Assembly: GCF_916618755.1 (NCBI RefSeq)
Contig: NZ_CAKAKB010000004.1
Coordinates: 248,001 to 312,000, forward strand
Direction of reading: 5' to 3'
Length of the DNA: 64,000 nucleotides
DNA from: Actinotalea sp. Marseille-Q4924
Lineage (GTDB): Bacteria; Actinomycetota; Actinomycetes; Actinomycetales; Cellulomonadaceae
Shown here: piece after piece, positions 1 through 64,000 of the stretch
Layout of the letters: each line of letters starts with the position of its first letter
Numbering within the stretch: position 1 is the stretch's first letter
Made by a program: the position numbers and the translations under genes
Notes under the pieces: model-generated
Seen by the model: only the letters and a program-made list of their open reading frames with translations
Database searches by the model: none
Told to the model about the DNA's origin: nothing

Positions 1-1960
1 CATCAGTGCCCGTGCCATCACCGTCACGGCGGACGCCAAGACCAAGACGTACGGCGACGCCGACCCAGCGCTCACCTACGAGGTGACCAACCTCGTGGAC
101 GGCGACCAGCTGACCGGCGCGCTCGCCCGGTCGGCCGGCGAGAACGTCGGCGGGTACGACATCGGCCGCGGGACGGTGGCCGCGAGTGACAACTACGTCG
201 TCACCTACGTGCCGAACCAGCTGGTGATCACGCAGCGGTCGCTCACCGTGACCGCCGACGCGAAGTCGAAGACCTACGGCGACGCCGACCCGGCGCTGAC
301 CTACGCCATCACCGTTGGCTCGCTGGCCTACGCCGACGCCTTGGCTGGGGCTCTTCTCCGGACGGACGGTGAGGACGTCGGCGTGTACGACATCCAGCTG
401 GGTTCCCTCTCGGCCGGTCCGAACTACGACCTCACCTTCGTCGACACCGACCTGACCATCACCCCGCGGGCCATCCAGGTCACCGCCGCCGACGCGACGA
501 AGACCTACGGTGACGACGACCCTGGTCTGGCCTACACGGTGACCTCCGGTGAGCTGGTCCGGGACGGCGACGGGTTCACCGGTTCGCTGACCCGGGATGC
601 CGGGAGCAACGTCGGCGCCTACGCCATCACCGGGGGCACTCTCTCTGCGGGCGGGAACTACGACCTGACCGTGGTGCCGGGCACGTTGACGGTCACCCCG
701 CGTGCCATCACGGTGACTGCGGATGACAAGGGCAAGACGTACGGCGACGGGGACCCGGAGCTGACGGCGTCGGTGTCCGACGGCACCCTGGTCGCCGGTG
801 ACGTCCTGTCCGGAAGCCTGACGCGGGACGCGGGCGAGGACATCGGCTCGTACGCCATCACCCAGGGCACCCTGACCGCGGGCAGCAACTACACGGTGAC
901 CTTCGAGAACGGCACGCTGGAGGTGGCCGCCCGCTCGGTGACGGTGACGGCGCTCGCGAAGTCCAAGACCTACGGCGACGCGGACCCCGCGCTGACCTAC
1001 ACCATCACCGAGGGCTCCCTCGCCTCCGGTGACAGCTTCACCGGGTCCATGGCCCGCGCGGCCGGTGAGGATGCGGGTGGGTACGGCATCACCCAGGGCA
1101 GCCTGAGCCTGAGTGGGAACTACGCGCTGAGCTTCGTCGGTTCCACCCTGACGATCAACCAGCGGGCGATCTCGGTCACCGCCGGTGCGCAGAGCAAGGT
1201 GTACGGGGAGGACGACCCGGAGCTGAGCTACACCGTCACGACCGGTTCCCTGGTCGCCGGTGATGGCTTCACCGGTTCGCTCACCCGGGAAGAGGGCAAC
1301 ACCGTCGGCACCTACGCCATCGGCCAGGGCACCCTCACCGCCGGCGGGAACTACGCCCTCACGTACGCCGGGGCTGACCTGACCATCACCCCCAAGCCCA
1401 TCACCGTCACCGCCGACCCGAAGACGAAGACCTTCGGTGTGACGGACCCGGTGCTGACCTACAGCATCACGGACGGTGGCCTGCTCCCGGGAGACGCGAT
1501 GACCGGCAGCCTGACCCGTGCTGGAGGTGAGGCCGTCGGCACCTACGCCATCCTGCAGGGCTCGGTGACGGCAGGCACGAACTACGCCATCACCTACACC
1601 GGCAGCTCGCTCACCATCACCAGCTGGACCTACGTCGGGTTCAAGAGCCCGGTCAGCAGCACCAAGGTCAACCAGATCAAGGGTGGGAGCACGGTGCCGC
1701 TGAAGTTCAACGTGTTCGCCGGGAGCGTCGAGCAGACCGGAGCCGGCGCGGTCACCGGTACGGTCACCGTGGCCACGCCGTGCGGCTCGACCAGCGGCAG
1801 CCCTGCGGTCAGCACCTCGACGGCCGGCCTGCGGTACGACCTGGCCGGTGGGCAGTGGGTCTTCAACTGGAAGTCCCCGACTGCGCTGGGCTGCTACACC
1901 GTGGGCGTCACGCTCGCGGACGGCTCCCGCATCACAGCGGACTTCCACGTCACCAAGTAA
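1..1960 (+). CDS. MBG-repeat surface protein with C-terminal PxKF domain (5' truncated)
   Basis: The reading frame is open from base 2, so the true start and any signal peptide lie left of the window. What remains is seven tandem units of about 77 residues, starting near bases 2, 241, 472, 706, 934, 1168 and 1399. Each unit contains a KTYGDxDP-type motif, a GSLTRxxGE segment and a YAIxxGxL...NYxLT end. This is the pattern of MBG/YDG-type beta-sandwich repeats found in large secreted or wall-associated adhesin-like proteins. The last 110 residues (from about base 1624) differ: FKSPV, VPLKFNVF and two cysteines resemble the PxKF domain seen at the C-terminus of actinobacterial extracellular proteins. 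No LPXTG sorting signal follows. A strong hairpin lies just after the stop. Function beyond surface display or adhesion is not evident. Confidence 0.85.
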   Translation, partial: ISARAITVTADAKTKTYGDADPALTYEVTNLVDGDQLTGALARSAGENVGGYDIGRGTVAASDNYVVTYVPNQLVITQRSLTVTADAKSKTYGDADPALTYAITVGSLAYADALAGALLRTDGEDVGVYDIQLGSLSAGPNYDLTFVDTDLTITPRAIQVTAADATKTYGDDDPGLAYTVTSGELVRDGDGFTGSLTRDAGSNVGAYAITGGTLSAGGNYDLTVVPGTLTVTPRAITVTADDKGKTYGDGDPELTASVSDGTLVAGDVLSGSLTRDAGEDIGSYAITQGTLTAGSNYTVTFENGTLEVAARSVTVTALAKSKTYGDADPALTYTITEGSLASGDSFTGSMARAAGEDAGGYGITQGSLSLSGNYALSFVGSTLTINQRAISVTAGAQSKVYGEDDPELSYTVTTGSLVAGDGFTGSLTREEGNTVGTYAIGQGTLTAGGNYALTYAGADLTITPKPITVTADPKTKTFGVTDPVLTYSITDGGLLPGDAMTGSLTRAGGEAVGTYAILQGSVTAGTNYAITYTGSSLTITSWTYVGFKSPVSSTKVNQIKGGSTVPLKFNVFAGSVEQTGAGAVTGTVTVATPCGSTSGSPAVSTSTAGLRYDLAGGQWVFNWKSPTALGCYTVGVTLADGSRITADFHVTK

Positions 1961-2544
1961 CCGACGAGACGTCCGAGGCCCCGTCCGGCATCTGCCGGGC
2001 GGGGCCTCGTGGCGTGCCCTGCCGCGTCCCGTCGACGTCGAGGAACACCGTCCCCGCGAGGCTGCCGTTCCCGGACCCGGGTGACGAGGCGGGTGGCGCC
2101 GTCGTCGGCGTCGTCGAGCTGCCACGACCACGAGGTGTCACCGGGCGTGCCCCAGACCATCCAGCGCGGTGCGTCGAGGGAGTGCACCGTAATGCCGTGT
2201 CTGCCGTCGGGGCTCATCGGGAGGAGGTCGCCGGGAGCGATCGCCTGCAGCTCGGGGACGATCGTGCGGGCGCTCGGCCGGCCGAGGTTGTCCAGCAGGT
2301 CGTAGCTGTACCAGCCGCCGCGGTTCACCCCGACCTGGACGAGCCAGGGGAAGACGGCGGCGGGCGGTGCGGCGATCGTGATGGCGCGGGTCGCGTCGAA
2401 GGTGGGGCGGGGGACCAGGTCGTCGCCGGGCATCGCTCGCGCGACCTCCGTAGGGGTGGCGCCCCAGGTGAGCTGCCACGGGCGCCCGACGACGACGTAG
2501 CCGAGCGCGGCGAGGGCTGAGAGGGCGACGAGCCGTCGGGCCAT
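1894..2544 (-). CDS. SRPBCC-family protein, probably 3'-damaged
   Basis: ATG at 2544 is preceded by GGAG at good spacing. The N-terminus has a short hydrophobic stretch. It is followed by the ligand-binding START/SRPBCC pattern: ITIAAPPAAVFPWLVQVG, GGWYSYDLLDN, then PGDTSWSWQLDD and TRLVTRVRER. Up to about residue 165 it looks like a normal member of this family of small hydrophobic-ligand-binding proteins. After TRLVTRVRER the translation becomes arginine-rich and unfamily-like, crosses the hairpin at 1975-2008 and enters the antisense of the MBG gene. The usual C-terminal helix is therefore missing, through a frameshift or replacement. A functional, shortened protein cannot be excluded. Confidence 0.55.
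   Translation of the reverse strand: MARRLVALSALAALGYVVVGRPWQLTWGATPTEVARAMPGDDLVPRPTFDATRAITIAAPPAAVFPWLVQVGVNRGGWYSYDLLDNLGRPSARTIVPELQAIAPGDLLPMSPDGRHGITVHSLDAPRWMVWGTPGDTSWSWQLDDADDGATRLVTRVRERQPRGDGVPRRRRDAAGHATRPRPADAGRGLGRLVGYLVTWKSAVMREPSASVTPTV
1975..2008 (+). terminator. Rho-independent-like hairpin after the MBG protein
   Basis: A perfect 9-bp inverted repeat (GAGGCCCCG ... CGGGGCCTC) with further GC pairing inside begins 15 bp after the MBG-protein stop. There is no T-tract, as is common in high-GC actinobacteria. It lies inside the 3' end of the opposing SRPBCC frame. Confidence 0.7.
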
Positions 2545-2774
2545 GGCGTCTCCACGGGATGGCGGTGGCTTCGGAGGGCGAGCCAGGACAGCGGGTGGGG
2601 TTCGCCCGCGCCCGCCGTCTTGGTCGGTCCCTCCGAGCGTGGCAGGGGGTGTCCGGCGTGCGAGGGCACTTGGTCCCGGCGGTGCAGGCACGGGCGTCCG
2701 GCGGTGCGATGCTCGGAGGCGAGCGCCGTCGTCGTCCGACGCCTTGCGACCCCATCCCAGCAAGAGGAGACGCG

Positions 2775-3977
2775 ATGACCACCACGCTCGTGCGCGACGT
2801 CCGCCCGTGGGGTGGTGACCTCACCGACCTGCTGGTGGTCGACGGCGTCATCGCGGAGCCCTCGGACGGTGGGGCCGCCGCGGACGTCGTCGTCGACGGG
2901 GCGGGTCGCCTCGCGCTTCCGGGGTTCACGGACGCGCACGTGCACCTGGACTCGAGCCGCATCGGCCTGCCGTTCCGCCCCCACTCCAGCGAGGGGCGGG
3001 GTCTGTGGGACCTCATCGAGAACGACCGTCGGCACTGGCGCACGGCGGAGGCGTCCGTCACCGAGCGCGCGACGACGACGCTCGGCCGCGCCATCGCGCA
3101 CGGCATGACGCGGGCGCGCAGCTACGCGCAGGTCGACGCCGACTGCCGCTTGGAACGGCTCGAGGGCGTGCTGGCCGCGCGGGAGCACCACCGCGACCGT
3201 GCGGAGCTGCAGGTCGTGGCGTTCCCGCAGGCGGGCATCCTGCTCGAGCCCGGCGTGCCGGACCTGCTCGACGCGGCGCTGCGGGCGGGCGCCGACGTCG
3301 TCGGGGGGCTGGACCCGTGCGGGCTCGACCGCGACCCGGTGCGCCACCTCGACGTGGTGTTCGACCTCGCGGAGCGGCACGACGCGCCGATCGACATCCA
3401 CCTGCACGAGCCGGGGGAGCTGGGCCGGTTCTCCCTGGACCTCGTGCTGGAGCGGGTCGAGGCGCACGGGCTGCGGGGACGCGCCACGATCGCGCACGCC
3501 TTCGTGCTCGCGGACCTGCCGGCCGACGTGGTGCTGGCCACCGCCGCGCGGCTGGCGGAGTGGGACGTCGCCGTGACGACCATCGCGCCCGGTGGGCGCG
3601 CGGCGCTGCCGGTGGACGTCCTGCTCGAGCACGGCGTCCGGGTGGGGCTCGGCCAGGACGGGCAGCGGGACTACTGGTCGCCGTACGGGACCACGGACAT
3701 GCTCGACCGCGCCTACCAGCTCGCCTTCACGCGAGGTCTGCGCCAGGACGCCCTCATTGAGCGGTGCGTCGAGGTGGCGACCGTGGGCGGCGCCGTCGTC
3801 ATCGACCCGGACGCCGCGTGGCGGCACGCCGGGGGACGTGGCCTCGGCAGCGGGTGCCCGGGGGACCTCGTCCTGGTGCCGGGGGAGACCGTGACGTCAG
3901 CCGTCATGGACCGCCCGGCGGGGCGGACGGTGCTGCGGGCCGGGCGCGTGGTCGCCGAGGACGGCGCGCTGGTCTGA
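2775..3977 (+). CDS. Cytosine-deaminase-like amidohydrolase
   Basis: This 400-residue metal-dependent amidohydrolase starts at ATG 2775 behind AGAGGAG. Visible family landmarks are the N-terminal composite beta region, LPGFTDAHVHLD (first HxH metal motif), DIHLHEPGE, ATIAHAF and GLGQDG, whose Asp is the expected catalytic metal ligand, then a C-terminal GCPGDLVLV strand. The arrangement matches the CodA-type cytosine deaminase and related cytosolic deaminases, which hydrolyse an exocyclic amine on a pyrimidine or similar ring. The exact substrate is not readable from sequence. A guanine-deaminase-like gene follows 113 bp downstream on the same strand, so the pair probably works in nucleobase salvage or nitrogen acquisition. 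Confidence 0.8.
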   Translation: MTTTLVRDVRPWGGDLTDLLVVDGVIAEPSDGGAAADVVVDGAGRLALPGFTDAHVHLDSSRIGLPFRPHSSEGRGLWDLIENDRRHWRTAEASVTERATTTLGRAIAHGMTRARSYAQVDADCRLERLEGVLAAREHHRDRAELQVVAFPQAGILLEPGVPDLLDAALRAGADVVGGLDPCGLDRDPVRHLDVVFDLAERHDAPIDIHLHEPGELGRFSLDLVLERVEAHGLRGRATIAHAFVLADLPADVVLATAARLAEWDVAVTTIAPGGRAALPVDVLLEHGVRVGLGQDGQRDYWSPYGTTDMLDRAYQLAFTRGLRQDALIERCVEVATVGGAVVIDPDAAWRHAGGRGLGSGCPGDLVLVPGETVTSAVMDRPAGRTVLRAGRVVAEDGALV

Positions 3978-4090
3978 CGGCCGACGGCGCCCTGGCCCGC
4001 TCGGTGCGCGTGGGCCTGGATCCCCGTGACGGTTCCCGCTCGTCCGGTGACACATCCCGGAATGATCGGTGGTGGAGGCGGGTGGGCGAC

Positions 4091-4585
4091 ATGACCTTCA
4101 CCACGGCGAACCGCGACGCCGACGACGAGCGCTGGCTCAGGGAGGCGGTCCGGCTGGCGACCGAGAACGTCGTCGCGGGCGGGGGGCCGTTCGGTGCTCT
4201 GGTCGTGCGGGACGGGGTCGTCCTCGGCCGGGGCCAGAACCGGGTCACGCGGGACAAGGACCCCACCGCGCACGCGGAGATCCAGGCGATCCGTGCCGCC
4301 TGCCGGGCGATCGACGACTTCTCCCTCGCCGGGGCCACGGTCTACAGCTCGTGCGAGCCGTGCCCGCTGTGCCTGACCGCGTGCCTGTGGTCGCGCGCGG
4401 CCCGCGTCATGTACGCGGCCGATCGCGACGACGCCGCACGTGCCGGCTTCGACGACCGCGCGTTCTACGACCTCCTCGCCCGCGACCGCAGCACCTGGCC
4501 CATGCCGGTCACGGAGCGCCGCGTCGACGGGTGCGAGGCACCGATGAACGCGTGGCTCGCGCTCGCGGACCGGGCCACGTACTGA
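4091..4585 (+). CDS. guaD: Guanine deaminase-like zinc nucleoside deaminase
   Basis: This is a 164-residue cytidine/deoxycytidylate-deaminase-fold protein. The zinc and catalytic motifs are intact: TAHAEIQAI (H and proton-shuttle E) and SCEPCPLCL (PCxxC ligands). The C-terminal part AADRDDAARAGFDDRAFYD, followed by EAPMNAW, closely follows the Bacillus GuaD layout, in which a swapped C-terminal segment closes the active site. Guanine deaminase converts guanine to xanthine plus ammonia in purine catabolism. The start is ATG 4091; the ribosome site is weak but purine-rich. It probably forms a base-deamination pair with the upstream amidohydrolase. A closely related specificity such as cytosine cannot be excluded. 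Confidence 0.85.
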   Translation: MTFTTANRDADDERWLREAVRLATENVVAGGGPFGALVVRDGVVLGRGQNRVTRDKDPTAHAEIQAIRAACRAIDDFSLAGATVYSSCEPCPLCLTACLWSRAARVMYAADRDDAARAGFDDRAFYDLLARDRSTWPMPVTERRVDGCEAPMNAWLALADRATY

Positions 4586-4712
4586 GTCGGCGCGCCGTGG
4601 CGTCGGAGGCCGTGGTCCGACCGGGTGACGCCCGGGCAGGAGGTCCCTTGTCGGCGGGTGCGGTCAGGCTGACGCTGGCAAGGACCGGTCCGTCATCCAG
4701 TGGGGGTGGGTG

Positions 4713-5534
4713 ATGAGCACGACCTCTGTTCCCGGGAGCGGCTCAGCGACGGCTGCACCGGCGGCCACGACCGCAGGCGCCGCGGAGGCGCCACGGTCCG
4801 ACTCGCTGGTCGTCTCCATGATGTCGATCGCGGTCATCGTGGCGACCGCCGTCGTCCTCAAGCTGCTCGAGGTCCCGAGCGAGGTGACGGCCCCCGCCTC
4901 GACGGCGTCCGGCGCACTGGTGCCGATGGTGGCGGTGCGACGGCGGGACCGGCGCAAGACGAAGGTCCAGCACGTGCAGGAGCTGCTGTCCGGCACCTTC
5001 GGCCGCCCGCCCGTGTACGGGCTCATCGTCGCCGCGGGCCTGCTCGCGCTCACCGAGTGGGCCACGTACGTCGTGGCCGCCGCCGGATCCATCGGGCTGT
5101 CCGTGGCTGGCGAGGAGTCCGGGGTGCTCACGGCGGCCGAGTCCGAGATGCTCCTCGGCTCGACGACGGCCGACGGCGTGACGACCGCGCTGAGCCTGCT
5201 CGTCACGATGGTCGCCGCCGTGCCCATCGGCGTGTACGTCGCCCACCGTGTGCTGCGGCACGGGTTCGTCGTCGCGATCGCTTCGGTGGTGGTGTCGCAG
5301 GTGATCACGTTCGTCCTGATGGGGTGGCTCTCGGGCTTCGTGGGCTTCCAGCCCTGGCCGTGGATCGTGTGGATCCTCCTGGTCTCCGGGGCGATGGGTC
5401 TCGGCGTGGCCCGCGGTCGCGCCACGCGTTCGCTGTTCGTCGTGACCCGGGTGTTCCGTCGGCTCGGTGAGACGGACCGCCGGGTGGTGCTCTCGTTGAT
5501 CGACGAGGAGCAGGTGGCCGAGCGGCTGGCGTGA
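4713..5534 (+). CDS. Hypothetical multi-pass membrane protein
   Basis: This is a protein of about 273 residues with no family I recognise. ATG 4713 (immediately preceded by an in-frame GTG) follows a GGGGGTGGG stretch. About five hydrophobic segments are visible: near residues 30-50, 100-125, 155-180, 185-210 and 215-235. A short Arg/Lys-rich cytosolic loop (RRRDRRKTKVQHVQELL) follows the first segment. The C-terminal tail is cytosolic and charged (RRLGETDRRVVLSLIDEEQVAERLA). It ends 125 bp before the tRNA gene, so it is the last chromosomal gene left of the island. No transporter or enzyme signature is seen. Confidence 0.7.
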   Translation: MSTTSVPGSGSATAAPAATTAGAAEAPRSDSLVVSMMSIAVIVATAVVLKLLEVPSEVTAPASTASGALVPMVAVRRRDRRKTKVQHVQELLSGTFGRPPVYGLIVAAGLLALTEWATYVVAAAGSIGLSVAGEESGVLTAAESEMLLGSTTADGVTTALSLLVTMVAAVPIGVYVAHRVLRHGFVVAIASVVVSQVITFVLMGWLSGFVGFQPWPWIVWILLVSGAMGLGVARGRATRSLFVVTRVFRRLGETDRRVVLSLIDEEQVAERLA

Positions 5535-5659
5535 GTCTTTGGCCGCTGGTGTCGCTGCCTCGGCGCCTGCTCGATGGCGGTGAGCAGGTAGGCTCATCGC
5601 GTCTCTCGCGCCGCTTGCCGCGGACGACGAGAGATGAGCGCGGGGTCCGCCGGCCCCAC

Positions 5660-5732
5660 GCGCCTGTAGCTCAGGGGATAGAGCACCGCTCTCCTAAAGC
5701 GGGTGTCGGCAGTTCGAATCTGCCCAGGCGCA
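5660..5732 (+). tRNA. tRNA-Arg (anticodon CCT)
   Basis: A full 73-nt cloverleaf is visible. The acceptor stem is GCGCCTG/CAGGCGC with discriminator A, the D stem GCTC/GAGC, the anticodon stem CCGCT/AGCGG around loop CTCCTAA (anticodon CCT), and the T stem GGCAG/CTGCC with loop TTCGAAT. The 3' CCA is not encoded. Its 3' half from the anticodon loop onward is repeated in degenerate form at three downstream places, which marks it as the integration target of the island. Confidence 0.97.
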
Positions 5733-5827
5733 CAAGGGTGTTTGTGCAGGTCAGAGGCGGTTCAGATGACCTAGGCGCAGGGGCCGCCTGGGGCCGTTTC
5801 GGGGCCGTGGTCAGCGCGTGGTCAGCG
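5691..5827 (+). repeat. attL-like site: tRNA core plus tandem GTGGTCAGCG arm
   Basis: The core is the tRNA 3' part from CTCCTAA (5691) through CACAAGGG (5738). At 5807-5827 two overlapping-register copies of GTGGTCAGCG occur with 11-bp periodicity, the same tandem motif that precedes each of the three downstream core copies. Paired direct repeats flanking a tRNA core are typical arm-type binding sites of tyrosine integrases. The rest of 5733-6063 has no gene. Confidence 0.7.
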
Positions 5828-6063
5828 ACTTGTCTCAGAAAGTGGACGGCTGTCAAGGGCATCGCGGATGGCCGCGGACTCAGCGAGCGTCGCTTGGGGT
5901 AGCACAGGCGTGGTCCCCGGTCTGGGCTCATGGTGGAGCGGTCGGCTGAGATCGTGGTCGACCTTCGGGGGTGACGGGCGTAGGGGTGCGCCCCTGCTCA
6001 GGCGAGCACGCTGGTCCGGAGTGCGCCGGGCAAGCCCAGCCAAGTCTTGGATAGTGTCAGTCC

Positions 6064-7803
6064 GTGACCTCGTCGAGCAAAGGCGCCGCGGCTTCACGCG
6101 CTGCCCGCCCCACCAAGCAGGAGATGTACGACCTCGTTGCGGAGCTCGCGACTCTAGATGAGGCGGGAGGTTTGGCCAAGGAGCGCTCAGTGCTCCTGTT
6201 GTGGTTTCTTCGGAACGTCGTCGGTGTAGACGACCTCGACGCCTATGAGTACATCTGCGATGGCGACGACGACTACGGCGTCGACGGCCTCTTCCTGGAA
6301 GCTGCGGCGGGCGATGGGCCTGAGACGCTCGTCGTATATCAGAGCAAGTACACCGAGGGCCCAACGAATGCGGGCCCAAATTCACTACATGGACTGATTT
6401 CCGCCGCATCCCACTTTTCCACAGTGGAGAACCTGGAATCGCTGCTTGCGGGCCGAATTGAGCCAAGGCTTCGGCGCCTCGTGGCCGAGTTCGACCTAAT
6501 CCGAAAACTTCGCGCGGGTGCGATCCGCGACGGCAAACTGCGGATCCGGATTGCGCTTGTCACTACAGGAGTACTCAACGCTCAGGCGAAGCGGCTTGTG
6601 GGGTCAACGAACGGGGATCGATGGAGCGGCTACCTTACGGTCTACGACCTCGGCCGCCTAGGCCCGCTTGCGCAGGCAGTGGCAACGCCCACCATTACGA
6701 CTTCCGACATCGTAGCTCCGTGCAAATCTAGTGAAAGAGTAGTCATCGGAGAGTCGCCAAACAGGGTTGTCATCGCTGCAGTGCGAGCTACAGATATCGT
6801 CAAGTGGGACGGAATCGAGACACGCGCGCTGTTCGAACTGAATGTTCGGCGGGAAGTCCGTCGAAATCGCGTGCGTGACCAACTCGATCGCGCAATCCGC
6901 CGACCGCACGAGCACAAGGACTTCTTGGCGTACCATAACGGGATGACGGTTGTGTGCGAATCGCTTGACCTGAAGAGGGGTTCGCTGGTCGCTAGGAAGC
7001 CGTCCGTTGTGAACGGGGCACAATCGACCATAGCCTTCGATCGCGCTGCGGCGGATGGCGAGCTGACGGAAGAGCTCCGAGTTTTCGTGAAGTTTGTGGA
7101 GGTCGCCCGTCGTCCGCAGTTGCAAAAGGAGATCTCCTGGCGCAGCAATACGCAGACAGCCGTTAACGCGCGTAACCTGGTCGCACTGGGGGGGCCGCAG
7201 CAACGCCTAGTCACGGAGTTCGGGGAGAGCTTCCCCGACATTACCTACGAGACTCGGCCCGACGCGACCCTGAGTCAATCGTCAGGATATGTAATCAAGA
7301 ACGATGACGCGGCGCAGTTGCTTTGTGCCGTGTTCAATGCGATGCCGTGGCTGGCGGTGAAGCGCCTTGCTCTCTTCGAGTCGGAGAACCACGCGATGAT
7401 CTTTAACGAGAGGATTACCGCGGCTCACGTGGTGCTAGCCGATCAGATAAAGAGGGCGGTCGAAGCGGGCAAGGACCGTGTGCCGGCGGTCTATCGCAAG
7501 AGTTGGCAGTTGAGCCGGATGGTCATGGTGTACTTGGTCGGTGAGGTCCTTCGGTCGGATGAGCGCCTGAGAGCGCTCCTCGAGTCGCCAGGCGCGCACG
7601 TCTCCGATGTGGGAGAGTTGGAAGATCGACTTAAGTTGCCAGTCCGTATCGCCGCGGCCACGCTTAAGCAGCGAAGTGACCAGAAGGAACGCGCGTCGGC
7701 TCCCGATGAGTTCAATGTGGAATTTAAGCGCCAGGATGTGCTACTTGATCTTCGCGACAAGGCTCGGGATAACTTCAGTCTTGCTGCCACGCTCGACGAC
7801 TAG
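6064..7803 (+). CDS. AIPR-family abortive-infection protein with nuclease-like N-terminus
   Basis: This 579-residue protein starts at GTG 6064. The central and C-terminal parts carry the AIPR landmarks HNGMTVV (291-297), PSVVNGAQS (about 313-321) and WRSNTQTAVNARNL. That domain was first noted in abortive-infection phage-resistance proteins. The N-terminus contains GVDG (Asp74) and VYQSKY (Gln93-x-Lys95), compatible with a PD-(D/E)xK/QxK restriction-like nuclease site that would supply toxicity or DNA cleavage. It is the first island gene after the tRNA and faces a convergent nuclease-like/methyltransferase pair, as expected in a defence island. Base composition and codon use are visibly less GC-rich than in flanking chromosomal genes, supporting transfer. 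The phage-defence role is inferred from family and context. Confidence 0.8.
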   Translation: MTSSSKGAAASRAARPTKQEMYDLVAELATLDEAGGLAKERSVLLLWFLRNVVGVDDLDAYEYICDGDDDYGVDGLFLEAAAGDGPETLVVYQSKYTEGPTNAGPNSLHGLISAASHFSTVENLESLLAGRIEPRLRRLVAEFDLIRKLRAGAIRDGKLRIRIALVTTGVLNAQAKRLVGSTNGDRWSGYLTVYDLGRLGPLAQAVATPTITTSDIVAPCKSSERVVIGESPNRVVIAAVRATDIVKWDGIETRALFELNVRREVRRNRVRDQLDRAIRRPHEHKDFLAYHNGMTVVCESLDLKRGSLVARKPSVVNGAQSTIAFDRAAADGELTEELRVFVKFVEVARRPQLQKEISWRSNTQTAVNARNLVALGGPQQRLVTEFGESFPDITYETRPDATLSQSSGYVIKNDDAAQLLCAVFNAMPWLAVKRLALFESENHAMIFNERITAAHVVLADQIKRAVEAGKDRVPAVYRKSWQLSRMVMVYLVGEVLRSDERLRALLESPGAHVSDVGELEDRLKLPVRIAAATLKQRSDQKERASAPDEFNVEFKRQDVLLDLRDKARDNFSLAATLDD

Positions 7804-7942
7804 ACGCATTCCGCCAAGTGGGCGGTCCTTGCTCCGCGACACCGAGTCGATGGGTGTCCTCGGCGTCGACGCAGATGCGCGGGTCGCATCGCGATTCGGG
7901 CGGGATGCCTGGTAGTGAGCCCACGGCCGCCAGGCCTTGTGC

Positions 7943-8989
7943 CTACTGCGCTTCCTTCAGTCGGCGCCGTGCCTGGGTGTGGAAGTTGACGGGTGTCGCA
8001 TCGAGTATGCGGGTGACCATCAGAGCTAAGAACCTCGATGGAGCGAGGTGCTGGGGGACCTGGTCATGCCTAAGGGTGACGGAGGGTAGCTGAGTGATCG
8101 CGACCTCGGCGGCAAGGCTCGCCTCAACGGCTGAATCGGACACTGGATCGCCGTCCGCCTCTTCGCTCGGGGCAGGCGCCAAACCAGCGGCCACAGCGGC
8201 GTCGTCGGCCGGGTCCAGGGCATCGTCACCGCCCTCCGCGATCGCGAGGGTGTCTGGGTACTCAATCATGACCAGGCATGTGGCGTGGTAAGCGTCGTCT
8301 TCACGCCCGAGCTTGCCCAGCAAGTCGATCAACCACGCGGCCGTGTCCGGTTCCTTCTCCAGGATGTCTGAGCGCAGGCCGAATACGAAGCCGAGCGCCG
8401 CCAGGGGGTGTCGTAGGCGAAGGTTCTTGGCATCGCCGTAGGACTCCTCGATGCGGTTCGGTGCGTTCTTGCCGTAGGAGGAATCCATGCGTTTTGTGGA
8501 GATGAGCAACTCGGGGCCCGAGTGCCAGTCCGTCATGATGACGTCGACCTGCTTCAGATAGTTCTTGCCAAGGATGCTGGCGCTCGCAGAGGTGACGCCA
8601 GGGATTGCGGAGCGGTGGGCCAGGCGCTGGGCTAGGGTGTCGCGGTCTTTCCGGGGTAACGACTTGAGCAACTTCGAGATCGGCATCGGGAGAATGCGAG
8701 GTTGAGTGGGGCGTGGCCACGCCGCGTCCGGGTCGAAGCCTGCCCGCCGAAGCTCGTAAGAGAGCCACACGTCAAGGGCGAGCGCCGGCACACCCGTGCG
8801 CGAGGTCGCGCCCAGATAAAGAGGGACCCCGAGCAGGCGGGTAAGGGTGGCGTAGTCGGGCACATAGGACGGGGCCCCATCCGCCCCGGCGATCCACGGG
8901 CTGGTGTGTACGCCATCCGGTGCCGCTTCGGCGACGATCCGGTCAAACAGCGCCCATGCATTTGTCTTCGCGCTCGGGTCAGTGGCCAC
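7943..8989 (-). CDS. Putative restriction endonuclease paired with methyltransferase
   Basis: This 348-residue protein starts at ATG 8989, inside the last codons of the upstream methyltransferase gene (11-bp overlap), so the two are translationally coupled. I do not recognise a named family. A PD-(D/E)xK-like arrangement is visible: Asp149 in QVDVIM, Glu160 in PELLIS and Lys166 in STKRMD, with an Arg/Glu-rich helix after it. Together with a dedicated N6-adenine methyltransferase this suggests the cleaving partner of a type II-like restriction-modification pair. The acidic low-complexity stretch near residues 260-295 looks like a linker. Functional assignment is by context; it could instead be a methyltransferase accessory protein. 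Confidence 0.6.
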   Translation of the reverse strand: MATDPSAKTNAWALFDRIVAEAAPDGVHTSPWIAGADGAPSYVPDYATLTRLLGVPLYLGATSRTGVPALALDVWLSYELRRAGFDPDAAWPRPTQPRILPMPISKLLKSLPRKDRDTLAQRLAHRSAIPGVTSASASILGKNYLKQVDVIMTDWHSGPELLISTKRMDSSYGKNAPNRIEESYGDAKNLRLRHPLAALGFVFGLRSDILEKEPDTAAWLIDLLGKLGREDDAYHATCLVMIEYPDTLAIAEGGDDALDPADDAAVAAGLAPAPSEEADGDPVSDSAVEASLAAEVAITQLPSVTLRHDQVPQHLAPSRFLALMVTRILDATPVNFHTQARRRLKEAQ

Positions 8990-10637
8990 TGCTCCCCCTG
9001 GCCTTTCGTCGATGCGCCATTGCGGACCGCGCGCGGCGGACCGCCTCGAGTTGCTGGCTCGATACGGCGCCGGGCTCGATCAGCAATGTCTCATCCACAA
9101 TTGCCACCGCAGCATCGAGATGACCCGCCCGGAGGTTTCGAGCTACACGAACGCGAACGGAGCGGAGGCGTTCCGCGCGGGAGGCGACGAGGACGGGCGA
9201 TGGCATCGCCCACGCGTCAGCTTCACGAGGTTCAATCTTGAGAACGCCGCCCCCGTAAGAACGCCCGACCATCTCGGCGTTCAGGAGCGTTACCGAGTTC
9301 AGGCTCGCGAGCGGCAGTAGTTCTCGACCAAGTGCCCGCAGGTCGTCAGACAGGTAGACGCCGTGGACGGAGTTCAGGTGGTACGCGTTCGCGTCGTTCG
9401 TGGTGAGCCGCGGAGTGTCAGCGTTCATGCAGGTGAGCAATAGGTCGGCGGGTGGGAGGAGGGGAACCCGATACCACTCCTTGCGGACGCGACATTTGTA
9501 GGCCTCGTGGACCCCGGCCCTCACGCCGACGTCGATGTATGCCTCGGCCTGTGCGGATGGTGTCGGTGCCGGCGAGAAGAGGTAGGTCGCTTTCCCTTGT
9601 GCTCCCAATCGCCCGAGCATGCCCCGGGAGAGAGCGAGGCCCCGCAGGTGTGAACTCCCAGGAGGGGACAATCGGAGGAGCTCACGCCGGGGCAGGCCGA
9701 GTTCGCGCACGCGAGCCGGCGAGAGGGTGAAGTACTTGTTGTTCCCTGTGACGATGCCGAGTGTCGTGTCTCCCCACTCCTCCAGCGTGGTGAACGCACC
9801 GTCCCCACGCAGGGCGTTGAGCGGTTCAACGGCAGCCGGTTCTACGAGGCTGGCGGTCCACTTCCCCTCCGGGTCGGTGGGGGTCCACGTCGACCCGGTC
9901 CCGAGTTGTAGGAGGTCCTCCGCGTTGCGCGCCTGGCGGATGATCGCGTGATCTGTCGGGCCCTGCTGGTACCCCGACGCCAGGAGCAGGACCACGTCGG
10001 CCTCGGCTTCAGGAAAGACCTGCTCGTCGAACAGTACGAGTTCGACCACACGGAATCGGTCGAAGAGGAACCGTCGGACCGGGGCCGCGTAATTGACCGA
10101 GAGGAGCTCTGCTGGAAGGACCAAGCCCAGCCGCCCTCCGTCCTTTAAGAACAGGGCGGAGTGCGCCGTGAACGCAGCCCAACTGGACGCAAGACCGGTT
10201 AGCGATACTCCAGCCCGTAGGGCCGCTTCGCGCGAACGTGCGCGGGAGTGCCCGGTGAAGTCCTGGTATCGGATGTATGGGGGATTTCCGATGACTGCGT
10301 CGTAGATCGGGCGCGGGGGCACCAGAAAGAAATCACCTTCGTCAACCTGAGGGATGCCGCCGGCGTCTCGGACTCGCTGCCGGGCTATGCGGGCGGAGGA
10401 GGGATGGAGCTCGACGCCGTCGACCACGGGCGTATGGGATGCGTCCGGTGCAAGTTGACGAAGACGGTCGACTGCGGCCACGAGGAAGGCGGCGTCGCCC
10501 GCCGCCGGTTCCAAGACCCTCTCGTTGGGACCACCGATCGCCCAACTGCTGATGAATCTCGTGATCACGTCGGGGGTGAAGAAGGCACCCCTTGCCTTCC
10601 TCATCGCGGGAGTGTCCACGACCTCCGAGCTGCTCAC
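8979..10637 (-). CDS. N6-adenine DNA methyltransferase (NPPY class)
   Basis: This SAM-dependent DNA methyltransferase has, counted from GTG 10637, the motif order FFTPDVITRF, LEPAAGD (SAM-binding motif I) and NPPYIRY (catalytic motif IV, near residue 118). A long C-terminal target-recognition half follows. The order is that of gamma-type Eco57I/N6_Mtase enzymes that protect adenines in restriction-modification systems. The frame stays open to an ATG at 10748, but GTG 10637 has a GAGAGG site 9 bp upstream and removes a basic, unfamily-like extension. The 3' end overlaps the nuclease-like gene by 11 bp. It lies between the integrase 3' end and the AIPR gene, i.e. cargo placed between attL and int. 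Confidence 0.85.
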   Translation of the reverse strand: MSSSEVVDTPAMRKARGAFFTPDVITRFISSWAIGGPNERVLEPAAGDAAFLVAAVDRLRQLAPDASHTPVVDGVELHPSSARIARQRVRDAGGIPQVDEGDFFLVPPRPIYDAVIGNPPYIRYQDFTGHSRARSREAALRAGVSLTGLASSWAAFTAHSALFLKDGGRLGLVLPAELLSVNYAAPVRRFLFDRFRVVELVLFDEQVFPEAEADVVLLLASGYQQGPTDHAIIRQARNAEDLLQLGTGSTWTPTDPEGKWTASLVEPAAVEPLNALRGDGAFTTLEEWGDTTLGIVTGNNKYFTLSPARVRELGLPRRELLRLSPPGSSHLRGLALSRGMLGRLGAQGKATYLFSPAPTPSAQAEAYIDVGVRAGVHEAYKCRVRKEWYRVPLLPPADLLLTCMNADTPRLTTNDANAYHLNSVHGVYLSDDLRALGRELLPLASLNSVTLLNAEMVGRSYGGGVLKIEPREADAWAMPSPVLVASRAERLRSVRVRVARNLRAGHLDAAVAIVDETLLIEPGAVSSQQLEAVRRARSAMAHRRKARGSSGH

Positions 10638-10757
10638 AGACGTCACCCTCTCATCATCGACTGACAGCAAGCAGCGGCGTTGTGCGACATGCCGCTCCAC
10701 CCGGTGTGTGCTTCGCGCGGGCAGCAGCGTTGCGGCCCGTCGGGCCATGGGTCAGGC

Positions 10758-11900
10758 CTACATCCCGATGCCGAGTGGGCCGCCCGGCACCGACTCCATA
10801 CCTGGGGTCGCCGCCAGCAGCGGGATCGCCGGCAGCCGCTCCATCGCCTGCCACGTCGCCTCGGAGAACAGGTGCCCGTACAGGTCCATCGTCATCGTCG
10901 CGGTGGAGTGCCCGAGGATCACCTGCACCGCCTTCACATCCGCCCCGGCCGCGATGAGGAGTGACGCGGCGGTGTGCCGCAGGTCGTGGATCGTCGTCCC
11001 CTCCACGCCCGCCGCCTTCGTCGCGTCCATCCACCGCGACCGCGCCCGGAAGTTGGTGTTCGTCCAGACCCCGCCGGTCGGGCTCGGGAACAGGTACGAG
11101 CCGGGGGCGGAACCGGCGACCCGCGTCCGCACGTACGCGTCCAGCGCCGCCGGCACCGGCACCGTCCGGGTCTGGTGCGTCTTTGTCGGCCCGAACACCG
11201 CCCCGCTGGTCCGCTTGGACTGCGTCGCCGCCCGGTGCACCCGCACGTCGAGCCCGTGCGGGGTCTGCACGACGTCGTCGACCCGCAGCGCCGCCATCTC
11301 GGAGAACCGGCACCCGGTCAGCCCGAGGAACAACACGACCGGCCGACACAGCTCCGGCATCGCCATGACGAGCCGACCGAGCTGCTCCGGTCGCAGCCAC
11401 CGCGGCTCGCGCTTGGTCCCACCGCGCGGCAGCGACACCATCCGCGCGACGTTCACCGACAGCCGCCGGTCCCGGATCGCGTAGTCGAACACCAGCCGGA
11501 TCATCGACAGCGCCCGCCGCCGCGTCGCCGTCGCCAGCCCGCGCGCCGTCAGCGCCGACATCACCCGCTCGACGTCGGCGGCCGAGATCCCGGAGATCGG
11601 GAACCCCCCGATCTCCGGGATGACGTACTTGTCCAGCAGGAACCGCGTGGTCTCCTGGCTGCGCACCGCCAGGTGACCACGCGAGGCCTGCCACTCCTCG
11701 GCCAGCGCCGCGAACGTCATCCGCCCACGCGCCGGGTCGATCCAGGAGCCGGCGTCCAGCCGCGCGAGCTGGTCCGCCTCCCACCGCTTGGCGTCGACCC
11801 GGCGCGAGAACGACCGCTGGACGATGACCCGACCCTCGAAGAAGACCTTCGCGCGCCAGGTCACCGTGCCCGACGGGAGCACCCGTTTGGTGACGGACAT
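10758..11900 (-). CDS. int: Tyrosine recombinase integrase
   Basis: This is a 380-residue phage/ICE-type integrase. Its layout is an N-terminal arm-binding region, a SAM-like core-binding domain (about 63-150), then a catalytic domain with Arg in TGCRFSEM (Arg198), Lys240 in PTKTHQ, HDLRH (His305, Arg308), GHS (His331) and the nucleophile Tyr341 in LYGH. All catalytic residues are present. ATG 11900 overlaps the excisionase stop by one base (TGATG), so the two are co-translated. It should recombine the tRNA-Arg core with the att modules described elsewhere. The much longer open frame continuing upstream through the relaxase region is spurious. Confidence 0.95.
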   Translation of the reverse strand: MSVTKRVLPSGTVTWRAKVFFEGRVIVQRSFSRRVDAKRWEADQLARLDAGSWIDPARGRMTFAALAEEWQASRGHLAVRSQETTRFLLDKYVIPEIGGFPISGISAADVERVMSALTARGLATATRRRALSMIRLVFDYAIRDRRLSVNVARMVSLPRGGTKREPRWLRPEQLGRLVMAMPELCRPVVLFLGLTGCRFSEMAALRVDDVVQTPHGLDVRVHRAATQSKRTSGAVFGPTKTHQTRTVPVPAALDAYVRTRVAGSAPGSYLFPSPTGGVWTNTNFRARSRWMDATKAAGVEGTTIHDLRHTAASLLIAAGADVKAVQVILGHSTATMTMDLYGHLFSEATWQAMERLPAIPLLAATPGMESVPGGPLGIGM

Positions 11901-12115
11901 CAGCGGCGCCGCGGCATCGTCGGCTCGCTGTCGACCCACGCCGCGGGGAGGAGGATCACCGTCCCGAGGCGCCGGCACGGGATCTGCTCGCGCTCGACCA
12001 GGTGGTAGAGCGTCCGGGGCGGCACGCCGAGGACCTCGGCGGCGTCCTTGACGCGGTAGAACCGCCGCGCCGGGGCGGGGAAGCCGTTCGAGGCGGGCTG
12101 CGACATCGTGGTCAT
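11900..12115 (-). CDS. xis: Excisionase-type helix-turn-helix protein
   Basis: This is a 71-residue protein with a MerR/excisionase-type winged helix: YRVKDAAEVLGVPPRTLYHLVEREQIPCRRLG. The recognition helix is followed by a wing strand (VILLPAAWV). It sits directly upstream of, and overlaps, the integrase, the standard arrangement in actinobacterial integrative elements. Such proteins bend att DNA and bias the integrase toward excision. It starts 37 bp from the relaxase stop, so relaxase, xis and int may form one transcript. Confidence 0.85.
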   Translation of the reverse strand: MTTMSQPASNGFPAPARRFYRVKDAAEVLGVPPRTLYHLVEREQIPCRRLGTVILLPAAWVDSEPTMPRRR

Positions 12116-12151
12116 GATCCTTCTCCTTCGGTTGGGTTGGTGGTGCTGAGG

Positions 12152-15058
12152 TCAGAGGCCCGCTACCCATCCATGGGCGGACGACGACGGCGCCGGTGTC
12201 CAGTGCTGCGACGCGGGCTGTGGAGGCACGACGCCCCACGGCTGCTGTTGACGCGCGGGCGGCACGAGCGGCGCGGCCCGCCCCGGGTGGTACGTCTCCC
12301 AGGTCTCGGTGGCGCTGGGCTCGGCGTGGCTCGTGGCGAGGATCCGCTCGAGCACCTCCCGGCCCGACGACGGCGCCCGGCCCGGCAGGCACTCCGGGTC
12401 GCCGTCGTCGAGGACGACGTACGCGCGGTTCGCGTGCCGGCCGCGGCTCATCGCCACGTAGAGGTCCTCCCGGCCCATGCCGGGCGCGGCGATGGTGTGC
12501 GTCTCGTCGACCGTCATGCCCTGGGTGCGGGCGATGGTGGTGGCGTAGCCGAGCTCGACGTGGTCGGCGACGTAGTCCGCGGGCAGCCGGACGCTCTGCG
12601 CACCCGCCCTCAGGCCCGGCTCGGCGGCCGCGGGGCGGACCCGGAGCACGCCGTCGGGCAGGACGGCGGTGACATCCCACAGCGCGCCGTTGCGGACGAA
12701 CCCGTCCGCGGTGGCCAGGCGCCGGTGGTTGCGGCGGGTGACGACCCGGTCGCCGACGCCCGCCCGCAGACCGTCGTGCAGCGGCGCCCCGGTGGGGGAG
12801 ACCCGTCCGGCGGCGACGCGGTCGGCGCGGAGGCGGGCGTTGAGCTCGCGGACGGTCCGGTTGTCGACCGCCTGCAGCACCGCGACCCGGCCGCGCTCCT
12901 CGGCGGTCGTGACGGCCACGATCGCGGCGTCCAGCATCGCGTCGTGACCGCCGGAGGAGAGGGCACCGTGCGCCGCGTAGGCGTCCAGGGCCGCCGGGAG
13001 GGCGCGGCGCAGCTCGAGACTGGCGCGGGCCTCCCACGGGTGCGCGAACCGCCACAGGCTCGTCAGCTCGGCGGTCGGCCCGCGGCGGGCCAGCATCCCG
13101 AACGCGCCGCCGGCGTCGACCGACCCGCGCTGCAGGTGGTCCCCGACGAGCAGCACCTTGGCGGTGGCCGCGCGCGCCTGCTCGACCAGCGCGGCGAGGG
13201 TCCGGGTGTCGGCGAGGGAGGCCTCGTCGACGATGACGAGCTGGCCCGGGGCGAACCGCCACCGGTCCTGCTCGATCCGCACCTGCCACTGCTCCTGCCG
13301 CGCCGCCTGCCGCTCGTGGAACGGCCCGACGCCCTCCCGCCGGACGGCGTCCGCCCACCGCAGGGCGCGGGCCGTGCCGCCGTCGCCGGTGGACTCGTGC
13401 AGCCACTTCGCGGTCGTCTCGCACGGGATCCCGAGCGACCGCGCGAGGGCCTGCGCCGCGGTGGCCGACGGCGCCAGCCCGACGACCGGCCCGAGGCCGT
13501 CGCGCCAGATCGCGGACAGCGCCGCCAGGGTCGTGGTCTTGCCGGACCCCGCCGGGCCGACGAGCACGTCGAGCAGCCGGCCAGAGGTGATGACGGCCTC
13601 GGCGGCCGCGCGCTGGTCCGGGGCGAGGCCGCCGAGGCGGCTCTCGGTGCGCAGCGCCGGGTGACCGAGCTGCTCGCGACGTCGGTGCGGGGAGCCCGCG
13701 GTCTCGGCCGCGTCGAGGAGGACCTTCTCCGCGCCGAGCAGCTCGGTGGTCGTGAACAGGGACTCCCCGACCCGCCGGGTGGCCGGGTCGCGATTGGCAT
13801 CGAGGTGGACGCACGCCGCGGCAGCGTCGGTGGTGATCGCGTTGAGCAGCGCCAACCGCTCGGCGGGGGAGGCCATCCGCAGCAGCTTCGACGCGCGGAC
13901 GGCGGCGGCGCCGAGGTTCCACGTCGACCACACCGACCGCCGGGTGGAGACGTCGTCGAGCACCTGCGCGACCATCGCGGCGCGCACCTCCGGGCCGACG
14001 TCGTGCGCGTGCAGCGTCCGCCCGTACGTGCCGGACAGCGCGCGGGCGGCCAGGTCCCGCGGCTCGAGGCCGGTCAGCGCGCGGGCGCGGTTGGCCCAGT
14101 CGGTGAGGAGGTCGGCCAGCGGCCGGACGGTCTTGGGCGGCCGGGTGGCCCGGGTGAGGTGCTGGCGGGCGCGGGTGGTCTCCACGCGGGTCGGCGCCCG
14201 GCCGTAGTCGGCCTCGAACCGGGCGAGCCACTCCTGCTCGACGCAGTGGATCCGTTCCGCCCGCGCGGAGAAGTGCGCCAGGACGTCGTCGTCGAGGCCG
14301 CGCAGCTCGAACGCGGGGTTGCGGCGCGGGCCGCGGTCACGCCGCGACCACTGCACCGGCAGGCGCCGGGAGAGCTCGTCGGCGAGCAGGGTGTCGTAGA
14401 GCTCGGACACGGTGACGACGGCGGCGTGGACGGTGCGCCCGTCGACGCTGCGCCAGGCGCCGTCGGGCCCTTGGACCTTGTTGGCGATGACGACGTGGGT
14501 GTGCAGGTTCGGGTCCCCGGCCCGGGTGTCCCAGTGGTCGAACGCCGCCGCGACCATGCCGCGGGTGCGGACCTGCTGCCGCCCGCCGTCGCCGATGCGC
14601 GTGCGGATGACGCGCTGGCCGAGGAACTGCAGCGATGACGCCAATGCCGCCCGGTGCGCGTCATAGACGACGGTGCGGGTCGCGTCATCGGCCAGCGCCC
14701 ACAGCACCGAGGCGGACTTCGGAGCGGTGAAGGTCAGGTCGTAGCCGACGACGGCGCGCCGCTTCCCGTCATCGCCACGGCTATAGGCCCGGCCCAGCGA
14801 GTCATCGGTCAGCGGGTCGTGGCCGTCGCGGAAGAGCGCCGTCATCGCCTCCTCGCTGACGACGTCGCCCGGGTGCAGCCGGCGGGTCGCGTCGCCCAGG
14901 CCGGCGAGGCCGTCCCCGAGCCACCGCCCGGCGGGGTTGCCGGTCTGCTCGTAGTACGCGGTCAGCGACGCGCCCGGCTCCAGGCCGGCGTCGCCCGCGG
15001 CGACGTGACGGGTCAGGTAGGCGTACCCGTCCCCGGCCGTCAGCTTGTGCATCGACAT
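12152..15058 (-). CDS. MobF-family relaxase-helicase
   Basis: ATG 15058 is preceded by a perfect AGGAGG. The 968-residue protein has an N-terminal TrwC-type relaxase domain: paired tyrosines (Tyr35-Tyr36 in TAYYEQTG, plus Tyr12/Tyr14) and the three-His metal site FDHWDTRAGDPNLHTHV (His175, His186, His188). It continues with a RecD/TraI-like helicase: Walker A GPAGSGKTTT near residue 500, Walker B LVIVDEAS near 610, and a C-terminal HTIAAPGMGREDLYVAMSR-type helicase motif. Such enzymes nick oriT, stay covalently attached and unwind the strand for conjugative transfer. No FtsK/TraB or T4SS gene is visible in the island, so it is probably mobilised by a helper. A truncated second copy lies at 18550-18986. 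Confidence 0.93.
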   Translation of the reverse strand: MSMHKLTAGDGYAYLTRHVAAGDAGLEPGASLTAYYEQTGNPAGRWLGDGLAGLGDATRRLHPGDVVSEEAMTALFRDGHDPLTDDSLGRAYSRGDDGKRRAVVGYDLTFTAPKSASVLWALADDATRTVVYDAHRAALASSLQFLGQRVIRTRIGDGGRQQVRTRGMVAAAFDHWDTRAGDPNLHTHVVIANKVQGPDGAWRSVDGRTVHAAVVTVSELYDTLLADELSRRLPVQWSRRDRGPRRNPAFELRGLDDDVLAHFSARAERIHCVEQEWLARFEADYGRAPTRVETTRARQHLTRATRPPKTVRPLADLLTDWANRARALTGLEPRDLAARALSGTYGRTLHAHDVGPEVRAAMVAQVLDDVSTRRSVWSTWNLGAAAVRASKLLRMASPAERLALLNAITTDAAAACVHLDANRDPATRRVGESLFTTTELLGAEKVLLDAAETAGSPHRRREQLGHPALRTESRLGGLAPDQRAAAEAVITSGRLLDVLVGPAGSGKTTTLAALSAIWRDGLGPVVGLAPSATAAQALARSLGIPCETTAKWLHESTGDGGTARALRWADAVRREGVGPFHERQAARQEQWQVRIEQDRWRFAPGQLVIVDEASLADTRTLAALVEQARAATAKVLLVGDHLQRGSVDAGGAFGMLARRGPTAELTSLWRFAHPWEARASLELRRALPAALDAYAAHGALSSGGHDAMLDAAIVAVTTAEERGRVAVLQAVDNRTVRELNARLRADRVAAGRVSPTGAPLHDGLRAGVGDRVVTRRNHRRLATADGFVRNGALWDVTAVLPDGVLRVRPAAAEPGLRAGAQSVRLPADYVADHVELGYATTIARTQGMTVDETHTIAAPGMGREDLYVAMSRGRHANRAYVVLDDGDPECLPGRAPSSGREVLERILATSHAEPSATETWETYHPGRAAPLVPPARQQQPWGVVPPQPASQHWTPAPSSSAHGWVAGL

Positions 15059-15471
15059 CACGCGGCACCTCCTGCCCCAGGTCGCCATGCGTGCGATGGC
15101 GGTCTCAGTGACAGGTGTGCGGGAGGAGAGGAGAAGATTTCGCGGACCGTGCGAGCGCCTGCCGCGGAGGTGTGCGTGGCGCGGTCGGGGCGTCCGTGGC
15201 GGTGTCAGAGGTTGAGCGCCACCGCGGCCACGGCAGCGGCCAGCAGCCACGGGCCCAGTGCTGCGGTTCGCAGCCCTCGGGTCGCTGCGCCGGTAGCAAG
15301 GGACGGCTGTCCGACGGTCACGTAGAGACGCCAGCTCTCAGGGCTCGACGACCGGCCCTCTCAAGACCAGGTGTGGGAAGTCCGCGAAGACGCACAGCTA
15401 CGTTCTCCGGCGACGTGGCTCAGTCGAGGCGGCGGTGGCCGAAGCGCCGAGAGAGGCGGCAGGCTGGGGTG
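15059..15471. other. Gene-free region upstream of relaxase; candidate oriT/promoter
   Basis: No gene is supported here. About 54 bp upstream of the relaxase start is CAGGTGTGCGGG (15112-15123), followed by GGAGAAGAT (15130-15138). The same two blocks occur upstream of the truncated relaxase (19045-19056 and 19063-19071) at nearly the same distance. Conservation of non-coding DNA immediately upstream of two relaxases is what an oriT or a shared promoter would show; no nic site is identified. Confidence 0.4.
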
Positions 15472-15906
15472 GTGGCCTCCCGGGACGACTTCTACGCCCG
15501 CCTGTTCCAGCGGCACGCTCACCCGTTCAGCGCCTGGTCCAGGCTGTTGAGCGCTCCACTGCTGCTCGTGCCACTGTGGACTCGGCGCTGGTGGCTCTAC
15601 CTACCCATCGCTGCGTGGTTCGCGTTCAACCCCGTGATCACTCCGCCGGCCCGCAACCCCTCCTCGTTCGCGACACGGGCAATCCTGGGTGAGGAGTCCT
15701 GGACCCGGGACCCCACCTCGGAGCCGAAGCTCCTGGCACTGTCGGCCATGGCCAGTGGATCGCTCATCGGCGCGATGATGGCTGGCTACCAGCGCAGCAA
15801 GATGGGCGCCGTTGCCGGCACCGGGATCTTCATGGCGCTCACATTGTGGGAGTGGAAACTGTGGGCCGATCGTTTCGATCGGGAGAGACGCCGGCCGCCG
15901 ATCTGA
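15472..15906 (+). CDS. DUF6653-like small membrane protein
   Basis: This 144-residue protein starts at GTG 15472 (a second GTG was avoided because the first fits the spacing to GAGAGG). It begins FYARLFQRHAHPFSAWSRLLSAPLLL and has hydrophobic segments around residues 25-60 and 95-125, with FNPVITPPARN and a C-terminal EWKLWADRFDRERR. This pattern matches small uncharacterised actinobacterial proteins of the DUF6653 type; the family name is from memory. The enzymatic role is unknown. It lies between the mobility genes and unrelated cargo. Confidence 0.65.
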   Translation: MASRDDFYARLFQRHAHPFSAWSRLLSAPLLLVPLWTRRWWLYLPIAAWFAFNPVITPPARNPSSFATRAILGEESWTRDPTSEPKLLALSAMASGSLIGAMMAGYQRSKMGAVAGTGIFMALTLWEWKLWADRFDRERRRPPI

Positions 15907-15994
15907 CGTACGACCGTCCGCGCACGCGCTGGGGTAGGAGCGGACCCCACCGCGTCGCCAGCACGGCACGGCGGAAACGATCCTCAGGCCGACG

Positions 15995-16591
15995 ATGAGC
16001 TGCCGCCCTATGGTCTTCCTCTCGGGGAGCGAGGAGCAGGTCGCGACCGCCTCAGCGGCGGTCCTAATCGGCGGAAGGTGGCGCGTGGAGGAGGAGAGCC
16101 GCCGACCTGGGCTGCAGTGGTCGCAGGACCTCGGTCGAATCGCGCGGTCACTGCACCGGGAGGTCGCCCGATCACTTGCCGACGCGCATGTCCCCGGGGA
16201 GCTCAGCTTGACGGGAGCGCTCTGCGTCCCGGGAGTGCTGACGCGTGGCGACGTGGACCTGCACCTGCGTGTCCCGCCGGCGCTGTGGCACCACGCCGTC
16301 GCCGGGTTGCAGGACGTGTTCCCGGTGGTGAGTCCGGAGATCTGGTGCGACACGCTGGCGACGTTCGGGATCCCGGCGGCCGTCCCCGCAGGGCTTGCCG
16401 CGACCCCGGCAGGGTCAGAGCACGACGTCCGGTTCACCCGGACCTGGCAGCTCCTCGCCGCCGGAGGTCCGGCCCTCGTCAGCGAGCTGAACTCGCTCAA
16501 GAGCCGAGCCTGGACGACGTCGTTCGACGAGTACGAGCTCCAGAAGAGTGCCTTCTTCGACCGGCTGCTGTCTGGGGACACCCTGCCTTGA
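15995..16591 (+). CDS. GrpB-like nucleotidyltransferase-fold protein
   Basis: This 198-residue protein carries the GrpB/UPF0157-type pattern of the nucleotidyltransferase superfamily. It has LSLTGALCVPGVLTRGDVDLHLRV (the usual HxGSTAVPGLxxKxxxDIxV position), then EHDVRFTRTWQLL and ELNSLKSRAW, and ends YELQKSAFFDRLL. The family is thought to bind nucleotides, with CoaE-associated or kinase-like roles proposed, but no reaction is established for this divergent member. The start at ATG 15995 is plausible but without a strong ribosome site. It is a lone gene inside island segment I. Confidence 0.75.
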   Translation: MSCRPMVFLSGSEEQVATASAAVLIGGRWRVEEESRRPGLQWSQDLGRIARSLHREVARSLADAHVPGELSLTGALCVPGVLTRGDVDLHLRVPPALWHHAVAGLQDVFPVVSPEIWCDTLATFGIPAAVPAGLAATPAGSEHDVRFTRTWQLLAAGGPALVSELNSLKSRAWTTSFDEYELQKSAFFDRLLSGDTLP

Positions 16592-16726
16592 CGCCGCCCC
16601 GCCATCCTCGGCGACCAACGTCACTGACGCTGCTGATGACGCGCGGCGACGACAGCAGGTGCCCGTCCTGCGGGCATCGTCATCGTCGCGGCTGGCAGCG
16701 CCGGTCGCGGGGCCGGCCGGCGCCTC

Positions 16727-17602
16727 TCAGCGACGCCGAGCGGTCAGCGTGAAGGTCGCCGGGAGGCGTTCGGGCCGGTCGCGCAGGCGGTACTCGTCGG
16801 TGTCCTCGTCGAGGACCATGAAGCCGGGGAGCGCGTCCCACGGGACGCTGTCGTGCTCGGTCAGCGACGTGAGCTCCAGGCCCGCGTCGAGCACCGCGGT
16901 GACGATCTCGCCGATCCCGTGGTTCCACTCCATCGAGCGGGGCTGCGCCACCTTCTCCTCGCCCGCGTAGGTGTACTCGTCGTTCCAGACGAGCGGCTCG
17001 GCCTGCTCGTAGTACGGGAGCTCGAGCGCGAGGGTCGTCGCGCCGGGCCCGGTGATCCACGGCTGCTGCTCGCGGTCGGGGTGCTCGGCACCGACCGTCA
17101 TCGCCAGGGCAGAGCTCAGGACAGGGTGGCCGTCGCGGATGAACAGGCGCCCGCCGGCGCGGAGCAGGGCGGCGACGGTCTGGGCCCAGCGGTGGATGCT
17201 CGGCAGCCAGCAGATGGCGCCGATGCCGGTGTAGACGACGTCGAACTGGCGGCCACCGAGCGCCTCGGGGGCGGCGTAAACGTCGGACTGGACGTACTCG
17301 ATGTCCGCACCCGCGCGCTGCGCCAGGCTCCGCGCCTCGTCCAGCGAGGTGCCGGACAGGTCGACGCCCGTCATCCGCGCGCCGAGGCGGGAGAGGCTCA
17401 GCGTGTCGGTGCCGATGTGGCACGGCAGGTGGACGACGTCCAGGCCCGCGATGTCCCCGAGCCGGGGCCGGTCGAACGTGACCACCTCCGACAGCGCGGT
17501 CGGGTCCGCCAGGAGGCGGTCGATCCCGTAGCCCTGCGCGTGAACCGTCGCGCGGCTGTCCCAGTTGGTGCGGTTGAGGTCGAGGTACTCGTCGGCGGAC
17601 AC
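16727..17602 (-). CDS. Class I SAM-dependent methyltransferase
   Basis: This is a protein of about 291 residues from GTG 17602, the likely start because the upstream extension is not family-like. The Rossmann methyltransferase motifs are clear: DVVHLPCHIGTDTLSLSRLGA (motif I), TGVDLSGTSLDEAR (acidic end of strand 2), YVQSDVYAAPEAL (motif II), FDVVYTGIGAICWLPSI (motif III/IV) and GGRLFIRDGHPV. It resembles small-molecule methyltransferases of the Methyltransf_11/25 type that are common in actinomycetes; the substrate is unknown. It is divergently transcribed from the adjacent peptidase E pseudogene, with 122 bp between the starts. Confidence 0.85.
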   Translation of the reverse strand: MSADEYLDLNRTNWDSRATVHAQGYGIDRLLADPTALSEVVTFDRPRLGDIAGLDVVHLPCHIGTDTLSLSRLGARMTGVDLSGTSLDEARSLAQRAGADIEYVQSDVYAAPEALGGRQFDVVYTGIGAICWLPSIHRWAQTVAALLRAGGRLFIRDGHPVLSSALAMTVGAEHPDREQQPWITGPGATTLALELPYYEQAEPLVWNDEYTYAGEEKVAQPRSMEWNHGIGEIVTAVLDAGLELTSLTEHDSVPWDALPGFMVLDEDTDEYRLRDRPERLPATFTLTARRR

Positions 17603-17724
17603 CAGCCGGACGGTAGCAGCGCCCCTGCAACACCGAGCGTGCTGCTCCAACCCGCTTCCCAGATGAGTTCTGGCGTCACGACGAGTCCACCCACTCAAGC
17701 ATCGGCCCACCTCACGAGGTACCC

Positions 17725-18388
17725 ATGAAGCTCCTGCTCACGTCCGGCGGCGTCACCAACCCGAGCATCAGGACCGCCCTCGAGCGGCTCCTCGGCAAGC
17801 CGGTCGGCGAGTGCCACGCGCTCTGCATCCCGACGGCCCAGTGGGGTCATCCGATGTCCGACGACGGTGCAACGCCTCGTCGGCGCCGGGCCGGGATTCG
17901 AGCACCTGTCCGGCCTCGGCTGGGCCTCCCTGGGCGTCCTGGAGCTCACCGCCCTCCCCACGATCGGCGAGGAACGGTGGGTGCCCTGGGTCCGGCAGGC
18001 CGACGTGCTGCTCGTGAACGGCGGCGACGCCACCCACCTGTGCCATTGGATGCGGGATTCCGGCCTGGCCGCGCTGCTGCCGTCGCTGACCGACACCGTC
18101 TGGGTGGGAGTGAGCGCGGGGAGCATGGTCATGGCGCCGCGCATCGGGCCCTCCTTCGTCGAGTGGCCGTCCGCGCCGGACGACCGGACGCTCGGCCTCG
18201 TCGACTTTGCGATCTTTCCGCACCTGGACGCCTTCCCCACCAACACGCTGGCTGACGCCGAACGGTGGGCCGCGGACATTGGTGGGCTGGCGTACGCCAT
18301 CGACGAGCAGACGGCCATCGTCGTCGACGCCGGTTCTGTCGAGGTGGTGTCCGAGGGGCGGTGGGTCGACTTCCGGCATGACGGCTGA
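17725..18388 (+). pseudogene. Peptidase E (S51-like) gene with frameshift
   Basis: The first frame (ATG 17725, GAGG before it) encodes MKLLLTSGGVTNPSIRTALE... to CIPTAQWGHPM, the N-terminus of peptidase E/type-1 glutamine-amidotransferase-like proteins. The family sequence then continues in the next frame: TVQRLVGAGPGFEHLSGLG, DVLLVNGGDATHLCHWM, the nucleophile elbow GVSAGSM and FPHLDAF to the stop at 18388. The shift lies near 17855-17866. Peptidase E hydrolyses N-terminal aspartyl peptides. Both halves are otherwise well conserved, so the frameshift is either recent or a sequencing error. Confidence 0.75.
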
Positions 18389-18549
18389 GCCTCGAGCCCG
18401 GTCCTCCGGGTTGGATCGGCCCGCTCCGCCGCGTCACCCTGTTGCCCGTGTGCGATCCGTGCCGGTCAACGCCGACCATCGGCGCCCCCGCGTGATACCG
18501 GTGGCGATAGCGCTGGCAATGACGAAGCGCGGTGGGTGCGGTCGCTCCG

Positions 18550-18986
18550 TCATCGCGGCGCTGAGGAGGCTCGTTCGCCCACTCGGCCAGGAGGTCGACC
18601 AGCGGGCGCACCGTCTTGGGCGGCCGGGTGGCGCGGCCAGTGCTGGAGCGCCCTGGTGACCTGGACTCGGGTCGGCTCGTCGCCGTGAGTGGTGAGGAAC
18701 TGCCCGGCCCAGTCCTGCTCGGCGCAGTGGATCAGGTGAGCGGGTCGACTCCATCGCGGAACACGGCCGTCATCGCCGCCTCGGTGACGACGTCGCCCGG
18801 GTGCAGGTGGCGGCGGCTGTCCCCGAGGCGGGCGAGGCCAGCTCCGGACCAGCGGCCCTGCGGGTTGCCGGTCTGCCTGTAGTAGGCGGTCAGCGATGCG
18901 CCCGTCTGGAAGTCGGCGTCGCCCGAAGCGACGTGACGGGTCAAGTAGGCGTACCCGTCCCCGGCCGTGAGCTTGTGCATCGACAT
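18550..18986 (-). pseudogene. Remnant of a second MobF relaxase
   Basis: ATG 18986 begins MSMHKLTAGDGYAYLTRHVA, nearly identical to the start of the intact relaxase at 15058, and matches it for about 84 residues up to DPLT. The frame then stops. The following sequence, in another frame, encodes HCAEQDWAGQFLTTHGDEPT and RALQHWPRHPAAQD. This corresponds to a region more than 150 residues further on in the intact protein. An internal deletion and frameshift have thus removed the His-triad and the helicase is absent. The copy diverges enough from the intact gene to have come from a separate element rather than a local duplication. Confidence 0.8.
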
Positions 18987-19191
18987 CAATTCCGCCACCT
19001 CCCTCAACGCGGCCATGCGAGCAGGAATAGCTGCCCCATACGTGCAGGTGTGCGGGCGCAGGGGAGAAGATCGGCGGCCCACGCGCTTGAGGCGTCTGCA
19101 GGCAGGTAGGCGAACCGATGCGCAACCTGCGGGCGGCTCAGAGAAGATGTGGCGCCGGGCAGACTGGAGGCACCGCACCCGGGAGGACGCC

Positions 19192-19611
19192 ATGCCGATG
19201 GCCCGAGGGATCACCCGCATCAACAAGCGGTTCATCAACCCGGTCATGCTGCGGCTCGCGGGGATCGGGCCGATGGTCGACCTCGAGCACGTCGGCCGGC
19301 GGACCGGGACGGTCCGGCACACCCCGCTCATGGCCTTCCGCCGCGGGGACGTGGTGACGATCGCGTTGACCTACGGCCCGGACGTCCAGTGGCTGGCGAA
19401 CGTCCGTCACGCGGGCAGGTGCCGCATGCGCATGGGCCGGGAGATCCTCAGGATCGGCGCCCCGCGACTCGTGGACCCGGCCGAAGGGCTCGACCGCATC
19501 CCGCAGCCCAAGCGGGCGCTGTTGCGCTGGCCCATCGGGTGCCGCGACTACGTCGAGCTGCCCGTGCTCCGGCCGCCGTCCCGAGGGGGCTTCAGTCCTC
19601 CCGGAAGGTGA
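19192..19611 (+). CDS. Deazaflavin (F420)-dependent nitroreductase-family protein
   Basis: This 139-residue protein starts at ATG 19192 with GGGAGGA 5 bp upstream. The sequence VDLEHVGRRTGTVRHTPLM followed by DVVTIALTYGPDVQWLANVRHAG is the characteristic FDOR-A/Ddn split-barrel pattern, in which the RRTGxxRxTPL loop binds the F420 phosphate region. Such enzymes reduce quinones or nitro compounds using F420H2 in actinobacteria. The C-terminus overlaps a convergent HhH gene by 20 bp. It lies just upstream of the remnant relaxase, on the opposite strand. Confidence 0.85.
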   Translation: MPMARGITRINKRFINPVMLRLAGIGPMVDLEHVGRRTGTVRHTPLMAFRRGDVVTIALTYGPDVQWLANVRHAGRCRMRMGREILRIGAPRLVDPAEGLDRIPQPKRALLRWPIGCRDYVELPVLRPPSRGGFSPPGR

Positions 19612-19810
19612 GTCCTTCCGCTGCCAACGCGTCGCCGAGGATGGCGACGGCCTTGGGGCCGACGCCGTGGATCGTCAGGAGCTCGCGCCGGGATCGTGCG
19701 GCCACGAGACGGAGGCTCGTGAGGCCGTTGGCGGAGAGCTCGCGAGCGGCGGTCTTGCCGATGGCATCGGGGAGGTCGCCGACCGGGCGGACGTCGGGTG
19801 TGGGAGCCAT
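19592..19810 (-). CDS. Helix-hairpin-helix DNA-binding-like small protein
   Basis: This is a protein of about 72 residues. ATG 19810 (MAPTPDVRPVGDLP) is preferred over an upstream Met. RRELLTIHGVGPKAVAILGDALAAEGL is a clear helix-hairpin-helix motif (hGxGxxxA). A similar module in the first half (IGKTAARELSANGL) suggests a pseudo-two-fold (HhH)2 unit. Such small proteins resemble the RNA polymerase alpha C-terminal or RuvA-like HhH fold and may bind DNA; no partner is evident. The 3' end overlaps the F420-type gene by 20 bp. Confidence 0.7.
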   Translation of the reverse strand: MAPTPDVRPVGDLPDAIGKTAARELSANGLTSLRLVAARSRRELLTIHGVGPKAVAILGDALAAEGLTFRED

Positions 19811-19823
19811 GGCCCATCCTCGC

Positions 19824-20402
19824 CTAAGCACGGTTCCGTCGAGCCCGCCGGAGAGCGGCCGCGCCCACTCCCACCAGGCCGAGAGTCACCGCCGCTGCAG
19901 ACGCGTTGCGCCCTCGGTTCCTCGCCGAGCCATGCTCAGCGGTCACTGTCCTCAGTAGCTCTTCGTACCGCTCCGTCGCGAGTTCAGCCGCCGCACGTTG
20001 CTCAGCGCCAGCTCTTCGCCCGGTGCGCGTCGCGTACATAGCCGCAGCACCCACCGTCACGAGTGCCGCGACAGCCAGCACGACGATCCACTCAGTGTCC
20101 GCCTCTGATAGTTCCGCTCCGGCGGAGGTGACTGCGGACAGCGTCACCGAGATGATCAGCGTCAGCACGCCGCCGTTGAAGGCTGCCGCCGCTCCGACCG
20201 CATACCGGACGAACGCGCTCGTCGGTGACGCCCATGCCGCCGCGATCACAGCGAACGCGCCGACGACGAGGGTCAAGCCAGGAAGAGAGTCGAAACGCCA
20301 GACCACTGCGGCGAACACAAGTGGAACGATGAGGGCCACCCCCGCGGCCAGTCGGTCCTCCACCTTGAGGTCGTTCTTCGGGACCCGGGCTCGCCTGCTC
20401 AC
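19824..20402 (-). CDS. Hypothetical membrane protein
   Basis: This 192-residue protein has no recognisable family. GTG 20402 directly abuts the stop of a small disrupted frame upstream. Four hydrophobic segments are visible: about residues 20-37, 42-60, 68-92 and 103-122. They are followed by a charged soluble region with alternating Ala/Glu/Arg (EQRAAAELATERYEELL) that could form a coiled coil, and a last hydrophobic stretch near the C-terminus. It ends 13 bp upstream of the HhH gene start on the same strand, so the two may be co-transcribed. Confidence 0.55.
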   Translation of the reverse strand: MSRRARVPKNDLKVEDRLAAGVALIVPLVFAAVVWRFDSLPGLTLVVGAFAVIAAAWASPTSAFVRYAVGAAAAFNGGVLTLIISVTLSAVTSAGAELSEADTEWIVVLAVAALVTVGAAAMYATRTGRRAGAEQRAAAELATERYEELLRTVTAEHGSARNRGRNASAAAVTLGLVGVGAAALRRARRNRA

Positions 20403-20615
20403 TCAGTCGTCATCGACGCCTCGGAGGCCCTCCATGAGTCGCTCCGCATCCTTGCTGCGGCGGGACCTCACCGCGGGTACCGGCGACTCACGGGGTGCGT
20501 GCTGCCAGGGCCCGCCGAGAGCCCAAACTGCGCCCGTGGCCGTCGGAGGCGTCCATCTGACATGACCTTCCCGAGCGGCTCACCGCTGGATGACGAAGCC
20601 TGACTCTTCTTGCAT
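20403..20615 (-). pseudogene. Small conserved-looking ORF interrupted by an in-frame TGA
   Basis: From ATG 20615 the frame reads MQEESGFVIQR, then TGA (20580-20582), then AAREGHVRWTPPTATGAVWA continuing to RRSKDAERLMEGLRGVDDD and a stop at 20403. The downstream part looks protein-like, without random high-GC bias, and its stop abuts the GTG of the next gene. It is probably a 70-residue gene broken by one nonsense mutation. A shorter functional product starting inside is possible. Confidence 0.35.
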
Positions 20616-20628
20616 CGCTGCGATGCAA
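20610..20628. repeat. Perfect 9-1-9 palindrome
   Basis: TTGCATCGC, a single T, then GCGATGCAA form a perfect inverted repeat covering the start codon of the disrupted small ORF. It could be an operator or an RNA hairpin. Bases 20629-20852 hold no convincing gene. Confidence 0.5.
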
Positions 20629-20852
20629 CCGGTGTCCCGGGATCGTTTCGGGGCCCGCGGCGCCATCGAGATGGGTGCGCCCATGGCACCCGAGCCGCCG
20701 CTCCAGGCACGCAGGGAAGAGGACTGCCGCATTCGCGAGTCGCTTTGGCCTGCCCCGCCCCCGTGAAGCCGTTGGCGTGGACCGACGCCTGCTCGCTCGA
20801 CGCCGAGCCGGCAGGCTGCGGCCGCGCGTCGACGGCATGGAGCCGCATTTGC

Positions 20853-21266
20853 TCACTGCGCCCGCGTCGCGAACCACCGCCGTGCTCGAATGCGAACCGG
20901 TGTGAACAGGCGGCGCCACCATACGCGTTCGCGGGTCAGATGAGCGGCCACGTCGCGGTGGTCCCGCGCTGCAGCTGCGGCGTGCTCTAGCGCGCCGATC
21001 GGGGGCAACCAGTGGACTCGGCCGCGGGTGATCCAGTAATGCGATCGGCAGGGAAGTGCGCCGTTGCCAATCGAAGGGCTGAGGCTGATGTCGCCGTCCT
21101 CGAAGCGCACCGACCACTGCGCGGGGCCGAGCGGTGTGACCACCTTGGCGCTGCATCCGCACAGGCACAGGTGCACCACCAAGTCGTACTTAGGACAGAC
21201 GTAGAGCGTGCGCGGCTCGAGCGCCTTTGGGATCGAACTCACGAGGACATGCGGGATGGTGGTCAC
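20853..21266 (-). CDS. DUF6527-like cysteine-rich protein of the ubiquitin-like operon
   Basis: This is a 137-residue protein whose GTG 21266 overlaps the E1-like gene stop by 4 bp (GTGA). It contains LYVCPKYDLVVHLCLCGCSAKVVTPL, later GALPCRSHYWITRGRVHWL, and a basic Trp/Arg-rich tail. The Cys/His spacing (C...HxCxCGC...PCxSHY) suggests a metal site or a reactive cysteine. I associate this sequence type with DUF6527 proteins that accompany multiubiquitin and ThiF genes. The biochemical role is unknown; an E2-like or ligase/adaptor role is only a guess from position in the operon. Confidence 0.7.
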   Translation of the reverse strand: MTTIPHVLVSSIPKALEPRTLYVCPKYDLVVHLCLCGCSAKVVTPLGPAQWSVRFEDGDISLSPSIGNGALPCRSHYWITRGRVHWLPPIGALEHAAAAARDHRDVAAHLTRERVWWRRLFTPVRIRARRWFATRAQ

Positions 21267-22426
21267 GTCGCGTCCTCCCCGATGGTGTTGTCGTCGGTCG
21301 TGTAGATGCTGGTGGTGCCGAGAACGGCGTCCAGGTAGAAGCCGTTCATCCGCTTCCACGCGATCACAGCCAGAGCCGCGTTGAGGGCGTTGAGCTCGAC
21401 GACCTGGATGTTCGACCCGTACTCGTCAGCCGACGCACCGCTGGGTATGTGGGCCCGCGCCTGCGGAGTGCTGACCGACACGCGGATCGCCGCGAGCAGC
21501 TGCCCAGCTGTGCCGGCACGGTCTACACCCATGCCAACGTCGATGAACGTCGCGCCGGACGCCTCGAGCGCCGCAACCAGCTCACTGCGAGCGGGGCCGT
21601 CGTCTACTGCGAGGAAGACGCAGTCGAAAGCGGCCAACTCGGTAGCGTCGTCGGCCGTCACGTACTGGTCGTGGGCGACGACGCCGCGGCGCATGACCGC
21701 AGCCTGGGTCGCCCAATGCTGTGCCTTGGATGGGCGCGCACGGAGCGTCTCGATGCTCACAGCGCCCGGCGCTCGGAAGGCGTTGTGGGAGAGGAGAACG
21801 TCACCGTCATAGACGTGAATCTCGGCGACACTTGTCTTGATGAGCAGATCCACCAAGTACGAGCCGGTGCCCCCTGCCCCGATCACAGCGAGCCGCTGCC
21901 CAGACAGCCGGTGGCCGAGGTCAGCGATCCCGGCGCGCGGCGTGGCCGAGTCCGCGAACCGGAACGGTGAGGGGTGCGCGTCGCTCGACGAGCGGCGAAA
22001 CGTGCGGGCACTGACACCAGGTTCGATCGCCTGAGCCCAGCGCTCGATGAGCTCGACGTAGTGGGTCACCTTGTCGTGAAGGTCTCCGTACAGTCCCCCA
22101 GGAGGCTTGGAAGACAGGCGCAGCGTGGCGCTCAGACCAGGCTTGACTACGGAGTTGTCGCGACCGGCGACAATCCGGGTCAGCGGGCCGCCCTTGTCGT
22201 CGCAAGGGTGGTCTCCGCACAGAATTAGCGTGTGGTCAGCCGGGGGCTGCAGTCGGTCGCCGGCGTGCTGCAGGGTCTCGGCTAGGACGACCCGCCCCAC
22301 AGTTCCGGGTGAGATCACCGCGGGAACGTCGTGGACTAGCAGCACACCTTCGGCGACCTCCACATCGAACCCGTCACGTCGCAACTGATCTATGGCCTCC
22401 TCAGGAGCGAACGGTGGCCTTGACAA
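21263..22426 (-). CDS. DUF6791-ThiF E1-like adenylyltransferase
   Basis: This 387-residue protein starts at TTG 22426 (GAGG upstream) and overlaps the multiubiquitin gene by 26 bp. Residues 1 to about 150 resemble the DUF6791 domain that precedes E1 enzymes in bacterial ubiquitin-like operons (HTLILCGDHPCDDKGGPL, LSSKPPGGLYGDLHDKVTHY). Residues from about 165 on form the ThiF/E1 Rossmann domain: LAVIGAGGTGSYLVDLL (nucleotide loop), VYDGDVLLSHNAFRAPGA (metal Asp and Arg finger) and FLAVDDGPARSELV. It should adenylate the C-terminus of the adjacent ubiquitin-like protein. No separate JAB peptidase or canonical E2 gene is nearby. Confidence 0.85.
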   Translation of the reverse strand: MSRPPFAPEEAIDQLRRDGFDVEVAEGVLLVHDVPAVISPGTVGRVVLAETLQHAGDRLQPPADHTLILCGDHPCDDKGGPLTRIVAGRDNSVVKPGLSATLRLSSKPPGGLYGDLHDKVTHYVELIERWAQAIEPGVSARTFRRSSSDAHPSPFRFADSATPRAGIADLGHRLSGQRLAVIGAGGTGSYLVDLLIKTSVAEIHVYDGDVLLSHNAFRAPGAVSIETLRARPSKAQHWATQAAVMRRGVVAHDQYVTADDATELAAFDCVFLAVDDGPARSELVAALEASGATFIDVGMGVDRAGTAGQLLAAIRVSVSTPQARAHIPSGASADEYGSNIQVVELNALNAALAVIAWKRMNGFYLDAVLGTTSIYTTDDNTIGEDAT

Positions 22427-22652
22427 CGAACCTCATCCCCTTCCGCACCTTGATGCTCTGGCCGGGACGCAGCAGCCCGGACGTGGCCTCATGCGGGCCG
22501 CGCGAGTACTTCACCGAGTGCTCGACGTCCCCGGTGGCGCCGAGCTCGGCGAGCTCGACGATGCGCTCGAACGTCAACTCCCGCTCCCGCACCTCGACCT
22601 CGGTGCCGTTGATCACGATCTCGAACGTCTTGTTCTTCGTCTCGGTCGACAT
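22401..22652 (-). CDS. Multiubiquitin-domain ubiquitin-like protein
   Basis: This 83-residue protein starts at ATG 22652 with GAGG 7 bp upstream. The sequence TFEIVINGTEVEVRERELTF, then VELAELGATG, VEHSVKYSRGPHEATSGLL and RPGQSIKVRKGMRFVVKAT, follows the beta-grasp multiubiquitin domain pattern, here as a single copy. The C-terminus ends ATVRS and lacks Gly-Gly, so either the E1 accepts a different terminus or conjugation is not classical. It is the first gene of a three-gene overlapping operon with the E1-like and DUF6527-like proteins. A modification or defence role is inferred from relatives. Confidence 0.8.
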   Translation of the reverse strand: MSTETKNKTFEIVINGTEVEVRERELTFERIVELAELGATGDVEHSVKYSRGPHEATSGLLRPGQSIKVRKGMRFVVKATVRS

Positions 22653-22828
22653 GGCAAGCCTCATCCGTACTGGCGCCGACTGGTTCGGCCCCTCAACCCA
22701 CACAGTAGCCGCTCTGTCATCATCAGTGCAAGGGTGATACTGTGATGTCGGGTTACGCAGACGGACGTGGGCGTGTCGTGCCGACGCGGTTCAGGCCCGG
22801 GTCATAGGCTGTCGTCATCAGGGCATGG

Positions 22829-23146
22829 GTGACGGCGAGAAGGGGAGTGCGCATCGAGTTCGGGGACGAGTTCCTGCGCCGCCTCGCGTGCGATCCGGAC
22901 TTCGTTCCCGCGCGATGGAGCCGTGAAATCGTCAGGGCATATCGGAAGAAGGTGCAGGTGTTGGCGGCCGCGACCGACGACCGCGACCTTCGAGCTATGC
23001 GTTCCCTGCGCCTCGAGCGGCTCGAGGGTGACCGCGCCGGCACGTATTCGATCAGGGTTAACAGCCAGTACCGCCTGATCCTCGATCTCCGAACCGAAGG
23101 CTCTGATCGCGTGGTCGAGATCCTCGAGCTGGTCGACTATCACTGA
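22829..23146 (+). CDS. higB: HigB/RelE-type toxin
   Basis: This is a protein of about 105 residues. GTG 22829 is given, but GTG 22847, closer to AGAAGGGGA, is an alternative that fits family length better. The sequence shows the RelE/ParE fold, with KKVQVLAAATDDRDLRAM, then RLERLEGDRAGTYSIRVN and QYRLILDL followed by a last strand VVEILELVDYH. HigB toxins are ribosome-dependent mRNA interferases. The antitoxin gene follows after 15 bp, the toxin-first order typical of higBA. Confidence 0.85.
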   Translation: MTARRGVRIEFGDEFLRRLACDPDFVPARWSREIVRAYRKKVQVLAAATDDRDLRAMRSLRLERLEGDRAGTYSIRVNSQYRLILDLRTEGSDRVVEILELVDYH

Positions 23147-23161
23147 CAAGGAGGCTAGCTG

Positions 23162-24235
23162 TTGAACACCTTCGCAGAGGCTTTTCCTCCAGGCGAGATT
23201 CTCGCCGAGGAGTTGGAGGCCCGCGGCTGGACCCAGGCCGAGTTTGCCGAAGTGCTTGGGCGACCCGCGCAGTTAGTCTCCGAGATCATCGCGGGGAAGA
23301 AGGAGATCACCCGGGAGTCTGCGAGTCAGATTGCCGCCGCCCTTGGGACCACCGCAGAGTTCTGGCTCAACATGCAGGACCGCTACCACTTGTGGCGACA
23401 GGCACAGGACCGCCGCACCCAGAGAGAACTCGACGATGTGCGCCTTCGTGCACGACTTACGACCCTCGCTCCGGTGGCGATTCTGAAGCAGCGCGGTCTT
23501 ATCCGCGGTAACACGCTGCGGGACGTGGAGGCGGAGCTCAAGCGGTTGTATAAGACCGACGACATCTGGGAGGACCCCGAGATTCTGGTCGCCGCGCGGC
23601 GCTCAGTCGCGGACGCCGCGCTCACATCGACGCAGGTGGCGTGGGCAGCGTGCGTTCGGCAAGCAGCCGAGGCAAAGACCGCGGCCGCGTTCGTGCCCGA
23701 TGGTCTAGAGGATCTTGCGGGTAGGCTCACACGGTTGGTCCGGGTTCCGGAGGCATTCTCCGAATTGCCTGGCGAGTTCGCTGCGGTCGGCGTTCGGCTC
23801 GTGTACGTGGATGCCTTTCCTTCGAGCAAGATGGACGGCTGTTCGTTGCTCCTCGACGAGAACTCGCCGGTAATCGGCGTCTCGGGTCGCGGCCGGCGCA
23901 TGGACAAGGTCCTGTTCACCATCCTTCACGAAACCGCGCACGTGGTCCTCCGGCACTTGGAAGAGGACTCTTGCATCATCGACGACTCGAGTGACGGCCC
24001 GACGCTCGGTCTTGAGGAGCCAGCGAACGAGCTCGCTGGTTCGTGGGTCTTGCCGTCGCCGCTCCCGACGGTCCCTGAACGCATAAGCGCGAGTTGGATC
24101 AGCAACGTGGCAGCCACGATGAATGTGCACCCGATCGTTCTCATCGGAAGGCTCCAGAAGGACGGGCGTATCCCTTGGAGGACGACTCTCGTCAAGGACG
24201 CGCCTACTGTCACGGCGTACCTGGAGCAATGGTGA
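23162..24235 (+). CDS. higA: HigA-type antitoxin fused to ImmA/IrrE peptidase
   Basis: This is a 357-residue protein. TTG 23162 lies behind AAGGAGG and is the best start. Residues 1 to about 75 are a HigA/XRE helix-turn-helix: LAEELEARGWTQAEFAEVLG, then QLVSEIIAGKKEI and ALGTTAEFWLNMQ. The C-terminal half is an ImmA/IrrE zinc metallopeptidase with HETAHVVL (HExxH) and a distal Glu region (EEPANELAGSWVLP). The HTH part should repress the operon and neutralise HigB. The peptidase part could cleave a regulator or the antitoxin itself, as in ImmA-type switches. Antitoxins of this length are a known but minority architecture. Confidence 0.85.
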   Translation: MNTFAEAFPPGEILAEELEARGWTQAEFAEVLGRPAQLVSEIIAGKKEITRESASQIAAALGTTAEFWLNMQDRYHLWRQAQDRRTQRELDDVRLRARLTTLAPVAILKQRGLIRGNTLRDVEAELKRLYKTDDIWEDPEILVAARRSVADAALTSTQVAWAACVRQAAEAKTAAAFVPDGLEDLAGRLTRLVRVPEAFSELPGEFAAVGVRLVYVDAFPSSKMDGCSLLLDENSPVIGVSGRGRRMDKVLFTILHETAHVVLRHLEEDSCIIDDSSDGPTLGLEEPANELAGSWVLPSPLPTVPERISASWISNVAATMNVHPIVLIGRLQKDGRIPWRTTLVKDAPTVTAYLEQW

Positions 24236-24407
24236 GTTCCGCCCGTCATTGTCCTGCCATTTCCCACGGGAGCCGAACCTCGCGAGTGTCCTGCGCGTAC
24301 GCGGTCTGGCGCACGGGCCGAGGTCTGCGACCTCAGCAGCCTCAGGAAGCGCGGTTGCACCGATTCGCGCGCCGAGGTTGGTTTTAAAGAGAAGAGGAGG
24401 CGGGAAC

Positions 24408-25085
24408 ATGGGAGTCGCGAAGCCGGTCAATTTGCCCAGCAAGTCGTTCCCCACGCGTGCCGCGGCCAAAGCTTGGGTGCGCGACGAGATCAAGGACCAC
24501 TACAGCCTCGAGTCGGTCGTGGCCGATCCGTTGCACGTGGCAGTCCTGTTGGATCTGCTTGAACGAGACGACGATGCGGTCGACAAAGTTGGCGTCGGGG
24601 TGAAAGAGTTTTTTATCAGACGTACTGCGCTCGGCAAGGGCCGGGTCCAGCACGTGAAGCATGACGCGCGAGGGGTCTGGATCCGACGCGTCGATGGCAC
24701 CGAAGAGGACTGGAGCTACACGAGCGCCATTGATCAGGAAGGGCGTCAGTCAGATGTCAAGGAGGCCCTGCGGGCGGTACTCGACGAGGACCGTGTCCGC
24801 TTTCGCGAAGAGGCATTTGCGGCGGGACCCGTGCGCTGTGCGCGTACGGGGGAGCTGATTCCATCAAGAGACGACGCGGAGGTGCGGTACGGCAACCCGT
24901 CCTGGGCCCAGCTCACGGCGGGCTTCGTCGAGACGCAAGGTGGCTGGGACGCCATCGAACTGACGGCCGGGGATGGCCAGGTGCAGATCGGGGGCGACCT
25001 GGCTGACGCCGGGCAGCGCCGGGCATGGAAGAGCTACTGGGAGCGGTATGCGCGACCCCTTCTGGTCAAGAAGCCGGGCCGGTGA
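24408..25085 (+). CDS. DCL-family (DUF3223) protein
   Basis: This 225-residue protein starts at ATG 24408 preceded by GAGGAGG. VNLPSKSFPTRAAAKAWVRD, then ESVVADPLHVAVLLDLLERDD and GVGVKEFFIRRTALGKGRV match the DUF3223/DCL domain, named after a plant plastid rRNA-processing factor. The C-terminal half contains CARTGELIPSRDDAEVRYGNPSW, reminiscent of a degenerate HNH-like or zinc-ribbon segment. Bacterial DCL proteins often occur in mobile or defence-rich regions, but their function is unknown. It is the last gene of island segment I, 150 bp before the next att module. Confidence 0.75.
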   Translation: MGVAKPVNLPSKSFPTRAAAKAWVRDEIKDHYSLESVVADPLHVAVLLDLLERDDDAVDKVGVGVKEFFIRRTALGKGRVQHVKHDARGVWIRRVDGTEEDWSYTSAIDQEGRQSDVKEALRAVLDEDRVRFREEAFAAGPVRCARTGELIPSRDDAEVRYGNPSWAQLTAGFVETQGGWDAIELTAGDGQVQIGGDLADAGQRRAWKSYWERYARPLLVKKPGR

Positions 25086-25236
25086 TTTCAGGGCGCCGTC
25101 CTCAGGAGGCGCCAGCCGCCCGCGCGAGCGGCGGACCCGCACTCAGCGAATGTCTGCCGGTGGACTTTCGCTTGAGCCCGGCCCATGGTCGGCTTGCGGC
25201 CGACGAGGCGGCTAGCCGTGCGCTTTGCCCGTGGAC

Positions 25237-25374
25237 GTGGTCAGCGCGTGGTCAGCGCCGACCGTGGAACGGTGTCGTTCGACGAATCACCGGCATGTAG
25301 TTCCGCAGGTCAGGGTGTTGCGACTGAACCAAGATCGAACTCCAAAAGGTGGTGCTGGCAGATCGTGTCTGCCT
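25237..25374 (+). repeat. att-like module 2 (arm, degraded palindrome, degraded tRNA core)
   Basis: Tandem GTGGTCAGCG repeats (25237-25257) are followed at 48 bp by AATCAC...GTAGTT, a decayed form of the palindrome seen in module 3. At 103 bp a tRNA-Arg-like core (25340-25374) matches the intact tRNA in 26 of 35 ungapped positions. It lies exactly between the defence segment and the fructan locus. The remainder of 25086-25420 shows no gene. Confidence 0.7.
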
Positions 25375-25420
25375 CCCGTGAGTGCTCCGGGGACTGTGCG
25401 TGCGGGCCGGGACCGGCGCC

Positions 25421-26509
25421 TTACGGACCGATCGGGACCGTCGGGTTCCCGCAACCGCAGGATTCACGGTGTGAGATTCGTGCGGCGAGACGGACCGTCG
25501 TCGGCGTCGCCTCGGAGTCTTCCAGCCGCCTCAGGAGCAGTCTCATGGCCTCGCGGCCAACGTCCTCGGCAGGTTGGTCGGCCGTCGTGATGGCCGTCCG
25601 CATGAGGTCGGGGTTGGGAAGGCTGTCGAAGGAGACGAACGCGAGGTCTTCCGGGATGCGGAGCCCGGCGTCGTCGGCGGCGCGGAGGGCGCCGACGGCC
25701 ATGGGGGAGCTCGCGCTGACCAGGGCGGTCGGTTGGTCGTCGCGGGACAGGAGTTCGGCGACGAGGACCCGCGTGTCGCGCTCACCGCCGTCCCCCCGCA
25801 GGGCCAGCGACGGGTCGACATCGACGCCGCGCAGGGAGTGGGCGGCGAGGTATCCCAGGTAGCGCTCCTGGAGGGTCGGCACCGTGAGGTCGCCGGTGGT
25901 GATCGCGACCCGCCGGTGGCCCTGGTCAAGCAGGTGGCCGACGAGTGCCCGCATCGCTGCCTCGCTCTCCACCCCGACCTGGTCGAGCCCCGGGTCGGTG
26001 AGGCGGTCGATGAGGACGATCGGGATGTCCTGCGACTTGGGCCAGTCCAGGGCGGCTGAGCTCGAGCCCGCAGCGCGCGCCAGGATCAGTCCGTCCACGC
26101 GGCGGGACTGCAGCGCCTCGATCGCCCGCAGCTCGCGGTCGGGGTCCTCCGCCGAGTCCGCCAGGAGGAGCACGAAGCCCGCGTCGCTCGCGGCCGCCTC
26201 GACGCCGGTGACCATGTCGCGGAAGGCGGGCTGGCCGCTGTCCGAGACGACCAGGCCGATGGAGTCCGTGCGCGAGCGTCGCAGCGCCCGGGCGGCCGCG
26301 TGCTGGCTGTACCCGGTCTGCTCGATCGCCGCGAGCACGCGCTCCCGCGTCCCGTCGGTGACGGAACGCGTTCCGTTGACCACGTGGGAGACGGTCGATG
26401 TGGAGACTCCGGCCAGGCGGGCGACGTCGACGATCGTGGATCGCACTGGGCCCCGGCCTCCCTTTCGCACGACGACGGCTCCTCTGCCGGCGCTGCCATT
26501 CTTCAGCAT
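25421..26509 (-). CDS. LacI-family regulator of the fructan-type locus
   Basis: This 362-residue regulator begins at ATG 26509, only 2 bp after the permease stop. The LacI HTH is clear (STIVDVARLAGVSTSTVSHVVNGTRSV), followed by the hinge region RALRRSRTDSIGLVV and a periplasmic-binding-protein-like effector domain (VSDSGQPAFRDMV, DGLILAR, SFDSLPNPDLM). Position at the end of the importer operon implies feedback control of the same operon. Likely operators are the ACGTTT-type palindromes in the divergent promoter region at 29835-29980. The effector is probably a fructan-derived sugar (inference). Confidence 0.9.
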   Translation of the reverse strand: MLKNGSAGRGAVVVRKGGRGPVRSTIVDVARLAGVSTSTVSHVVNGTRSVTDGTRERVLAAIEQTGYSQHAAARALRRSRTDSIGLVVSDSGQPAFRDMVTGVEAAASDAGFVLLLADSAEDPDRELRAIEALQSRRVDGLILARAAGSSSAALDWPKSQDIPIVLIDRLTDPGLDQVGVESEAAMRALVGHLLDQGHRRVAITTGDLTVPTLQERYLGYLAAHSLRGVDVDPSLALRGDGGERDTRVLVAELLSRDDQPTALVSASSPMAVGALRAADDAGLRIPEDLAFVSFDSLPNPDLMRTAITTADQPAEDVGREAMRLLLRRLEDSEATPTTVRLAARISHRESCGCGNPTVPIGP

Positions 26510-26511
26510 GG

Positions 26512-27411
26512 TCAGCCCTTCACTGCGCCGAACGTCATCCCAGCCACGACGTGGCGCTGGAACAACGCATACATGAGGAGCTGTGGCACGAGGACGAGCG
26601 TCGCGGAGGCCATCATCGCGCCGTAGTCGACGGTCCAGAAGCCTTGGAACTGCGAGACACCGAGCGAGATCGTCGTCATCGACGCGTCATTGATGAGCGT
26701 GACGGCGAACGGGTACTCGTTCCACACGTAGATGACGTTGAGGATGAGCAGGGTGGCGATGACGGGACGCATGAGCGGGAAGACGACGCGCCACGTCAGG
26801 GTTGACAGGCCTGCGCCGTCGATGACCGCCGCCTCCTCGATCTCCTGGGGGAAGTCCGCCAGGAAGCCGGTGAACAGCAGCACGTTGAACGGCAGCTGCG
26901 TGGCGATGTACGGCAGGATCAGCGCGAGGTACGTCCCGTAGAGGCCGAGCTCGATGTTCAGCCGGTACACCGGGAACAGCAGGATGTAGACCGGGATCGC
27001 CAGCCCCGCGAGGAAGTAGATGCGCAGCGCCTTCTGCAGCCCTGGGCGACGGAACACCATGCGGGTCAGCGCGTAAGCGGCCATGAACGAGATCAGCACG
27101 CCCACGACGACGGAGACGATGGCGAGCACGAGCGTGTTCGCGTACATCGTCATCAGGTCGAGCGTCTCCATCGCCTTGGCGTAGTTGGCGACGCTCAGGT
27201 CGGAGAAGTTCAGCGGGTCGCGCAGGATCGTCTCGTTGCTCCGGAAGGACAGGAGCACCACCCACAGCATGGGGAGGACGAGCACGAACGTGACGAGGTA
27301 CGCGGCGATGGCCGCGGCGCGCCCGCGGCGACGTCGCGGCGATCGGGTCGCCGTGGTCGGCGCCTGCCGGTCCGCGCGCGGAGTCCGGCGGGTGGGAGCG
27401 GTGAGGGTCAC
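26512..27411 (-). CDS. Carbohydrate ABC importer permease (MalG type)
   Basis: This is a 299-residue inner-membrane permease. GTG 27411 overlaps the upstream permease stop by 4 bp (GTGA). It has six hydrophobic segments and the cytoplasmic EAA loop EIEEAAVIDGAGLSTLTWRVVFPL that docks the ATPase, and ends GMTFGAVKG, as typical MalG/CUT1 proteins do. It forms the translocation pore with the neighbouring permease. No ATPase gene is present in the locus, so a shared MsiK-like ATPase encoded elsewhere is expected, as in other actinobacterial CUT1 systems. Confidence 0.92.
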   Translation of the reverse strand: MTLTAPTRRTPRADRQAPTTATRSPRRRRGRAAAIAAYLVTFVLVLPMLWVVLLSFRSNETILRDPLNFSDLSVANYAKAMETLDLMTMYANTLVLAIVSVVVGVLISFMAAYALTRMVFRRPGLQKALRIYFLAGLAIPVYILLFPVYRLNIELGLYGTYLALILPYIATQLPFNVLLFTGFLADFPQEIEEAAVIDGAGLSTLTWRVVFPLMRPVIATLLILNVIYVWNEYPFAVTLINDASMTTISLGVSQFQGFWTVDYGAMMASATLVLVPQLLMYALFQRHVVAGMTFGAVKG

Positions 27412-28280
27412 GAGGTCCTCCTCCGGCGCAGGAACGCCAGGTAGCCGAGCGCGACGACGACGCCGAAGACGCTGGTGACGACGGCGAGAGCCATGCCGTA
27501 GCCGTACTTCTGGATGCCGAACGTGACGTGGTACGTGTAGCTGACGAGCGTCTCGGACAGGTGGACCGGACCGCCGCCGGTCAGCTGCACGACGATCTCG
27601 AAGATCTTGAAGGTGCCGGTGATCACGAGGACCGTGGTGATTCCGACGGTTTCCGACAGCATCGGCAGCGTCACGTACCGGATCTTCTTCCACCCGCTCG
27701 CGCCGTCGAGCGCGGCGGCCTCCATGACGTCGTGGGGCAGCATCCGCAGGCCCGCGTAGAAGATCGTCATGATGAAGCCGATCGTCTGCCAGACGTAGAC
27801 GGAGCCGATCGAGTACGGGGCGAGTGTGATGCCGCCGATCCAGGTGGGCGGGTTGTCGACCCCCACGAGGCGGAGGAGCTCGTTCACCAGTCCGATGTGC
27901 GGGTCGAGGATGAACACCCAGATGAGCCCGATGAGGATCGGTGCGATGACGTTCGGTGCGAAGACGAGGGCGCGCAGCGTGCCGGCGCCCCGGATGCGAC
28001 GGCTGAGTAGGAGCGCCAGAGCGAAGGCGCCCGGCAGCAGGATCAGCAGCGCGAGTGCCACGATGATCCCGGTGTTGCGCAGGGAGTTCCAGAACAGGGC
28101 GTCCTCGGCCATCGTCCGGTAGTTCTCGAAGCCGACCAGGGTGCTCGAGCCGAACGCCCGCGCGTCGGTGAAGCTCTGGTAGATCGAGTAGACGATCGGG
28201 TACGCGAAGTAGAGGGTGTAGACGATCAGCGCCGGTGCGAGCATCAGCGCCAGCTTGGGGCGCGTGCTGAGCCAGTTCAC
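27408..28280 (-). CDS. Carbohydrate ABC importer permease (MalF/UgpA type)
   Basis: This 290-residue permease starts at GTG 28280 preceded by GAGGAGGAG. LMLAPALIVYTLYFAYPIVYS is the first membrane segment. The EAA motif MEAAALDGASGWKKIRYVTLP is intact, and six membrane spans are visible. It pairs with the downstream MalG-type permease, with which it shares a 4-bp overlap. A 30-bp perfect palindrome separates it from the solute-binding-protein gene, which probably lowers permease expression relative to the binding protein. Confidence 0.92.
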   Translation of the reverse strand: MNWLSTRPKLALMLAPALIVYTLYFAYPIVYSIYQSFTDARAFGSSTLVGFENYRTMAEDALFWNSLRNTGIIVALALLILLPGAFALALLLSRRIRGAGTLRALVFAPNVIAPILIGLIWVFILDPHIGLVNELLRLVGVDNPPTWIGGITLAPYSIGSVYVWQTIGFIMTIFYAGLRMLPHDVMEAAALDGASGWKKIRYVTLPMLSETVGITTVLVITGTFKIFEIVVQLTGGGPVHLSETLVSYTYHVTFGIQKYGYGMALAVVTSVFGVVVALGYLAFLRRRRTS

Positions 28281-28311
28281 GGCTCCTCCTCGGGTCGTGC
28301 GGCCGCGGACA

Positions 28312-28341
28312 CCTGGCGGGGCGCACGTGCGCCCCGCCAGG
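28312..28341 (-). terminator. Intercistronic 30-bp perfect palindrome
   Basis: CCTGGCGGGGCGCAC followed directly by its reverse complement gives a fully palindromic 30-mer between the binding-protein stop and the permease start. In RNA it forms a very stable hairpin, probably a partial terminator or 3'-end stabiliser that favours the binding protein over the permeases. Confidence 0.75.
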
Positions 28342-28348
28342 CTACGGG

Positions 28349-29725
28349 TCAGTCGATCGTGGCCTGGACGACCTCGAGCGCCTGCTGGGGGGTGTAGACC
28401 CCCTGGATGACGCCGTAGATCGAGTCGTACATCGCCGACGACGTCTCGGCGGAGACCACGAGGTCGGGCTGCGCAGCGGGGCTGCTCCAGCCCTCCTGGT
28501 TGATCACGTCGATGACGGCCGCGAACACCGGCTGCTCGGTGGGGTCGACCTCCGGCCGGAAGTCCGTGACCGGGGTCTGGGCGTTGTCGACGAGGATCTG
28601 CTGGCCCTCGTCGCTGTAGTAGAACGCGAGGAAGCGCTCGACGGCGTCCCGGGTGGCCTCGTCGTCCGCGACCTCGGCGCTGACCACGAGCGGGGCGGAC
28701 GGCGCGTTCATGAAGATCTGCTGGTCACCCACGCCGTCGGCGAAGGTCGGGCCCGCCCAGAAGGTGGTGGTGTCGCCGACCTCGCTCTCCTGGATCTGCC
28801 CGGTCGCCCAGACACCGGCGTCGAGCATCGCCGCGTTGCCGCTGGTGAACTCCTCGACCGCCTTGACATAGTCCTGCGTCGCGACGTTGGGCGAGAAGGC
28901 CCCGGCCTCGGTGAGCTCTTCGAGGTGGGTGTAGAACCGGAGGAAGTCCTCGTTCACGTAGCTGTCGTCACCGGCGAGGATCGCCTCGTACCGGTCCTCG
29001 TAGCCGAAGCGCTCCAGCATCGTCAGGAACGCCCAGACGCTGAACGACGTGCCGTTCGCGCCCTTCGCGATCGGGGTCACGCCCTCGGCCGACAGCGTCT
29101 CGGCCACCGTCACGAGGTCCTCGAAGGTCTCCGGCATCTCCAGGCCGTGCTCGGCGAGGATCTCCTCGTTGACGAAGAAGCCCGTCACGAGCGACTGGTA
29201 CGGGACGCCGTACTGCACGCCGTCATCGGTGGTGTAGCCGGCGAGCATGGACTCCGGGAAGCGCTCGGTCAGGCCCGCCTCGTCCAGGACGGGCCCGAGG
29301 TCCATGAGGTAGCCCTCCTCGGCCATCTGGGAGGCCAGGGAGTTGTACACCCAGAAGACCTCCGGCAGCGTCCCGGACTGCGCGGCGACCTGCATCGCCT
29401 GCTGGTGCTCGTCCACCGTCTGGCCCTCGACGTTGACGACGACGTCCGGGTTCGCGTCCATGAACGCCTGGACGATCTCCCACGTCGCAGGGTCCTGCTC
29501 CTCGACGTTGGGGTTCTGCATGGAGAGGGTGAACTCGACCGAGCTCGGGTCTGCCGAGCCGCCGGAGCCTCCGGAGCCTTCGCTGCCGGCGGCCGGGTCG
29601 TCGCCGGGCATGCTGCCGCCGCAGGCGGCGAGAGTGAGGGTGGCGGCGATGCCCGCCGCGATGCCGAGGCCCCTCCGGCGGAACCCGAGGTTGATGGACC
29701 GGCGGGGCGGGTGGTGCTCGTGCAT
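28349..29725 (-). CDS. Extracellular carbohydrate-binding lipoprotein (CUT1 family)
   Basis: This is a 458-residue family-1 solute-binding protein. ATG 29725 opens a lipoprotein signal peptide: the twin-arginine-like RRRGLGIAAGIAATLTLAAC ends at lipobox Cys35, followed by a Gly/Ser/Asp linker. The mature part has the usual pattern (VEFTLSMQNPNVEEQDPATW, then LPEVFWVYNS, YGVPYQSLVTGFFVN, FTSGNAAMLDAGVWA). The protein is anchored outside the cytoplasmic membrane and delivers a sugar or oligosaccharide to the permeases. The GH172 and GH32 genes across the divergent promoter suggest a fructo-oligosaccharide or difructose anhydride ligand (inference). Confidence 0.93.
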   Translation of the reverse strand: MHEHHPPRRSINLGFRRRGLGIAAGIAATLTLAACGGSMPGDDPAAGSEGSGGSGGSADPSSVEFTLSMQNPNVEEQDPATWEIVQAFMDANPDVVVNVEGQTVDEHQQAMQVAAQSGTLPEVFWVYNSLASQMAEEGYLMDLGPVLDEAGLTERFPESMLAGYTTDDGVQYGVPYQSLVTGFFVNEEILAEHGLEMPETFEDLVTVAETLSAEGVTPIAKGANGTSFSVWAFLTMLERFGYEDRYEAILAGDDSYVNEDFLRFYTHLEELTEAGAFSPNVATQDYVKAVEEFTSGNAAMLDAGVWATGQIQESEVGDTTTFWAGPTFADGVGDQQIFMNAPSAPLVVSAEVADDEATRDAVERFLAFYYSDEGQQILVDNAQTPVTDFRPEVDPTEQPVFAAVIDVINQEGWSSPAAQPDLVVSAETSSAMYDSIYGVIQGVYTPQQALEVVQATID

Positions 29726-29834
29726 GGGATGCTCCCGTTCTGCTGTCGGTACGACGCTGTACTGGGTCCGGCGCAGGGTGGTGCCGGACGGTGCCTGAGC
29801 CCTCGTGGCAACGGGAGCCCGTCACTGCGGATCG

Positions 29835-29980
29835 AGACGTTTGCGCGAAACGTTTGCCGGGACCGTAGCCCCGGGAGATTCAGGGAGTCAAGCACGGATC
29901 AACCCCGCAGATCGTTGATGACCGCGCTTGACGGGGTGCCTCGCGGCTCGCCATGCTCTGCGGACAAGGCAAACGTTTCG
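29835..29980. promoter_or_regulatory. Divergent promoters with LacI-type operators
   Basis: Leftward promoter: TTGACT (reverse of 29886-29891), 18 bp, TACGGT (reverse of 29862-29867). It is followed immediately by overlapping operator halves at 29835-29857 containing ACGTTT GCGCG AAACGT and CGAAACGTTTGC. Rightward promoter: TTGACG (29928-29933), 18 bp, CATGCT (29952-29957). It is followed by GCAAACGTTTCG at 29969-29980. Each operator lies just downstream of its -10 box, a standard LacI-family repression geometry, so both halves of the locus would be co-repressed. Confidence 0.7.
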
Positions 29981-30063
29981 ATCCCTCCTTGCAGAGCCAA
30001 CGAAGGCACCCCGGCCGGCGCGGAACGGAGCGACATGCACCTCGACGACGAAAGGACGGACCC

Positions 30064-31413
30064 TTGAGCGGCTCCGCACCCCGGCAGGGTCTCCTCGCCG
30101 ACCTCACCCGCACACGTGACGCCCGCACGGCTCGCGCGTCGAGCTGGGACCAGACCGGTCGCAACCGCGACAACTGGATCGTCATGCCGGGGGAGGAGCG
30201 CGTCCTGGCCGACATCGAGGGCCCGGGCTGCATCACACACATCTGGATGACCCAGTCCTGCCGGCTGCAGCCCGGACCGGGCCAGATCCCCACGGATGTC
30301 GTCGGCGTCCCCATGCTGGAGATCCACAACGCGCTCGGCGTGAGCTGGGAAGTCGTCGACCCGGACTACTACCGCAAGGTCGTCATCAAGATCTACTGGG
30401 ACGACCAGGACACTCCGAGCGTCATCGCACCCCTGGGTGACTTCTTCGGCCTGATGAACTCGCTCTCCGGCGGGTACGAGTCGCTGCCGCTGTCCGTCTC
30501 GGCGAAGGAGCCGGAGCTCCACACCTTCGGCGGGTCGGCCGCGTTCAACAGCTGGTTCCAGATGCCCTTCGGCAAGCGCGCCCGCGTCGTCGTCGAGAAC
30601 CAGAACGACGTGCCGTACCTGCAGTACTTCTACATCGACTACGAGCTGTACCGGGAGCCGCTGGCCGACGACGTCGCGTACTTCCATGCCCACTACCGCC
30701 AGGAGCGGCCGTGCGACGGCTGGGGCCCGGACCTGCAGACCAACAGCATCGAGGTGACGATCCCCAACCTCACCGGCGACGGCAACTACGTCGCGCTCGA
30801 GGTCGAGGGGTCCGGTCACTACGTCGGCTGCGTGCTCGCGGTGCGCCACTTCCAGGGGTCGTGGTGGGGTGAGGGCGACGACATGATCTTCATCGACGAC
30901 GACACCTGGCCGCCTAGCCTGCACGGCACCGGCATGGAGGACTACTTCGGCCACGCCTGGGGCATGCAGCACAACGCCTACCTCATGAACGGCACGATCG
31001 TTCACGAGGAGGACGTCCCCGGCTTCCACCACAGCTACCGGTTCCACATGGTCGACCCGGTGCGCTTTCAGAAGCGCATCAAGGTCACCTTCGAGCACGG
31101 CCACGCCAACCACCTGTCGGACGACTGGTCGTCCGTCGCGTACTGGTACCAGACGCTGCCGACGGCGCCGCTGACGATCCCACCGGTGGCGGAGCGGCTC
31201 CCGCTGCGACCGCAGGACGCCGTGGCCACGGCACCGCTGCCGGAGCTCACGGACGAGCAGCGTGGCGCTCGCGAGGCGACGGAACGACGCATGGCGGAGT
31301 TCGTCGAGCTGCGCGACCGGGTCCGCGCCGAGCGCCGCCCGGAGGTGGACGCCTGGGAGCGCGGCAACGCCCAGAACGCCGCGGCGCTGCGCCGCCGCTA
31401 CCTCGACTCGTGA
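30064..31413 (+). CDS. GH172 (DUF2961) glycoside hydrolase
   Basis: This 449-residue enzyme starts at TTG 30064 with AAAGGA upstream. The TTGA also carries the stop of a ten-residue leader frame (MHLDDERTDP). The sequence matches DUF2961, now GH172: GPGCITHIWMTQ, YWDDQDTPSVIAPLGDFFG, then GEGDDMIFIDDD and HGTGMEDYFGHAW. The Glu residues in GEGDD and GMEDY are 22 apart and fit the two catalytic acids of characterised GH172 alpha-D-fructofuranosidase/difructose-dianhydride enzymes; D-arabinofuranosidases are the other known activity. No signal peptide, so it acts in the cytoplasm on imported sugar. It is followed by GH32 with a 4-bp or 26-bp gap depending on start. Confidence 0.88.
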   Translation: MSGSAPRQGLLADLTRTRDARTARASSWDQTGRNRDNWIVMPGEERVLADIEGPGCITHIWMTQSCRLQPGPGQIPTDVVGVPMLEIHNALGVSWEVVDPDYYRKVVIKIYWDDQDTPSVIAPLGDFFGLMNSLSGGYESLPLSVSAKEPELHTFGGSAAFNSWFQMPFGKRARVVVENQNDVPYLQYFYIDYELYREPLADDVAYFHAHYRQERPCDGWGPDLQTNSIEVTIPNLTGDGNYVALEVEGSGHYVGCVLAVRHFQGSWWGEGDDMIFIDDDTWPPSLHGTGMEDYFGHAWGMQHNAYLMNGTIVHEEDVPGFHHSYRFHMVDPVRFQKRIKVTFEHGHANHLSDDWSSVAYWYQTLPTAPLTIPPVAERLPLRPQDAVATAPLPELTDEQRGAREATERRMAEFVELRDRVRAERRPEVDAWERGNAQNAAALRRRYLDS

Positions 31414-31439
31414 CCGCCACCGAACCGACAGGACCCGCG

Positions 31440-32702
31440 ATGGACGACACCACCAGGCCTCGGCTGCACTTCACCGCGCAGTCCGGATGGATCAACGACC
31501 CCCTCGGGCTGACCTTCCGCGACGGCCTCTACCACCTCTTCTACCAGTACGTCCCCGGCGTGACGGAGTGGGCTCCGCAGCAGCGGTGGGGCCACGCGGC
31601 CAGTACCGACCTGCTGCACTGGACCGAACGCCCCGTGGCGCTCGAGCCCGGCGACGGTGACGACGGCGTCTGGTCCGGCAGCATCGCGATCGGCCCGGAC
31701 GGCGAGGCCGCGCTGTTCTACACGACCGTCGACCTGGCCGACGTGCAGATCGGCAAGGCCCGGCTCGCCCGCCCGACCGACGCGAGCTGGGACGGCTGGG
31801 TCAAGAAGGACGTCGTCGCCGAGCTGCCGCCGGGCGTCGACGTCGTCGCGTACCGCGACCCGTACGTCTTCCACGACGGCACGTGCTGGCGGATGCTCAT
31901 GGGCGCGGGCCTCACGGACGGGACGGCGACCGCCCTGACCTACCGGTCCGAGGACCTGGAGAGCTGGACCTACGACGGGCTGCTCGCCACGCGCCACCGC
32001 GACGAGATGGAGCCCTTGTGGACAGGCGCGGTCTGGGAGTGCCCCCAGGTGTTCCGGCTCGGCGACCGGTGGGTCCTCACCGTGTCGGTGTGGGAGCCCA
32101 CCGAGCCGTACTACGAGGCGTACGCGATCGGTGACCTGGTCGACGGGCGCTTCACCGCCGAGTCCTGGGGCCGCCTCAGCTACGGACCGTCCTACTACGC
32201 CGGCGCCGCCTACGCGGACGCCGACGGCACACGCGGCCTCATCTACTGGCTGCGCGGCGTCGACGACCCCGCCGGCCGGTGGGCCAGCGCCCACTCGCTG
32301 CCACACACGCTCCGGCTCGACGGCGAGCGGGTGATCGCGGAGCCGCACGCGTCGGTCGCAGAAGCGCGGGTCGATTCCGGGACAGTCGTCCGTGATGGTG
32401 CGGCGAACCTGCCGCTGCAGGCGGACCTGGAGCTCACCCTCGACGGCCCGGGCTCCCGCACGGCGCTCGAGATCGACGACGTCCACCTGCTCGTCGCCGC
32501 CGGAGAAGTGACCGTCCGGACCGCCGATGGGTCATGGTCGATGCCGGTGCGCGGGACGTCGCTTCGGGCCGTGATCGATGGTCCGGTCCTCGAGGTGTTC
32601 ACCGCCGGCGGGACGATGGCCGTGCCGGTGCCGAGCATTGCGTCGGTTCGACGCCTGGAGGTCCAGGGCGGCGGGTCCGTCGAGATCTGGAACCTGCGCT
32701 GA
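31440..32702 (+). CDS. GH32 beta-fructosidase
   Basis: This is a protein of about 420 residues. ATG 31440 has AGGA 8 bp upstream; GTG 31410 overlapping the preceding stop is an alternative that adds ten residues. All GH32 landmarks are present: HFTAQSGWINDPLGL (nucleophile Asp), YRDPYVF (transition-state Asp) and VWECPQVF (acid/base Glu), then a C-terminal beta-sandwich. It cleaves terminal beta-fructosyl residues of sucrose, inulin- or levan-type oligosaccharides. No signal peptide, hence cytoplasmic processing after ABC import. The combination with GH172 would handle both alpha- and beta-fructofuranosyl bonds. Confidence 0.93.
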   Translation: MDDTTRPRLHFTAQSGWINDPLGLTFRDGLYHLFYQYVPGVTEWAPQQRWGHAASTDLLHWTERPVALEPGDGDDGVWSGSIAIGPDGEAALFYTTVDLADVQIGKARLARPTDASWDGWVKKDVVAELPPGVDVVAYRDPYVFHDGTCWRMLMGAGLTDGTATALTYRSEDLESWTYDGLLATRHRDEMEPLWTGAVWECPQVFRLGDRWVLTVSVWEPTEPYYEAYAIGDLVDGRFTAESWGRLSYGPSYYAGAAYADADGTRGLIYWLRGVDDPAGRWASAHSLPHTLRLDGERVIAEPHASVAEARVDSGTVVRDGAANLPLQADLELTLDGPGSRTALEIDDVHLLVAAGEVTVRTADGSWSMPVRGTSLRAVIDGPVLEVFTAGGTMAVPVPSIASVRRLEVQGGGSVEIWNLR

Positions 32703-32708
32703 CGCGTT

Positions 32709-32742
32709 GCGCCCGCTCCGTCGGTCACGATGGGGCGGGCGC
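32709..32742 (+). terminator. Hairpin after GH32 gene
   Basis: GCGCCCGCTCC pairs with GGGGCGGGCGC (11 bp with one G-U) across a 12-nt loop, starting 7 bp after the GH32 stop. No T-tract. Probable operon end. Confidence 0.6.
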
Positions 32743-32823
32743 TTGCCGCAGTGATCCAACAGTCAAACGCGCTGGGTCTGAGGGCGCCGACGTCGTCACC
32801 CGCGGGCGCGCGTTCGGCCAGTC

Positions 32824-32966
32824 GTGGTCAGCGCGTGGTCAGCGTGCGCCCCGGAATGGGGTCATCTGGCGAACTACCCGCGTGTAGTTCCGCAGGTCAG
32901 CGCGTTGCAGACGGACCAAGATCGAACTCCTAACGCGGCTGTCGCACGTGAGCCCTGCGCAGGCGC
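32824..32966 (+). repeat. att-like module 3 (arm, palindrome, partial tRNA core)
   Basis: Tandem GTGGTCAGCG repeats at 32824-32844. AACTAC CCGCGT GTAGTT, a perfect 6-6-6 palindrome, at 32872-32889. CTCCTAA at 32927, exactly 103 bp from the arm start, with 16 of the first 18 core positions matching the tRNA and a terminal CAGGCGCAC match near 32960. It separates the fructan locus from the GMC operon. Confidence 0.75.
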
Positions 32967-33441
32967 ACGGCGTACTCGTCGAGGACTGTGACGGCGACGG
33001 GCGCGGTGCGGCCTTCTCGGGCAGCGCGTACTCGACTACAGGCTCTACGGAGACGGCGGACTTCTAGACCCGTTGCGCCGCGACCGCGCGATCCGGATCC
33101 GGCAGTCCATCGCGCTGCGGCCGCAGCGCTACCGCATTGACCTCGAGTCGTCCGATCCGCCGGTGGAGTCGAGCAGGCCGGCGTCGGCGAGAAGGCGGGC
33201 CCGTACGGCGCGTCTGCCACGCCGGTCCCGACGGCAACGAGGTCGGCCTGGGACGGGGAGGGACCCTCGGGAAGAGCGACGAGACGACAGCCCGCCATTC
33301 AAGGTCAGTAAGTGGTCGCAGAGTATGGGAGCGCTATCAGACGCGGTGCAGAGGGTTCGGGTAGGCTGGCGAGCGCTGCGATGAACTAGCAGGTCAGAGG
33401 GCAGGCGGGCCAATATTTCAGTGACGCAACCCACAAGATGC
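32967..33441. other. Gene-free stretch between att module 3 and the GMC operon
   Basis: I see no supported gene here. Short frames exist, but their translations are Arg/Ser-rich and lack ribosome sites. Probably decayed element DNA left from recombination. Confidence 0.5.
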
Positions 33442-33471
33442 TTGACGTCCCCGCCTGTTAGCGCTAACAAT
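33442..33471 (+). promoter_or_regulatory. Promoter with LacI-type palindromic operator
   Basis: TTGACG (33442-33447) is followed after 17-18 bp by TAACAA/AACAAT as -10. TGTTAGCGCTAACA, a perfect 14-bp palindrome of the LacI-family operator type, covers 33456-33469 and overlaps the -10 box. It is the only such site seen in the window and lies 131 bp before the first gene of the operon, whose last gene encodes a LacI regulator. Confidence 0.75.
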
Positions 33472-33600
33472 CGATACATCCGAGGAGCAGCAGCGGAGCC
33501 GCTCCGGACCTCCTCAGGCACCAGCTTCGGGTGGGGCCGCAGAGCTCTGGCCGTCGCTTCACGGCCGGCACAGGGATGCACGGGACAGAGAGGACTCAGG

Positions 33601-34245
33601 ATGACCGTCGACCACACCGCGGCGTCGGACGGTTCGGTGGCACTCACGTTCTTGAACGACGTCGAGGCCCGGACCGTGGAGGCGATCGCGGAACGCATCA
33701 TCCCCGACGGGGGTGACGGCGCAGGAGCCAGAGCGGCGGGCGTCGTCTACTACATCGACCGCGCTGTCGCAGGCGTCAGCACGAACCTCCAGCATGTCTA
33801 CCGCCGGGGTCTCCACGCGCTGGACCGGCACTGCCGGAGCGCTTACGGCACTGCCTTCGCGGACCTGTCCGAGGGGGACCAGGACTACGTCGTCCGCCGG
33901 TTCCTCGGTCCCGAGCAGCTCGATGGCGACGCGACCCCTCAGATGTTCGGTGACGAGCAGCGGGAGCAGGACGACCCTGACCGGCCGATCCTCGCGCGCC
34001 TGTTCGCGGTGGTCCGTGAGCACACCATCGAGGGCTTCTTCTGTGACCCGGTGTACGGCGGCAACAGGGACGCGGTCGGTTGGAAGCTCGTCGGATTCCC
34101 TGGCGCCTACTGGGGCTACACCGCGAAGCAGATGGGGCAAGGGTTCGACGGGCGGACCCTGCCGATCAAGACGCTGTCCGACCTGCGCGCGCAGCTCAAG
34201 AGCCTCCCGGACAACTCGACCTTCACCAGCAACGAGGAGCGCTGA
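33601..34245 (+). CDS. Gluconate 2-dehydrogenase subunit 3-like protein
   Basis: This is a 214-residue protein with ATG 33601 behind GAGGACTCAGG. The sequence LTFLNDVEARTVEAIAERIIPDG, GVVYYIDRAV, then FFCDPVYGGNRDAVGWKLVGFPG is the hallmark of gluconate-2-dehydrogenase subunit 3 proteins, the small partner of GMC-type flavin dehydrogenases for sugars and sugar acids. No Tat signal is visible, unlike classical periplasmic versions, so the complex may be cytoplasmic. Four bp separate it from the GMC subunit gene. It is the first gene of the operon after the operator-promoter. Confidence 0.88.
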   Translation: MTVDHTAASDGSVALTFLNDVEARTVEAIAERIIPDGGDGAGARAAGVVYYIDRAVAGVSTNLQHVYRRGLHALDRHCRSAYGTAFADLSEGDQDYVVRRFLGPEQLDGDATPQMFGDEQREQDDPDRPILARLFAVVREHTIEGFFCDPVYGGNRDAVGWKLVGFPGAYWGYTAKQMGQGFDGRTLPIKTLSDLRAQLKSLPDNSTFTSNEER

Positions 34246-34249
34246 CCGC

Positions 34250-36016
34250 ATGACCTCCAAGATCGACGTCATCGTCGTCGGGGCAGGCGCCTCGGGCGCT
34301 GTCATCGCCTCAGAGCTCGCCCAGGCGGGCTTGAAGGTGGTGTGCCTGGACAAGGGCCCCAAGCACACCACGGAGGACTTCCGTCTCAAGCAGGACGAGA
34401 TCCGCTACTACGCTCGCGGATCCCTGGTGCCCAGCATGGACACCGACCCCATCACGTGGCGGGAGACCAGTCAGGACGGCGACGGCGAGCTCGCACCATG
34501 GGCGGCGGGACCGCTGGGCACGGCCAACCCGCTGCACCTGCCGCCATCCCTGGGTGCCGGAGGCGGCACCGTGCACTGGGGCGGTGCGTGCTGGCGCTTC
34601 CGGGAGACCGAGTTCCGGATGAAGACCGAGATCGAGCAGCGCCTCGGAGCCGACGCGCTCCCCGAGGGCCACACCCTGGTGGACTGGCCCATCACCTACG
34701 CCGACCTCGAGCCGTACTACGACAAGGCCGAGTGGGAGCTCGGCATCTCCGGCCGCGGCAGCAACGTAGCTGGCCGACCGGAGCTCGACGAGAACCCCTG
34801 GGAGGCGCCGCGCCAACGTGACTACCCGATGCCGCCGCTGCGTCAGGGCACGGCGGACATCGAGTTCTCCGAGGCGTGCAGCCGCCTGGGGTACCACCCG
34901 TTCCGCACGGCCGCCGCCATCGCGTCGGAGCCGTTCAAGGGACGCTCGGGCTGCACCTACTGCGGCTTCTGCCACGGCTACCCCTGCCACGTGGACGCCA
35001 AGACGTCGACCCACGTCGCCGCCCTCCCGTACGGGGAGGCGAGCGGCAACCTGGAGATGCGGGACTACTGCCGCGTGTACAAGGTCAACCGGTCCGTCGA
35101 CGGCAAGCGGGTCACCGGCGTCTCGTACTTCGACGCCGACGGGCGCTCGGTCGACCTCGAGGCGGACCGTGTGGTGCTCGCCTGCTACGCCCTGGAGAAC
35201 GCGCGGCTCCTGCTGGCCTCGGGTATCAACGGCAACGGGCAGGTCGGCAAGCACCTCATGACCCACGCGTTCGGCTTCTTCATGGGGCTGACCAAGGAAC
35301 CCTCCAACCCGTACATGGGGACCCTCGTGGCGTCCACCTCGATCGAGGACTTCTCCGGTGAGCTCGTGCACGAGTACGACCCGAGCGTCCTGTGGGGCGC
35401 GCCCATCATCAGCTGGCCGGGCGACTACCAGCCGATCGAGATCGCCCACGCCCTTCCCCCGAGCGTGCCCCGCTGGGGTGCAGGGTTCCGGGACTGGATG
35501 CGCGACAACTACGCCCACGTCTGGTCCATGTACTCCCAGACGGCGAACATCCCGACGGTCGACACGTACGTGGACCTCGACCCGCGCCGGAAGGACCCCT
35601 GGGGCCAGCCGGCGCTGCGGATGACTCACGGCTGGGGTGAGTGGGACCAGAAGATGGTCGAGTTCCTGCTCGGGATCAAGCGCAAGATCGCCCGCGAGAT
35701 GGGGCTTACCTACTGGTGGGAGGAGACCACCAAGCCGGACTACCACCTCTCGACCCACGAGGTGGGGACGCACCGGATGGGTGAGGACCCGGCGACCTCC
35801 GTGGTGGACGTGTACGGGCGGTCCCACGAGTGCGACAACCTCTACGTCGTCGGCGGCGGGCAGTTCCCGAGCTACCACGGCTACAACCCCACCGAGACGA
35901 TCTGGGCGATGGCCTACATGACGGCGGACAGCATCATCGGCCGGTCCGCCCCCGGTCCCGTCACCGAGCACGGCCACGTCGGCCACCACCGGGGTGCCCA
36001 CAGCCACACCCACTGA
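34250..36016 (+). CDS. GMC-family sugar dehydrogenase flavoprotein
   Basis: This 588-residue FAD enzyme starts at ATG 34250, four bp after subunit 3. The dinucleotide fold is IDVIVVGAGASGAVIASELA. GGGTVHWGGACWRF is the GMC FAD-contact region. CTYCGFCHGYPC is a cysteine cluster characteristic of the gluconate-dehydrogenase branch. HEVGTHRMG and the C-terminal FPSYHGYNPTETI hold the catalytic His and Asn/His region. It oxidises a hydroxyl of a sugar, sugar acid or glycoside and passes electrons on via subunit 3. The C-terminal tail is His-rich (HGHVGHHRGAHSHTH), possibly metal-binding. A glucoside-3-dehydrogenase-type activity is possible but unproven. Confidence 0.88.
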   Translation: MTSKIDVIVVGAGASGAVIASELAQAGLKVVCLDKGPKHTTEDFRLKQDEIRYYARGSLVPSMDTDPITWRETSQDGDGELAPWAAGPLGTANPLHLPPSLGAGGGTVHWGGACWRFRETEFRMKTEIEQRLGADALPEGHTLVDWPITYADLEPYYDKAEWELGISGRGSNVAGRPELDENPWEAPRQRDYPMPPLRQGTADIEFSEACSRLGYHPFRTAAAIASEPFKGRSGCTYCGFCHGYPCHVDAKTSTHVAALPYGEASGNLEMRDYCRVYKVNRSVDGKRVTGVSYFDADGRSVDLEADRVVLACYALENARLLLASGINGNGQVGKHLMTHAFGFFMGLTKEPSNPYMGTLVASTSIEDFSGELVHEYDPSVLWGAPIISWPGDYQPIEIAHALPPSVPRWGAGFRDWMRDNYAHVWSMYSQTANIPTVDTYVDLDPRRKDPWGQPALRMTHGWGEWDQKMVEFLLGIKRKIAREMGLTYWWEETTKPDYHLSTHEVGTHRMGEDPATSVVDVYGRSHECDNLYVVGGGQFPSYHGYNPTETIWAMAYMTADSIIGRSAPGPVTEHGHVGHHRGAHSHTH

Positions 36017-36099
36017 GCGACCTTCTGGCCCGCACCGCAAGCCCTGGCGTCACGTCGAGGGCCGGGCCCCGCACACCTTCACGCAAGGAGAGCGCCCCC

Positions 36100-37044
36100 A
36101 TGCACACGAACGCCCTGGGCAGGACCGGCCTGGACGTGACGCCGATCTGCCACGGCACCAGCCCGCTGGGGAACTTCCCGGCTCAGTACGGCTACGAGGT
36201 CGCAGAAGCACAGGCGGTCGCCACGATCCTGCGCGTCCTGGACGGACCCCTGAACTTCATCGACACCTCCAACAACTACTTCGACGCGGAGCGGCGGATC
36301 GGCCTCGCCCTGCGGGAGCGTGGGGGGCTGCCGGACGGGTTCGTCCTGGCGACCAAGGTCGACCCGGAGCACGGCAGCACCGACCTGTCCGGAGCCCGGG
36401 CCCGGGCTTCGGTCCAGGAGAGCCTGGAACGGCTCGGGCTCGACCACCTCCAGCTGGTCTACATCCACGACCCGGAGCTGCATGACTTCACCACGGCCAC
36501 GGGGCCGGGGGGCGTCGTCGAGGCCCTGGTCGGGATGCAGCAGGAGGGCCTGATCGACCACATCGGCGTTGCCGGCGGCCCCATCGACCTCATGCAGCGG
36601 TACGTCGACCTCGATGTCTTCCAGGCGGTCATCAGCCACAACCGGTTCACGCTGGTGGACCAGTCGGCGCACCCCTTGATCGAGCAGGTCGCCGCCAAGC
36701 GGATGGGGTTCGTAAACGGCGCGCCGTACGGCGGAGGGATGCTCGTCAAGGGTCCGGACGCCCACCCGAACTACTGCTACAGCCCGGCAAGCGAGGACAC
36801 GCGGGAGCGCGTGCGCGCCATGGAGCGGGCCTGCGCCGAGCACGGCGTCCCGCTGGCGGCAGCAGCGCTCCAGTTCTCCCTCCGCGAGCCGGGCATCGCC
36901 TCCACGATCGTCGGGATGTCTTCCCCCGAGCGGCTCGAGCAGACCCTCGAGCTCGCAGCGACCCCGATCACCGACGAGCTCTGGACGACGCTGGACGAGC
37001 TGGCCGCCGTGGGGCGCTCGGGCATCCCCGAGATGGCCTCGTGA
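36100..37044 (+). CDS. Aldo/keto reductase
   Basis: This 314-residue NAD(P)H-dependent TIM-barrel oxidoreductase starts at ATG 36100 with AAGGAG 9 bp upstream. Catalytic and cofactor features are visible: FIDTSNNYFDAERRIG (Asp, Tyr), LATKVD (Lys), YIHDPEL (His) and GMSSPERLEQTL (phosphate-binding loop). It resembles D-threo-aldose/L-fucose 1-dehydrogenase relatives that act on free sugars or their oxidised forms. Within the operon it likely acts on the same carbon source as the GMC enzyme, either reducing a keto product or oxidising a released aldose. Confidence 0.85.
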   Translation: MHTNALGRTGLDVTPICHGTSPLGNFPAQYGYEVAEAQAVATILRVLDGPLNFIDTSNNYFDAERRIGLALRERGGLPDGFVLATKVDPEHGSTDLSGARARASVQESLERLGLDHLQLVYIHDPELHDFTTATGPGGVVEALVGMQQEGLIDHIGVAGGPIDLMQRYVDLDVFQAVISHNRFTLVDQSAHPLIEQVAAKRMGFVNGAPYGGGMLVKGPDAHPNYCYSPASEDTRERVRAMERACAEHGVPLAAAALQFSLREPGIASTIVGMSSPERLEQTLELAATPITDELWTTLDELAAVGRSGIPEMAS

Positions 37045-37054
37045 GGAGGGTGAG

Positions 37055-38572
37055 ATGACCACGTCCCAAGTCGGCCCCGTCCTGAAGGTCCATGGCCTGA
37101 CCAAGCGGTACCCGGGCGTCACGGCCCTGGACGGTGTGGACCTCGAGGTCCACGCCGGGCAGGTGCTGTCGCTCTCGGGTGCCAACGGAGCGGGCAAGTC
37201 GACCCTGGTGAAGATCCTGTCGGGTGCGGAGCAGCCCGACGCCGGCTCGATCTGGATCGACGGGCGAGAGGTGCAGCTCGAGAGCCCGCACGCCGCCCGC
37301 CAGGCCGGCATCTACACGATCTACCAGGAGATGAGCCTGGTCCCGAGCATGTCCGTGGTCGAGAACATCTTCCTGGACGACTTCGCGAAGTCCGGTCTGG
37401 TCCGGATCGGTCGCCTGGAGAAGAGGGCGGAGCAGCTCATGGAGCGCCTCGGCGCCCCGGTGGACGTCCGCGCGCCGGTCGCCTCGCTGCCCCTGGCCAA
37501 GCAGCAGCTCGTGGAGATCGCCAAGGCGCTGAAGTCCGAGCCGCACGTCCTGCTCCTGGACGAGCCGACGACGACGCTGCCACCGCGGGACGTCAGCGGC
37601 CTGCTCAATCTCATGCGCGACCTCGCCGCTTCGGGCGTCGGGTTGATCTTCGTCTCTCATCGTCTCGACGAGGTGACGGCCGTGTGCGACGCCGTCGACG
37701 TCCTGCGAGACGGCCGGCGGGTCGCGCACTTCGACACCGTCCCGGACGCCCACGCGATCGTGCGGCAGATGGTCGGGGACCGCTACGAGAACTCCCTCGC
37801 GGCGGCCGCCGCGGAGGGTTCGGAGGGCAAGCTCGGAGGGGTCGCGACGTCCGACGTCGTGCTGGAGGTGCGGGACCTCACCGAGGGCCACCGGCTGCAC
37901 CCGTGCTCCTTCGAGCTGCGGCGCGGGGAGGTGCTCGGCATTACCGGGCTCCTCGGTGCCGGGCAGAACGAGCTGGCCGAGTGCCTCTTCGGGCTGCGCG
38001 AGCCCTCCGGCGGAACGGTCGCGGTCGAGGGACGCCAGGTGCGTGTGCGCTCCCCGCGCGCCGCGATCCGCAGAGGTCTCGGCCTGATCCCGGAGGACCG
38101 CAAGTCCCAGGGACTGGTCCTCGACATGAGCGCGAGCAAGAACATGAGCCTGGCGTCCCTTGGGATGTTCACCCGGGCCGGTCTGCTCGACCACTCCCGC
38201 GAGTCTCGGCACGCTCGGACCAAGGTCGACGAGCTCGGCATCAAGTGCAGCAGTGTCCACCAGTCGGTGCGGACCATGAGCGGCGGCAACCAGCAGAAGG
38301 TGCTTCTGGCCCGCTGGCTCACGAAGAACAGCAAGGTTCTCATCCTCGCCGAGCCCACACGAGGCGTGGACGTCGCAGCCAAGGAAGAGATCTACCGGCT
38401 GATCCGTGCCTACCTGCGGTCGGGAGGTGCGGCCGTCCTCGTCACCTCCGAGGTGGCCGAGGCCGCGCTGTGCGACCGCGTCCTGGTGCTGTCCAACGGG
38501 CGCATCGTCGCCGAAGCCACCCACGAGGAGATCCAGTCCCAGCAGCAGGACCTCCTCACCCACCTCCGATGA
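37055..38572 (+). CDS. Sugar ABC importer ATPase (RbsA type, two NBDs)
   Basis: This 505-residue protein has two nucleotide-binding domains. NBD1: Walker A SGANGAGKSTL, Walker B HVLLLDEPTTTL. NBD2: degenerate Walker A GLLGAGQNEL, signature MSGGNQQKVLLARWL and ILAEPTRGVDV. The last has Ala where the Walker B Asp of RbsA-type NBD2 is usual. It starts at ATG 37055, ten bp after the aldo/keto reductase. It energises uptake of a monosaccharide-type ligand together with the following permease and binding protein. The NBD2 substitution may weaken Mg coordination there. Confidence 0.92.
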   Translation: MTTSQVGPVLKVHGLTKRYPGVTALDGVDLEVHAGQVLSLSGANGAGKSTLVKILSGAEQPDAGSIWIDGREVQLESPHAARQAGIYTIYQEMSLVPSMSVVENIFLDDFAKSGLVRIGRLEKRAEQLMERLGAPVDVRAPVASLPLAKQQLVEIAKALKSEPHVLLLDEPTTTLPPRDVSGLLNLMRDLAASGVGLIFVSHRLDEVTAVCDAVDVLRDGRRVAHFDTVPDAHAIVRQMVGDRYENSLAAAAAEGSEGKLGGVATSDVVLEVRDLTEGHRLHPCSFELRRGEVLGITGLLGAGQNELAECLFGLREPSGGTVAVEGRQVRVRSPRAAIRRGLGLIPEDRKSQGLVLDMSASKNMSLASLGMFTRAGLLDHSRESRHARTKVDELGIKCSSVHQSVRTMSGGNQQKVLLARWLTKNSKVLILAEPTRGVDVAAKEEIYRLIRAYLRSGGAAVLVTSEVAEAALCDRVLVLSNGRIVAEATHEEIQSQQQDLLTHLR

Positions 38573-38598
38573 CCCGCCCCGACCCCCAGGAGGAACTC

Positions 38599-39792
38599 AT
38601 GTCGGTCTCTTCTCGGAGCACCGCACCCCCGCACCGCGCCGGGCAAGACCCTGCCCCGACGGGCACCGGTCGTGCGCGGCGCCGATTCAGGATCGGACCG
38701 CAGGGCTACCTGCTGGCCGTGTTCGTGCTTGTCGCGGTCGTCGGGTCCATGACGTCGCCGTTCTTCTTCACGGCGCGCAACCTGGAGAACATCGCCGTGG
38801 CGGCCTCGGTGGTCGCGGTCCTGGGCGTCGCTCAGTTCATCGTGGTCGTCACCCGGGGGATCGACCTCTCGGTCGGTTCCGTCGCCGCGCTGTCCACGGT
38901 CATCGCGGCCGTGATGCTGCGGCAGGGCCAAGGCGTGCTCGTGACCGTCGTGGTCGCTCTTCTCGCGTGCTCGCTGGCCGGGCTGATCAACGGACTCCTG
39001 GTCGTCTACGCCCGGATCGCGCCGTTCGTGGCCACCCTCGCGATGCTCAGCATCGCCCGCGGCGTCGCGTTCCTCGTGCAGGTCGGGACGCTGATCGTCA
39101 TCAGCAACACCACGTTCCTCAACCTCTTCGGGGGCCGGACCGGCTCGGTCCCGAACGGGGTCATCATCGCCGTGATCGTGACGGTCGTCGCGGCGTTCGT
39201 CATGAAGTTCACCCCGCTGGGCCGGCGGCTGTATGCGCTAGGCGGCAACCCGGAAGCCGCCCGTCTCTCCGGGCTGCCGGTCAAGCGGGACCAGGTCATG
39301 GCCTACGTCACCAGCGGCCTGCTCGCCGGCCTGGCCGGGCTGATGCTCGCCGGTCGTCTCTCCCAGGGCAGCTCGCTCGTCGGTCAGGGCTACGAGCTGG
39401 ACTCCATCGCCGCCACCGTCGTCGGCGGGACGTCGCTCTTCGGCGGGACCGGCGACCCGATCAGCACCGTCCTCGGCGCTCTCATCATCGGGATGATCGG
39501 CAACATCATGAACCTGGCCGGCATCCAGTCCGAGCCGCAGCTCGTGATCCGCGGGCTGGTCATCCTCATCGCCGTCTTCCTCACCTCCGGGGGCGGGATC
39601 CAGCGGATCCGCGACGGCGTCACCAAGCTCCGGGCCCGCGGCTCCGGTGCTCCCAGTGGCGACGAGACGCTCGCCGCCCCAGCTCTCCCAGCTGCCGAGA
39701 ACACCCCCACCTCGCGGCGGCCCGACCTCCAGGAAGGCAATACTCCCCACCCTCCCGCTCGACGACCCGACAGCACGGAAGGAACTCACTGA
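38599..39792 (+). CDS. Sugar ABC importer permease (RbsC type)
   Basis: This 397-residue permease starts at ATG 38599 after AGGAGGAAC. About eight to ten membrane segments are visible. It carries the RbsC/BPD_transp_2 pattern VVVTRGIDLSVGSVAALS, then YALGGNPEAARLSG and VGGTSLFGGTGDP. The long N-terminal leader and C-terminal tail (about 60 residues rich in Pro, Ser and Arg) are cytoplasmic and poorly conserved. The stop overlaps the next gene start by one base, so it is tightly coupled to the binding protein. Confidence 0.92.
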   Translation: MSVSSRSTAPPHRAGQDPAPTGTGRARRRFRIGPQGYLLAVFVLVAVVGSMTSPFFFTARNLENIAVAASVVAVLGVAQFIVVVTRGIDLSVGSVAALSTVIAAVMLRQGQGVLVTVVVALLACSLAGLINGLLVVYARIAPFVATLAMLSIARGVAFLVQVGTLIVISNTTFLNLFGGRTGSVPNGVIIAVIVTVVAAFVMKFTPLGRRLYALGGNPEAARLSGLPVKRDQVMAYVTSGLLAGLAGLMLAGRLSQGSSLVGQGYELDSIAATVVGGTSLFGGTGDPISTVLGALIIGMIGNIMNLAGIQSEPQLVIRGLVILIAVFLTSGGGIQRIRDGVTKLRARGSGAPSGDETLAAPALPAAENTPTSRRPDLQEGNTPHPPARRPDSTEGTH

Positions 39793-40859
39793 TGCGCACA
39801 ACGACGCGCGGCATCGCCCTCGGCAGTGTCCTCGCACTCTCCCTCGCACTCTCCGCCTGCGCAGAAGGCGGCGACGCCGACGGGGGCGCCGCTCCCGACG
39901 ACGGCAACGGCGCGACAGCCGGCGACGCCGGCTCCGGCGACACGATCACGATCGGCTTCTCCCAGCGGCGGCTCGCCGGCAGCGACTGGTGGGCCACGCT
40001 CCTCCAGGGTGCGGAGGACAAGGCCGAGGAGCTCGGTGCCGAGATCATCGTCACCGACGCCGGTGGCGACACCGTCAAGCAGAACTCCGACGTGCAGACG
40101 CTCCTCACCCAGGGCGTGGACGTCGTCATCATGAATCCGCACGACCCCACCGGGGTGGCGCCCGCCGTCACCGCGGTGGCGCAGGACGACGTGCCCCTCG
40201 TCGTGGTCAACAGCAACCTCTCCGAGGAGCTCGCGCCCCAGCAGTTCTGCTACGTCGCCGAGGACCAGGAGGCGGTCGCGTTCGGACTCGGGGAGCAGAT
40301 CGCCGAGTTCGCCAAGGAGCGGTTCGGTGACGAGGCGGTCAAGGCCGTCGTCGTCGGCGGCTACTCGGGCGAGACCGTCACCACGTGGCGCCACGACGGC
40401 GTCGTCGCCGGGTACGAGAGCGTGGCGGACGCCCCCGAGATCGAGTACCTGCCGATCCGGTACGGCGAGTGGCTGCCGGACCGGGCGCTGGACCCCGTGC
40501 GCGACATCGCGACCGCCAACCCCGACCTGGACATCGTCTTCAGCCTCAGCGACGTGATGCTCCCGGGGATCAAGCAGGGTCTCTCGGACGCCGGGATCCT
40601 GGACCAGGTGCTCATCGGCACCTACGACGGCCAGATGGCCGTGCTGAAGGAGATGATGGACAACCCGGACGGGCCGGTCCAGGCCAACGCGTCCAACGAG
40701 CCCTACCGCCAGGGTGAGACCGCGGTCGAGATGGCGGTCGCCGCCGCTCGTGGCGAGTCGCAGGAGGACGTGTGCCCCGGCGGTGAGTTCTGGATCGACA
40801 CCTTCCTGGCGACTCCGGACAACGCCGAGCAGTACTACGACCCGAACCGTCAGTTCTGA
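39792..40859 (+). CDS. Sugar-binding lipoprotein (RbsB-like)
   Basis: This 355-residue periplasmic-binding-protein-family lipoprotein has a signal peptide ending in LALSAC (Cys23), then an acidic Gly/Asp linker. The mature part begins TITIGFSQRRLAGSDWWATLL and carries DVVIMNPHDPTGVAPAV and IVFSLSDVMLPGIKQGL, as in ribose/galactose-type binding proteins. It starts at ATG 39792 overlapping the permease stop (TGATG). It catches the sugar substrate at the outer membrane face. A strong hairpin follows 41 bp downstream. Confidence 0.92.
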   Translation: MRTTTRGIALGSVLALSLALSACAEGGDADGGAAPDDGNGATAGDAGSGDTITIGFSQRRLAGSDWWATLLQGAEDKAEELGAEIIVTDAGGDTVKQNSDVQTLLTQGVDVVIMNPHDPTGVAPAVTAVAQDDVPLVVVNSNLSEELAPQQFCYVAEDQEAVAFGLGEQIAEFAKERFGDEAVKAVVVGGYSGETVTTWRHDGVVAGYESVADAPEIEYLPIRYGEWLPDRALDPVRDIATANPDLDIVFSLSDVMLPGIKQGLSDAGILDQVLIGTYDGQMAVLKEMMDNPDGPVQANASNEPYRQGETAVEMAVAAARGESQEDVCPGGEFWIDTFLATPDNAEQYYDPNRQF

Positions 40860-40900
40860 CGTCCCACCGGGGCGGGCCGGTGTCCGTCCCCACCCTCGCC

Positions 40901-40935
40901 GTCTCCTTCCGCCCGGCACCCGGGCGGAAGGAGAC
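40901..40935 (+). terminator. Hairpin after binding-protein gene
   Basis: GTCTCCTTCCGCCCG pairs perfectly with CGGGCGGAAGGAGAC (15 bp, 5-nt loop). It lies between the binding protein and the amidase-like gene. Likely a partial terminator within the operon, or an operon end with the next gene separately transcribed. Confidence 0.75.
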
Positions 40936-40994
40936 CGGCCCCAGCCAGCACCCCGCGGCGCAGTCGAGTCTGCGCCACCACAGAAGGAGCACTC

Positions 40995-42137
40995 ATGGTC
41001 GACCCGTACTCCGTCGTCGCTCTCTCCCCGCGCACGTTCCAGATGAAGGAGCGTCAGGACGGGGTCGAGAACGTCAAGCGGATCAACAAGTTCATGGACA
41101 CGGCAGTCATGGTCGGGGCGTGGGAAGGAGCCCCCGTCCGTCTGGTGGTCATCCCGGAGATGGCGATCCAGGGGATGATCGCCAACATTCCCGGGAACCG
41201 CGACAAGGAGAAGCACTTCGCGGTCACCATCCCCGGCCCGGAGACCGATGAGCTGGCGAAGAAGGCCGTCCAGCTCGACACCTACATCGCAGCCGAGCTG
41301 TACATGGTGAAGGACCCGGACTTCGAGGACCGCTACTTCAACGTGGCGTTCATCATCGACCCGAGCGGGGAGATCGTCTACCAGCGCGCCAAGGCGACGT
41401 CCGACGCCTACGAGGGCGGCATGCTCGGCAACATGAACCCGCACGACGTGTGGGACGAGTGGATCGCCAAGAAGGGCAACGGGAACGTGATGGACGCGAT
41501 CTTCCCGGTCGCCCGGACCGAGATCGGCAACATCGGTATCGCGATCTGCCACGAAGGGGTCTATCCCGAGGTCGCTCGAGGGCTGGCGATGAACGGCGCG
41601 GAGATCATCATCCGGCCCACGCTCATCGAGCCCGCCGTGATGACGGGGATGTGGGAGATCCAGAACCGTGCGCACGCGCTGTTCAACCACGCCTACGTCG
41701 TGGCACCGAACCTCGGCCCGGAGATCATGCCCGACGGGGGCATGCAGGACCTCTTCGGTGGCCAGTCGATGATCGTGAACCCCCGTGGGCAGATCGTCGC
41801 CCAGCAGAAGGGCTGGACGTCCGGCGACTCGTTCGTCTGCACCACGATCGACATCGAGGCACTCCGCCGGTCCCGGATCGCCAACGGTCTGTACAACCAG
41901 TTCAAGGACCTGCGAACTGAGCAGTACCGGGCCATCTACGACCAGCCGATCTACCCGAAGAACCAGTACCTCGAGGAGCCCCCGGGCGAGGGCTGGCTGG
42001 CTCGCGAGGACGCGACCCGTGCTCGGAACATCGAGACGCTGATCGAGCGGGGCGTGCTCACCCCGCCGACCGGCTACCGCCGCAACGGCGACACGACCCC
42101 CGTGTCGGACACGACCGAGAAGGTCGTCGGCTCCTGA
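40995..42137 (+). CDS. Carbon-nitrogen hydrolase (nitrilase/amidase superfamily)
   Basis: This 380-residue cytoplasmic protein starts at ATG 40995 with GAAGGAG upstream. The Glu-Lys-Cys triad of the superfamily is present: VIPEMAIQG (Glu), YQRAKATSDA (Lys) and GIAICHEGVYPE (Cys). EIIIRPTLIEP and a trailing helix-rich C-terminus resemble aliphatic amidases and N-carbamoyl hydrolases rather than true nitrilases. Its place in a sugar-oxidation operon implies that the substrate contains an amide or similar C-N bond, perhaps on a modified sugar. The precise reaction cannot be stated. Confidence 0.88.
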   Translation: MVDPYSVVALSPRTFQMKERQDGVENVKRINKFMDTAVMVGAWEGAPVRLVVIPEMAIQGMIANIPGNRDKEKHFAVTIPGPETDELAKKAVQLDTYIAAELYMVKDPDFEDRYFNVAFIIDPSGEIVYQRAKATSDAYEGGMLGNMNPHDVWDEWIAKKGNGNVMDAIFPVARTEIGNIGIAICHEGVYPEVARGLAMNGAEIIIRPTLIEPAVMTGMWEIQNRAHALFNHAYVVAPNLGPEIMPDGGMQDLFGGQSMIVNPRGQIVAQQKGWTSGDSFVCTTIDIEALRRSRIANGLYNQFKDLRTEQYRAIYDQPIYPKNQYLEEPPGEGWLAREDATRARNIETLIERGVLTPPTGYRRNGDTTPVSDTTEKVVGS

Positions 42138-42141
42138 GCCG

Positions 42142-42187
42142 GTGGTGTGCCGGGTCAGCACCTCCTCCGTGACCCGGCACACCACCC
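42142..42187 (+). terminator. Strong 17-bp hairpin after C-N hydrolase
   Basis: GGTGGTGTGCCGGGTCA pairs perfectly with TGACCCGGCACACCACC around a 12-nt loop, four bp after the stop codon. Probable terminator; the following dehydrogenase gene has its own strong ribosome site. Confidence 0.8.
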
Positions 42188-42269
42188 CCAGACCTCTCCG
42201 CGCGACCGGGCTGTGCACCCGCGGCCGCGGTCGTGCCGACCGAACGACAGACTCACTGGAGGCGATGAG

Positions 42270-43310
42270 ATGACCGACCTGCGAGTGGTCGTCTGCGGCA
42301 TGGGCCGCTGGGGCAACCAGTGGATGGATGTCCTTGGGCATCAGCCCGGTGTCGTCCTCGCCGGGACCGCCGGCGGCACCGTCCGCTCGCGGCCCGCTGG
42401 GCTGCGGGTGACGCCCGGTTACCGTCACCACAGGGACGCGGCCAGCATGCTGTCCACCGTCGAGGCGGACGTCGCCCTCATCACCCTGCCCGTCGGTCGG
42501 CATGCCGAGGCGATCGAGCAGGCGCTCTCGGCCGGCATGTCCGTGCTGTGCGAGAAGCCTCTCGTCGTGGACGCCGAGGACCTCGAACGGGTGCGTGCCG
42601 CGGCTGCTGCCCACCCGGAGCTCGCCGTCGTCGTGGGTCAGAACTACAGGCACCGTCCGTGGGCCCGCCGGGCCAGGGACCTCATCACCAACGGCCTGGT
42701 CGGCACGGTCGGCCACCTTTCCCTGCGCTTCAGCCGCCGGGAGTTCCTGGAGGGTGGGCGGAACGAGCTCCGTTCCCCGCTGCTCCAGGACATGAGCGTG
42801 CACCACCTCGACCTCATCCGGTACCTCACCGGCGCAGAGGCCCTCGAGGTGCACGCCCTCGAGCACCGCCCACCCTGGAGCCTCTTCGCGGGCGCACCTG
42901 CGGTCGAGGTCGCGCTCCAGATGTCCGACGGTTCACTCGCCACCTACTCCGGGACGTGGGCGGGTCGTGGGCCCGAGACGACATGGGACGGTGAGGTCAC
43001 GGTCCACGGCGAGCACGGCACCCTGCAGGTGCGCGACGGACGCTTCACCCTCGACGGCGAGCCCGTTGACGACGTCGGTCCGGATGGGCGACTGCCGCAG
43101 GACGATCCGGAGCACAGCGGAGATCCCGATCTGCACTCCGTTCTTCGCGACTTCCGGCGAGTCGTGCACGACGGCGCCGTAGCGGAGACCGGTCTCCGGG
43201 ACAATCAGCACACGATCGAGCTGCTCCTGGCCGTTCAGCAGGCGGCCTGGACCGGGCGTCCCGTTGCCCTGCCCGGCCCAGCCGAGATCCCGGAACCGAG
43301 TCATGGGTAG
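42270..43310 (+). CDS. Gfo/Idh/MocA-family oxidoreductase
   Basis: This 346-residue NAD(P)-dependent sugar/inositol dehydrogenase-type protein starts at ATG 42270 with CTGGAGG upstream. The N-terminal Rossmann fold is LRVVVCGMGRWGNQWMDVL. VLCEKPLVVDAEDLE is the conserved EKP motif, whose Lys is catalytic. QNYRHRPWARRARDLI and DMSVHHLDLIRYLTG provide the substrate-pocket Asp/His residues. Such enzymes oxidise or reduce a ring hydroxyl/keto group of sugars, consistent with an oxidised-sugar pathway begun by the GMC enzyme. Confidence 0.9.
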   Translation: MTDLRVVVCGMGRWGNQWMDVLGHQPGVVLAGTAGGTVRSRPAGLRVTPGYRHHRDAASMLSTVEADVALITLPVGRHAEAIEQALSAGMSVLCEKPLVVDAEDLERVRAAAAAHPELAVVVGQNYRHRPWARRARDLITNGLVGTVGHLSLRFSRREFLEGGRNELRSPLLQDMSVHHLDLIRYLTGAEALEVHALEHRPPWSLFAGAPAVEVALQMSDGSLATYSGTWAGRGPETTWDGEVTVHGEHGTLQVRDGRFTLDGEPVDDVGPDGRLPQDDPEHSGDPDLHSVLRDFRRVVHDGAVAETGLRDNQHTIELLLAVQQAAWTGRPVALPGPAEIPEPSHG

Positions 43311-43376
43311 CCTCGTGGCCGGCGAGCACCGCTTCCTCGTGGCTTACAGGGGGCCGGATCCTGAGAGGCAGGGGCG

Positions 43377-44591
43377 ATGACAGTCGAAGGCGAGCCCAAG
43401 CCGCGAACGGGGGGACGTCGGACGTCCCCCGATCAAGCCGAGGACCATCGCTACGGAGGAGCCGACGCGGACGACGGTCGCGTCCGGTCGCGCCGCAGGC
43501 AGGCTCCGCGCATGAGCGACGTCGCTCGGCTGGCGGGCGTCTCCCCTCAGACCGTCTCCCGTGTCCTCAACTCGAGCCCGTATGTGAGCGACCAGGCAAG
43601 GCAGAAGGTCGAACGCGCGGTCCGCGACCTCGACTACCGGCGGAACCGCGCTGCTCGAGCCCTCGTCACCAGCCAGACGATGCACCTCGGCGTCGTCACG
43701 GTCGGGACGACGCAACACGGTCCGTCACAGGCGCTCTTCGGCATCGCCGAGCGGGCCCGCGAGCTGGGGTACGCGACCAGTCTCGTCAGTCTCGGCGACA
43801 CCAACCGTTCCGCCATGCAACGTGCGCTCGACCACCTGGTGTCAGACGCCGTCGACGGGATCGTGGTCCTGGCGCCGACCGTGGCAGCTGCTGACGCGGT
43901 CGAAGGGCTCTCCGCCGCAGTCCCGCTGGTCATGTTCGAACCGGGGGCCACGGACCATCCGCGCATCGTGGCCCATGACGAGGTGATGGGTGCGCACGAG
44001 GCGACCACGTACCTGCTGCAGCTCGGCCATCCCACGGTCCACCACCTGGCAGGTCCGGCAGGGTGGCTGGGAACGACCGCCCGGATCGAGGGCTGGCGGC
44101 GCGCCCTCGCCATAGCCGGGCGCGTGGCCCACGAGCCACTGGCGGGTGACTGGAGCGCGGCCTCCGGCCATGCCGTCGGCCTCAGGCTCCTTCAGCGCGC
44201 TCGACCCACTGCGGTCTTCGTCGCGAACGACCAGATGGCTCTCGGGTTGCTCAAAGCGGCCTCCGACCTCGGACTTCGCGTTCCCGAGGACCTGAGCGTC
44301 GTGGGGTTCGACGACATCCCGGAAGCCCAGTACTTCCAGCCGGCCCTCACGACGATGCACCTGGACTTCATGGAGGTGGGCCGGCGGTGCGTGGACCGTG
44401 TCATCCAGCTCATCCGCGGCAGCGAGACAGGACCCGAGCCAGTGATGGCTCCCTACCTGGTCCCGCGTCTGAGTGCGGGCCGGTATGTCGAGTCGCTCGA
44501 CGGGCCGCAGCAACGTCTCGAGCCCGCGGCACTCGCAACGCCGGCGGGCGAACGTGACGCCGGGTCTGTCGCACGGGTAGGTGACACCTGA
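43377..44591 (+). CDS. LacI-family regulator of the GMC/sugar operon
   Basis: This 404-residue regulator starts at ATG 43377. An internal ATG 43512 (MSDVARLAGVSPQTVSR...) would give a classical N-terminus and removes a basic 45-residue extension. The HTH (VARLAGVSPQTVSRVLNSS) and hinge (RAARALVTSQTMHLGVV) are followed by a sugar-binding-type effector domain (DGIVVLAPT, VFVANDQMALGLL, VVGFDDIPEAQYF). It is the last gene before the final att module. The palindrome at 33456-33469 is its most likely operator. Confidence 0.9.
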   Translation: MTVEGEPKPRTGGRRTSPDQAEDHRYGGADADDGRVRSRRRQAPRMSDVARLAGVSPQTVSRVLNSSPYVSDQARQKVERAVRDLDYRRNRAARALVTSQTMHLGVVTVGTTQHGPSQALFGIAERARELGYATSLVSLGDTNRSAMQRALDHLVSDAVDGIVVLAPTVAAADAVEGLSAAVPLVMFEPGATDHPRIVAHDEVMGAHEATTYLLQLGHPTVHHLAGPAGWLGTTARIEGWRRALAIAGRVAHEPLAGDWSAASGHAVGLRLLQRARPTAVFVANDQMALGLLKAASDLGLRVPEDLSVVGFDDIPEAQYFQPALTTMHLDFMEVGRRCVDRVIQLIRGSETGPEPVMAPYLVPRLSAGRYVESLDGPQQRLEPAALATPAGERDAGSVARVGDT

Positions 44592-44718
44592 TCTGTGCGC
44601 GCCGCTCCTCGCCGGGGCAGGCGCCGCGGTTGAGTCATAGGCTCGCCCGCGGTAAGTCGTTGAGGACCTCATGGCCTGCTCGTGCGCGGTCTTCGAGCCC
44701 AGGCCTAATTGTGGCGCC

Positions 44719-44869
44719 GTGGTCAGCGTGTGGTCAGCGGGGACCGCGAGACGTTGGCAGATCGTGAACTACCCGCGTGTGGTTCCGCAGGTGAGAGAGT
44801 TTTGGACGGACCAAGATCGAACTCCTAAAGCGGGCGTCGGCAGCTCGAATCTGACTAGGCACAAGGGCT
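44719..44869 (+). repeat. att-like module 4 (arm, palindrome, near-complete tRNA core)
   Basis: Tandem GTGGTCAGCG at 44719-44739. AACTAC CCGCGT GTGGTT (palindrome with one mismatch) at 44767-44784. tRNA core from CTCCTAA at 44822, again 103 bp from the arm. The core agrees with the tRNA-Arg 3' part in all but six of 48 positions and has a 2-nt deletion in the acceptor strand. It is the best-preserved distal site, hence the likely right end (attR) of the whole island. Confidence 0.78.
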
Positions 44870-44902
44870 CCTGCCCGCCCCCGGTCCCGTGCTAGCCTCG
44901 CG

Positions 44903-44914
44903 CAAACCGGTTTG
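44903..44914 (+). promoter_or_regulatory. LacI-type operator CAAACCGGTTTG
   Basis: This perfect 12-bp palindrome lies 35 bp before the LacI regulator start at 44949, at the position of an autoregulatory operator. The centre differs from the AACGTT and GCGC centres of the other two operator types in the window, consistent with a distinct regulator. Confidence 0.65.
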
Positions 44915-44948
44915 GGGATGATTACCGACAAACGCGAAAGGGGGTGAC

Positions 44949-45956
44949 GTGGTCTCGATCTCAGAGGTCGCGCAGCAGGCCGGCGTCAGCCGCACCACCG
45001 TTTCGCACACTCTTAGCGGCAAGCGGCCGGTGAGCACCGAGACGCAGGACCGGGTGCTCGAGTCGATGCGGGCGCTCGGCTACGTGCCTAGTCGCACCGC
45101 GCAGAACCTCGCCCTCGGGATCACGCGCATCATCGCTCTGGTCATCCCCGACATCGGCAACGGCTACTTCGCCGAGCTGGCGAAGGGGGTCGAGACGACC
45201 GCTGTCGAGCGGGGATACAACGTGATCCTGTGCTCGACCGGGTTCGACCCTGCTCGCGAGGTGCGGTACATGAGCATGATCCAGTCGCGGGCAGTCGACG
45301 GCATCGTGTACGCCGCCGGTGCGCCGCCAACGGAGAGCGAACTGTCCGCGGTGCTCGGCGACATGCCGCTGATCTTCGTCGATGAGGAGATCAGCGGCAC
45401 CCGCTTCGGTTCCGTCGTGTCCGACAACTACGCGGGTGGCAGGTACGTCGCCGAGCACCTCATCACTCTCGGGCACCGTTCGGCGGTGGTGCTTTCAGTC
45501 GAGGGCGATCCCCTCACGAGCGAGCGCCGCGTCGCCGGCTTCGTCGAGACCTGGCGCGCGGCCGGCTATCCCGACCCGGTGATCGGCGTCGGCTACTACA
45601 GCGAAGAGCGCGGTCGCGCCGCCGTGCGACCGCACCTCTCGGCGCTCGCCGACGGCACTGCCACCGCCGTGTTCGCCACCAACGACCTCATAGCGCTCGG
45701 CGTGCTCAACGAGCTGCGCTCCGCCGGCATCCGAGTGCCTGACGACGTGTCCGTCGTCGGGTTCGACGACTCGCCGGCCGCGCACTACGGCTACCCCGGC
45801 CTGACCACGGTGCGGCAGGACGTGCTCGGGCTGGGCAGGACGGCGACCGACGCGCTTCTCGACGCGCTCGAGCGGCGCGAGCCGCCTGCCGCCGGCCAGG
45901 TGATCCTGCCGGTGACGCTCGTGGAGCGGCAGACGACCTCCCGGAGGGCTGACTGA
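44949..45956 (+). CDS. LacI-family regulator of the PfkB-BtpA operon
   Basis: This 335-residue regulator starts at GTG 44949 behind AAAGGGGG. The HTH is VSISEVAQQAGVSRTTVSHTL. The hinge region is GYVPSRTAQNLALG and the effector domain follows (IALVIPDIGNGYFAELAKG, DGIVYAAG, VVGFDDSPAAHYGYPG). The stop overlaps the PfkB start by one base. Its operator is probably the CAAACCGGTTTG palindrome just upstream. As first gene of a three-gene operon it likely autoregulates it. Confidence 0.92.
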   Translation: MVSISEVAQQAGVSRTTVSHTLSGKRPVSTETQDRVLESMRALGYVPSRTAQNLALGITRIIALVIPDIGNGYFAELAKGVETTAVERGYNVILCSTGFDPAREVRYMSMIQSRAVDGIVYAAGAPPTESELSAVLGDMPLIFVDEEISGTRFGSVVSDNYAGGRYVAEHLITLGHRSAVVLSVEGDPLTSERRVAGFVETWRAAGYPDPVIGVGYYSEERGRAAVRPHLSALADGTATAVFATNDLIALGVLNELRSAGIRVPDDVSVVGFDDSPAAHYGYPGLTTVRQDVLGLGRTATDALLDALERREPPAAGQVILPVTLVERQTTSRRAD

Positions 45957-46888
45957 TGAGGGAGCCCTACGCGGTGTTCTTCGGCGACGTCGCCCAGGAC
46001 GAGTTCTATGCGATGCCGCACTTCCCAGCCAGCGGCGACAAGGTGTACGTGGAGACCCTGCAGCCGCAGTTCGGCGGCATGGTGGCCAACGCTGCGGCGA
46101 TCTACGCGCACTACGCGCGCAGCACCTCGTTCAGCAGCCAGCTCAACTCCGGGGCGCTGACCCAGAAGCTGCTCAGGCAGCTGCGCGAGCTGGGTCTGAA
46201 CACCCATCACGTCATCTTCGACGAGGACGTGCCTGACTCGCACTGCATCATCATGCTGTCGGGCGACCAGCACATCGTGCTGATCCCGAGCCTCGGCATC
46301 ACCCGCACCGAGCTCACCGACGCCACCTGGGATCACTTTCGCGGTGCCGACTTCCTGTTCACCACCCTGACCGACTCGATCCCCTTCCGGCGCGGCCCGT
46401 TGCGCGCCGGCGACGTGCTGGCCGAGCTGCGCCGCCAAGGCGTCCTGGTCGTGATGGACATCGACGTCTACAACCCTGAGAACCACGGCTCGGGCCTGAT
46501 CGCGCACTGCGACATCCTGTTCATGAACGCCATCGGGCGACGCCGCTTCGTCGAGACCGGGAACGACATCGCCGCGCTGCTCGCCGCCGGCGCGACCGCG
46601 ATCGTGGTCACGCTCGACCGCGGCGGATGCGAGGTGCACACGGCCACGGGCGTGGAGCTCATCGACGGCCACGTCGTCCCGGTCGTCGATGTCACCGGCG
46701 CCGGCGACACGTTCTCCAGCTCCTTCATGTTCGCGTACGTGAGCACCCGTGATGCCATCGAGTCAGCACGTTTCGCCAACGCCGCCGCCGCGATGTCGGT
46801 CGGGCACGTGGGTGCGCGCGGCGGCATGACGACCGAGCACGACGTCCGCGCGTTCCTCGCGCACCGCCCCGTACTAGAGAACGGCTGA
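45956..46888 (+). CDS. PfkB-family carbohydrate kinase
   Basis: This 310-residue ribokinase-fold kinase starts at ATG 45956 (TGATG overlap). The catalytic motif VVDVTGAGDTFSSSF holds the Asp base and anion hole. QPQFGGMVANAA corresponds to the substrate-binding GG region. VVTLDRGGCEVHT is the ATP-binding strand. The specificity (sugar, nucleoside or other polyol) is not readable. Together with a BtpA/SgcQ-like TIM-barrel protein it resembles predicted sugar-catabolism pairs, where the kinase product would be processed by the barrel protein. Confidence 0.9.
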   Translation: MREPYAVFFGDVAQDEFYAMPHFPASGDKVYVETLQPQFGGMVANAAAIYAHYARSTSFSSQLNSGALTQKLLRQLRELGLNTHHVIFDEDVPDSHCIIMLSGDQHIVLIPSLGITRTELTDATWDHFRGADFLFTTLTDSIPFRRGPLRAGDVLAELRRQGVLVVMDIDVYNPENHGSGLIAHCDILFMNAIGRRRFVETGNDIAALLAAGATAIVVTLDRGGCEVHTATGVELIDGHVVPVVDVTGAGDTFSSSFMFAYVSTRDAIESARFANAAAAMSVGHVGARGGMTTEHDVRAFLAHRPVLENG

Positions 46889-46892
46889 GACG

Positions 46893-47681
46893 ATGAGCAG
46901 ACTTCTGGAGTCCTTTCCGAGCGCGATACCGGTGTTCGCGATGCTGCACCACAAGGGCGAGAATCCCGCCGACGTGCAGGAGCGGGCGCGACGTGAGATC
47001 GACGTCCTGTGGTCCGCCGGCGTCGACGCTGTGATCGTCGAGAACTACTTCGGCGGGATCGACGACGTGGTCGCCACGTGCGAGTACCTGCGCAGCGAGC
47101 GCCCAGAGGTGGTGTTCGGCATCAATGTGCTGAGAGATGACGCAGGCGCGTTCCGCCTCGCGCGCGACTATGGCGCCCGATTCGTGCAGCTGGATTCGGT
47201 GGCCGGACACCTGCCTCCGGCCGAGGATGCCGAGTTTGCCGACTGGCTCGCGGCCGAGCGCGCGGCGAGCGATCTCCTGGTGCTCGGCGGGGTGCGCTTC
47301 AAGTACCAGCCGGTGAGCTCCGGCCGCAGCCTGGAGGAAGATCTGCTGCTCGGGGTGGAGCGCTGTGACGCGATCGTCGTCACCGGTGAGGGCACTGCGA
47401 TCACCACGCCCCACGACAAGACGGGCGAGTTCAGGCGCATCGTGGGCGAGGAGTTCCCGTTGGTCATCGGCGCAGGGGTGACCCCGTCGAGTGCCGCCGA
47501 CGACCTCGCCGACGCCGACGCGGTCGTGGTCGGCAGCGCGCTCAAGGACACCTGCGCGGACACCGGTGATGTCGAAGAGAGGCACGCCCGAGAGCTGGTC
47601 GACGCGGTCCGTGCGCTCACCCCGAGACCGGGCGGCATGAGGGTTGGGACGCCCGATGAGTCGGGTGCTTCTGGAAGTTGA
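46893..47681 (+). CDS. BtpA/SgcQ-family TIM-barrel protein
   Basis: This 262-residue protein starts at ATG 46893, four bp after the kinase. VFAMLHHKGENPADVQERAR, then AGVDAVIVENYFGG, VFGINVLRDD and VVTGEGTAITTP followed by a phosphate-loop-like VIGAGVTPSSAADDLADADAV give a (beta/alpha)8 layout like BtpA and E. coli SgcQ. BtpA was described as affecting photosystem I in cyanobacteria, but most homologues are in sugar operons with no known reaction. The GAGVTP and VVGSALK ends suggest binding of a phosphorylated compound, fitting the adjacent kinase. Confidence 0.8.
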   Translation: MSRLLESFPSAIPVFAMLHHKGENPADVQERARREIDVLWSAGVDAVIVENYFGGIDDVVATCEYLRSERPEVVFGINVLRDDAGAFRLARDYGARFVQLDSVAGHLPPAEDAEFADWLAAERAASDLLVLGGVRFKYQPVSSGRSLEEDLLLGVERCDAIVVTGEGTAITTPHDKTGEFRRIVGEEFPLVIGAGVTPSSAADDLADADAVVVGSALKDTCADTGDVEERHARELVDAVRALTPRPGGMRVGTPDESGASGS

Positions 47682-47703
47682 CTCCTAGTTTGAGAGCGCG
47701 CGG

Positions 47704-48549
47704 TCAGCTCGATCCAGCCACGATCGCCACTCCGATGAAGACAGACGCGACGCCGACGATCTGGACCCGACGCAGTCGCTCGCCGAGGAACCGCCAACCC
47801 AGCGCTGCCGTAACAGCGGGGTAGAGCGCAGCGAGGACGGCGACCACGGAGAGCGAGCCGCCCCGGGTAGCGGTGGCGAACAAGAGCATCCCGGCGATGC
47901 CGATCACCCCGACTCCGAGTACCCACGGCAGGTCGCGGGCGATCACCACCGGTTGGCGGCGCGCGACGAGCGTGGCCGCCGCGTAGACGACGAGGCTCGT
48001 GACGGCCGCCACCCTGACTGTCGTGCTGACGTCGGCGGCGCTCCCCCGGGCGATGCACAGGTTCGCGCTGCCGAACCCGACCGCGGCCACGAACGCGAGG
48101 ACGATCGGGCGCCGACTGGCGCGGGATGCGTCGTCGCGTCGCAGCTCCGGGCCGGTCGCCAGGACCGAACCGACGACCGCCACCACGAGCCCGATCGCGA
48201 GGGCGACGCCGAACCGGTCGCCGTCCAGGAGCCCCGCCCCGACCGGGACGAGGACGCCGAGCGCGCTGATCGGCGCGACCACGCCCATGATGCCGCTGGC
48301 GAGCGCCTGGAACAGGGAACCGATGGCGACGGCCCCAGCCACCCCGGCGGCCACCCCCCATGCCACGGCTCCTGGAGAGGAGAGGTCGATGCCGCCGCTC
48401 AGCGCGCCGGGGAGGAGCACGAGAACGGCGGCCAGCTGCGACAGCACGAGGACCGTGGTCACGGGGATGCGTCGGCTGACCGTGCCGCCCAGGAAGTCGC
48501 CGACCCCGAACAGGACGCTGGCCGACAGCGCGAGGACCAGTGCCGTCAT
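47704..48549 (-). CDS. EamA-family (DMT) transporter
   Basis: This is a 281-residue membrane protein with ten hydrophobic segments in two repeats of five, the EamA/DMT layout (LSASVLFGVGDFLGG at the start; LAALYPAVTAALGWRFLGERL in the second repeat, where the conserved Glu-Arg lies). Members move amino acids, purines or other small metabolites, often as exporters. Downstream of an M24-like gene and next to nucleoside genes, a base or nucleoside exporter is possible, but this is inference. Confidence 0.88.
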   Translation of the reverse strand: MTALVLALSASVLFGVGDFLGGTVSRRIPVTTVLVLSQLAAVLVLLPGALSGGIDLSSPGAVAWGVAAGVAGAVAIGSLFQALASGIMGVVAPISALGVLVPVGAGLLDGDRFGVALAIGLVVAVVGSVLATGPELRRDDASRASRRPIVLAFVAAVGFGSANLCIARGSAADVSTTVRVAAVTSLVVYAAATLVARRQPVVIARDLPWVLGVGVIGIAGMLLFATATRGGSLSVVAVLAALYPAVTAALGWRFLGERLRRVQIVGVASVFIGVAIVAGSS

Positions 48550-48571
48550 GCCGACCCCCGCCGGTGCCCGA

Positions 48572-49240
48572 TCACAGGACCACGGCCGGCCCGTGCCGCG
48601 GCAGCCAGAGCATGTCCTCGACCTTCACCCCTCGTGCCTGTGTGCCGACATGCGGTTCGATCGTCCACGCCCCCCACATGGGCGTGTCGTTGCTCGCGTC
48701 GATGAAGCCGTCGGCGGCGAACTCGCGGCCGATCGAGTGCCCGATGTTGTCCAGGAGGTCCAGGACCTTCAGCCCTGCTCCCGCGACGAGGGCGGCACCG
48801 AAGGCGAACAGCTCGTTCGCCGGCATCCCCGGGCGGACGTGGTCGATCAGCGCCGCCTGGATCCGCTCGACCTCTCCGATCAGGCCGTGCGCGTCGGGCC
48901 CACCACCGACCACGAAGGTCCTGCAGTAGTCCCCGAGCCATCCCTGGACGGCCGGCGCGACATCGAGCACCAGGTAGTCACCCGCGGCCGCGCGGCGCTG
49001 CTGCATGGGGAACTCGGGGTGTGCGACGAGCGCACCGAGGCCCACTCGCGTCGTGCACGGCGTCCACAGACCGGAGGCACCCAGCTCGCCGACGATCGTC
49101 GCGACGCGCTCGGCGAGCTCGATCTCGCTGGCCCCGGCCCGCACCCCTCGTGACATCAGCGTGCTGACGGTCTGTCGGGCAACGGACTGCGCGGCGACCA
49201 GCCCCGCAGGCGGCTGCGCTTCGGATCCGGGACCGGTCAT
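48572..49240 (-). CDS. M24-family metallopeptidase homologue
   Basis: This is a 222-residue pita-bread-fold protein without the extra N-terminal domain of aminopeptidase P. The five metal ligands are visible: LVLDVAP (Asp), LGDYCRTF (Asp), NIGHSIG (His), TIEPHVG (Glu) and KVEDML (Glu). It should be a di-metal aminopeptidase/creatinase-like hydrolase acting on C-N bonds. A second member (56825-57496) is about as long and lies in the same nucleoside region. The start at ATG 49240 fits the length of the second copy. The substrate is unknown. Confidence 0.85.
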   Translation of the reverse strand: MTGPGSEAQPPAGLVAAQSVARQTVSTLMSRGVRAGASEIELAERVATIVGELGASGLWTPCTTRVGLGALVAHPEFPMQQRRAAAGDYLVLDVAPAVQGWLGDYCRTFVVGGGPDAHGLIGEVERIQAALIDHVRPGMPANELFAFGAALVAGAGLKVLDLLDNIGHSIGREFAADGFIDASNDTPMWGAWTIEPHVGTQARGVKVEDMLWLPRHGPAVVL

Positions 49241-49297
49241 CGGAAGGCGCCTCTCAGTCGTGCGGTAGGTGTCCGTGCGTTCGGGGACGTCGTCCCG

Positions 49298-50323
49298 TCA
49301 CGCCGGGGAGTGGGAGACGGAAGTCGTCGAGTCCCGGACCATCAGCTCCGGGAGGAAGATCGACTTCCGCAGGGGCGCCTCCGGGTGGAGGCGACGGTGA
49401 CCGAGGAGCCTGACCGCCTCGCGCGCCATGGAGTCGATGGGCTGCCGGACCGAGGTCAGGGGTGGAACCGTCATGCGCCCCAGCTCGGAGTCGTCGAAGC
49501 TGATCAGCTGCACCTGATCCGGTATCCCGATGCCGGCCTGCCGCAAGGTGCTGAGAACGGCGACGGCGATGACGTCGGCTCCGCACACGACGGCGTCCGG
49601 GAGGCGGGGCGCAGCGAGCAGCCGACGGGCTGCCTCGACACCCCAGGCCATCGTGAAGTTGCCCAGGAGCTCGCCTATCGGGTGCCGCTCGCTCGCCGAG
49701 GCGAGCTCCCGGTAGGCGACGAGGCGGTCGCGGGCCGTGCTGCTGCTCGGTCTCGCCCCGACGTACACGATCGACCGGCGGCCCTGCGCACGGAGGTGCT
49801 CGAGGCACTTCCGCATGCCCTCGGAGTTGTCGAGCCCGACGAAGTCCGTGCCGGCGCTGTCCACGACACGGTCGAGCTGCACGACCGCCACCCTGTCCGC
49901 CGCCGCCCGGAGGCCGGGTCCCGAGGCCTCGGCCGACACGGGGACGACCACGAGCCCGTCGACCATGCGATCGACGAGGAGCTCGATGCGCGCCGCCTCG
50001 ACCTCGACGTCGTCGCCTGCATCGCAGATCATGAGCGATCGCCCCTCGACCGCGAGCACCTTCTCGATCGCCTCCACCGCCCCGACGAAGTACGGGTTGC
50101 TGATCGACGGGACGACCATGCCGATCGTGTCGGTGCGCCGGGTGCGCAGCGCCCGGGCGAGCGGGTTGGCCCTGTACCCGAGTCGGGCGCTGGCCTCGGT
50201 CACCCGGCGCGCGAGCTCGGGGGCTACGGACGGGTGCCCCGATAGGGCGCGGGACGCCGTCGCGGGCGACACTCCGGCCGCTGCCGCGACGTCCCTGACC
50301 GTGGTCCTGTTCCCCATCGTCAC
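49298..50323 (-). CDS. LacI-family regulator of the nucleoside locus
   Basis: This 341-residue regulator begins at GTG 50323, with an ATG two codons later. The HTH is TTVRDVAAAAGVSPATASRALSG. The hinge RANPLARALRTRRTDTIGMVV and an effector domain (SISNPYFVGAVEAIEKVL, DGLVVVPVS, LISFDDSELGRM) follow. It is divergent from the ribokinase gene with 355 bp between, and is likely to control the ribokinase-BMP transporter operon. The effector may be ribose or a nucleoside (inference). Confidence 0.92.
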   Translation of the reverse strand: MTMGNRTTVRDVAAAAGVSPATASRALSGHPSVAPELARRVTEASARLGYRANPLARALRTRRTDTIGMVVPSISNPYFVGAVEAIEKVLAVEGRSLMICDAGDDVEVEAARIELLVDRMVDGLVVVPVSAEASGPGLRAAADRVAVVQLDRVVDSAGTDFVGLDNSEGMRKCLEHLRAQGRRSIVYVGARPSSSTARDRLVAYRELASASERHPIGELLGNFTMAWGVEAARRLLAAPRLPDAVVCGADVIAVAVLSTLRQAGIGIPDQVQLISFDDSELGRMTVPPLTSVRQPIDSMAREAVRLLGHRRLHPEAPLRKSIFLPELMVRDSTTSVSHSPA

Positions 50324-50678
50324 CCTCCGCGTGCCCTCGTGCGTGATCCGTCGCGACCGGGTCTGGCAGCGCCGCGACGTCGGTGATCACGTGCCGCCGG
50401 GTGGTTGGGGGCACTGTGCTGGCGACGCGTGGAGATAACGATTCACCGCAGACGCACGCTAGCAAGGGGTCGAATCCTGGGGCAAGGTGTGTGCTGACCC
50501 GGCTGGCGCCCTGCGCCGCGGACCGGGCCTTAAGTGCTGGTCAGCCGAGGATCCGCCGTTACCGAACTGCAACAGGCCGTGGACGTGGCGTTGTGTCTGA
50601 GGTGTTGACAATGGGGACGCCACGGGATTCGATGGCGCAACTCGGGAAATCGATCTCTCGTCTATCACCCAAGGTCGT
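50324..50678. promoter_or_regulatory. Divergent promoter region between LacI and ribokinase
   Basis: There is no gene. TTGACA at 50605-50610 is a good -35 for the ribokinase gene, with a weak -10 (TTCGAT near 50628). GATAACGATTC at 50434-50444 is a possible, imperfect LacI-type operator on the regulator side. No perfect palindrome like those of the other LacI loci was found. Confidence 0.45.
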
Positions 50679-51626
50679 GTGGCAATGTCGCCAGCAGCAC
50701 TGGACGTGGTCGTCGTCGGCAGCGTCAACGTGGACCTCGTCGCGTCGGTCGAGCGGATGCCCGCTCCCGGGGAGACCGTCTCCGCGCTGCGGGCGCAGAG
50801 GCTCGTCGGCGGCAAGGGCAGCAACCAGGCCGTCGCAGCGGCACGGCTCGGGTGCAGCGTCGCGATGGTGGGGATCGTGGGTGACGACCCCGACGGGGAG
50901 CTCGCCCGACGCGCCCTCGCCGACGAGGGCGTGGACGTGGACCGCCTGGGCGTCGCCGTGGGTGAGCTCACCGGACGCGCCATGGTGTGGGTGGATGCCG
51001 ACGCGCAGAACTCCATCGTGGTCATCCCCGGGGCGAACGCTCTGCTGACCAGCGACCTCGTCGGCGAGGCGGGTGAGTGCATCCGCCGAGCGCGCGTGGT
51101 GCTCGCGCAGCTCGAGACACCGCTCGAGTCCGTCCGCGCGGCCGCCCGGCTGGCCCGCGGGATCGTGGTGCTCAACCCTGCCCCCGCTCAGGTGCTGCCC
51201 ACCGACCTGCTGGAGCGGGTCGACGTGCTCGTGGTCAACGAGACCGAGTACGAGATCGTGACGGCTCGCCAGCTGCCGGCCTCGCCGCGCGCCGTGGTGG
51301 AGGCGCTGCGCGACCTGCCGCTGCCCTGCGACGTCGTCGTCACGTTGGGGAGCCAGGGTGCGGTCGTGCGCGACGGCGACGAGGTGGAGCACATCGCCGC
51401 GCCGGACGTCGCCGTCGTCGACACCACCGGCGCGGGTGACTGCTTCGTCGGCGCCTTCGCGTCCTTCCTCAGCGACGGAGGGACGCCGACCGCCGCCGCT
51501 CGGTGGGCGGTCCACGCCGCGTCGATCTCGGTCGGTGCCGTCGGCGCGACCACGGCGATGCCAGACCGTGCGGCCGTCGAGGCCTCGATCGCCCGGACCA
51601 CCCACAGCATTCCTGCCGGCCCGTGA
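50679..51626 (+). CDS. rbsK: Ribokinase
   Basis: This is a 315-residue PfkB-family kinase starting at GTG 50679 (AAGG 6 bp upstream); ATG 50685 is an alternative. Ribokinase signatures are clear: VVVGSVNVDLVASVERMPAPG, VGGKGSNQAVAAARLG (substrate-binding GGKGxNQA), VVNETEYEI (NxxE, Mg) and DTTGAGDCFVGAF (catalytic Asp). It phosphorylates D-ribose at O5, letting ribose released by the nucleoside hydrolases enter the pentose phosphate pathway. The BMP-type importer follows on the same strand. Confidence 0.93.
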   Translation: MAMSPAALDVVVVGSVNVDLVASVERMPAPGETVSALRAQRLVGGKGSNQAVAAARLGCSVAMVGIVGDDPDGELARRALADEGVDVDRLGVAVGELTGRAMVWVDADAQNSIVVIPGANALLTSDLVGEAGECIRRARVVLAQLETPLESVRAAARLARGIVVLNPAPAQVLPTDLLERVDVLVVNETEYEIVTARQLPASPRAVVEALRDLPLPCDVVVTLGSQGAVVRDGDEVEHIAAPDVAVVDTTGAGDCFVGAFASFLSDGGTPTAAARWAVHAASISVGAVGATTAMPDRAAVEASIARTTHSIPAGP

Positions 51627-51717
51627 CCGCTCTCGGACCAGAAGGAGGCCTCACGAACGTTAGCCCATCGCAGATGCACGGCCCCCCCATCAGGACGAGC
51701 ACGGTAGGAGCAGCGAC

Positions 51718-52782
51718 ATGAAGCAGCGAATGACAGGTGCAGTAGTGGCAGCAGCGGCCCTCCTGGCGTTGACCGCCTGCGGAGGCACGGCCGAGGCCCC
51801 TGCCGACGACGACGCCACCGCCGGCGGCGGCGGCGAGGGCGGCGAGGCCACCAACGTCTCGGTCGCCCACGTGGTGGCCGGCGCGCTCGGCGACCAGGGC
51901 TTCTTCGACGACGCCGAGAGAGGGATCCAGGGCTTGACCGATGCCGGCTCGGAGACCACGACCATCCAGGCGGACGCGAACAACCCGGCGCAGTGGAAGT
52001 CCAACCTCGAGTCGGTGTCCAACGGTGACTGGGGCGTGGTCGTGACGGGGACCTCCCAGATCCTCGACATCCTGGCCGAGACCGCCCCGAAGTACCCCGA
52101 CCAGGACTACATCTACTACGACGACGTGGTGGAGGCGCCGAACGTGGCCTCGATCACCTACAAGCAGAACGAGGGTGCCTTCCTGGCCGGCGTCCTGGCC
52201 GCACAGGCCACCTCGAACCCTGACGCGTTCCCGCGGTCCGAGGGTTCCAAGGTGGTCGGCCTCGTCGGCGGCATGGACATCCCCGTGATCAACGACTTCG
52301 TCGAGGGCTTCAGGAGCGGCGTCGAGGCGGTGGACCCGTCCATCGAGGTGGTCGTGAGCTACGTCGGTGACTTCGAGGACTCCAACAAGGGCTACGACCA
52401 GGCCAGGGCGATGTACGAGCAGGAGGGCGCCGACGTGGTCTTCCAGGTCGCCGGAGCCGCCGGTCTCGGGGTCTTCCAGGCGGCCGAGGACACCGACAAC
52501 TACGCGATCGGCGTCGACTCTAACCAGAACTCGTTCAACGAGGGCTTCATCCTGGCGTCGATGCTCAAGAACATCGGAGCCTCCATCGAGAGCGCCGTCG
52601 CGGAGTACGAGGCGGGCACCCTCGAGATGGGCAGCGTCACGTCCTACGGACTGGCGAACGACGGCGTGAGCCTGACGTTCGAGGACAACGGCGACATCGT
52701 GCCGCAGGAGATCCAGGACGAGATCTCCACGTACGCGCAGCAGGTCATCGACGGCGAGGTCGAGGTCGGCACGGCCTACTGA
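51718..52782 (+). CDS. BMP-family nucleoside-binding lipoprotein
   Basis: This 354-residue lipoprotein starts at ATG 51718 with GGTAGGAG upstream. The signal peptide ends LALTAC (Cys21), followed by an Asp/Gly linker. The mature part follows the BMP/Med pattern (HVVAGALGDQGFFDDAERG, then YPDQDYIYYDD, NEGAFLAGVLAAQ, VVGLVGGMDIPVINDF and IGVDSNQNSF). BMP proteins bind purine or pyrimidine nucleosides. With ribokinase upstream and nucleoside hydrolases downstream, nucleoside uptake is the coherent role. A strong hairpin separates it from the ATPase gene. Confidence 0.92.
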   Translation: MKQRMTGAVVAAAALLALTACGGTAEAPADDDATAGGGGEGGEATNVSVAHVVAGALGDQGFFDDAERGIQGLTDAGSETTTIQADANNPAQWKSNLESVSNGDWGVVVTGTSQILDILAETAPKYPDQDYIYYDDVVEAPNVASITYKQNEGAFLAGVLAAQATSNPDAFPRSEGSKVVGLVGGMDIPVINDFVEGFRSGVEAVDPSIEVVVSYVGDFEDSNKGYDQARAMYEQEGADVVFQVAGAAGLGVFQAAEDTDNYAIGVDSNQNSFNEGFILASMLKNIGASIESAVAEYEAGTLEMGSVTSYGLANDGVSLTFEDNGDIVPQEIQDEISTYAQQVIDGEVEVGTAY

Positions 52783-52791
52783 CGGGCTCGC

Positions 52792-52828
52792 CGCCCTCAC
52801 CGGACTCTCCCCGTGTCCGGTGAGGGCG
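52792..52828 (+). terminator. Hairpin between BMP protein and ATPase gene
   Basis: CGCCCTCACCGGAC pairs perfectly with GTCCGGTGAGGGCG (14 bp, 9-nt loop) nine bp after the BMP stop. Likely a partial terminator giving more binding protein than transporter subunits. Confidence 0.75.
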
Positions 52829-52898
52829 ACCGGGTCAGCACCGACGACGCACGCGCCGCACCCGTCCCACGCCCACGCCCACGCAGAGAGGCGATGCC

Positions 52899-55834
<2,936 letters not shown>

Positions 55835-55838
<4 letters not shown>

Positions 55839-56773
55839 CCGTGCTCGAGCAGATCTTCACCGCCGGGACGCTCTTCGTCATCCTGGCCAAGGTGGCTCCG
55901 ATCCTGCTGGCCGCCATCGGCGGGGCCTTCACCCAGCAGGGCAACATCCTCAACATCGGCCTCGAGGGCATGATGCTGATCGGCGCCTTCGCCGCGATCG
56001 TCGTCGGCTCCGCCGTGGACAGCGCCCTGGTGGGCGTGCTCGCCGCGGTCGTGGCCGCCCTGATCCTCGCCGCCATCTACGCGGCGGCGACGCTGTGGGC
56101 CGGGGCCGACAACATCGTGGTCGGCATCGGCATCAACCTGCTTGCGGCCGGCGTCTCGATCTTCCTGCTGGAGGTGTTCTACGGGAACCCCGGCTCGAGC
56201 CCGGCGAGCTCCAGGATCACACTCCCTCGTCTCTCGCTCGGGCCGCTCGGGGACATCCCGTTCCTCGGGGCTGCCACCGACAACCAGACCGCCCTGGTCT
56301 GGGTCGCCTTCCTGTCCGTGCCGCTCGCCTCCTTCGTGCTGTTCCGCACGCGGTACGGCGTGCACCTGCGTGCGGTGGGGGAGGACGAGCCGGCCGCGCT
56401 GGCGGCCGGCATCGACGTCCGCCGGGTCAAGATGCAGAGCATCCTGATCTCGGGACTGCTCTGCGGGCTGGCCGGTGCCCAGCTCGCCATGGCGACCCTC
56501 GGCACGTTCACGTCGAACATGACGGCGGGCCGCGGTTTCATCGCCGTGGCCGCCCTGACGTTCGGGCTCGCGCGGCCGGTCCGCACGATGATCGCTGCCT
56601 TCATCTTCGGCGCAGCGGATGCCATCGCGGACCTGCTCGGCATCGCCGGCTTCAACTCGAGCATCGCGCTGATGGTCCCGTACGTCGTGACCATCGTCGC
56701 GCTGGTCTTCGCAGGCATCCGCTTCCGGGGTTGGCGCAAGTCGCGCGTCGTGGCTCAGCCGGTACCGGTCTGA
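55835..56773 (+). CDS. Nucleoside ABC importer permease (YufQ/NupC type)
   Basis: This 312-residue permease starts at ATG 55835 overlapping the fused gene (ATGA). The BPD_transp_2 motif QQGNILNIGLEGMMLIGAFAA is followed by TRYGVHLRAVGEDEPAALAAGI and ALTFGLARPVRTM. About eight hydrophobic segments are visible. It is the second membrane half of the BMP-type nucleoside importer; the first half is fused to the ATPase. Next gene after 51 bp: an M24-like hydrolase. Confidence 0.92.
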
Positions 56774-56824
56774 AACCGGCGGCAGCCCGCCGCGAGGTCC
56801 CCCCGACGACACGAAGGAGATCGC

Positions 56825-57496
56825 ATGCCTACGACCCAGTGGTCGGACGAACCACCGGAGGGGCTGGTCCGCGCCCAGCGACTGGCCGTCGAGGTCGCCG
56901 AGACGATCGCTCGGGAGGCGGCCCCCGGTGACAGCGAGCGCCTCACCCGGGACCGTGCGGACGCCCTGGTGGTGGAGCGCGGCGGTACAGGCGTGTGGAC
57001 GCCGACCACCGTGGGCTTCGGGGTCGGCACCCTCAGCTGCTTCCCGACGGACGTGCCGTCCGAGCGCGTGCTGTGGAACCTCGACCTCGGGATGGTCGAC
57101 GTGCATCCGGTGACCCCGGACGGCTGGTGGGGCGACTGCACACGCAGCCTGCTGCGCGGCGACAACCCCGGCCAGGCGGAGGCGCTCGCGACGGTCGAGC
57201 GCATCCACGCCGGGCTCCTCGCCGCTGCGCGTCCGGGCATGCGCGCCCGCGACTGGTTCGCGATCTTCCGCTCCGAGCTCGACAGGACGCCCTACGTCCT
57301 CCTCGACCGCCTGTCGAACATCGGGCACTCGCTCGACGCCAGCACGTCCTACGACGACGGCTACATCGACGCGTGGAACGACACCGAGATGCGTGGCGCC
57401 TGGGCTGTCGAGCCGTTCATCGGCACGCATTTGTACGGCGTCAAGCGCGAGGACGTCGTCTGGTTCGGACCGAATCGGGTGACGGTACTCACCTGA
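56825..57496 (+). CDS. M24-family metallopeptidase homologue (second copy)
   Basis: This 223-residue protein is homologous to the product of 48572-49240 but clearly diverged. Metal ligands: LDLGMVDVHP (Asp), WGDCTRSLL (Asp), NIGHSLD (His), VEPFIG (Glu) and KREDVVWF (Glu). ATG 56825 follows GAAGGAG. It is located directly after the importer permease in a nucleoside operon. M24-fold enzymes include creatinase and other non-peptide hydrolases, so action on a small imported C-N compound is conceivable (inference). Confidence 0.85.
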   Translation: MPTTQWSDEPPEGLVRAQRLAVEVAETIAREAAPGDSERLTRDRADALVVERGGTGVWTPTTVGFGVGTLSCFPTDVPSERVLWNLDLGMVDVHPVTPDGWWGDCTRSLLRGDNPGQAEALATVERIHAGLLAAARPGMRARDWFAIFRSELDRTPYVLLDRLSNIGHSLDASTSYDDGYIDAWNDTEMRGAWAVEPFIGTHLYGVKREDVVWFGPNRVTVLT

Positions 57497-57507
57497 GCCG
57501 ATCCCGG

Positions 57508-57527
57508 GCGGTCGGAGGGCCGACCGC
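57508..57527 (+). terminator. Short hairpin after M24-like gene
   Basis: GCGGTCGG pairs with CCGACCGC (8 bp, 4-nt loop) 11 bp after the stop. Weak terminator candidate before the phosphotriesterase genes. Confidence 0.5.
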
Positions 57528-57614
57528 TCCCTCCTCGACCACCTCGCGCGACGAGGTCCTGGTGCCGGGCCGTTCGGCCCCGCACCCCTACGCAACCCCC
57601 GTTGGAGCGCCCCG

Positions 57615-58730
57615 ATGAGCACAGACACCCCGCACGGAGCCGGCGCCGGGACCCCCGTCCTCGTGCAAACCGTCACCGGGCCGGTCCCGGTGACCGAGCT
57701 CGGCATGACGCTCCCTCACGAGCACGTCTTCAACGACCTGTCCGAGGCGCTCTACCCCGGGATCCGGCCGTTCTCGCGCGACCTGGCGGACGCCCCGGTG
57801 ACCCCGGCGAACGCGTGGCTCCTGCGGGAGGACCCGTACGCCAGCGCGGACAACTGCGGGTTCGACGAGAGCGACATGGAGACGGTCGTCCAGGAGCTGG
57901 CGCTGTTCACGGGCGCCGGTGGTCGCACGATCGTCAACAGCACCACGGGTACCGGGCGTCGCCCGGCGGCACTCGTCGAGGTCTCCCGGCGCACGGGCCT
58001 GCAGATCGTGATGGCGGGTGGGTGGTGCCTGTCGCACGGGCAGGAGCACACGCTCACCGATGACGACGTCTCACGGATGACGGCGGAGCTGGTGGGTGAG
58101 ATCCGCGACGGTGTGGAGCTGCCCGGTGGTGAGCGGGTCCGGGTGGGCTCGATCGGGGAGATCGGGGTGGGCCCGAGCTTCACGGCGGCGGAGCGGGCGA
58201 CGCTGGTCGCCTCGTGCCTGGCGCAGGTGCAGACCGGTGTGCCGCTCTTCATCCACCTGCCGGGGTGGCAGCGGCGCGGTCATGAGGTGCTGGACATCGT
58301 GGCCGAGCACGGTGTGGATCCGTCGGCGGTGGTGCTGTGCCACATGGATCCGTCGGGCAAGGACACGGTCTACCAGCGCGAGATCGCCGAGCGCGGGGTG
58401 TGGCTCGAGTTCGACATGATCGCGATGCCGTTCAACTTCCCCGGCGAGGGGCAGTCGCCGTCCGTGCAGGACACCGTGGACGCCGTCGCCGGCCTGGTGC
58501 ACGACGGCCACGCCGGGCGCCTGCTGCTGTCCCAGGACATGTTCCTGAAGGGGATGTGGACCCGCAACGGTGGCAGCGGCTTCGCCTACGTCCCGGTCGC
58601 GTTCCTGCCGCGGCTGGTCGAGGCGGGGGTGGACGCAGGCACCGCGCAGGGGCTGATGACCACCAACCCCGCTGCGCTCTTCACCGCCGCCTCCCGCACC
58701 GCCGGGTCGGTCCGCGGCGGCGCGTCCTGA
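57615..58730 (+). CDS. Phosphotriesterase-family hydrolase 1
   Basis: This 371-residue TIM-barrel metallohydrolase starts at ATG 57615. Family motifs: MTLPHEHVFNDL (HxH), SIGEIGVG (Glu at the position of the carboxylated Lys of classical phosphotriesterase), FIHLPG (His), LCHMDPSG (His) and LSQDMFLKG (metal Asp). A Glu bridge is known in phosphotriesterase-homology proteins. Family activities include lactonase and phosphodiesterase-type hydrolysis; a sugar lactone or phosphorylated nucleoside derivative would fit this locus, without proof. An internal stretch of the gene is almost identical to the second copy downstream. Confidence 0.88.
   Translation: MSTDTPHGAGAGTPVLVQTVTGPVPVTELGMTLPHEHVFNDLSEALYPGIRPFSRDLADAPVTPANAWLLREDPYASADNCGFDESDMETVVQELALFTGAGGRTIVNSTTGTGRRPAALVEVSRRTGLQIVMAGGWCLSHGQEHTLTDDDVSRMTAELVGEIRDGVELPGGERVRVGSIGEIGVGPSFTAAERATLVASCLAQVQTGVPLFIHLPGWQRRGHEVLDIVAEHGVDPSAVVLCHMDPSGKDTVYQREIAERGVWLEFDMIAMPFNFPGEGQSPSVQDTVDAVAGLVHDGHAGRLLLSQDMFLKGMWTRNGGSGFAYVPVAFLPRLVEAGVDAGTAQGLMTTNPAALFTAASRTAGSVRGGAS
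58003..58427 (+). repeat. Near-identical tract shared with 59893-60317 (copy 1)
   Basis: 425 bp that match 59893-60317 with only three mismatches (two near 58031-58035, one at 58391). The flanks differ at most synonymous positions. A second identical stretch covers 58443-58513. The pattern indicates gene conversion rather than a simple recent duplication. Confidence 0.9.
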
Positions 58731-58770
58731 CGGTTCTCGTCCTGCCCACCACAGCCCTCAAGGAGTCCTC

Positions 58771-59514
58771 ATGGCACGCGTCCTGGTCGTCGGAGAGTCC
58801 TGGTTCGTCCACTCGGTGCACCAGAAGGGGTTCGACTCCTTCTTCACCTCGACCTACGAAGAGGGCGGCGGGGCCTTCCTGGCCGCTCTGCGTGAGCACG
58901 GTCACGACGTCACGTACGTGCCCTCGCACGAGATCGACGGTCGGCTGCCCACCGACGTGGAGGGCTATGCCTCCTACGACGTCGTGGTCATCTCGGACGT
59001 GGGCGCCAACAGCTTCCAGCTGTCGGACCGAACCTTCACGGCGTCGGTCCCGTCCCCGGACAAGTCCGAGCTCATCCGGGCGCACGTCGAGCAGGGTGCC
59101 GCCGTCCTCATGGTTGGTGGCTACCTGACGTTCAGCGGCATCGACGCCAAGGCTCGGTGGGGGCGCACACCGCTGCAGGCGGCGCTCCCGGTGCAGGTCC
59201 TGGACCGCGACGACCGCGTCGAGCTGCCGGCGGGCGTCGCCCCCACGGTGGTCGCGGCGCACGAGATCGTCGACGGCCTGGACGCCACCTGGCCCGCTCT
59301 GCTCGGCCTGAACGAGGTCGTCGCGAAGGACGAGTCCCAGGTGCTGGCAACCTGCGCGGGACATCCGCTCCTCGTCGTCGGCACGTACGGGGCCGGGCGG
59401 AGCGCCGCCTTCACCTCGGACATCGCCCCCCACTGGGCGCCGCCGGAGTTCCTGGCGTGGGACGGGTACGGGCACCTGTTCGACCGGCTCATCGTCTGGC
59501 TCGCGTCCTCATGA
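58771..59514 (+). CDS. GATase1-like protein (putative glutamine amidotransferase fold)
   Basis: This 247-residue protein starts at ATG 58771 with AAGGAG upstream. It begins ARVLVVGESWFVHSVHQKG and continues YDVVVISDVGANSFQL, then AAVLMVGGYLTFSG and GRSAAFTSDIAPHW. This is the layout of GATase1-like (PF07090-type) proteins with a flavodoxin-like fold. The typical nucleophile elbow Cys is not evident (VGGYLTF), so amidotransferase activity is doubtful. Its position between two phosphotriesterase-family genes suggests a joint pathway. The stop overlaps the next ATG by 4 bp. Confidence 0.8.
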   Translation: MARVLVVGESWFVHSVHQKGFDSFFTSTYEEGGGAFLAALREHGHDVTYVPSHEIDGRLPTDVEGYASYDVVVISDVGANSFQLSDRTFTASVPSPDKSELIRAHVEQGAAVLMVGGYLTFSGIDAKARWGRTPLQAALPVQVLDRDDRVELPAGVAPTVVAAHEIVDGLDATWPALLGLNEVVAKDESQVLATCAGHPLLVVGTYGAGRSAAFTSDIAPHWAPPEFLAWDGYGHLFDRLIVWLASS

Positions 59515-60611
59515 GAGGGCCTGCCGCCGGACACGCCACAGCGCCCGTCCTCGTCCAGACCGTCACCGGTCCGGTGCCTGTCGACGAGCTCGGCATGACG
59601 TTGACCCACGAGCACCTCTTCGGGGACCTCTCCGAGGCCGTCCACCCTCCGGTCCGGGCCTTCCCGGTGGACCTGGCGGACGCTCCCGTCACGGCGGAGA
59701 TCGCCTGGCTGCTGCGCGAGGACCCCTATGCCAGCCGGGACAACGCACGGATCGGTGCGGACCAGGGCCCGATCGTCGCCGAGGAGGTGATGGCCTTCGT
59801 GGCTGCCGGGGGCCGCACGGTCATCGACAGCAGCACCGGTGCGGAGCGCCAGCCGGCCGCGCTGCTCGAGCTCGCCCGGCGTACGGGTCTGGAGATCGTG
59901 ATGGCGGGTGGGTGGTGCCTGTCGCACGGGGAGGTGCACACGCTCACCGATGACGACGTCTCACGGATGACGGCGGAGCTGGTGGGTGAGATCCGCGACG
60001 GTGTGGAGCTGCCCGGTGGTGAGCGGGTCCGGGTGGGCTCGATCGGGGAGATCGGGGTGGGCCCGAGCTTCACGGCGGCGGAGCGGGCGACGCTGGTCGC
60101 CTCGTGCCTGGCGCAGGTGCAGACCGGTGTGCCGCTCTTCATCCACCTGCCGGGGTGGCAGCGGCGCGGTCATGAGGTGCTGGACATCGTGGCCGAGCAC
60201 GGTGTGGATCCGTCGGCGGTGGTGCTGTGCCACATGGATCCGTCGGGCAAGGACACGGTCTACCAGCGCGAGATCGCCGACCGCGGGGTGTGGCTCGAGT
60301 TCGACATGATCGCGATGGAGCTGAACTACCCGGGCGAGGGGCAGTCGCCGTCCGTGCAGGACACCGTGGACGCCGTCGCCGGCCTGGTGCACGACGGCCA
60401 CGGCGAGCGGCTCCTGCTCTCCCACGACATCGGCCTGAAGGTGCAGTGGGCGCGCCACGGTGGCAGCGGCTTCGCCTACGTCCCGACCGCGTTCCTGCCC
60501 CGGCTGGTCGAGGCGGGCGTGGACGCCGGCACCGCGCAGGGCCTCATGACGACGAACCCCGGGGCCCTGTTCACCGCCGCGGCGCGGAGCGCACCCCCGG
60601 CCCAGCGATGA
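59511..60611 (+). CDS. Phosphotriesterase-family hydrolase 2
   Basis: This 366-residue paralogue of the product of 57615-58730 has its ATG at 59511 in an ATGA overlap with the GATase1-like gene. Motifs: MTLTHEHLFGDL, SIGEIGVG, FIHLPG, LCHMDPSG and LLSHDIGLKVQW. Unlike copy 1 it has the classical SHD at the last metal position (copy 1 has SQD). The middle third is nearly identical to copy 1 at DNA level. The N- and C-terminal thirds have diverged, so substrate range may differ. Confidence 0.88.
   Translation: MRGPAAGHATAPVLVQTVTGPVPVDELGMTLTHEHLFGDLSEAVHPPVRAFPVDLADAPVTAEIAWLLREDPYASRDNARIGADQGPIVAEEVMAFVAAGGRTVIDSSTGAERQPAALLELARRTGLEIVMAGGWCLSHGEVHTLTDDDVSRMTAELVGEIRDGVELPGGERVRVGSIGEIGVGPSFTAAERATLVASCLAQVQTGVPLFIHLPGWQRRGHEVLDIVAEHGVDPSAVVLCHMDPSGKDTVYQREIADRGVWLEFDMIAMELNYPGEGQSPSVQDTVDAVAGLVHDGHGERLLLSHDIGLKVQWARHGGSGFAYVPTAFLPRLVEAGVDAGTAQGLMTTNPGALFTAAARSAPPAQR
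59893..60317 (+). repeat. Near-identical tract shared with 58003-58427 (copy 2)
   Basis: Partner of the tract in the upstream paralogue, at an offset of exactly 1890 bp. Confidence 0.9.
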
Positions 60612-60716
60612 GCGGCGGCCCGCCCTCATGACGTGATGGGCACGACCTGAGGCTTCTCACCACCCGATCGCCCTCGCCCGTGCTGCCAGACCACCCAGAC
60701 CAAGGAGTTGGAACCC

Positions 60717-61664
60717 ATGCCGGAACGAATCATCCTCGACTGCGACCCGGGCCACGACGACGCCCTGGCGATGATGCTCGCCGCGGGCGACCCCCGCGTG
60801 GAGCTCGTCGCCGTGACGACGTGCGCGGGCAACCAGACGGTCGAGAAGGTGACGCGGAACGCGCTCGCCGTGTGCGCCGTCGCCGGCATCGACGTGCGGG
60901 TGGCAGCCGGCGCGGCCACGCCGCTCGTCCGGCCGCAGATGGTCGCGCCGGACATCCACGGCGAGTCCGGGCTGGACGGGCCGGTGCTGCCCGAGCCGCG
61001 CCGCGCTGTGGAGCCCGGGCACGCCGTCGACCTCATCATCGAGGAGGTCATGGCGGCCGAGCCGGGGACGATCACGCTCGTCCCCACAGGCCCGCTGACG
61101 AACATCGCGCTCGCGATGGCGAAGGAGCCGCGGATCGTCGAGCGGGTCAAGCGCGTCGTCCTCATGGGCGGCGGCTACACGCGCGGCAACCGGACGCCCG
61201 CTGCGGAGTTCAACATCATCGCGGACCCGGAGGCGGCGTACGCCGTGTTCGCCGGGTCGTGGCCGGTGACCATGGTCGGCCTGGACCTCACGCACCAGGC
61301 GCTCGCGACGCCCGAGGTGGTCGAGCGCATCCGGGCGATCGGCTCGCCGCTGTCGGACTTCGTCGTGGAGGTGCTGCGGTTCTTCGGCACCACCTACCTG
61401 GAGCACCAGGGCTTCACCTCGCCCCCGGTGCACGACCTCTGCTGCGTGGCGTGGGTCGCCGACCCCGAGGTGTTCGCCACGCGCAGCGCGTTCGTCGTGG
61501 TCGAGCTCACGGGCACGTGGACGACCGGCATGACGGTCACGGACTTCGCCGACCTGCTCGGCCAGGAGCACAACACCGACGTCGCCACCGAGCTGGACCA
61601 TGCCCGGCTGTGGGACATGACTGTCGACGCGATCGCGGCGCTGTCCGCGGGAGGAGCACGATGA
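60717..61664 (+). CDS. Nucleoside hydrolase 1
   Basis: This is a 315-residue inosine-uridine-preferring nucleoside hydrolase family member. ATG 60717 follows AAGGAG. The Ca-binding N-terminal motif is LDCDPGHDDALAM. VPTGPLTNIALAM, VVLMGGGYTRGN and AEFNIIADPEAA are family features. VHDLCCVAW gives the C-terminal His-Asp. The enzyme hydrolyses the N-glycosidic bond of a (deoxy)ribonucleoside to base and ribose. First of four such genes in a row; the released ribose could be phosphorylated by the upstream ribokinase and bases handled by the deaminases left of the island. Confidence 0.93.
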   Translation: MPERIILDCDPGHDDALAMMLAAGDPRVELVAVTTCAGNQTVEKVTRNALAVCAVAGIDVRVAAGAATPLVRPQMVAPDIHGESGLDGPVLPEPRRAVEPGHAVDLIIEEVMAAEPGTITLVPTGPLTNIALAMAKEPRIVERVKRVVLMGGGYTRGNRTPAAEFNIIADPEAAYAVFAGSWPVTMVGLDLTHQALATPEVVERIRAIGSPLSDFVVEVLRFFGTTYLEHQGFTSPPVHDLCCVAWVADPEVFATRSAFVVVELTGTWTTGMTVTDFADLLGQEHNTDVATELDHARLWDMTVDAIAALSAGGAR

Positions 61665-62668
61665 CGACGATCCGCACGGGTGTCGGTGACGGGCTGACGG
61701 CGCGGCAGGTCCCGCCGCCGGCCGCGGCCGTGGACATCCTGCTCGACTGCGACACCGGCATCGACGACTCGATGGCTATCGCGTACGGCGCGGGCAACGG
61801 GGCGCGGTTCGTCGCGTGCACGACGACGCACGGCAACGTGCCGTCGGCGACGGCGGGCCGCAACACCGTGACGGTGCTCGACGCGCTGGGGCTGACGGAC
61901 GTGCCGGTGCACGTCGGGGCGCACCGGCCGATGGCCCAGGCCCTGGAGACCGCCGAGTGGGTGCACGGCGAGGACGGCCTCGGGGACGCGGGTGTCCCGG
62001 CTTCCACGCGGCCGGTCGCCGGGCACCTGGCGGCGGCAGAGATCGTGCGCCTGGCGCACGAGCGACCCGGTGAGCTGACCCTCGTCGCCGTGGGCCCGCT
62101 GACGAACCTGGGCCTCGCCCTTCTCATGGATCCGGAGCTGCCGCAGCTCGTGCAGCGCGTCGTCATCATGGGCGGCGCCGTGAACACGGCCGGCAACGCG
62201 TCGGCGGTGGCCGAGGCCAACGTCTGGCACGACCCGGAGGCCGCCCAGCTCGTCGTCGAGACGCCGTGGGACCTGACGGTCGTCGGGCTGGAGATCACGA
62301 TGCTCACCGCGATGCCGACGTCGGCGATCGCGCGCATCGAGACGTCGCAGGACCCGCGCGCCCGGCTGATCGCCGCGGTGTTCCAGCACTACCTGGGCGT
62401 GTACGCGCCCATCATCGGCGAGCGGACCTGCGTGCTGCACGACCCGCTGGCGATGGCGCTGGCGCTGGAGCCGGGCATGGCGACCTACCGCCTCGCGCGG
62501 GCGGGCGTCGAGCTGCGCGGGGAGCTGTCGCGCGGCCAGCTGGTCGCGGATCTGCGCAACTTCGACCCCGACCCGACGGACCCGCGCGAGCCGGGCGTCG
62601 TCCGGCTGGTCGACGAGCTCGACGTCGACCGGTTCCACGAGAGCTTCCTGCGCGCGCTCGGCGCGTGA
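61661..62668 (+). CDS. Nucleoside hydrolase 2
   Basis: This 335-residue paralogue has ATG 61661 overlapping the previous stop (ATGA). The motifs are LLDCDTGIDDSMAIAYG (with an N-terminal extension of about 25 residues), AVGPLTNLGLALL, VIMGGAVNTAGN, EANVWHDPEAA and LHDPLAMALAL. Sequence divergence from copies 1 and 3 suggests separate substrate preference (purine, pyrimidine or deoxy forms). Cytoplasmic; no signal peptide. Confidence 0.93.
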   Translation: MTTIRTGVGDGLTARQVPPPAAAVDILLDCDTGIDDSMAIAYGAGNGARFVACTTTHGNVPSATAGRNTVTVLDALGLTDVPVHVGAHRPMAQALETAEWVHGEDGLGDAGVPASTRPVAGHLAAAEIVRLAHERPGELTLVAVGPLTNLGLALLMDPELPQLVQRVVIMGGAVNTAGNASAVAEANVWHDPEAAQLVVETPWDLTVVGLEITMLTAMPTSAIARIETSQDPRARLIAAVFQHYLGVYAPIIGERTCVLHDPLAMALALEPGMATYRLARAGVELRGELSRGQLVADLRNFDPDPTDPREPGVVRLVDELDVDRFHESFLRALGA

Positions 62669-62744
62669 GGTCCGAGCGACCGCGACTCCAGACCTGGCCC
62701 GACCTGACCTGACCGGCCTGACCCGAACCCCGCCCGGAGGACCT

Positions 62745-63704
62745 GTGAGCACACCCACGCGCATCGTCATCGACACCGACCCGGGTATCGACGACGCTCT
62801 GGCGATCATGCTCGCGCTGGCCTCCCCGGAGCTGGAGGTCCTCGCGCTGACGACGGTCGGCGGGAACACGGGGCTGGGGAACACCACCGAGAACGCGCTG
62901 CGGCTGCTGCACCTGCTGGGCCGCGACGACATCCTGGTGGGCGCGGGCGCCGACGTCCCGCTGGTCCGGCGGGACTCGCGGCCGGACGAGGCGACGCACG
63001 GTGCCGACGGGCTTGGCGGCGTGCGGCTGGAGCCCGCTCCGCGCGGCGCCGACGCCCGCGGCGCCGTGGAGATGCTGGTCGACGTCATCGAGGGGTCCGA
63101 CCGGCCGGTGACGCTCGTCGCGCTCGGTCCGCTGACCAACGTCGCGGCGCTGGTGGCCGCCCGGCCCGACGTGGCCGCCCGCCTCGAGCGCATCGTGCTC
63201 ATGGGCGGCGGCGCGCGGGTGCTGGGCAACATGACCCCGGCCGCGGAGTTCAACATCTGGTTCGACCCGGAGGCGGCCGCACGCGTCTTCGCCGCGGGGG
63301 TGCCGATCACCATGGTCGGGCTCGACGTCACGCACCAGGCGACGACCGCGCCGGGCGACTGGGACGCTCTACGGACCGACGACGCCGGGCCGGTCGCGCG
63401 GGCCGTGCTCGGCATGGTGGACCACTACACGCGGTTCTACCTCGAGACGGTGGGGACGGAGCTCACGGCGCAGCACGACTCGCTCGCCGTCGCCGTCGTC
63501 GTCCGCCCGGACCTGGTGACCACGCGCCCGGCGTACGTCGACGTCGAGTACACCGGGGCGCTGACGCGCGGGATGACGGTCGTGGACCTCGACGACGTCG
63601 CGAAGCACTCCCCGACCGCCGACGTCGCCCTCGAGGTCGACGCCGCGGCGTTTGGCGAGCTGCTCGTCTCGCGGGTCGTCGAGCTGGACCGGAGCCTGCG
63701 GTGA
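62745..63704 (+). CDS. Nucleoside hydrolase 3
   Basis: This 319-residue paralogue starts at GTG 62745 (CGGAGGACCT upstream). IDTDPGIDDALAIM, ALGPLTNVAALV, VLMGGGARVLGN, AEFNIWFDPEAA and QHDSLAVAV are intact. It is closer to the classical IunH pattern than copy 2. Its stop overlaps the start of the next copy by 4 bp. Confidence 0.93.
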   Translation: MSTPTRIVIDTDPGIDDALAIMLALASPELEVLALTTVGGNTGLGNTTENALRLLHLLGRDDILVGAGADVPLVRRDSRPDEATHGADGLGGVRLEPAPRGADARGAVEMLVDVIEGSDRPVTLVALGPLTNVAALVAARPDVAARLERIVLMGGGARVLGNMTPAAEFNIWFDPEAAARVFAAGVPITMVGLDVTHQATTAPGDWDALRTDDAGPVARAVLGMVDHYTRFYLETVGTELTAQHDSLAVAVVVRPDLVTTRPAYVDVEYTGALTRGMTVVDLDDVAKHSPTADVALEVDAAAFGELLVSRVVELDRSLR

Positions 63705-64000
63705 GCCCGGGCGGCGCGGCGACGCCGCACGAACGTGCCGCCGCGAGCGTCGCGACCCACCCCGCGCCGGTGAAGATGGTCCTGGACTGCGACACCGGCG
63801 TCGACGACACCCTGGCGATCCTGTACGCCGCCCTGCACCCGGCGGTCGACCTGCTGGGCGTCGGGTCCGTGTGGGGCAACGTCGACCTGGAGACGGCCAC
63901 CCGCAACTGCCTGCACACCGTCCACCTGGCCGGGCGCCCGGACGTCCCGGTCGCGCGCGGTGCGGACCGGCCGCTGCTGCAGACGGACGCCGTCTTCGCG
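63701..64000 (+). CDS. Nucleoside hydrolase 4 (cut by window end)
   Basis: GTG 63701 overlaps the previous stop (GTGA). The visible 100 residues have a poorly conserved Ala/Pro/His-rich leader of about 25, then MVLDCDTGVDDTLAILYAAL and GNVDLETATRNCLHTVHLAG, the start of the nucleoside hydrolase fold. The rest lies beyond the window. Fourth consecutive paralogue. Confidence 0.88.
   Translation, partial: MSPGGAATPHERAAASVATHPAPVKMVLDCDTGVDDTLAILYAALHPAVDLLGVGSVWGNVDLETATRNCLHTVHLAGRPDVPVARGADRPLLQTDAVFA

Follow-up and report, generated by a model that had tools for sequence, protein, structure and literature searches.

The tRNA-Arg(CCT) gene of Actinotalea sp. Marseille-Q4924 is most probably (probability about 0.8) a site of tandem accretion, behind which one intact-looking element and a set of decayed, cis-mobilizable-like segments have come to lie. 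Accretion of this general kind is what is known, while the present array, as a further member, is what is new. Successive site-specific insertion at one tRNA had been proposed in a sequence-only reading of this DNA, and it is supported by the tie of the family to the tRNA, by arms that track the integrase, by stacking in other genomes and by comparison with the congener G004.

The window is the whole stretch of 64,000 nt that was analysed (GCF_916618755.1, contig NZ_CAKAKB010000004.1, hereafter C4, positions 248,001-312,000, + strand). The host is a relative of Cellulomonas in the Cellulomonadaceae, with a genome of 3.64 Mb. The survey covered 221 genomes of the family and a genus subset of 19 genomes.

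The tRNA-Arg(CCT) Gene and Its att Modules

The attachment gene, tRNA-Arg(CCT) (5660..5733, +), was identified by ARAGORN and has a match in 55 of the 55 genomes probed. It contains the attL core CTCCTAAAGCGGGTGTCG (5691..5708, +), common to the tRNA and the modules, and the P′ arm pair (5807..5827, +) begins 116 bp after the core start. An arm pair 113-118 bp past the core start is found in 39 of the 47 tabulated loci, which were picked mostly for carrying a module, so that rates among them are not population rates. The tandem arm consists of two copies of GTGGTCAGCG, 11 bp apart.

Tandem-arm search and core comparison place the downstream modules, all on the + strand, at 25237..25257 (attR1 P arm pair; core 25340..25357), 32824..32844 (attR2; core 32927..32944) and 44719..44739 (attR3; core and tRNA 3′ half at 44822..44863, 88% identical over 42 bp). 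Arms at 5807, 25237, 32824 and 44719, cores at 5691, 25340, 32927 and 44822, the 103-bp arm-to-core distance at the three downstream sites and the 116 bp on the tRNA side had all been read correctly from the sequence. The count of three modules was one short: a fifth tandem, with one mismatch, lies outside the window at window-coordinate 69985 (attR4) and precedes an 18/18 core by 103 bp. The decay of the cores relative to the tRNA, also anticipated, amounts to 13, 16 and 17 of 18 identical positions at attR1, attR2 and attR3. The identical geometry had moreover been taken as an argument for successive insertion; the geometry stands but, because the 103-bp step is inherited from one attP family, equal spacing alone does not prove separate events.

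Genome-wide, the tandem arm occurs in five copies (≤2 mismatches), all on the + strand from C4:253807 to C4:318005 and all within 64 kb behind tRNA-Arg(CCT), while the pattern read backwards has none at the same threshold; this count rules out a chance origin of the array. The specific feature is the tandem arm, single decamers being common in the window (33 with ≤1 mismatch; mean 12 and maximum 20 in 100 shuffles). When the loci are aligned, similarity runs through arm, spacer and core, with four matches in the genome itself (E 5e-39 to 1e-17). Continuation into the tRNA 3′ half beyond the core is evident at attR3 (p 1e-4 against 20,000 random windows); attR1 (p 0.012) and attR2 (p 0.004) show it weakly, and at attR4 it was not seen (p 0.11). 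Recent in-place duplication of the modules was rejected, since they are 72-87% alike (a difference of 13-28%) and no closer to one another than to those of other species. An attR candidate at the SNF2 boundary (86 kb) was dropped, none being found there. An exact scan of viral contigs for the tandem, in itself weak evidence, gave zero matches and lends no support to a phage origin.

The tRNA-Proximal Element

Block 1 begins with an AIPR/AbiU-like defence gene (6064..7803, +; PF10592 3e-18; PADLOC AbiU 2.7e-18). It is followed by a putative restriction endonuclease gene (7943..8989, −), so called from its position beside a methyltransferase alone, with no Pfam or PADLOC match, and by that type II DNA methyltransferase, of the Eco57I type in domain and PADLOC scans (8979..10748, −). 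The tyrosine integrase Int (380 aa; 10758..11900, −; PF00589 7e-20) has relatives at E≤1e-60 in 38 of the 221 family genomes, this one counted. The adjoining 71-aa HTH_17 protein (11900..12115, −; PF12728 4e-8), whose relatives also adjoin Int in other loci, is likely an excisionase. The TrwC/MobF relaxase (12152..15250, −; PF08751 2e-87) has relatives in 21 of the 47 loci, the present one included. Further along lie a methyltransferase gene, MT25 (16727..17710, −), a fragment of a second TrwC gene (18573..19005, −) and a HigB-like toxin gene with an HTH_3 gene (22829..24235, +). Block 1 thus has its own integrase together with attL and attR1, as expected of an integrative mobilizable element, and a general rather than dedicated scan revealed the TrwC relaxase and, among the genes it covered, no mating genes.

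MT25 and its neighbour lie to the right of attR in several relatives, yet inside block 1 here, and 19156-19631 is likewise right of attR in relatives; by these comparisons block 1 is a mosaic. A second, diverged copy of MT25 is located at C4:351699-352622, beyond an SNF2-type gene. A pseudogene reading of this copy was dropped because both stops precede the likely start.

The Catabolic Segments

Block 2 (25421..32702) carries a LacI regulator, an ABC sugar transporter, DUF2961 and GH32; block 3 (33713..44591) a GMC oxidoreductase, an aldo-keto reductase, sugar ABC parts, a CN hydrolase, Gfo/Idh/MocA and LacI; and block 4 (44949..64000, continuing to attR4 at 69985) LacI, PfkB, BtpA, a Bmp/ABC transporter, PTE and a nucleoside hydrolase. 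The blocks keep attR in the form of P-core modules at E 5e-31, 6.5e-27 and 3.5e-34. The only tyrosine integrase match on contig C4 is that of block 1, and no relaxase was found among the subset of ORFs scanned in blocks 2-4. As far as tyrosine integrase and relaxase are concerned, the kinds of gene searched for, these blocks resemble cis-mobilizable elements, which have no integration or transfer genes; an attL, that is a core with P′, is not seen. A collinear counterpart of block 2 in other genera lacks modules, and none were found near the homologues of blocks 2 and 4 in the stretches examined.

A Family of Elements in Cellulomonadaceae

Modules were detected in 49 of the 221 family genomes, this one counted, and in 13 of the 19 genus genomes. 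Per-genome counts are lower bounds, three candidates having been scored in each; three of the four known modules were counted here. Testable modules outside the present genome number 45, including two of the nine on tRNA-less contigs, where long tRNA-free DNA precedes the module. Of these, 42 lie 2.0-23.4 kb 3′ of tRNA-Arg(CCT), and 41 of the 42 share one orientation. Arm-to-core spacing is 103 bp in 31 of the 35 modules measured and 101-102 bp in the other four. The backbone Int-HTH-TrwC recurs across loci. The arm sequence follows the integrase clade: the P′ arm ends in G at 17 of 17 loci whose Int is at least 86% identical, and in A at eight of nine with Int 73-77% identical. The arms are those of the attP of an element family in Cellulomonadaceae, probably integrative and mobilizable, with a tyrosine integrase, a small HTH protein, a TrwC relaxase and, often, defence cargo.

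Stacking is also seen elsewhere. A core followed by the P′ arm of a second element is the direct product of accretion, and a core followed by a P′ arm is found at 12 of 42 modules outside the present genome (E<0.05), seven of which reach about 1e-5 or lower. G005 has a complete element (P′, Int, HTH, TrwC, P-core) behind a degenerate P-core. In the congener G004, DNA 90.5% identical to 70287-74337 of the present genome starts 76 bp behind a core; here that stretch begins 182 bp past the fourth core. The G004 core thus precedes DNA that is found here behind the fourth module, so that the intervening 64.4 kb are inserted in the present genome. The comparison spans two G004 contigs, presumably joined through what appear to be both ends of a single insertion sequence, with a repeat of 8 bp. 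The SNF2-type gene, located at 86.2 kb here, is 0.3 kb behind the tRNA in G042 and ~1.9 kb behind it in G006.

Proposed Order of Events and Alternative Readings

It is proposed that tRNA-Arg(CCT) serves as attB for this integrase family. The attP would have an 18-bp core with one arm pair (P) 103 bp ahead of it and another (P′) about 115 bp past the core start, and would be carried by small integrative mobilizable elements with Int, HTH/Xis, TrwC relaxase and often defence cargo. At each insertion, presumably driven by Int, the tRNA would be restored by the element's own copy of its 3′ half, and older DNA pushed away. At least four insertions have probably accumulated: the youngest would be the element next to the tRNA, with its P′, open Int gene and relaxase, while the older three would be the catabolic blocks, decayed, cis-mobilizable-like and keeping the distal P-core end only.

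Several observations depart from plain accretion, which predicts P′ at the four inner junctions. No trace of a P′ arm follows any of the four downstream cores (best arm match 8-9 mismatches; random windows, median 9 and 5% point 7), and a P′ profile search at these junctions found no match. Catabolic blocks without a detected integrase are likewise a departure, and plain stacking does not predict a mosaic block 1. The lack of the tRNA 3′ half at attR4 and the three of 45 modules far from the tRNA also point against accretion, as do the presumed G004 contig link and the module-free homologues of blocks 2 and 4.

The missing P′ ends, which accretion would have to ascribe to later loss, could alternatively reflect composite mobilization and deposit, a possible but improbable course. 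Excision between attL and a distal P-core would carry flanking chromosome into a new host; the element would later exit via attL and its own attR, leaving a passenger with one P-core and no P′. The tRNA would then have gathered, with equally little likelihood, a row of operon segments with one arm each: neighbouring catabolic clusters taken up via attL and a far P-core, left at the new host's tRNA by an element that departs alone, and possibly re-mobilizable in any length from the shared attL. Consistent with this scheme, P′ is missing at four of four junctions, and the scores of the P modules here (91-117 bits) fall inside the 60-128 bits of other genomes' modules; the profile was trained on the latter, so that only the former scores are out of sample. 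The MT25 gene, its neighbour and 19156-19631, right of attR in relatives, also fit, as does the diverged MT25 beyond the SNF2-type gene. However, the clusters matching blocks 2 and 4 are not known as tRNA-Arg flanks, the MT25 tree is weakly supported, and the intermediate was not found. The sole other P′-less left-end candidate, G052, was discarded as a natural P′-less island, its flank looking by eye like a decayed P′.

More doubtful still is that the blocks are non-autonomous operon cassettes, somewhat like those of integrons: single-cluster circles with one P-core, integrated in trans. Block 2 does look like one cluster fitted between two modules, its homology (25443-32702) starting after a core that ends at 25357 and stopping before an arm that begins at 32824. 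Yet no island made of one cassette and keeping its tRNA junction intact is found among the 47 tabulated loci, and the scheme presumes that this integrase can use a one-armed attP. Candidate P′-less islands in G016, G066 and G007 were rejected, as they carry insertion-sequence-like DNA at the tRNA that, by eye, apparently cut P′.

A dispersed or regulatory repeat without relation to integration is a very improbable reading of the modules: P arms are retained without an adjacent integrase gene and three of the 45 testable modules are found away from the tRNA, but 42 lie within 24 kb 3′ of tRNA-Arg, the core is tRNA sequence, the arms follow the integrase clade, and the exceptions keep company with integrases, namely an Int-TrwC pair in G004:C1 (>105 kb of tRNA-free contig before the module) and G005:C257 (~52 kb), and a 28%-identical integrase beside the G057 module, 1.3 Mb from the tRNA.

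Relation to Known Systems

Under tandem accretion, one tRNA can become a growing store of accessory functions, here defence genes on the intact-looking element with sugar and nucleoside catabolism behind. Arms that vary with the integrase form a natural series for integrase-arm recognition, and the P′-less junctions make the fate of the proximal end in accretion testable. Pavlovic 2004 and Bellanger 2011 are reportedly references on CIME and ICE/IME tandem accretion.

According to PMC5704250, such accretion involves site-specific integration, loss of integration and transfer genes, and new integration alongside at the same site, as envisaged here; a CIME is defined there as retaining attL and attR, whereas blocks 2-4 keep the P-core side only. 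The ssrA islands of Dehalococcoides likewise form a tandem array, within 100 kb on the downstream side of a single RNA gene, with metabolic cargo, and 15 of 31 have no integration module; PMC3146451 describes a CcrB-like serine recombinase, in contrast to the tyrosine integrase with arm sites and TrwC relaxase found here. AICEs, according to PMC3218068, are recognised by FtsK/SpoIIIE transfer and replication domains, and neither an FtsK/SpoIIIE transfer protein nor a replication initiator turned up in the scan of block-1 proteins, small ORFs aside. In common with the present array, AICEs belong to actinobacteria and stand in tandem at tRNA genes, among them a tRNA-Arg in Streptomyces avermitilis.

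Attachment modules at the tRNA-Arg(CCT) gene

The tRNA-Arg(CCT) gene of Actinotalea sp. Marseille-Q4924 is followed on its 3′ side by one attL and four attR-like modules, the latter consisting of a tandem decamer (the P arm pair) 103 bp before an 18-bp core of the tRNA; the attL carries its own arm pair, P′, on the tRNA side. The coordinates of tRNA, arms and cores proposed by the sequence-only reading were correct on re-check and its three downstream modules are real, but their number is not three: a fifth tandem lies past the window end (window-coordinate 69985), with a 103-bp step to an 18/18 core. In the whole genome (3,643,543 bases), the arm tandem (at most two mismatches) occurs at five places, all on the + strand, from C4:253807 to C4:318005 on contig C4 (NZ_CAKAKB010000004.1), and the pattern read backwards gave no match in the same scan. 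Single decamers with at most one mismatch number 33 in the GC-rich window against a mean of 12 in shuffles; unlike these, the arm tandem is a specific feature.

An exact tandem scan of 84,980 species genomes returned 34 stretches (L numbers), of which 19 carry a Cellulomonas or Actinotalea label. Many hold arm, spacer, core and tRNA 3′ half, some also the tRNA-side arm; others, among them L018, L022, L024 and L031, hold decamers without any arm-spacer-core context. The natural module L050, used as query, found matches in 13 of 19 genus genomes and in 49 of 221 family genomes, a count that takes in the genus and Marseille-Q4924. Outside this genome there are 52 matches, 43 on the same contig as the tRNA and nine on other contigs. 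Among the former, 42 sit 2.0-23.4 kb 3′ of the tRNA, 41 of these in the same orientation, and the module of genome G057 lies 1.3 Mb away. Seven of the nine on tRNA-less contigs were set aside, the contig end, 0 to 11 kb away, being too near to judge; the other two are preceded by 105 kb (G004:C1) and about 52 kb (G005:C257) of tRNA-free contig. A dispersed repeat is disfavoured, as 42 of the 45 testable modules outside this genome are found near the tRNA. Among 46 modules scored, the 35 whose arm matches the profile almost in full were measured, and in 31 of these the distance from arm to core is 103 bp. The equal spacing, present as described and previously taken as an argument for successive insertion, therefore reflects one attP family. 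Its anatomy recalls the attP of mycobacteriophage L5.

The element beside the tRNA

Domain matches in the tRNA-adjacent genes comprise AIPR, a type II methyltransferase with a neighbour lacking any match, a tyrosine integrase (Int, 10758-11900, − strand), a 71-aa HTH_17 protein and a TrwC relaxase (12152-15250, − strand). The Int-HTH-TrwC trio recurs across loci: among 47 tabulated loci, mostly picked for holding a module, Int similarity is found in 31 (some fragments only), TrwC in 21, and in 39 the P′ profile gives a match beside the tRNA. At the final position of the P′ arm, all 17 loci whose Int shares 86% or more identity with the one here have G, and eight of nine with 73-77% identity have A. 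Such a pattern is expected if Int binds to the arms, but might also stem from shared ancestry.

Few cargo genes are common to the 24 islands compared. A PADLOC scan of 20 island proteins, four from the window, gave matches including type I restriction, Lamassu LmuA/LmuB, Dsr1, ThsA and E1-E2/JAB, and none for seven of the 20. An E1-like DUF6791-ThiF protein (21263-22426), which has no PADLOC match and a 48% relative among the cargo of the G035 island, is a possible defence gene.

Published studies describe tandem accretion with decayed cis-mobilizable elements (PMC5704250), stacked ssrA islands without integration modules (PMC3146451) and actinobacterial tRNA genes with tandem elements (PMC3218068). 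None of the papers listed for Cellulomonas describes the present family, which may thus be undescribed within the library searched.

Catabolic blocks behind the element

Block 2 (25421-32702) holds a LacI-ABC-DUF2961-GH32 cluster, probably of fructan type going by its families; block 3 (33713-44591) holds sugar-type oxidoreductases and transporter parts; block 4 (44949 to the module at 69985) combines a LacI-PfkB-BtpA part with a cluster of nucleoside type (about 49.3-69.7 kb). The sole tyrosine integrase match on contig C4 is the gene of block 1, next to the tRNA, and no relaxase was found among the genes scanned in blocks 2-4. A collinear homologue of block 2 in G066 covers 25443-32702 with one gap, and those in G067 and G090 cover most of it; no modules occur around the three within the fetched stretches, the G066 module sitting on another contig. 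The nucleoside-type cluster of block 4 has homologues in G004, G006, G103, G104, G108 and G013. The DUF2961 protein (E<=1e-150) and the Bmp protein of block 4 (E<=1e-110) are each found in nine of 221 family genomes, Marseille-Q4924 counted.

Inserted state and stacking

In the congener G004, a core is closely followed by DNA that Marseille-Q4924 has behind its fourth core: DNA 90.5% identical to 70287-74337 begins 76 bp behind the G004 core, and its homologue here 182 bp behind the fourth core. On this sequence comparison, Marseille-Q4924 is in the inserted state relative to G004. The G004 core and tRNA are on separate contigs, which are probably linked, since their ends resemble opposite ends of a single insertion sequence and show an 8-bp repeat. 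A SNF2-type gene, found at window-coordinate 86.2 kb in Marseille-Q4924, is 0.3 kb from the tRNA on its 3′ side in G042 and about 1.9 kb in G006.

If elements stacked at one tRNA, inner junctions should read P-core-P′. Of 42 modules in other genomes, 12 have P′ behind their P-core (P′ profile, E<0.05); five of these matches are weak, and seven reach about 1e-5 or better. In G003 the arms are gone and the P′ flank is kept, with a second Int and a TrwC remnant behind it, and in G005 a whole element (P′, Int, HTH, TrwC, P-core) stands behind a degenerate P-core (E 9e-4). The P-core-P′ junctions and the stacked G005 element therefore establish that plain stacking occurs in this element family.

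Missing P′ and the composition of block 1

Behind the four cores of Marseille-Q4924, profile and arm matching gave no P′ trace at any junction. Its P modules score 91-117 bits, matches in other genomes spanning 60-128, and decay, if slow, would be expected to strike both sides of a junction.

Block 1, up to the module at 25237, is by its sequence a mosaic. A methyltransferase gene (MT25, 16727-17710, − strand) and its neighbour lie right of a module in G018, as does MT25 in G002, G008, G010, G012 and G078; DNA of 19156-19631 lies right of a module in G046, and a second TrwC fragment occupies 18573-19005. A second MT25 at C4:351699 is 88% identical over the aligned part to the near copy, which is 91% identical to the G008 MT25, with weak tree support. 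Block 1 looks like an element joined to right-flank DNA of this tRNA in some donor, plus the right end of another element. Because of this appearance, an alternative origin was considered for the one-armed blocks, in which an element carries off flanking DNA using a distal P-core, inserts elsewhere and later leaves alone, its passenger keeping one P-core and no P′. We regard this route as unlikely.

Further observations

At window-coordinates 86224-104600 of Marseille-Q4924, beyond the window end, the group formed by MT25 and the SNF2-type gene with its neighbours stands in reverse order versus G008, yet on the same strands. The G005 element (G005:C257:35400-52100, L214) looks complete and is stacked behind its degenerate P-core after about 35 kb of tRNA-less contig, possibly another long array. 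The attP spacer breaks at the same point, after GTTATCC, into insertion-sequence-like DNA in G097 (L028) and G004 (L065 with L068), the G004 break showing an 8-bp repeat; in G016, G066 and G007 (L136, L206, L210), the P′ region ends after about 12 bp in DNA that by eye is similar. G004 also carries a second element (C1:93391-105955; L172, L178) with the same P-core module, an integrase 30.5% identical and a TrwC 74% identical, over 100 kb from any tRNA-Arg of its contig. It is followed by a LacI gene cluster whose distance behind tRNA-Arg is 15 kb in G078 and 33 kb in G009.
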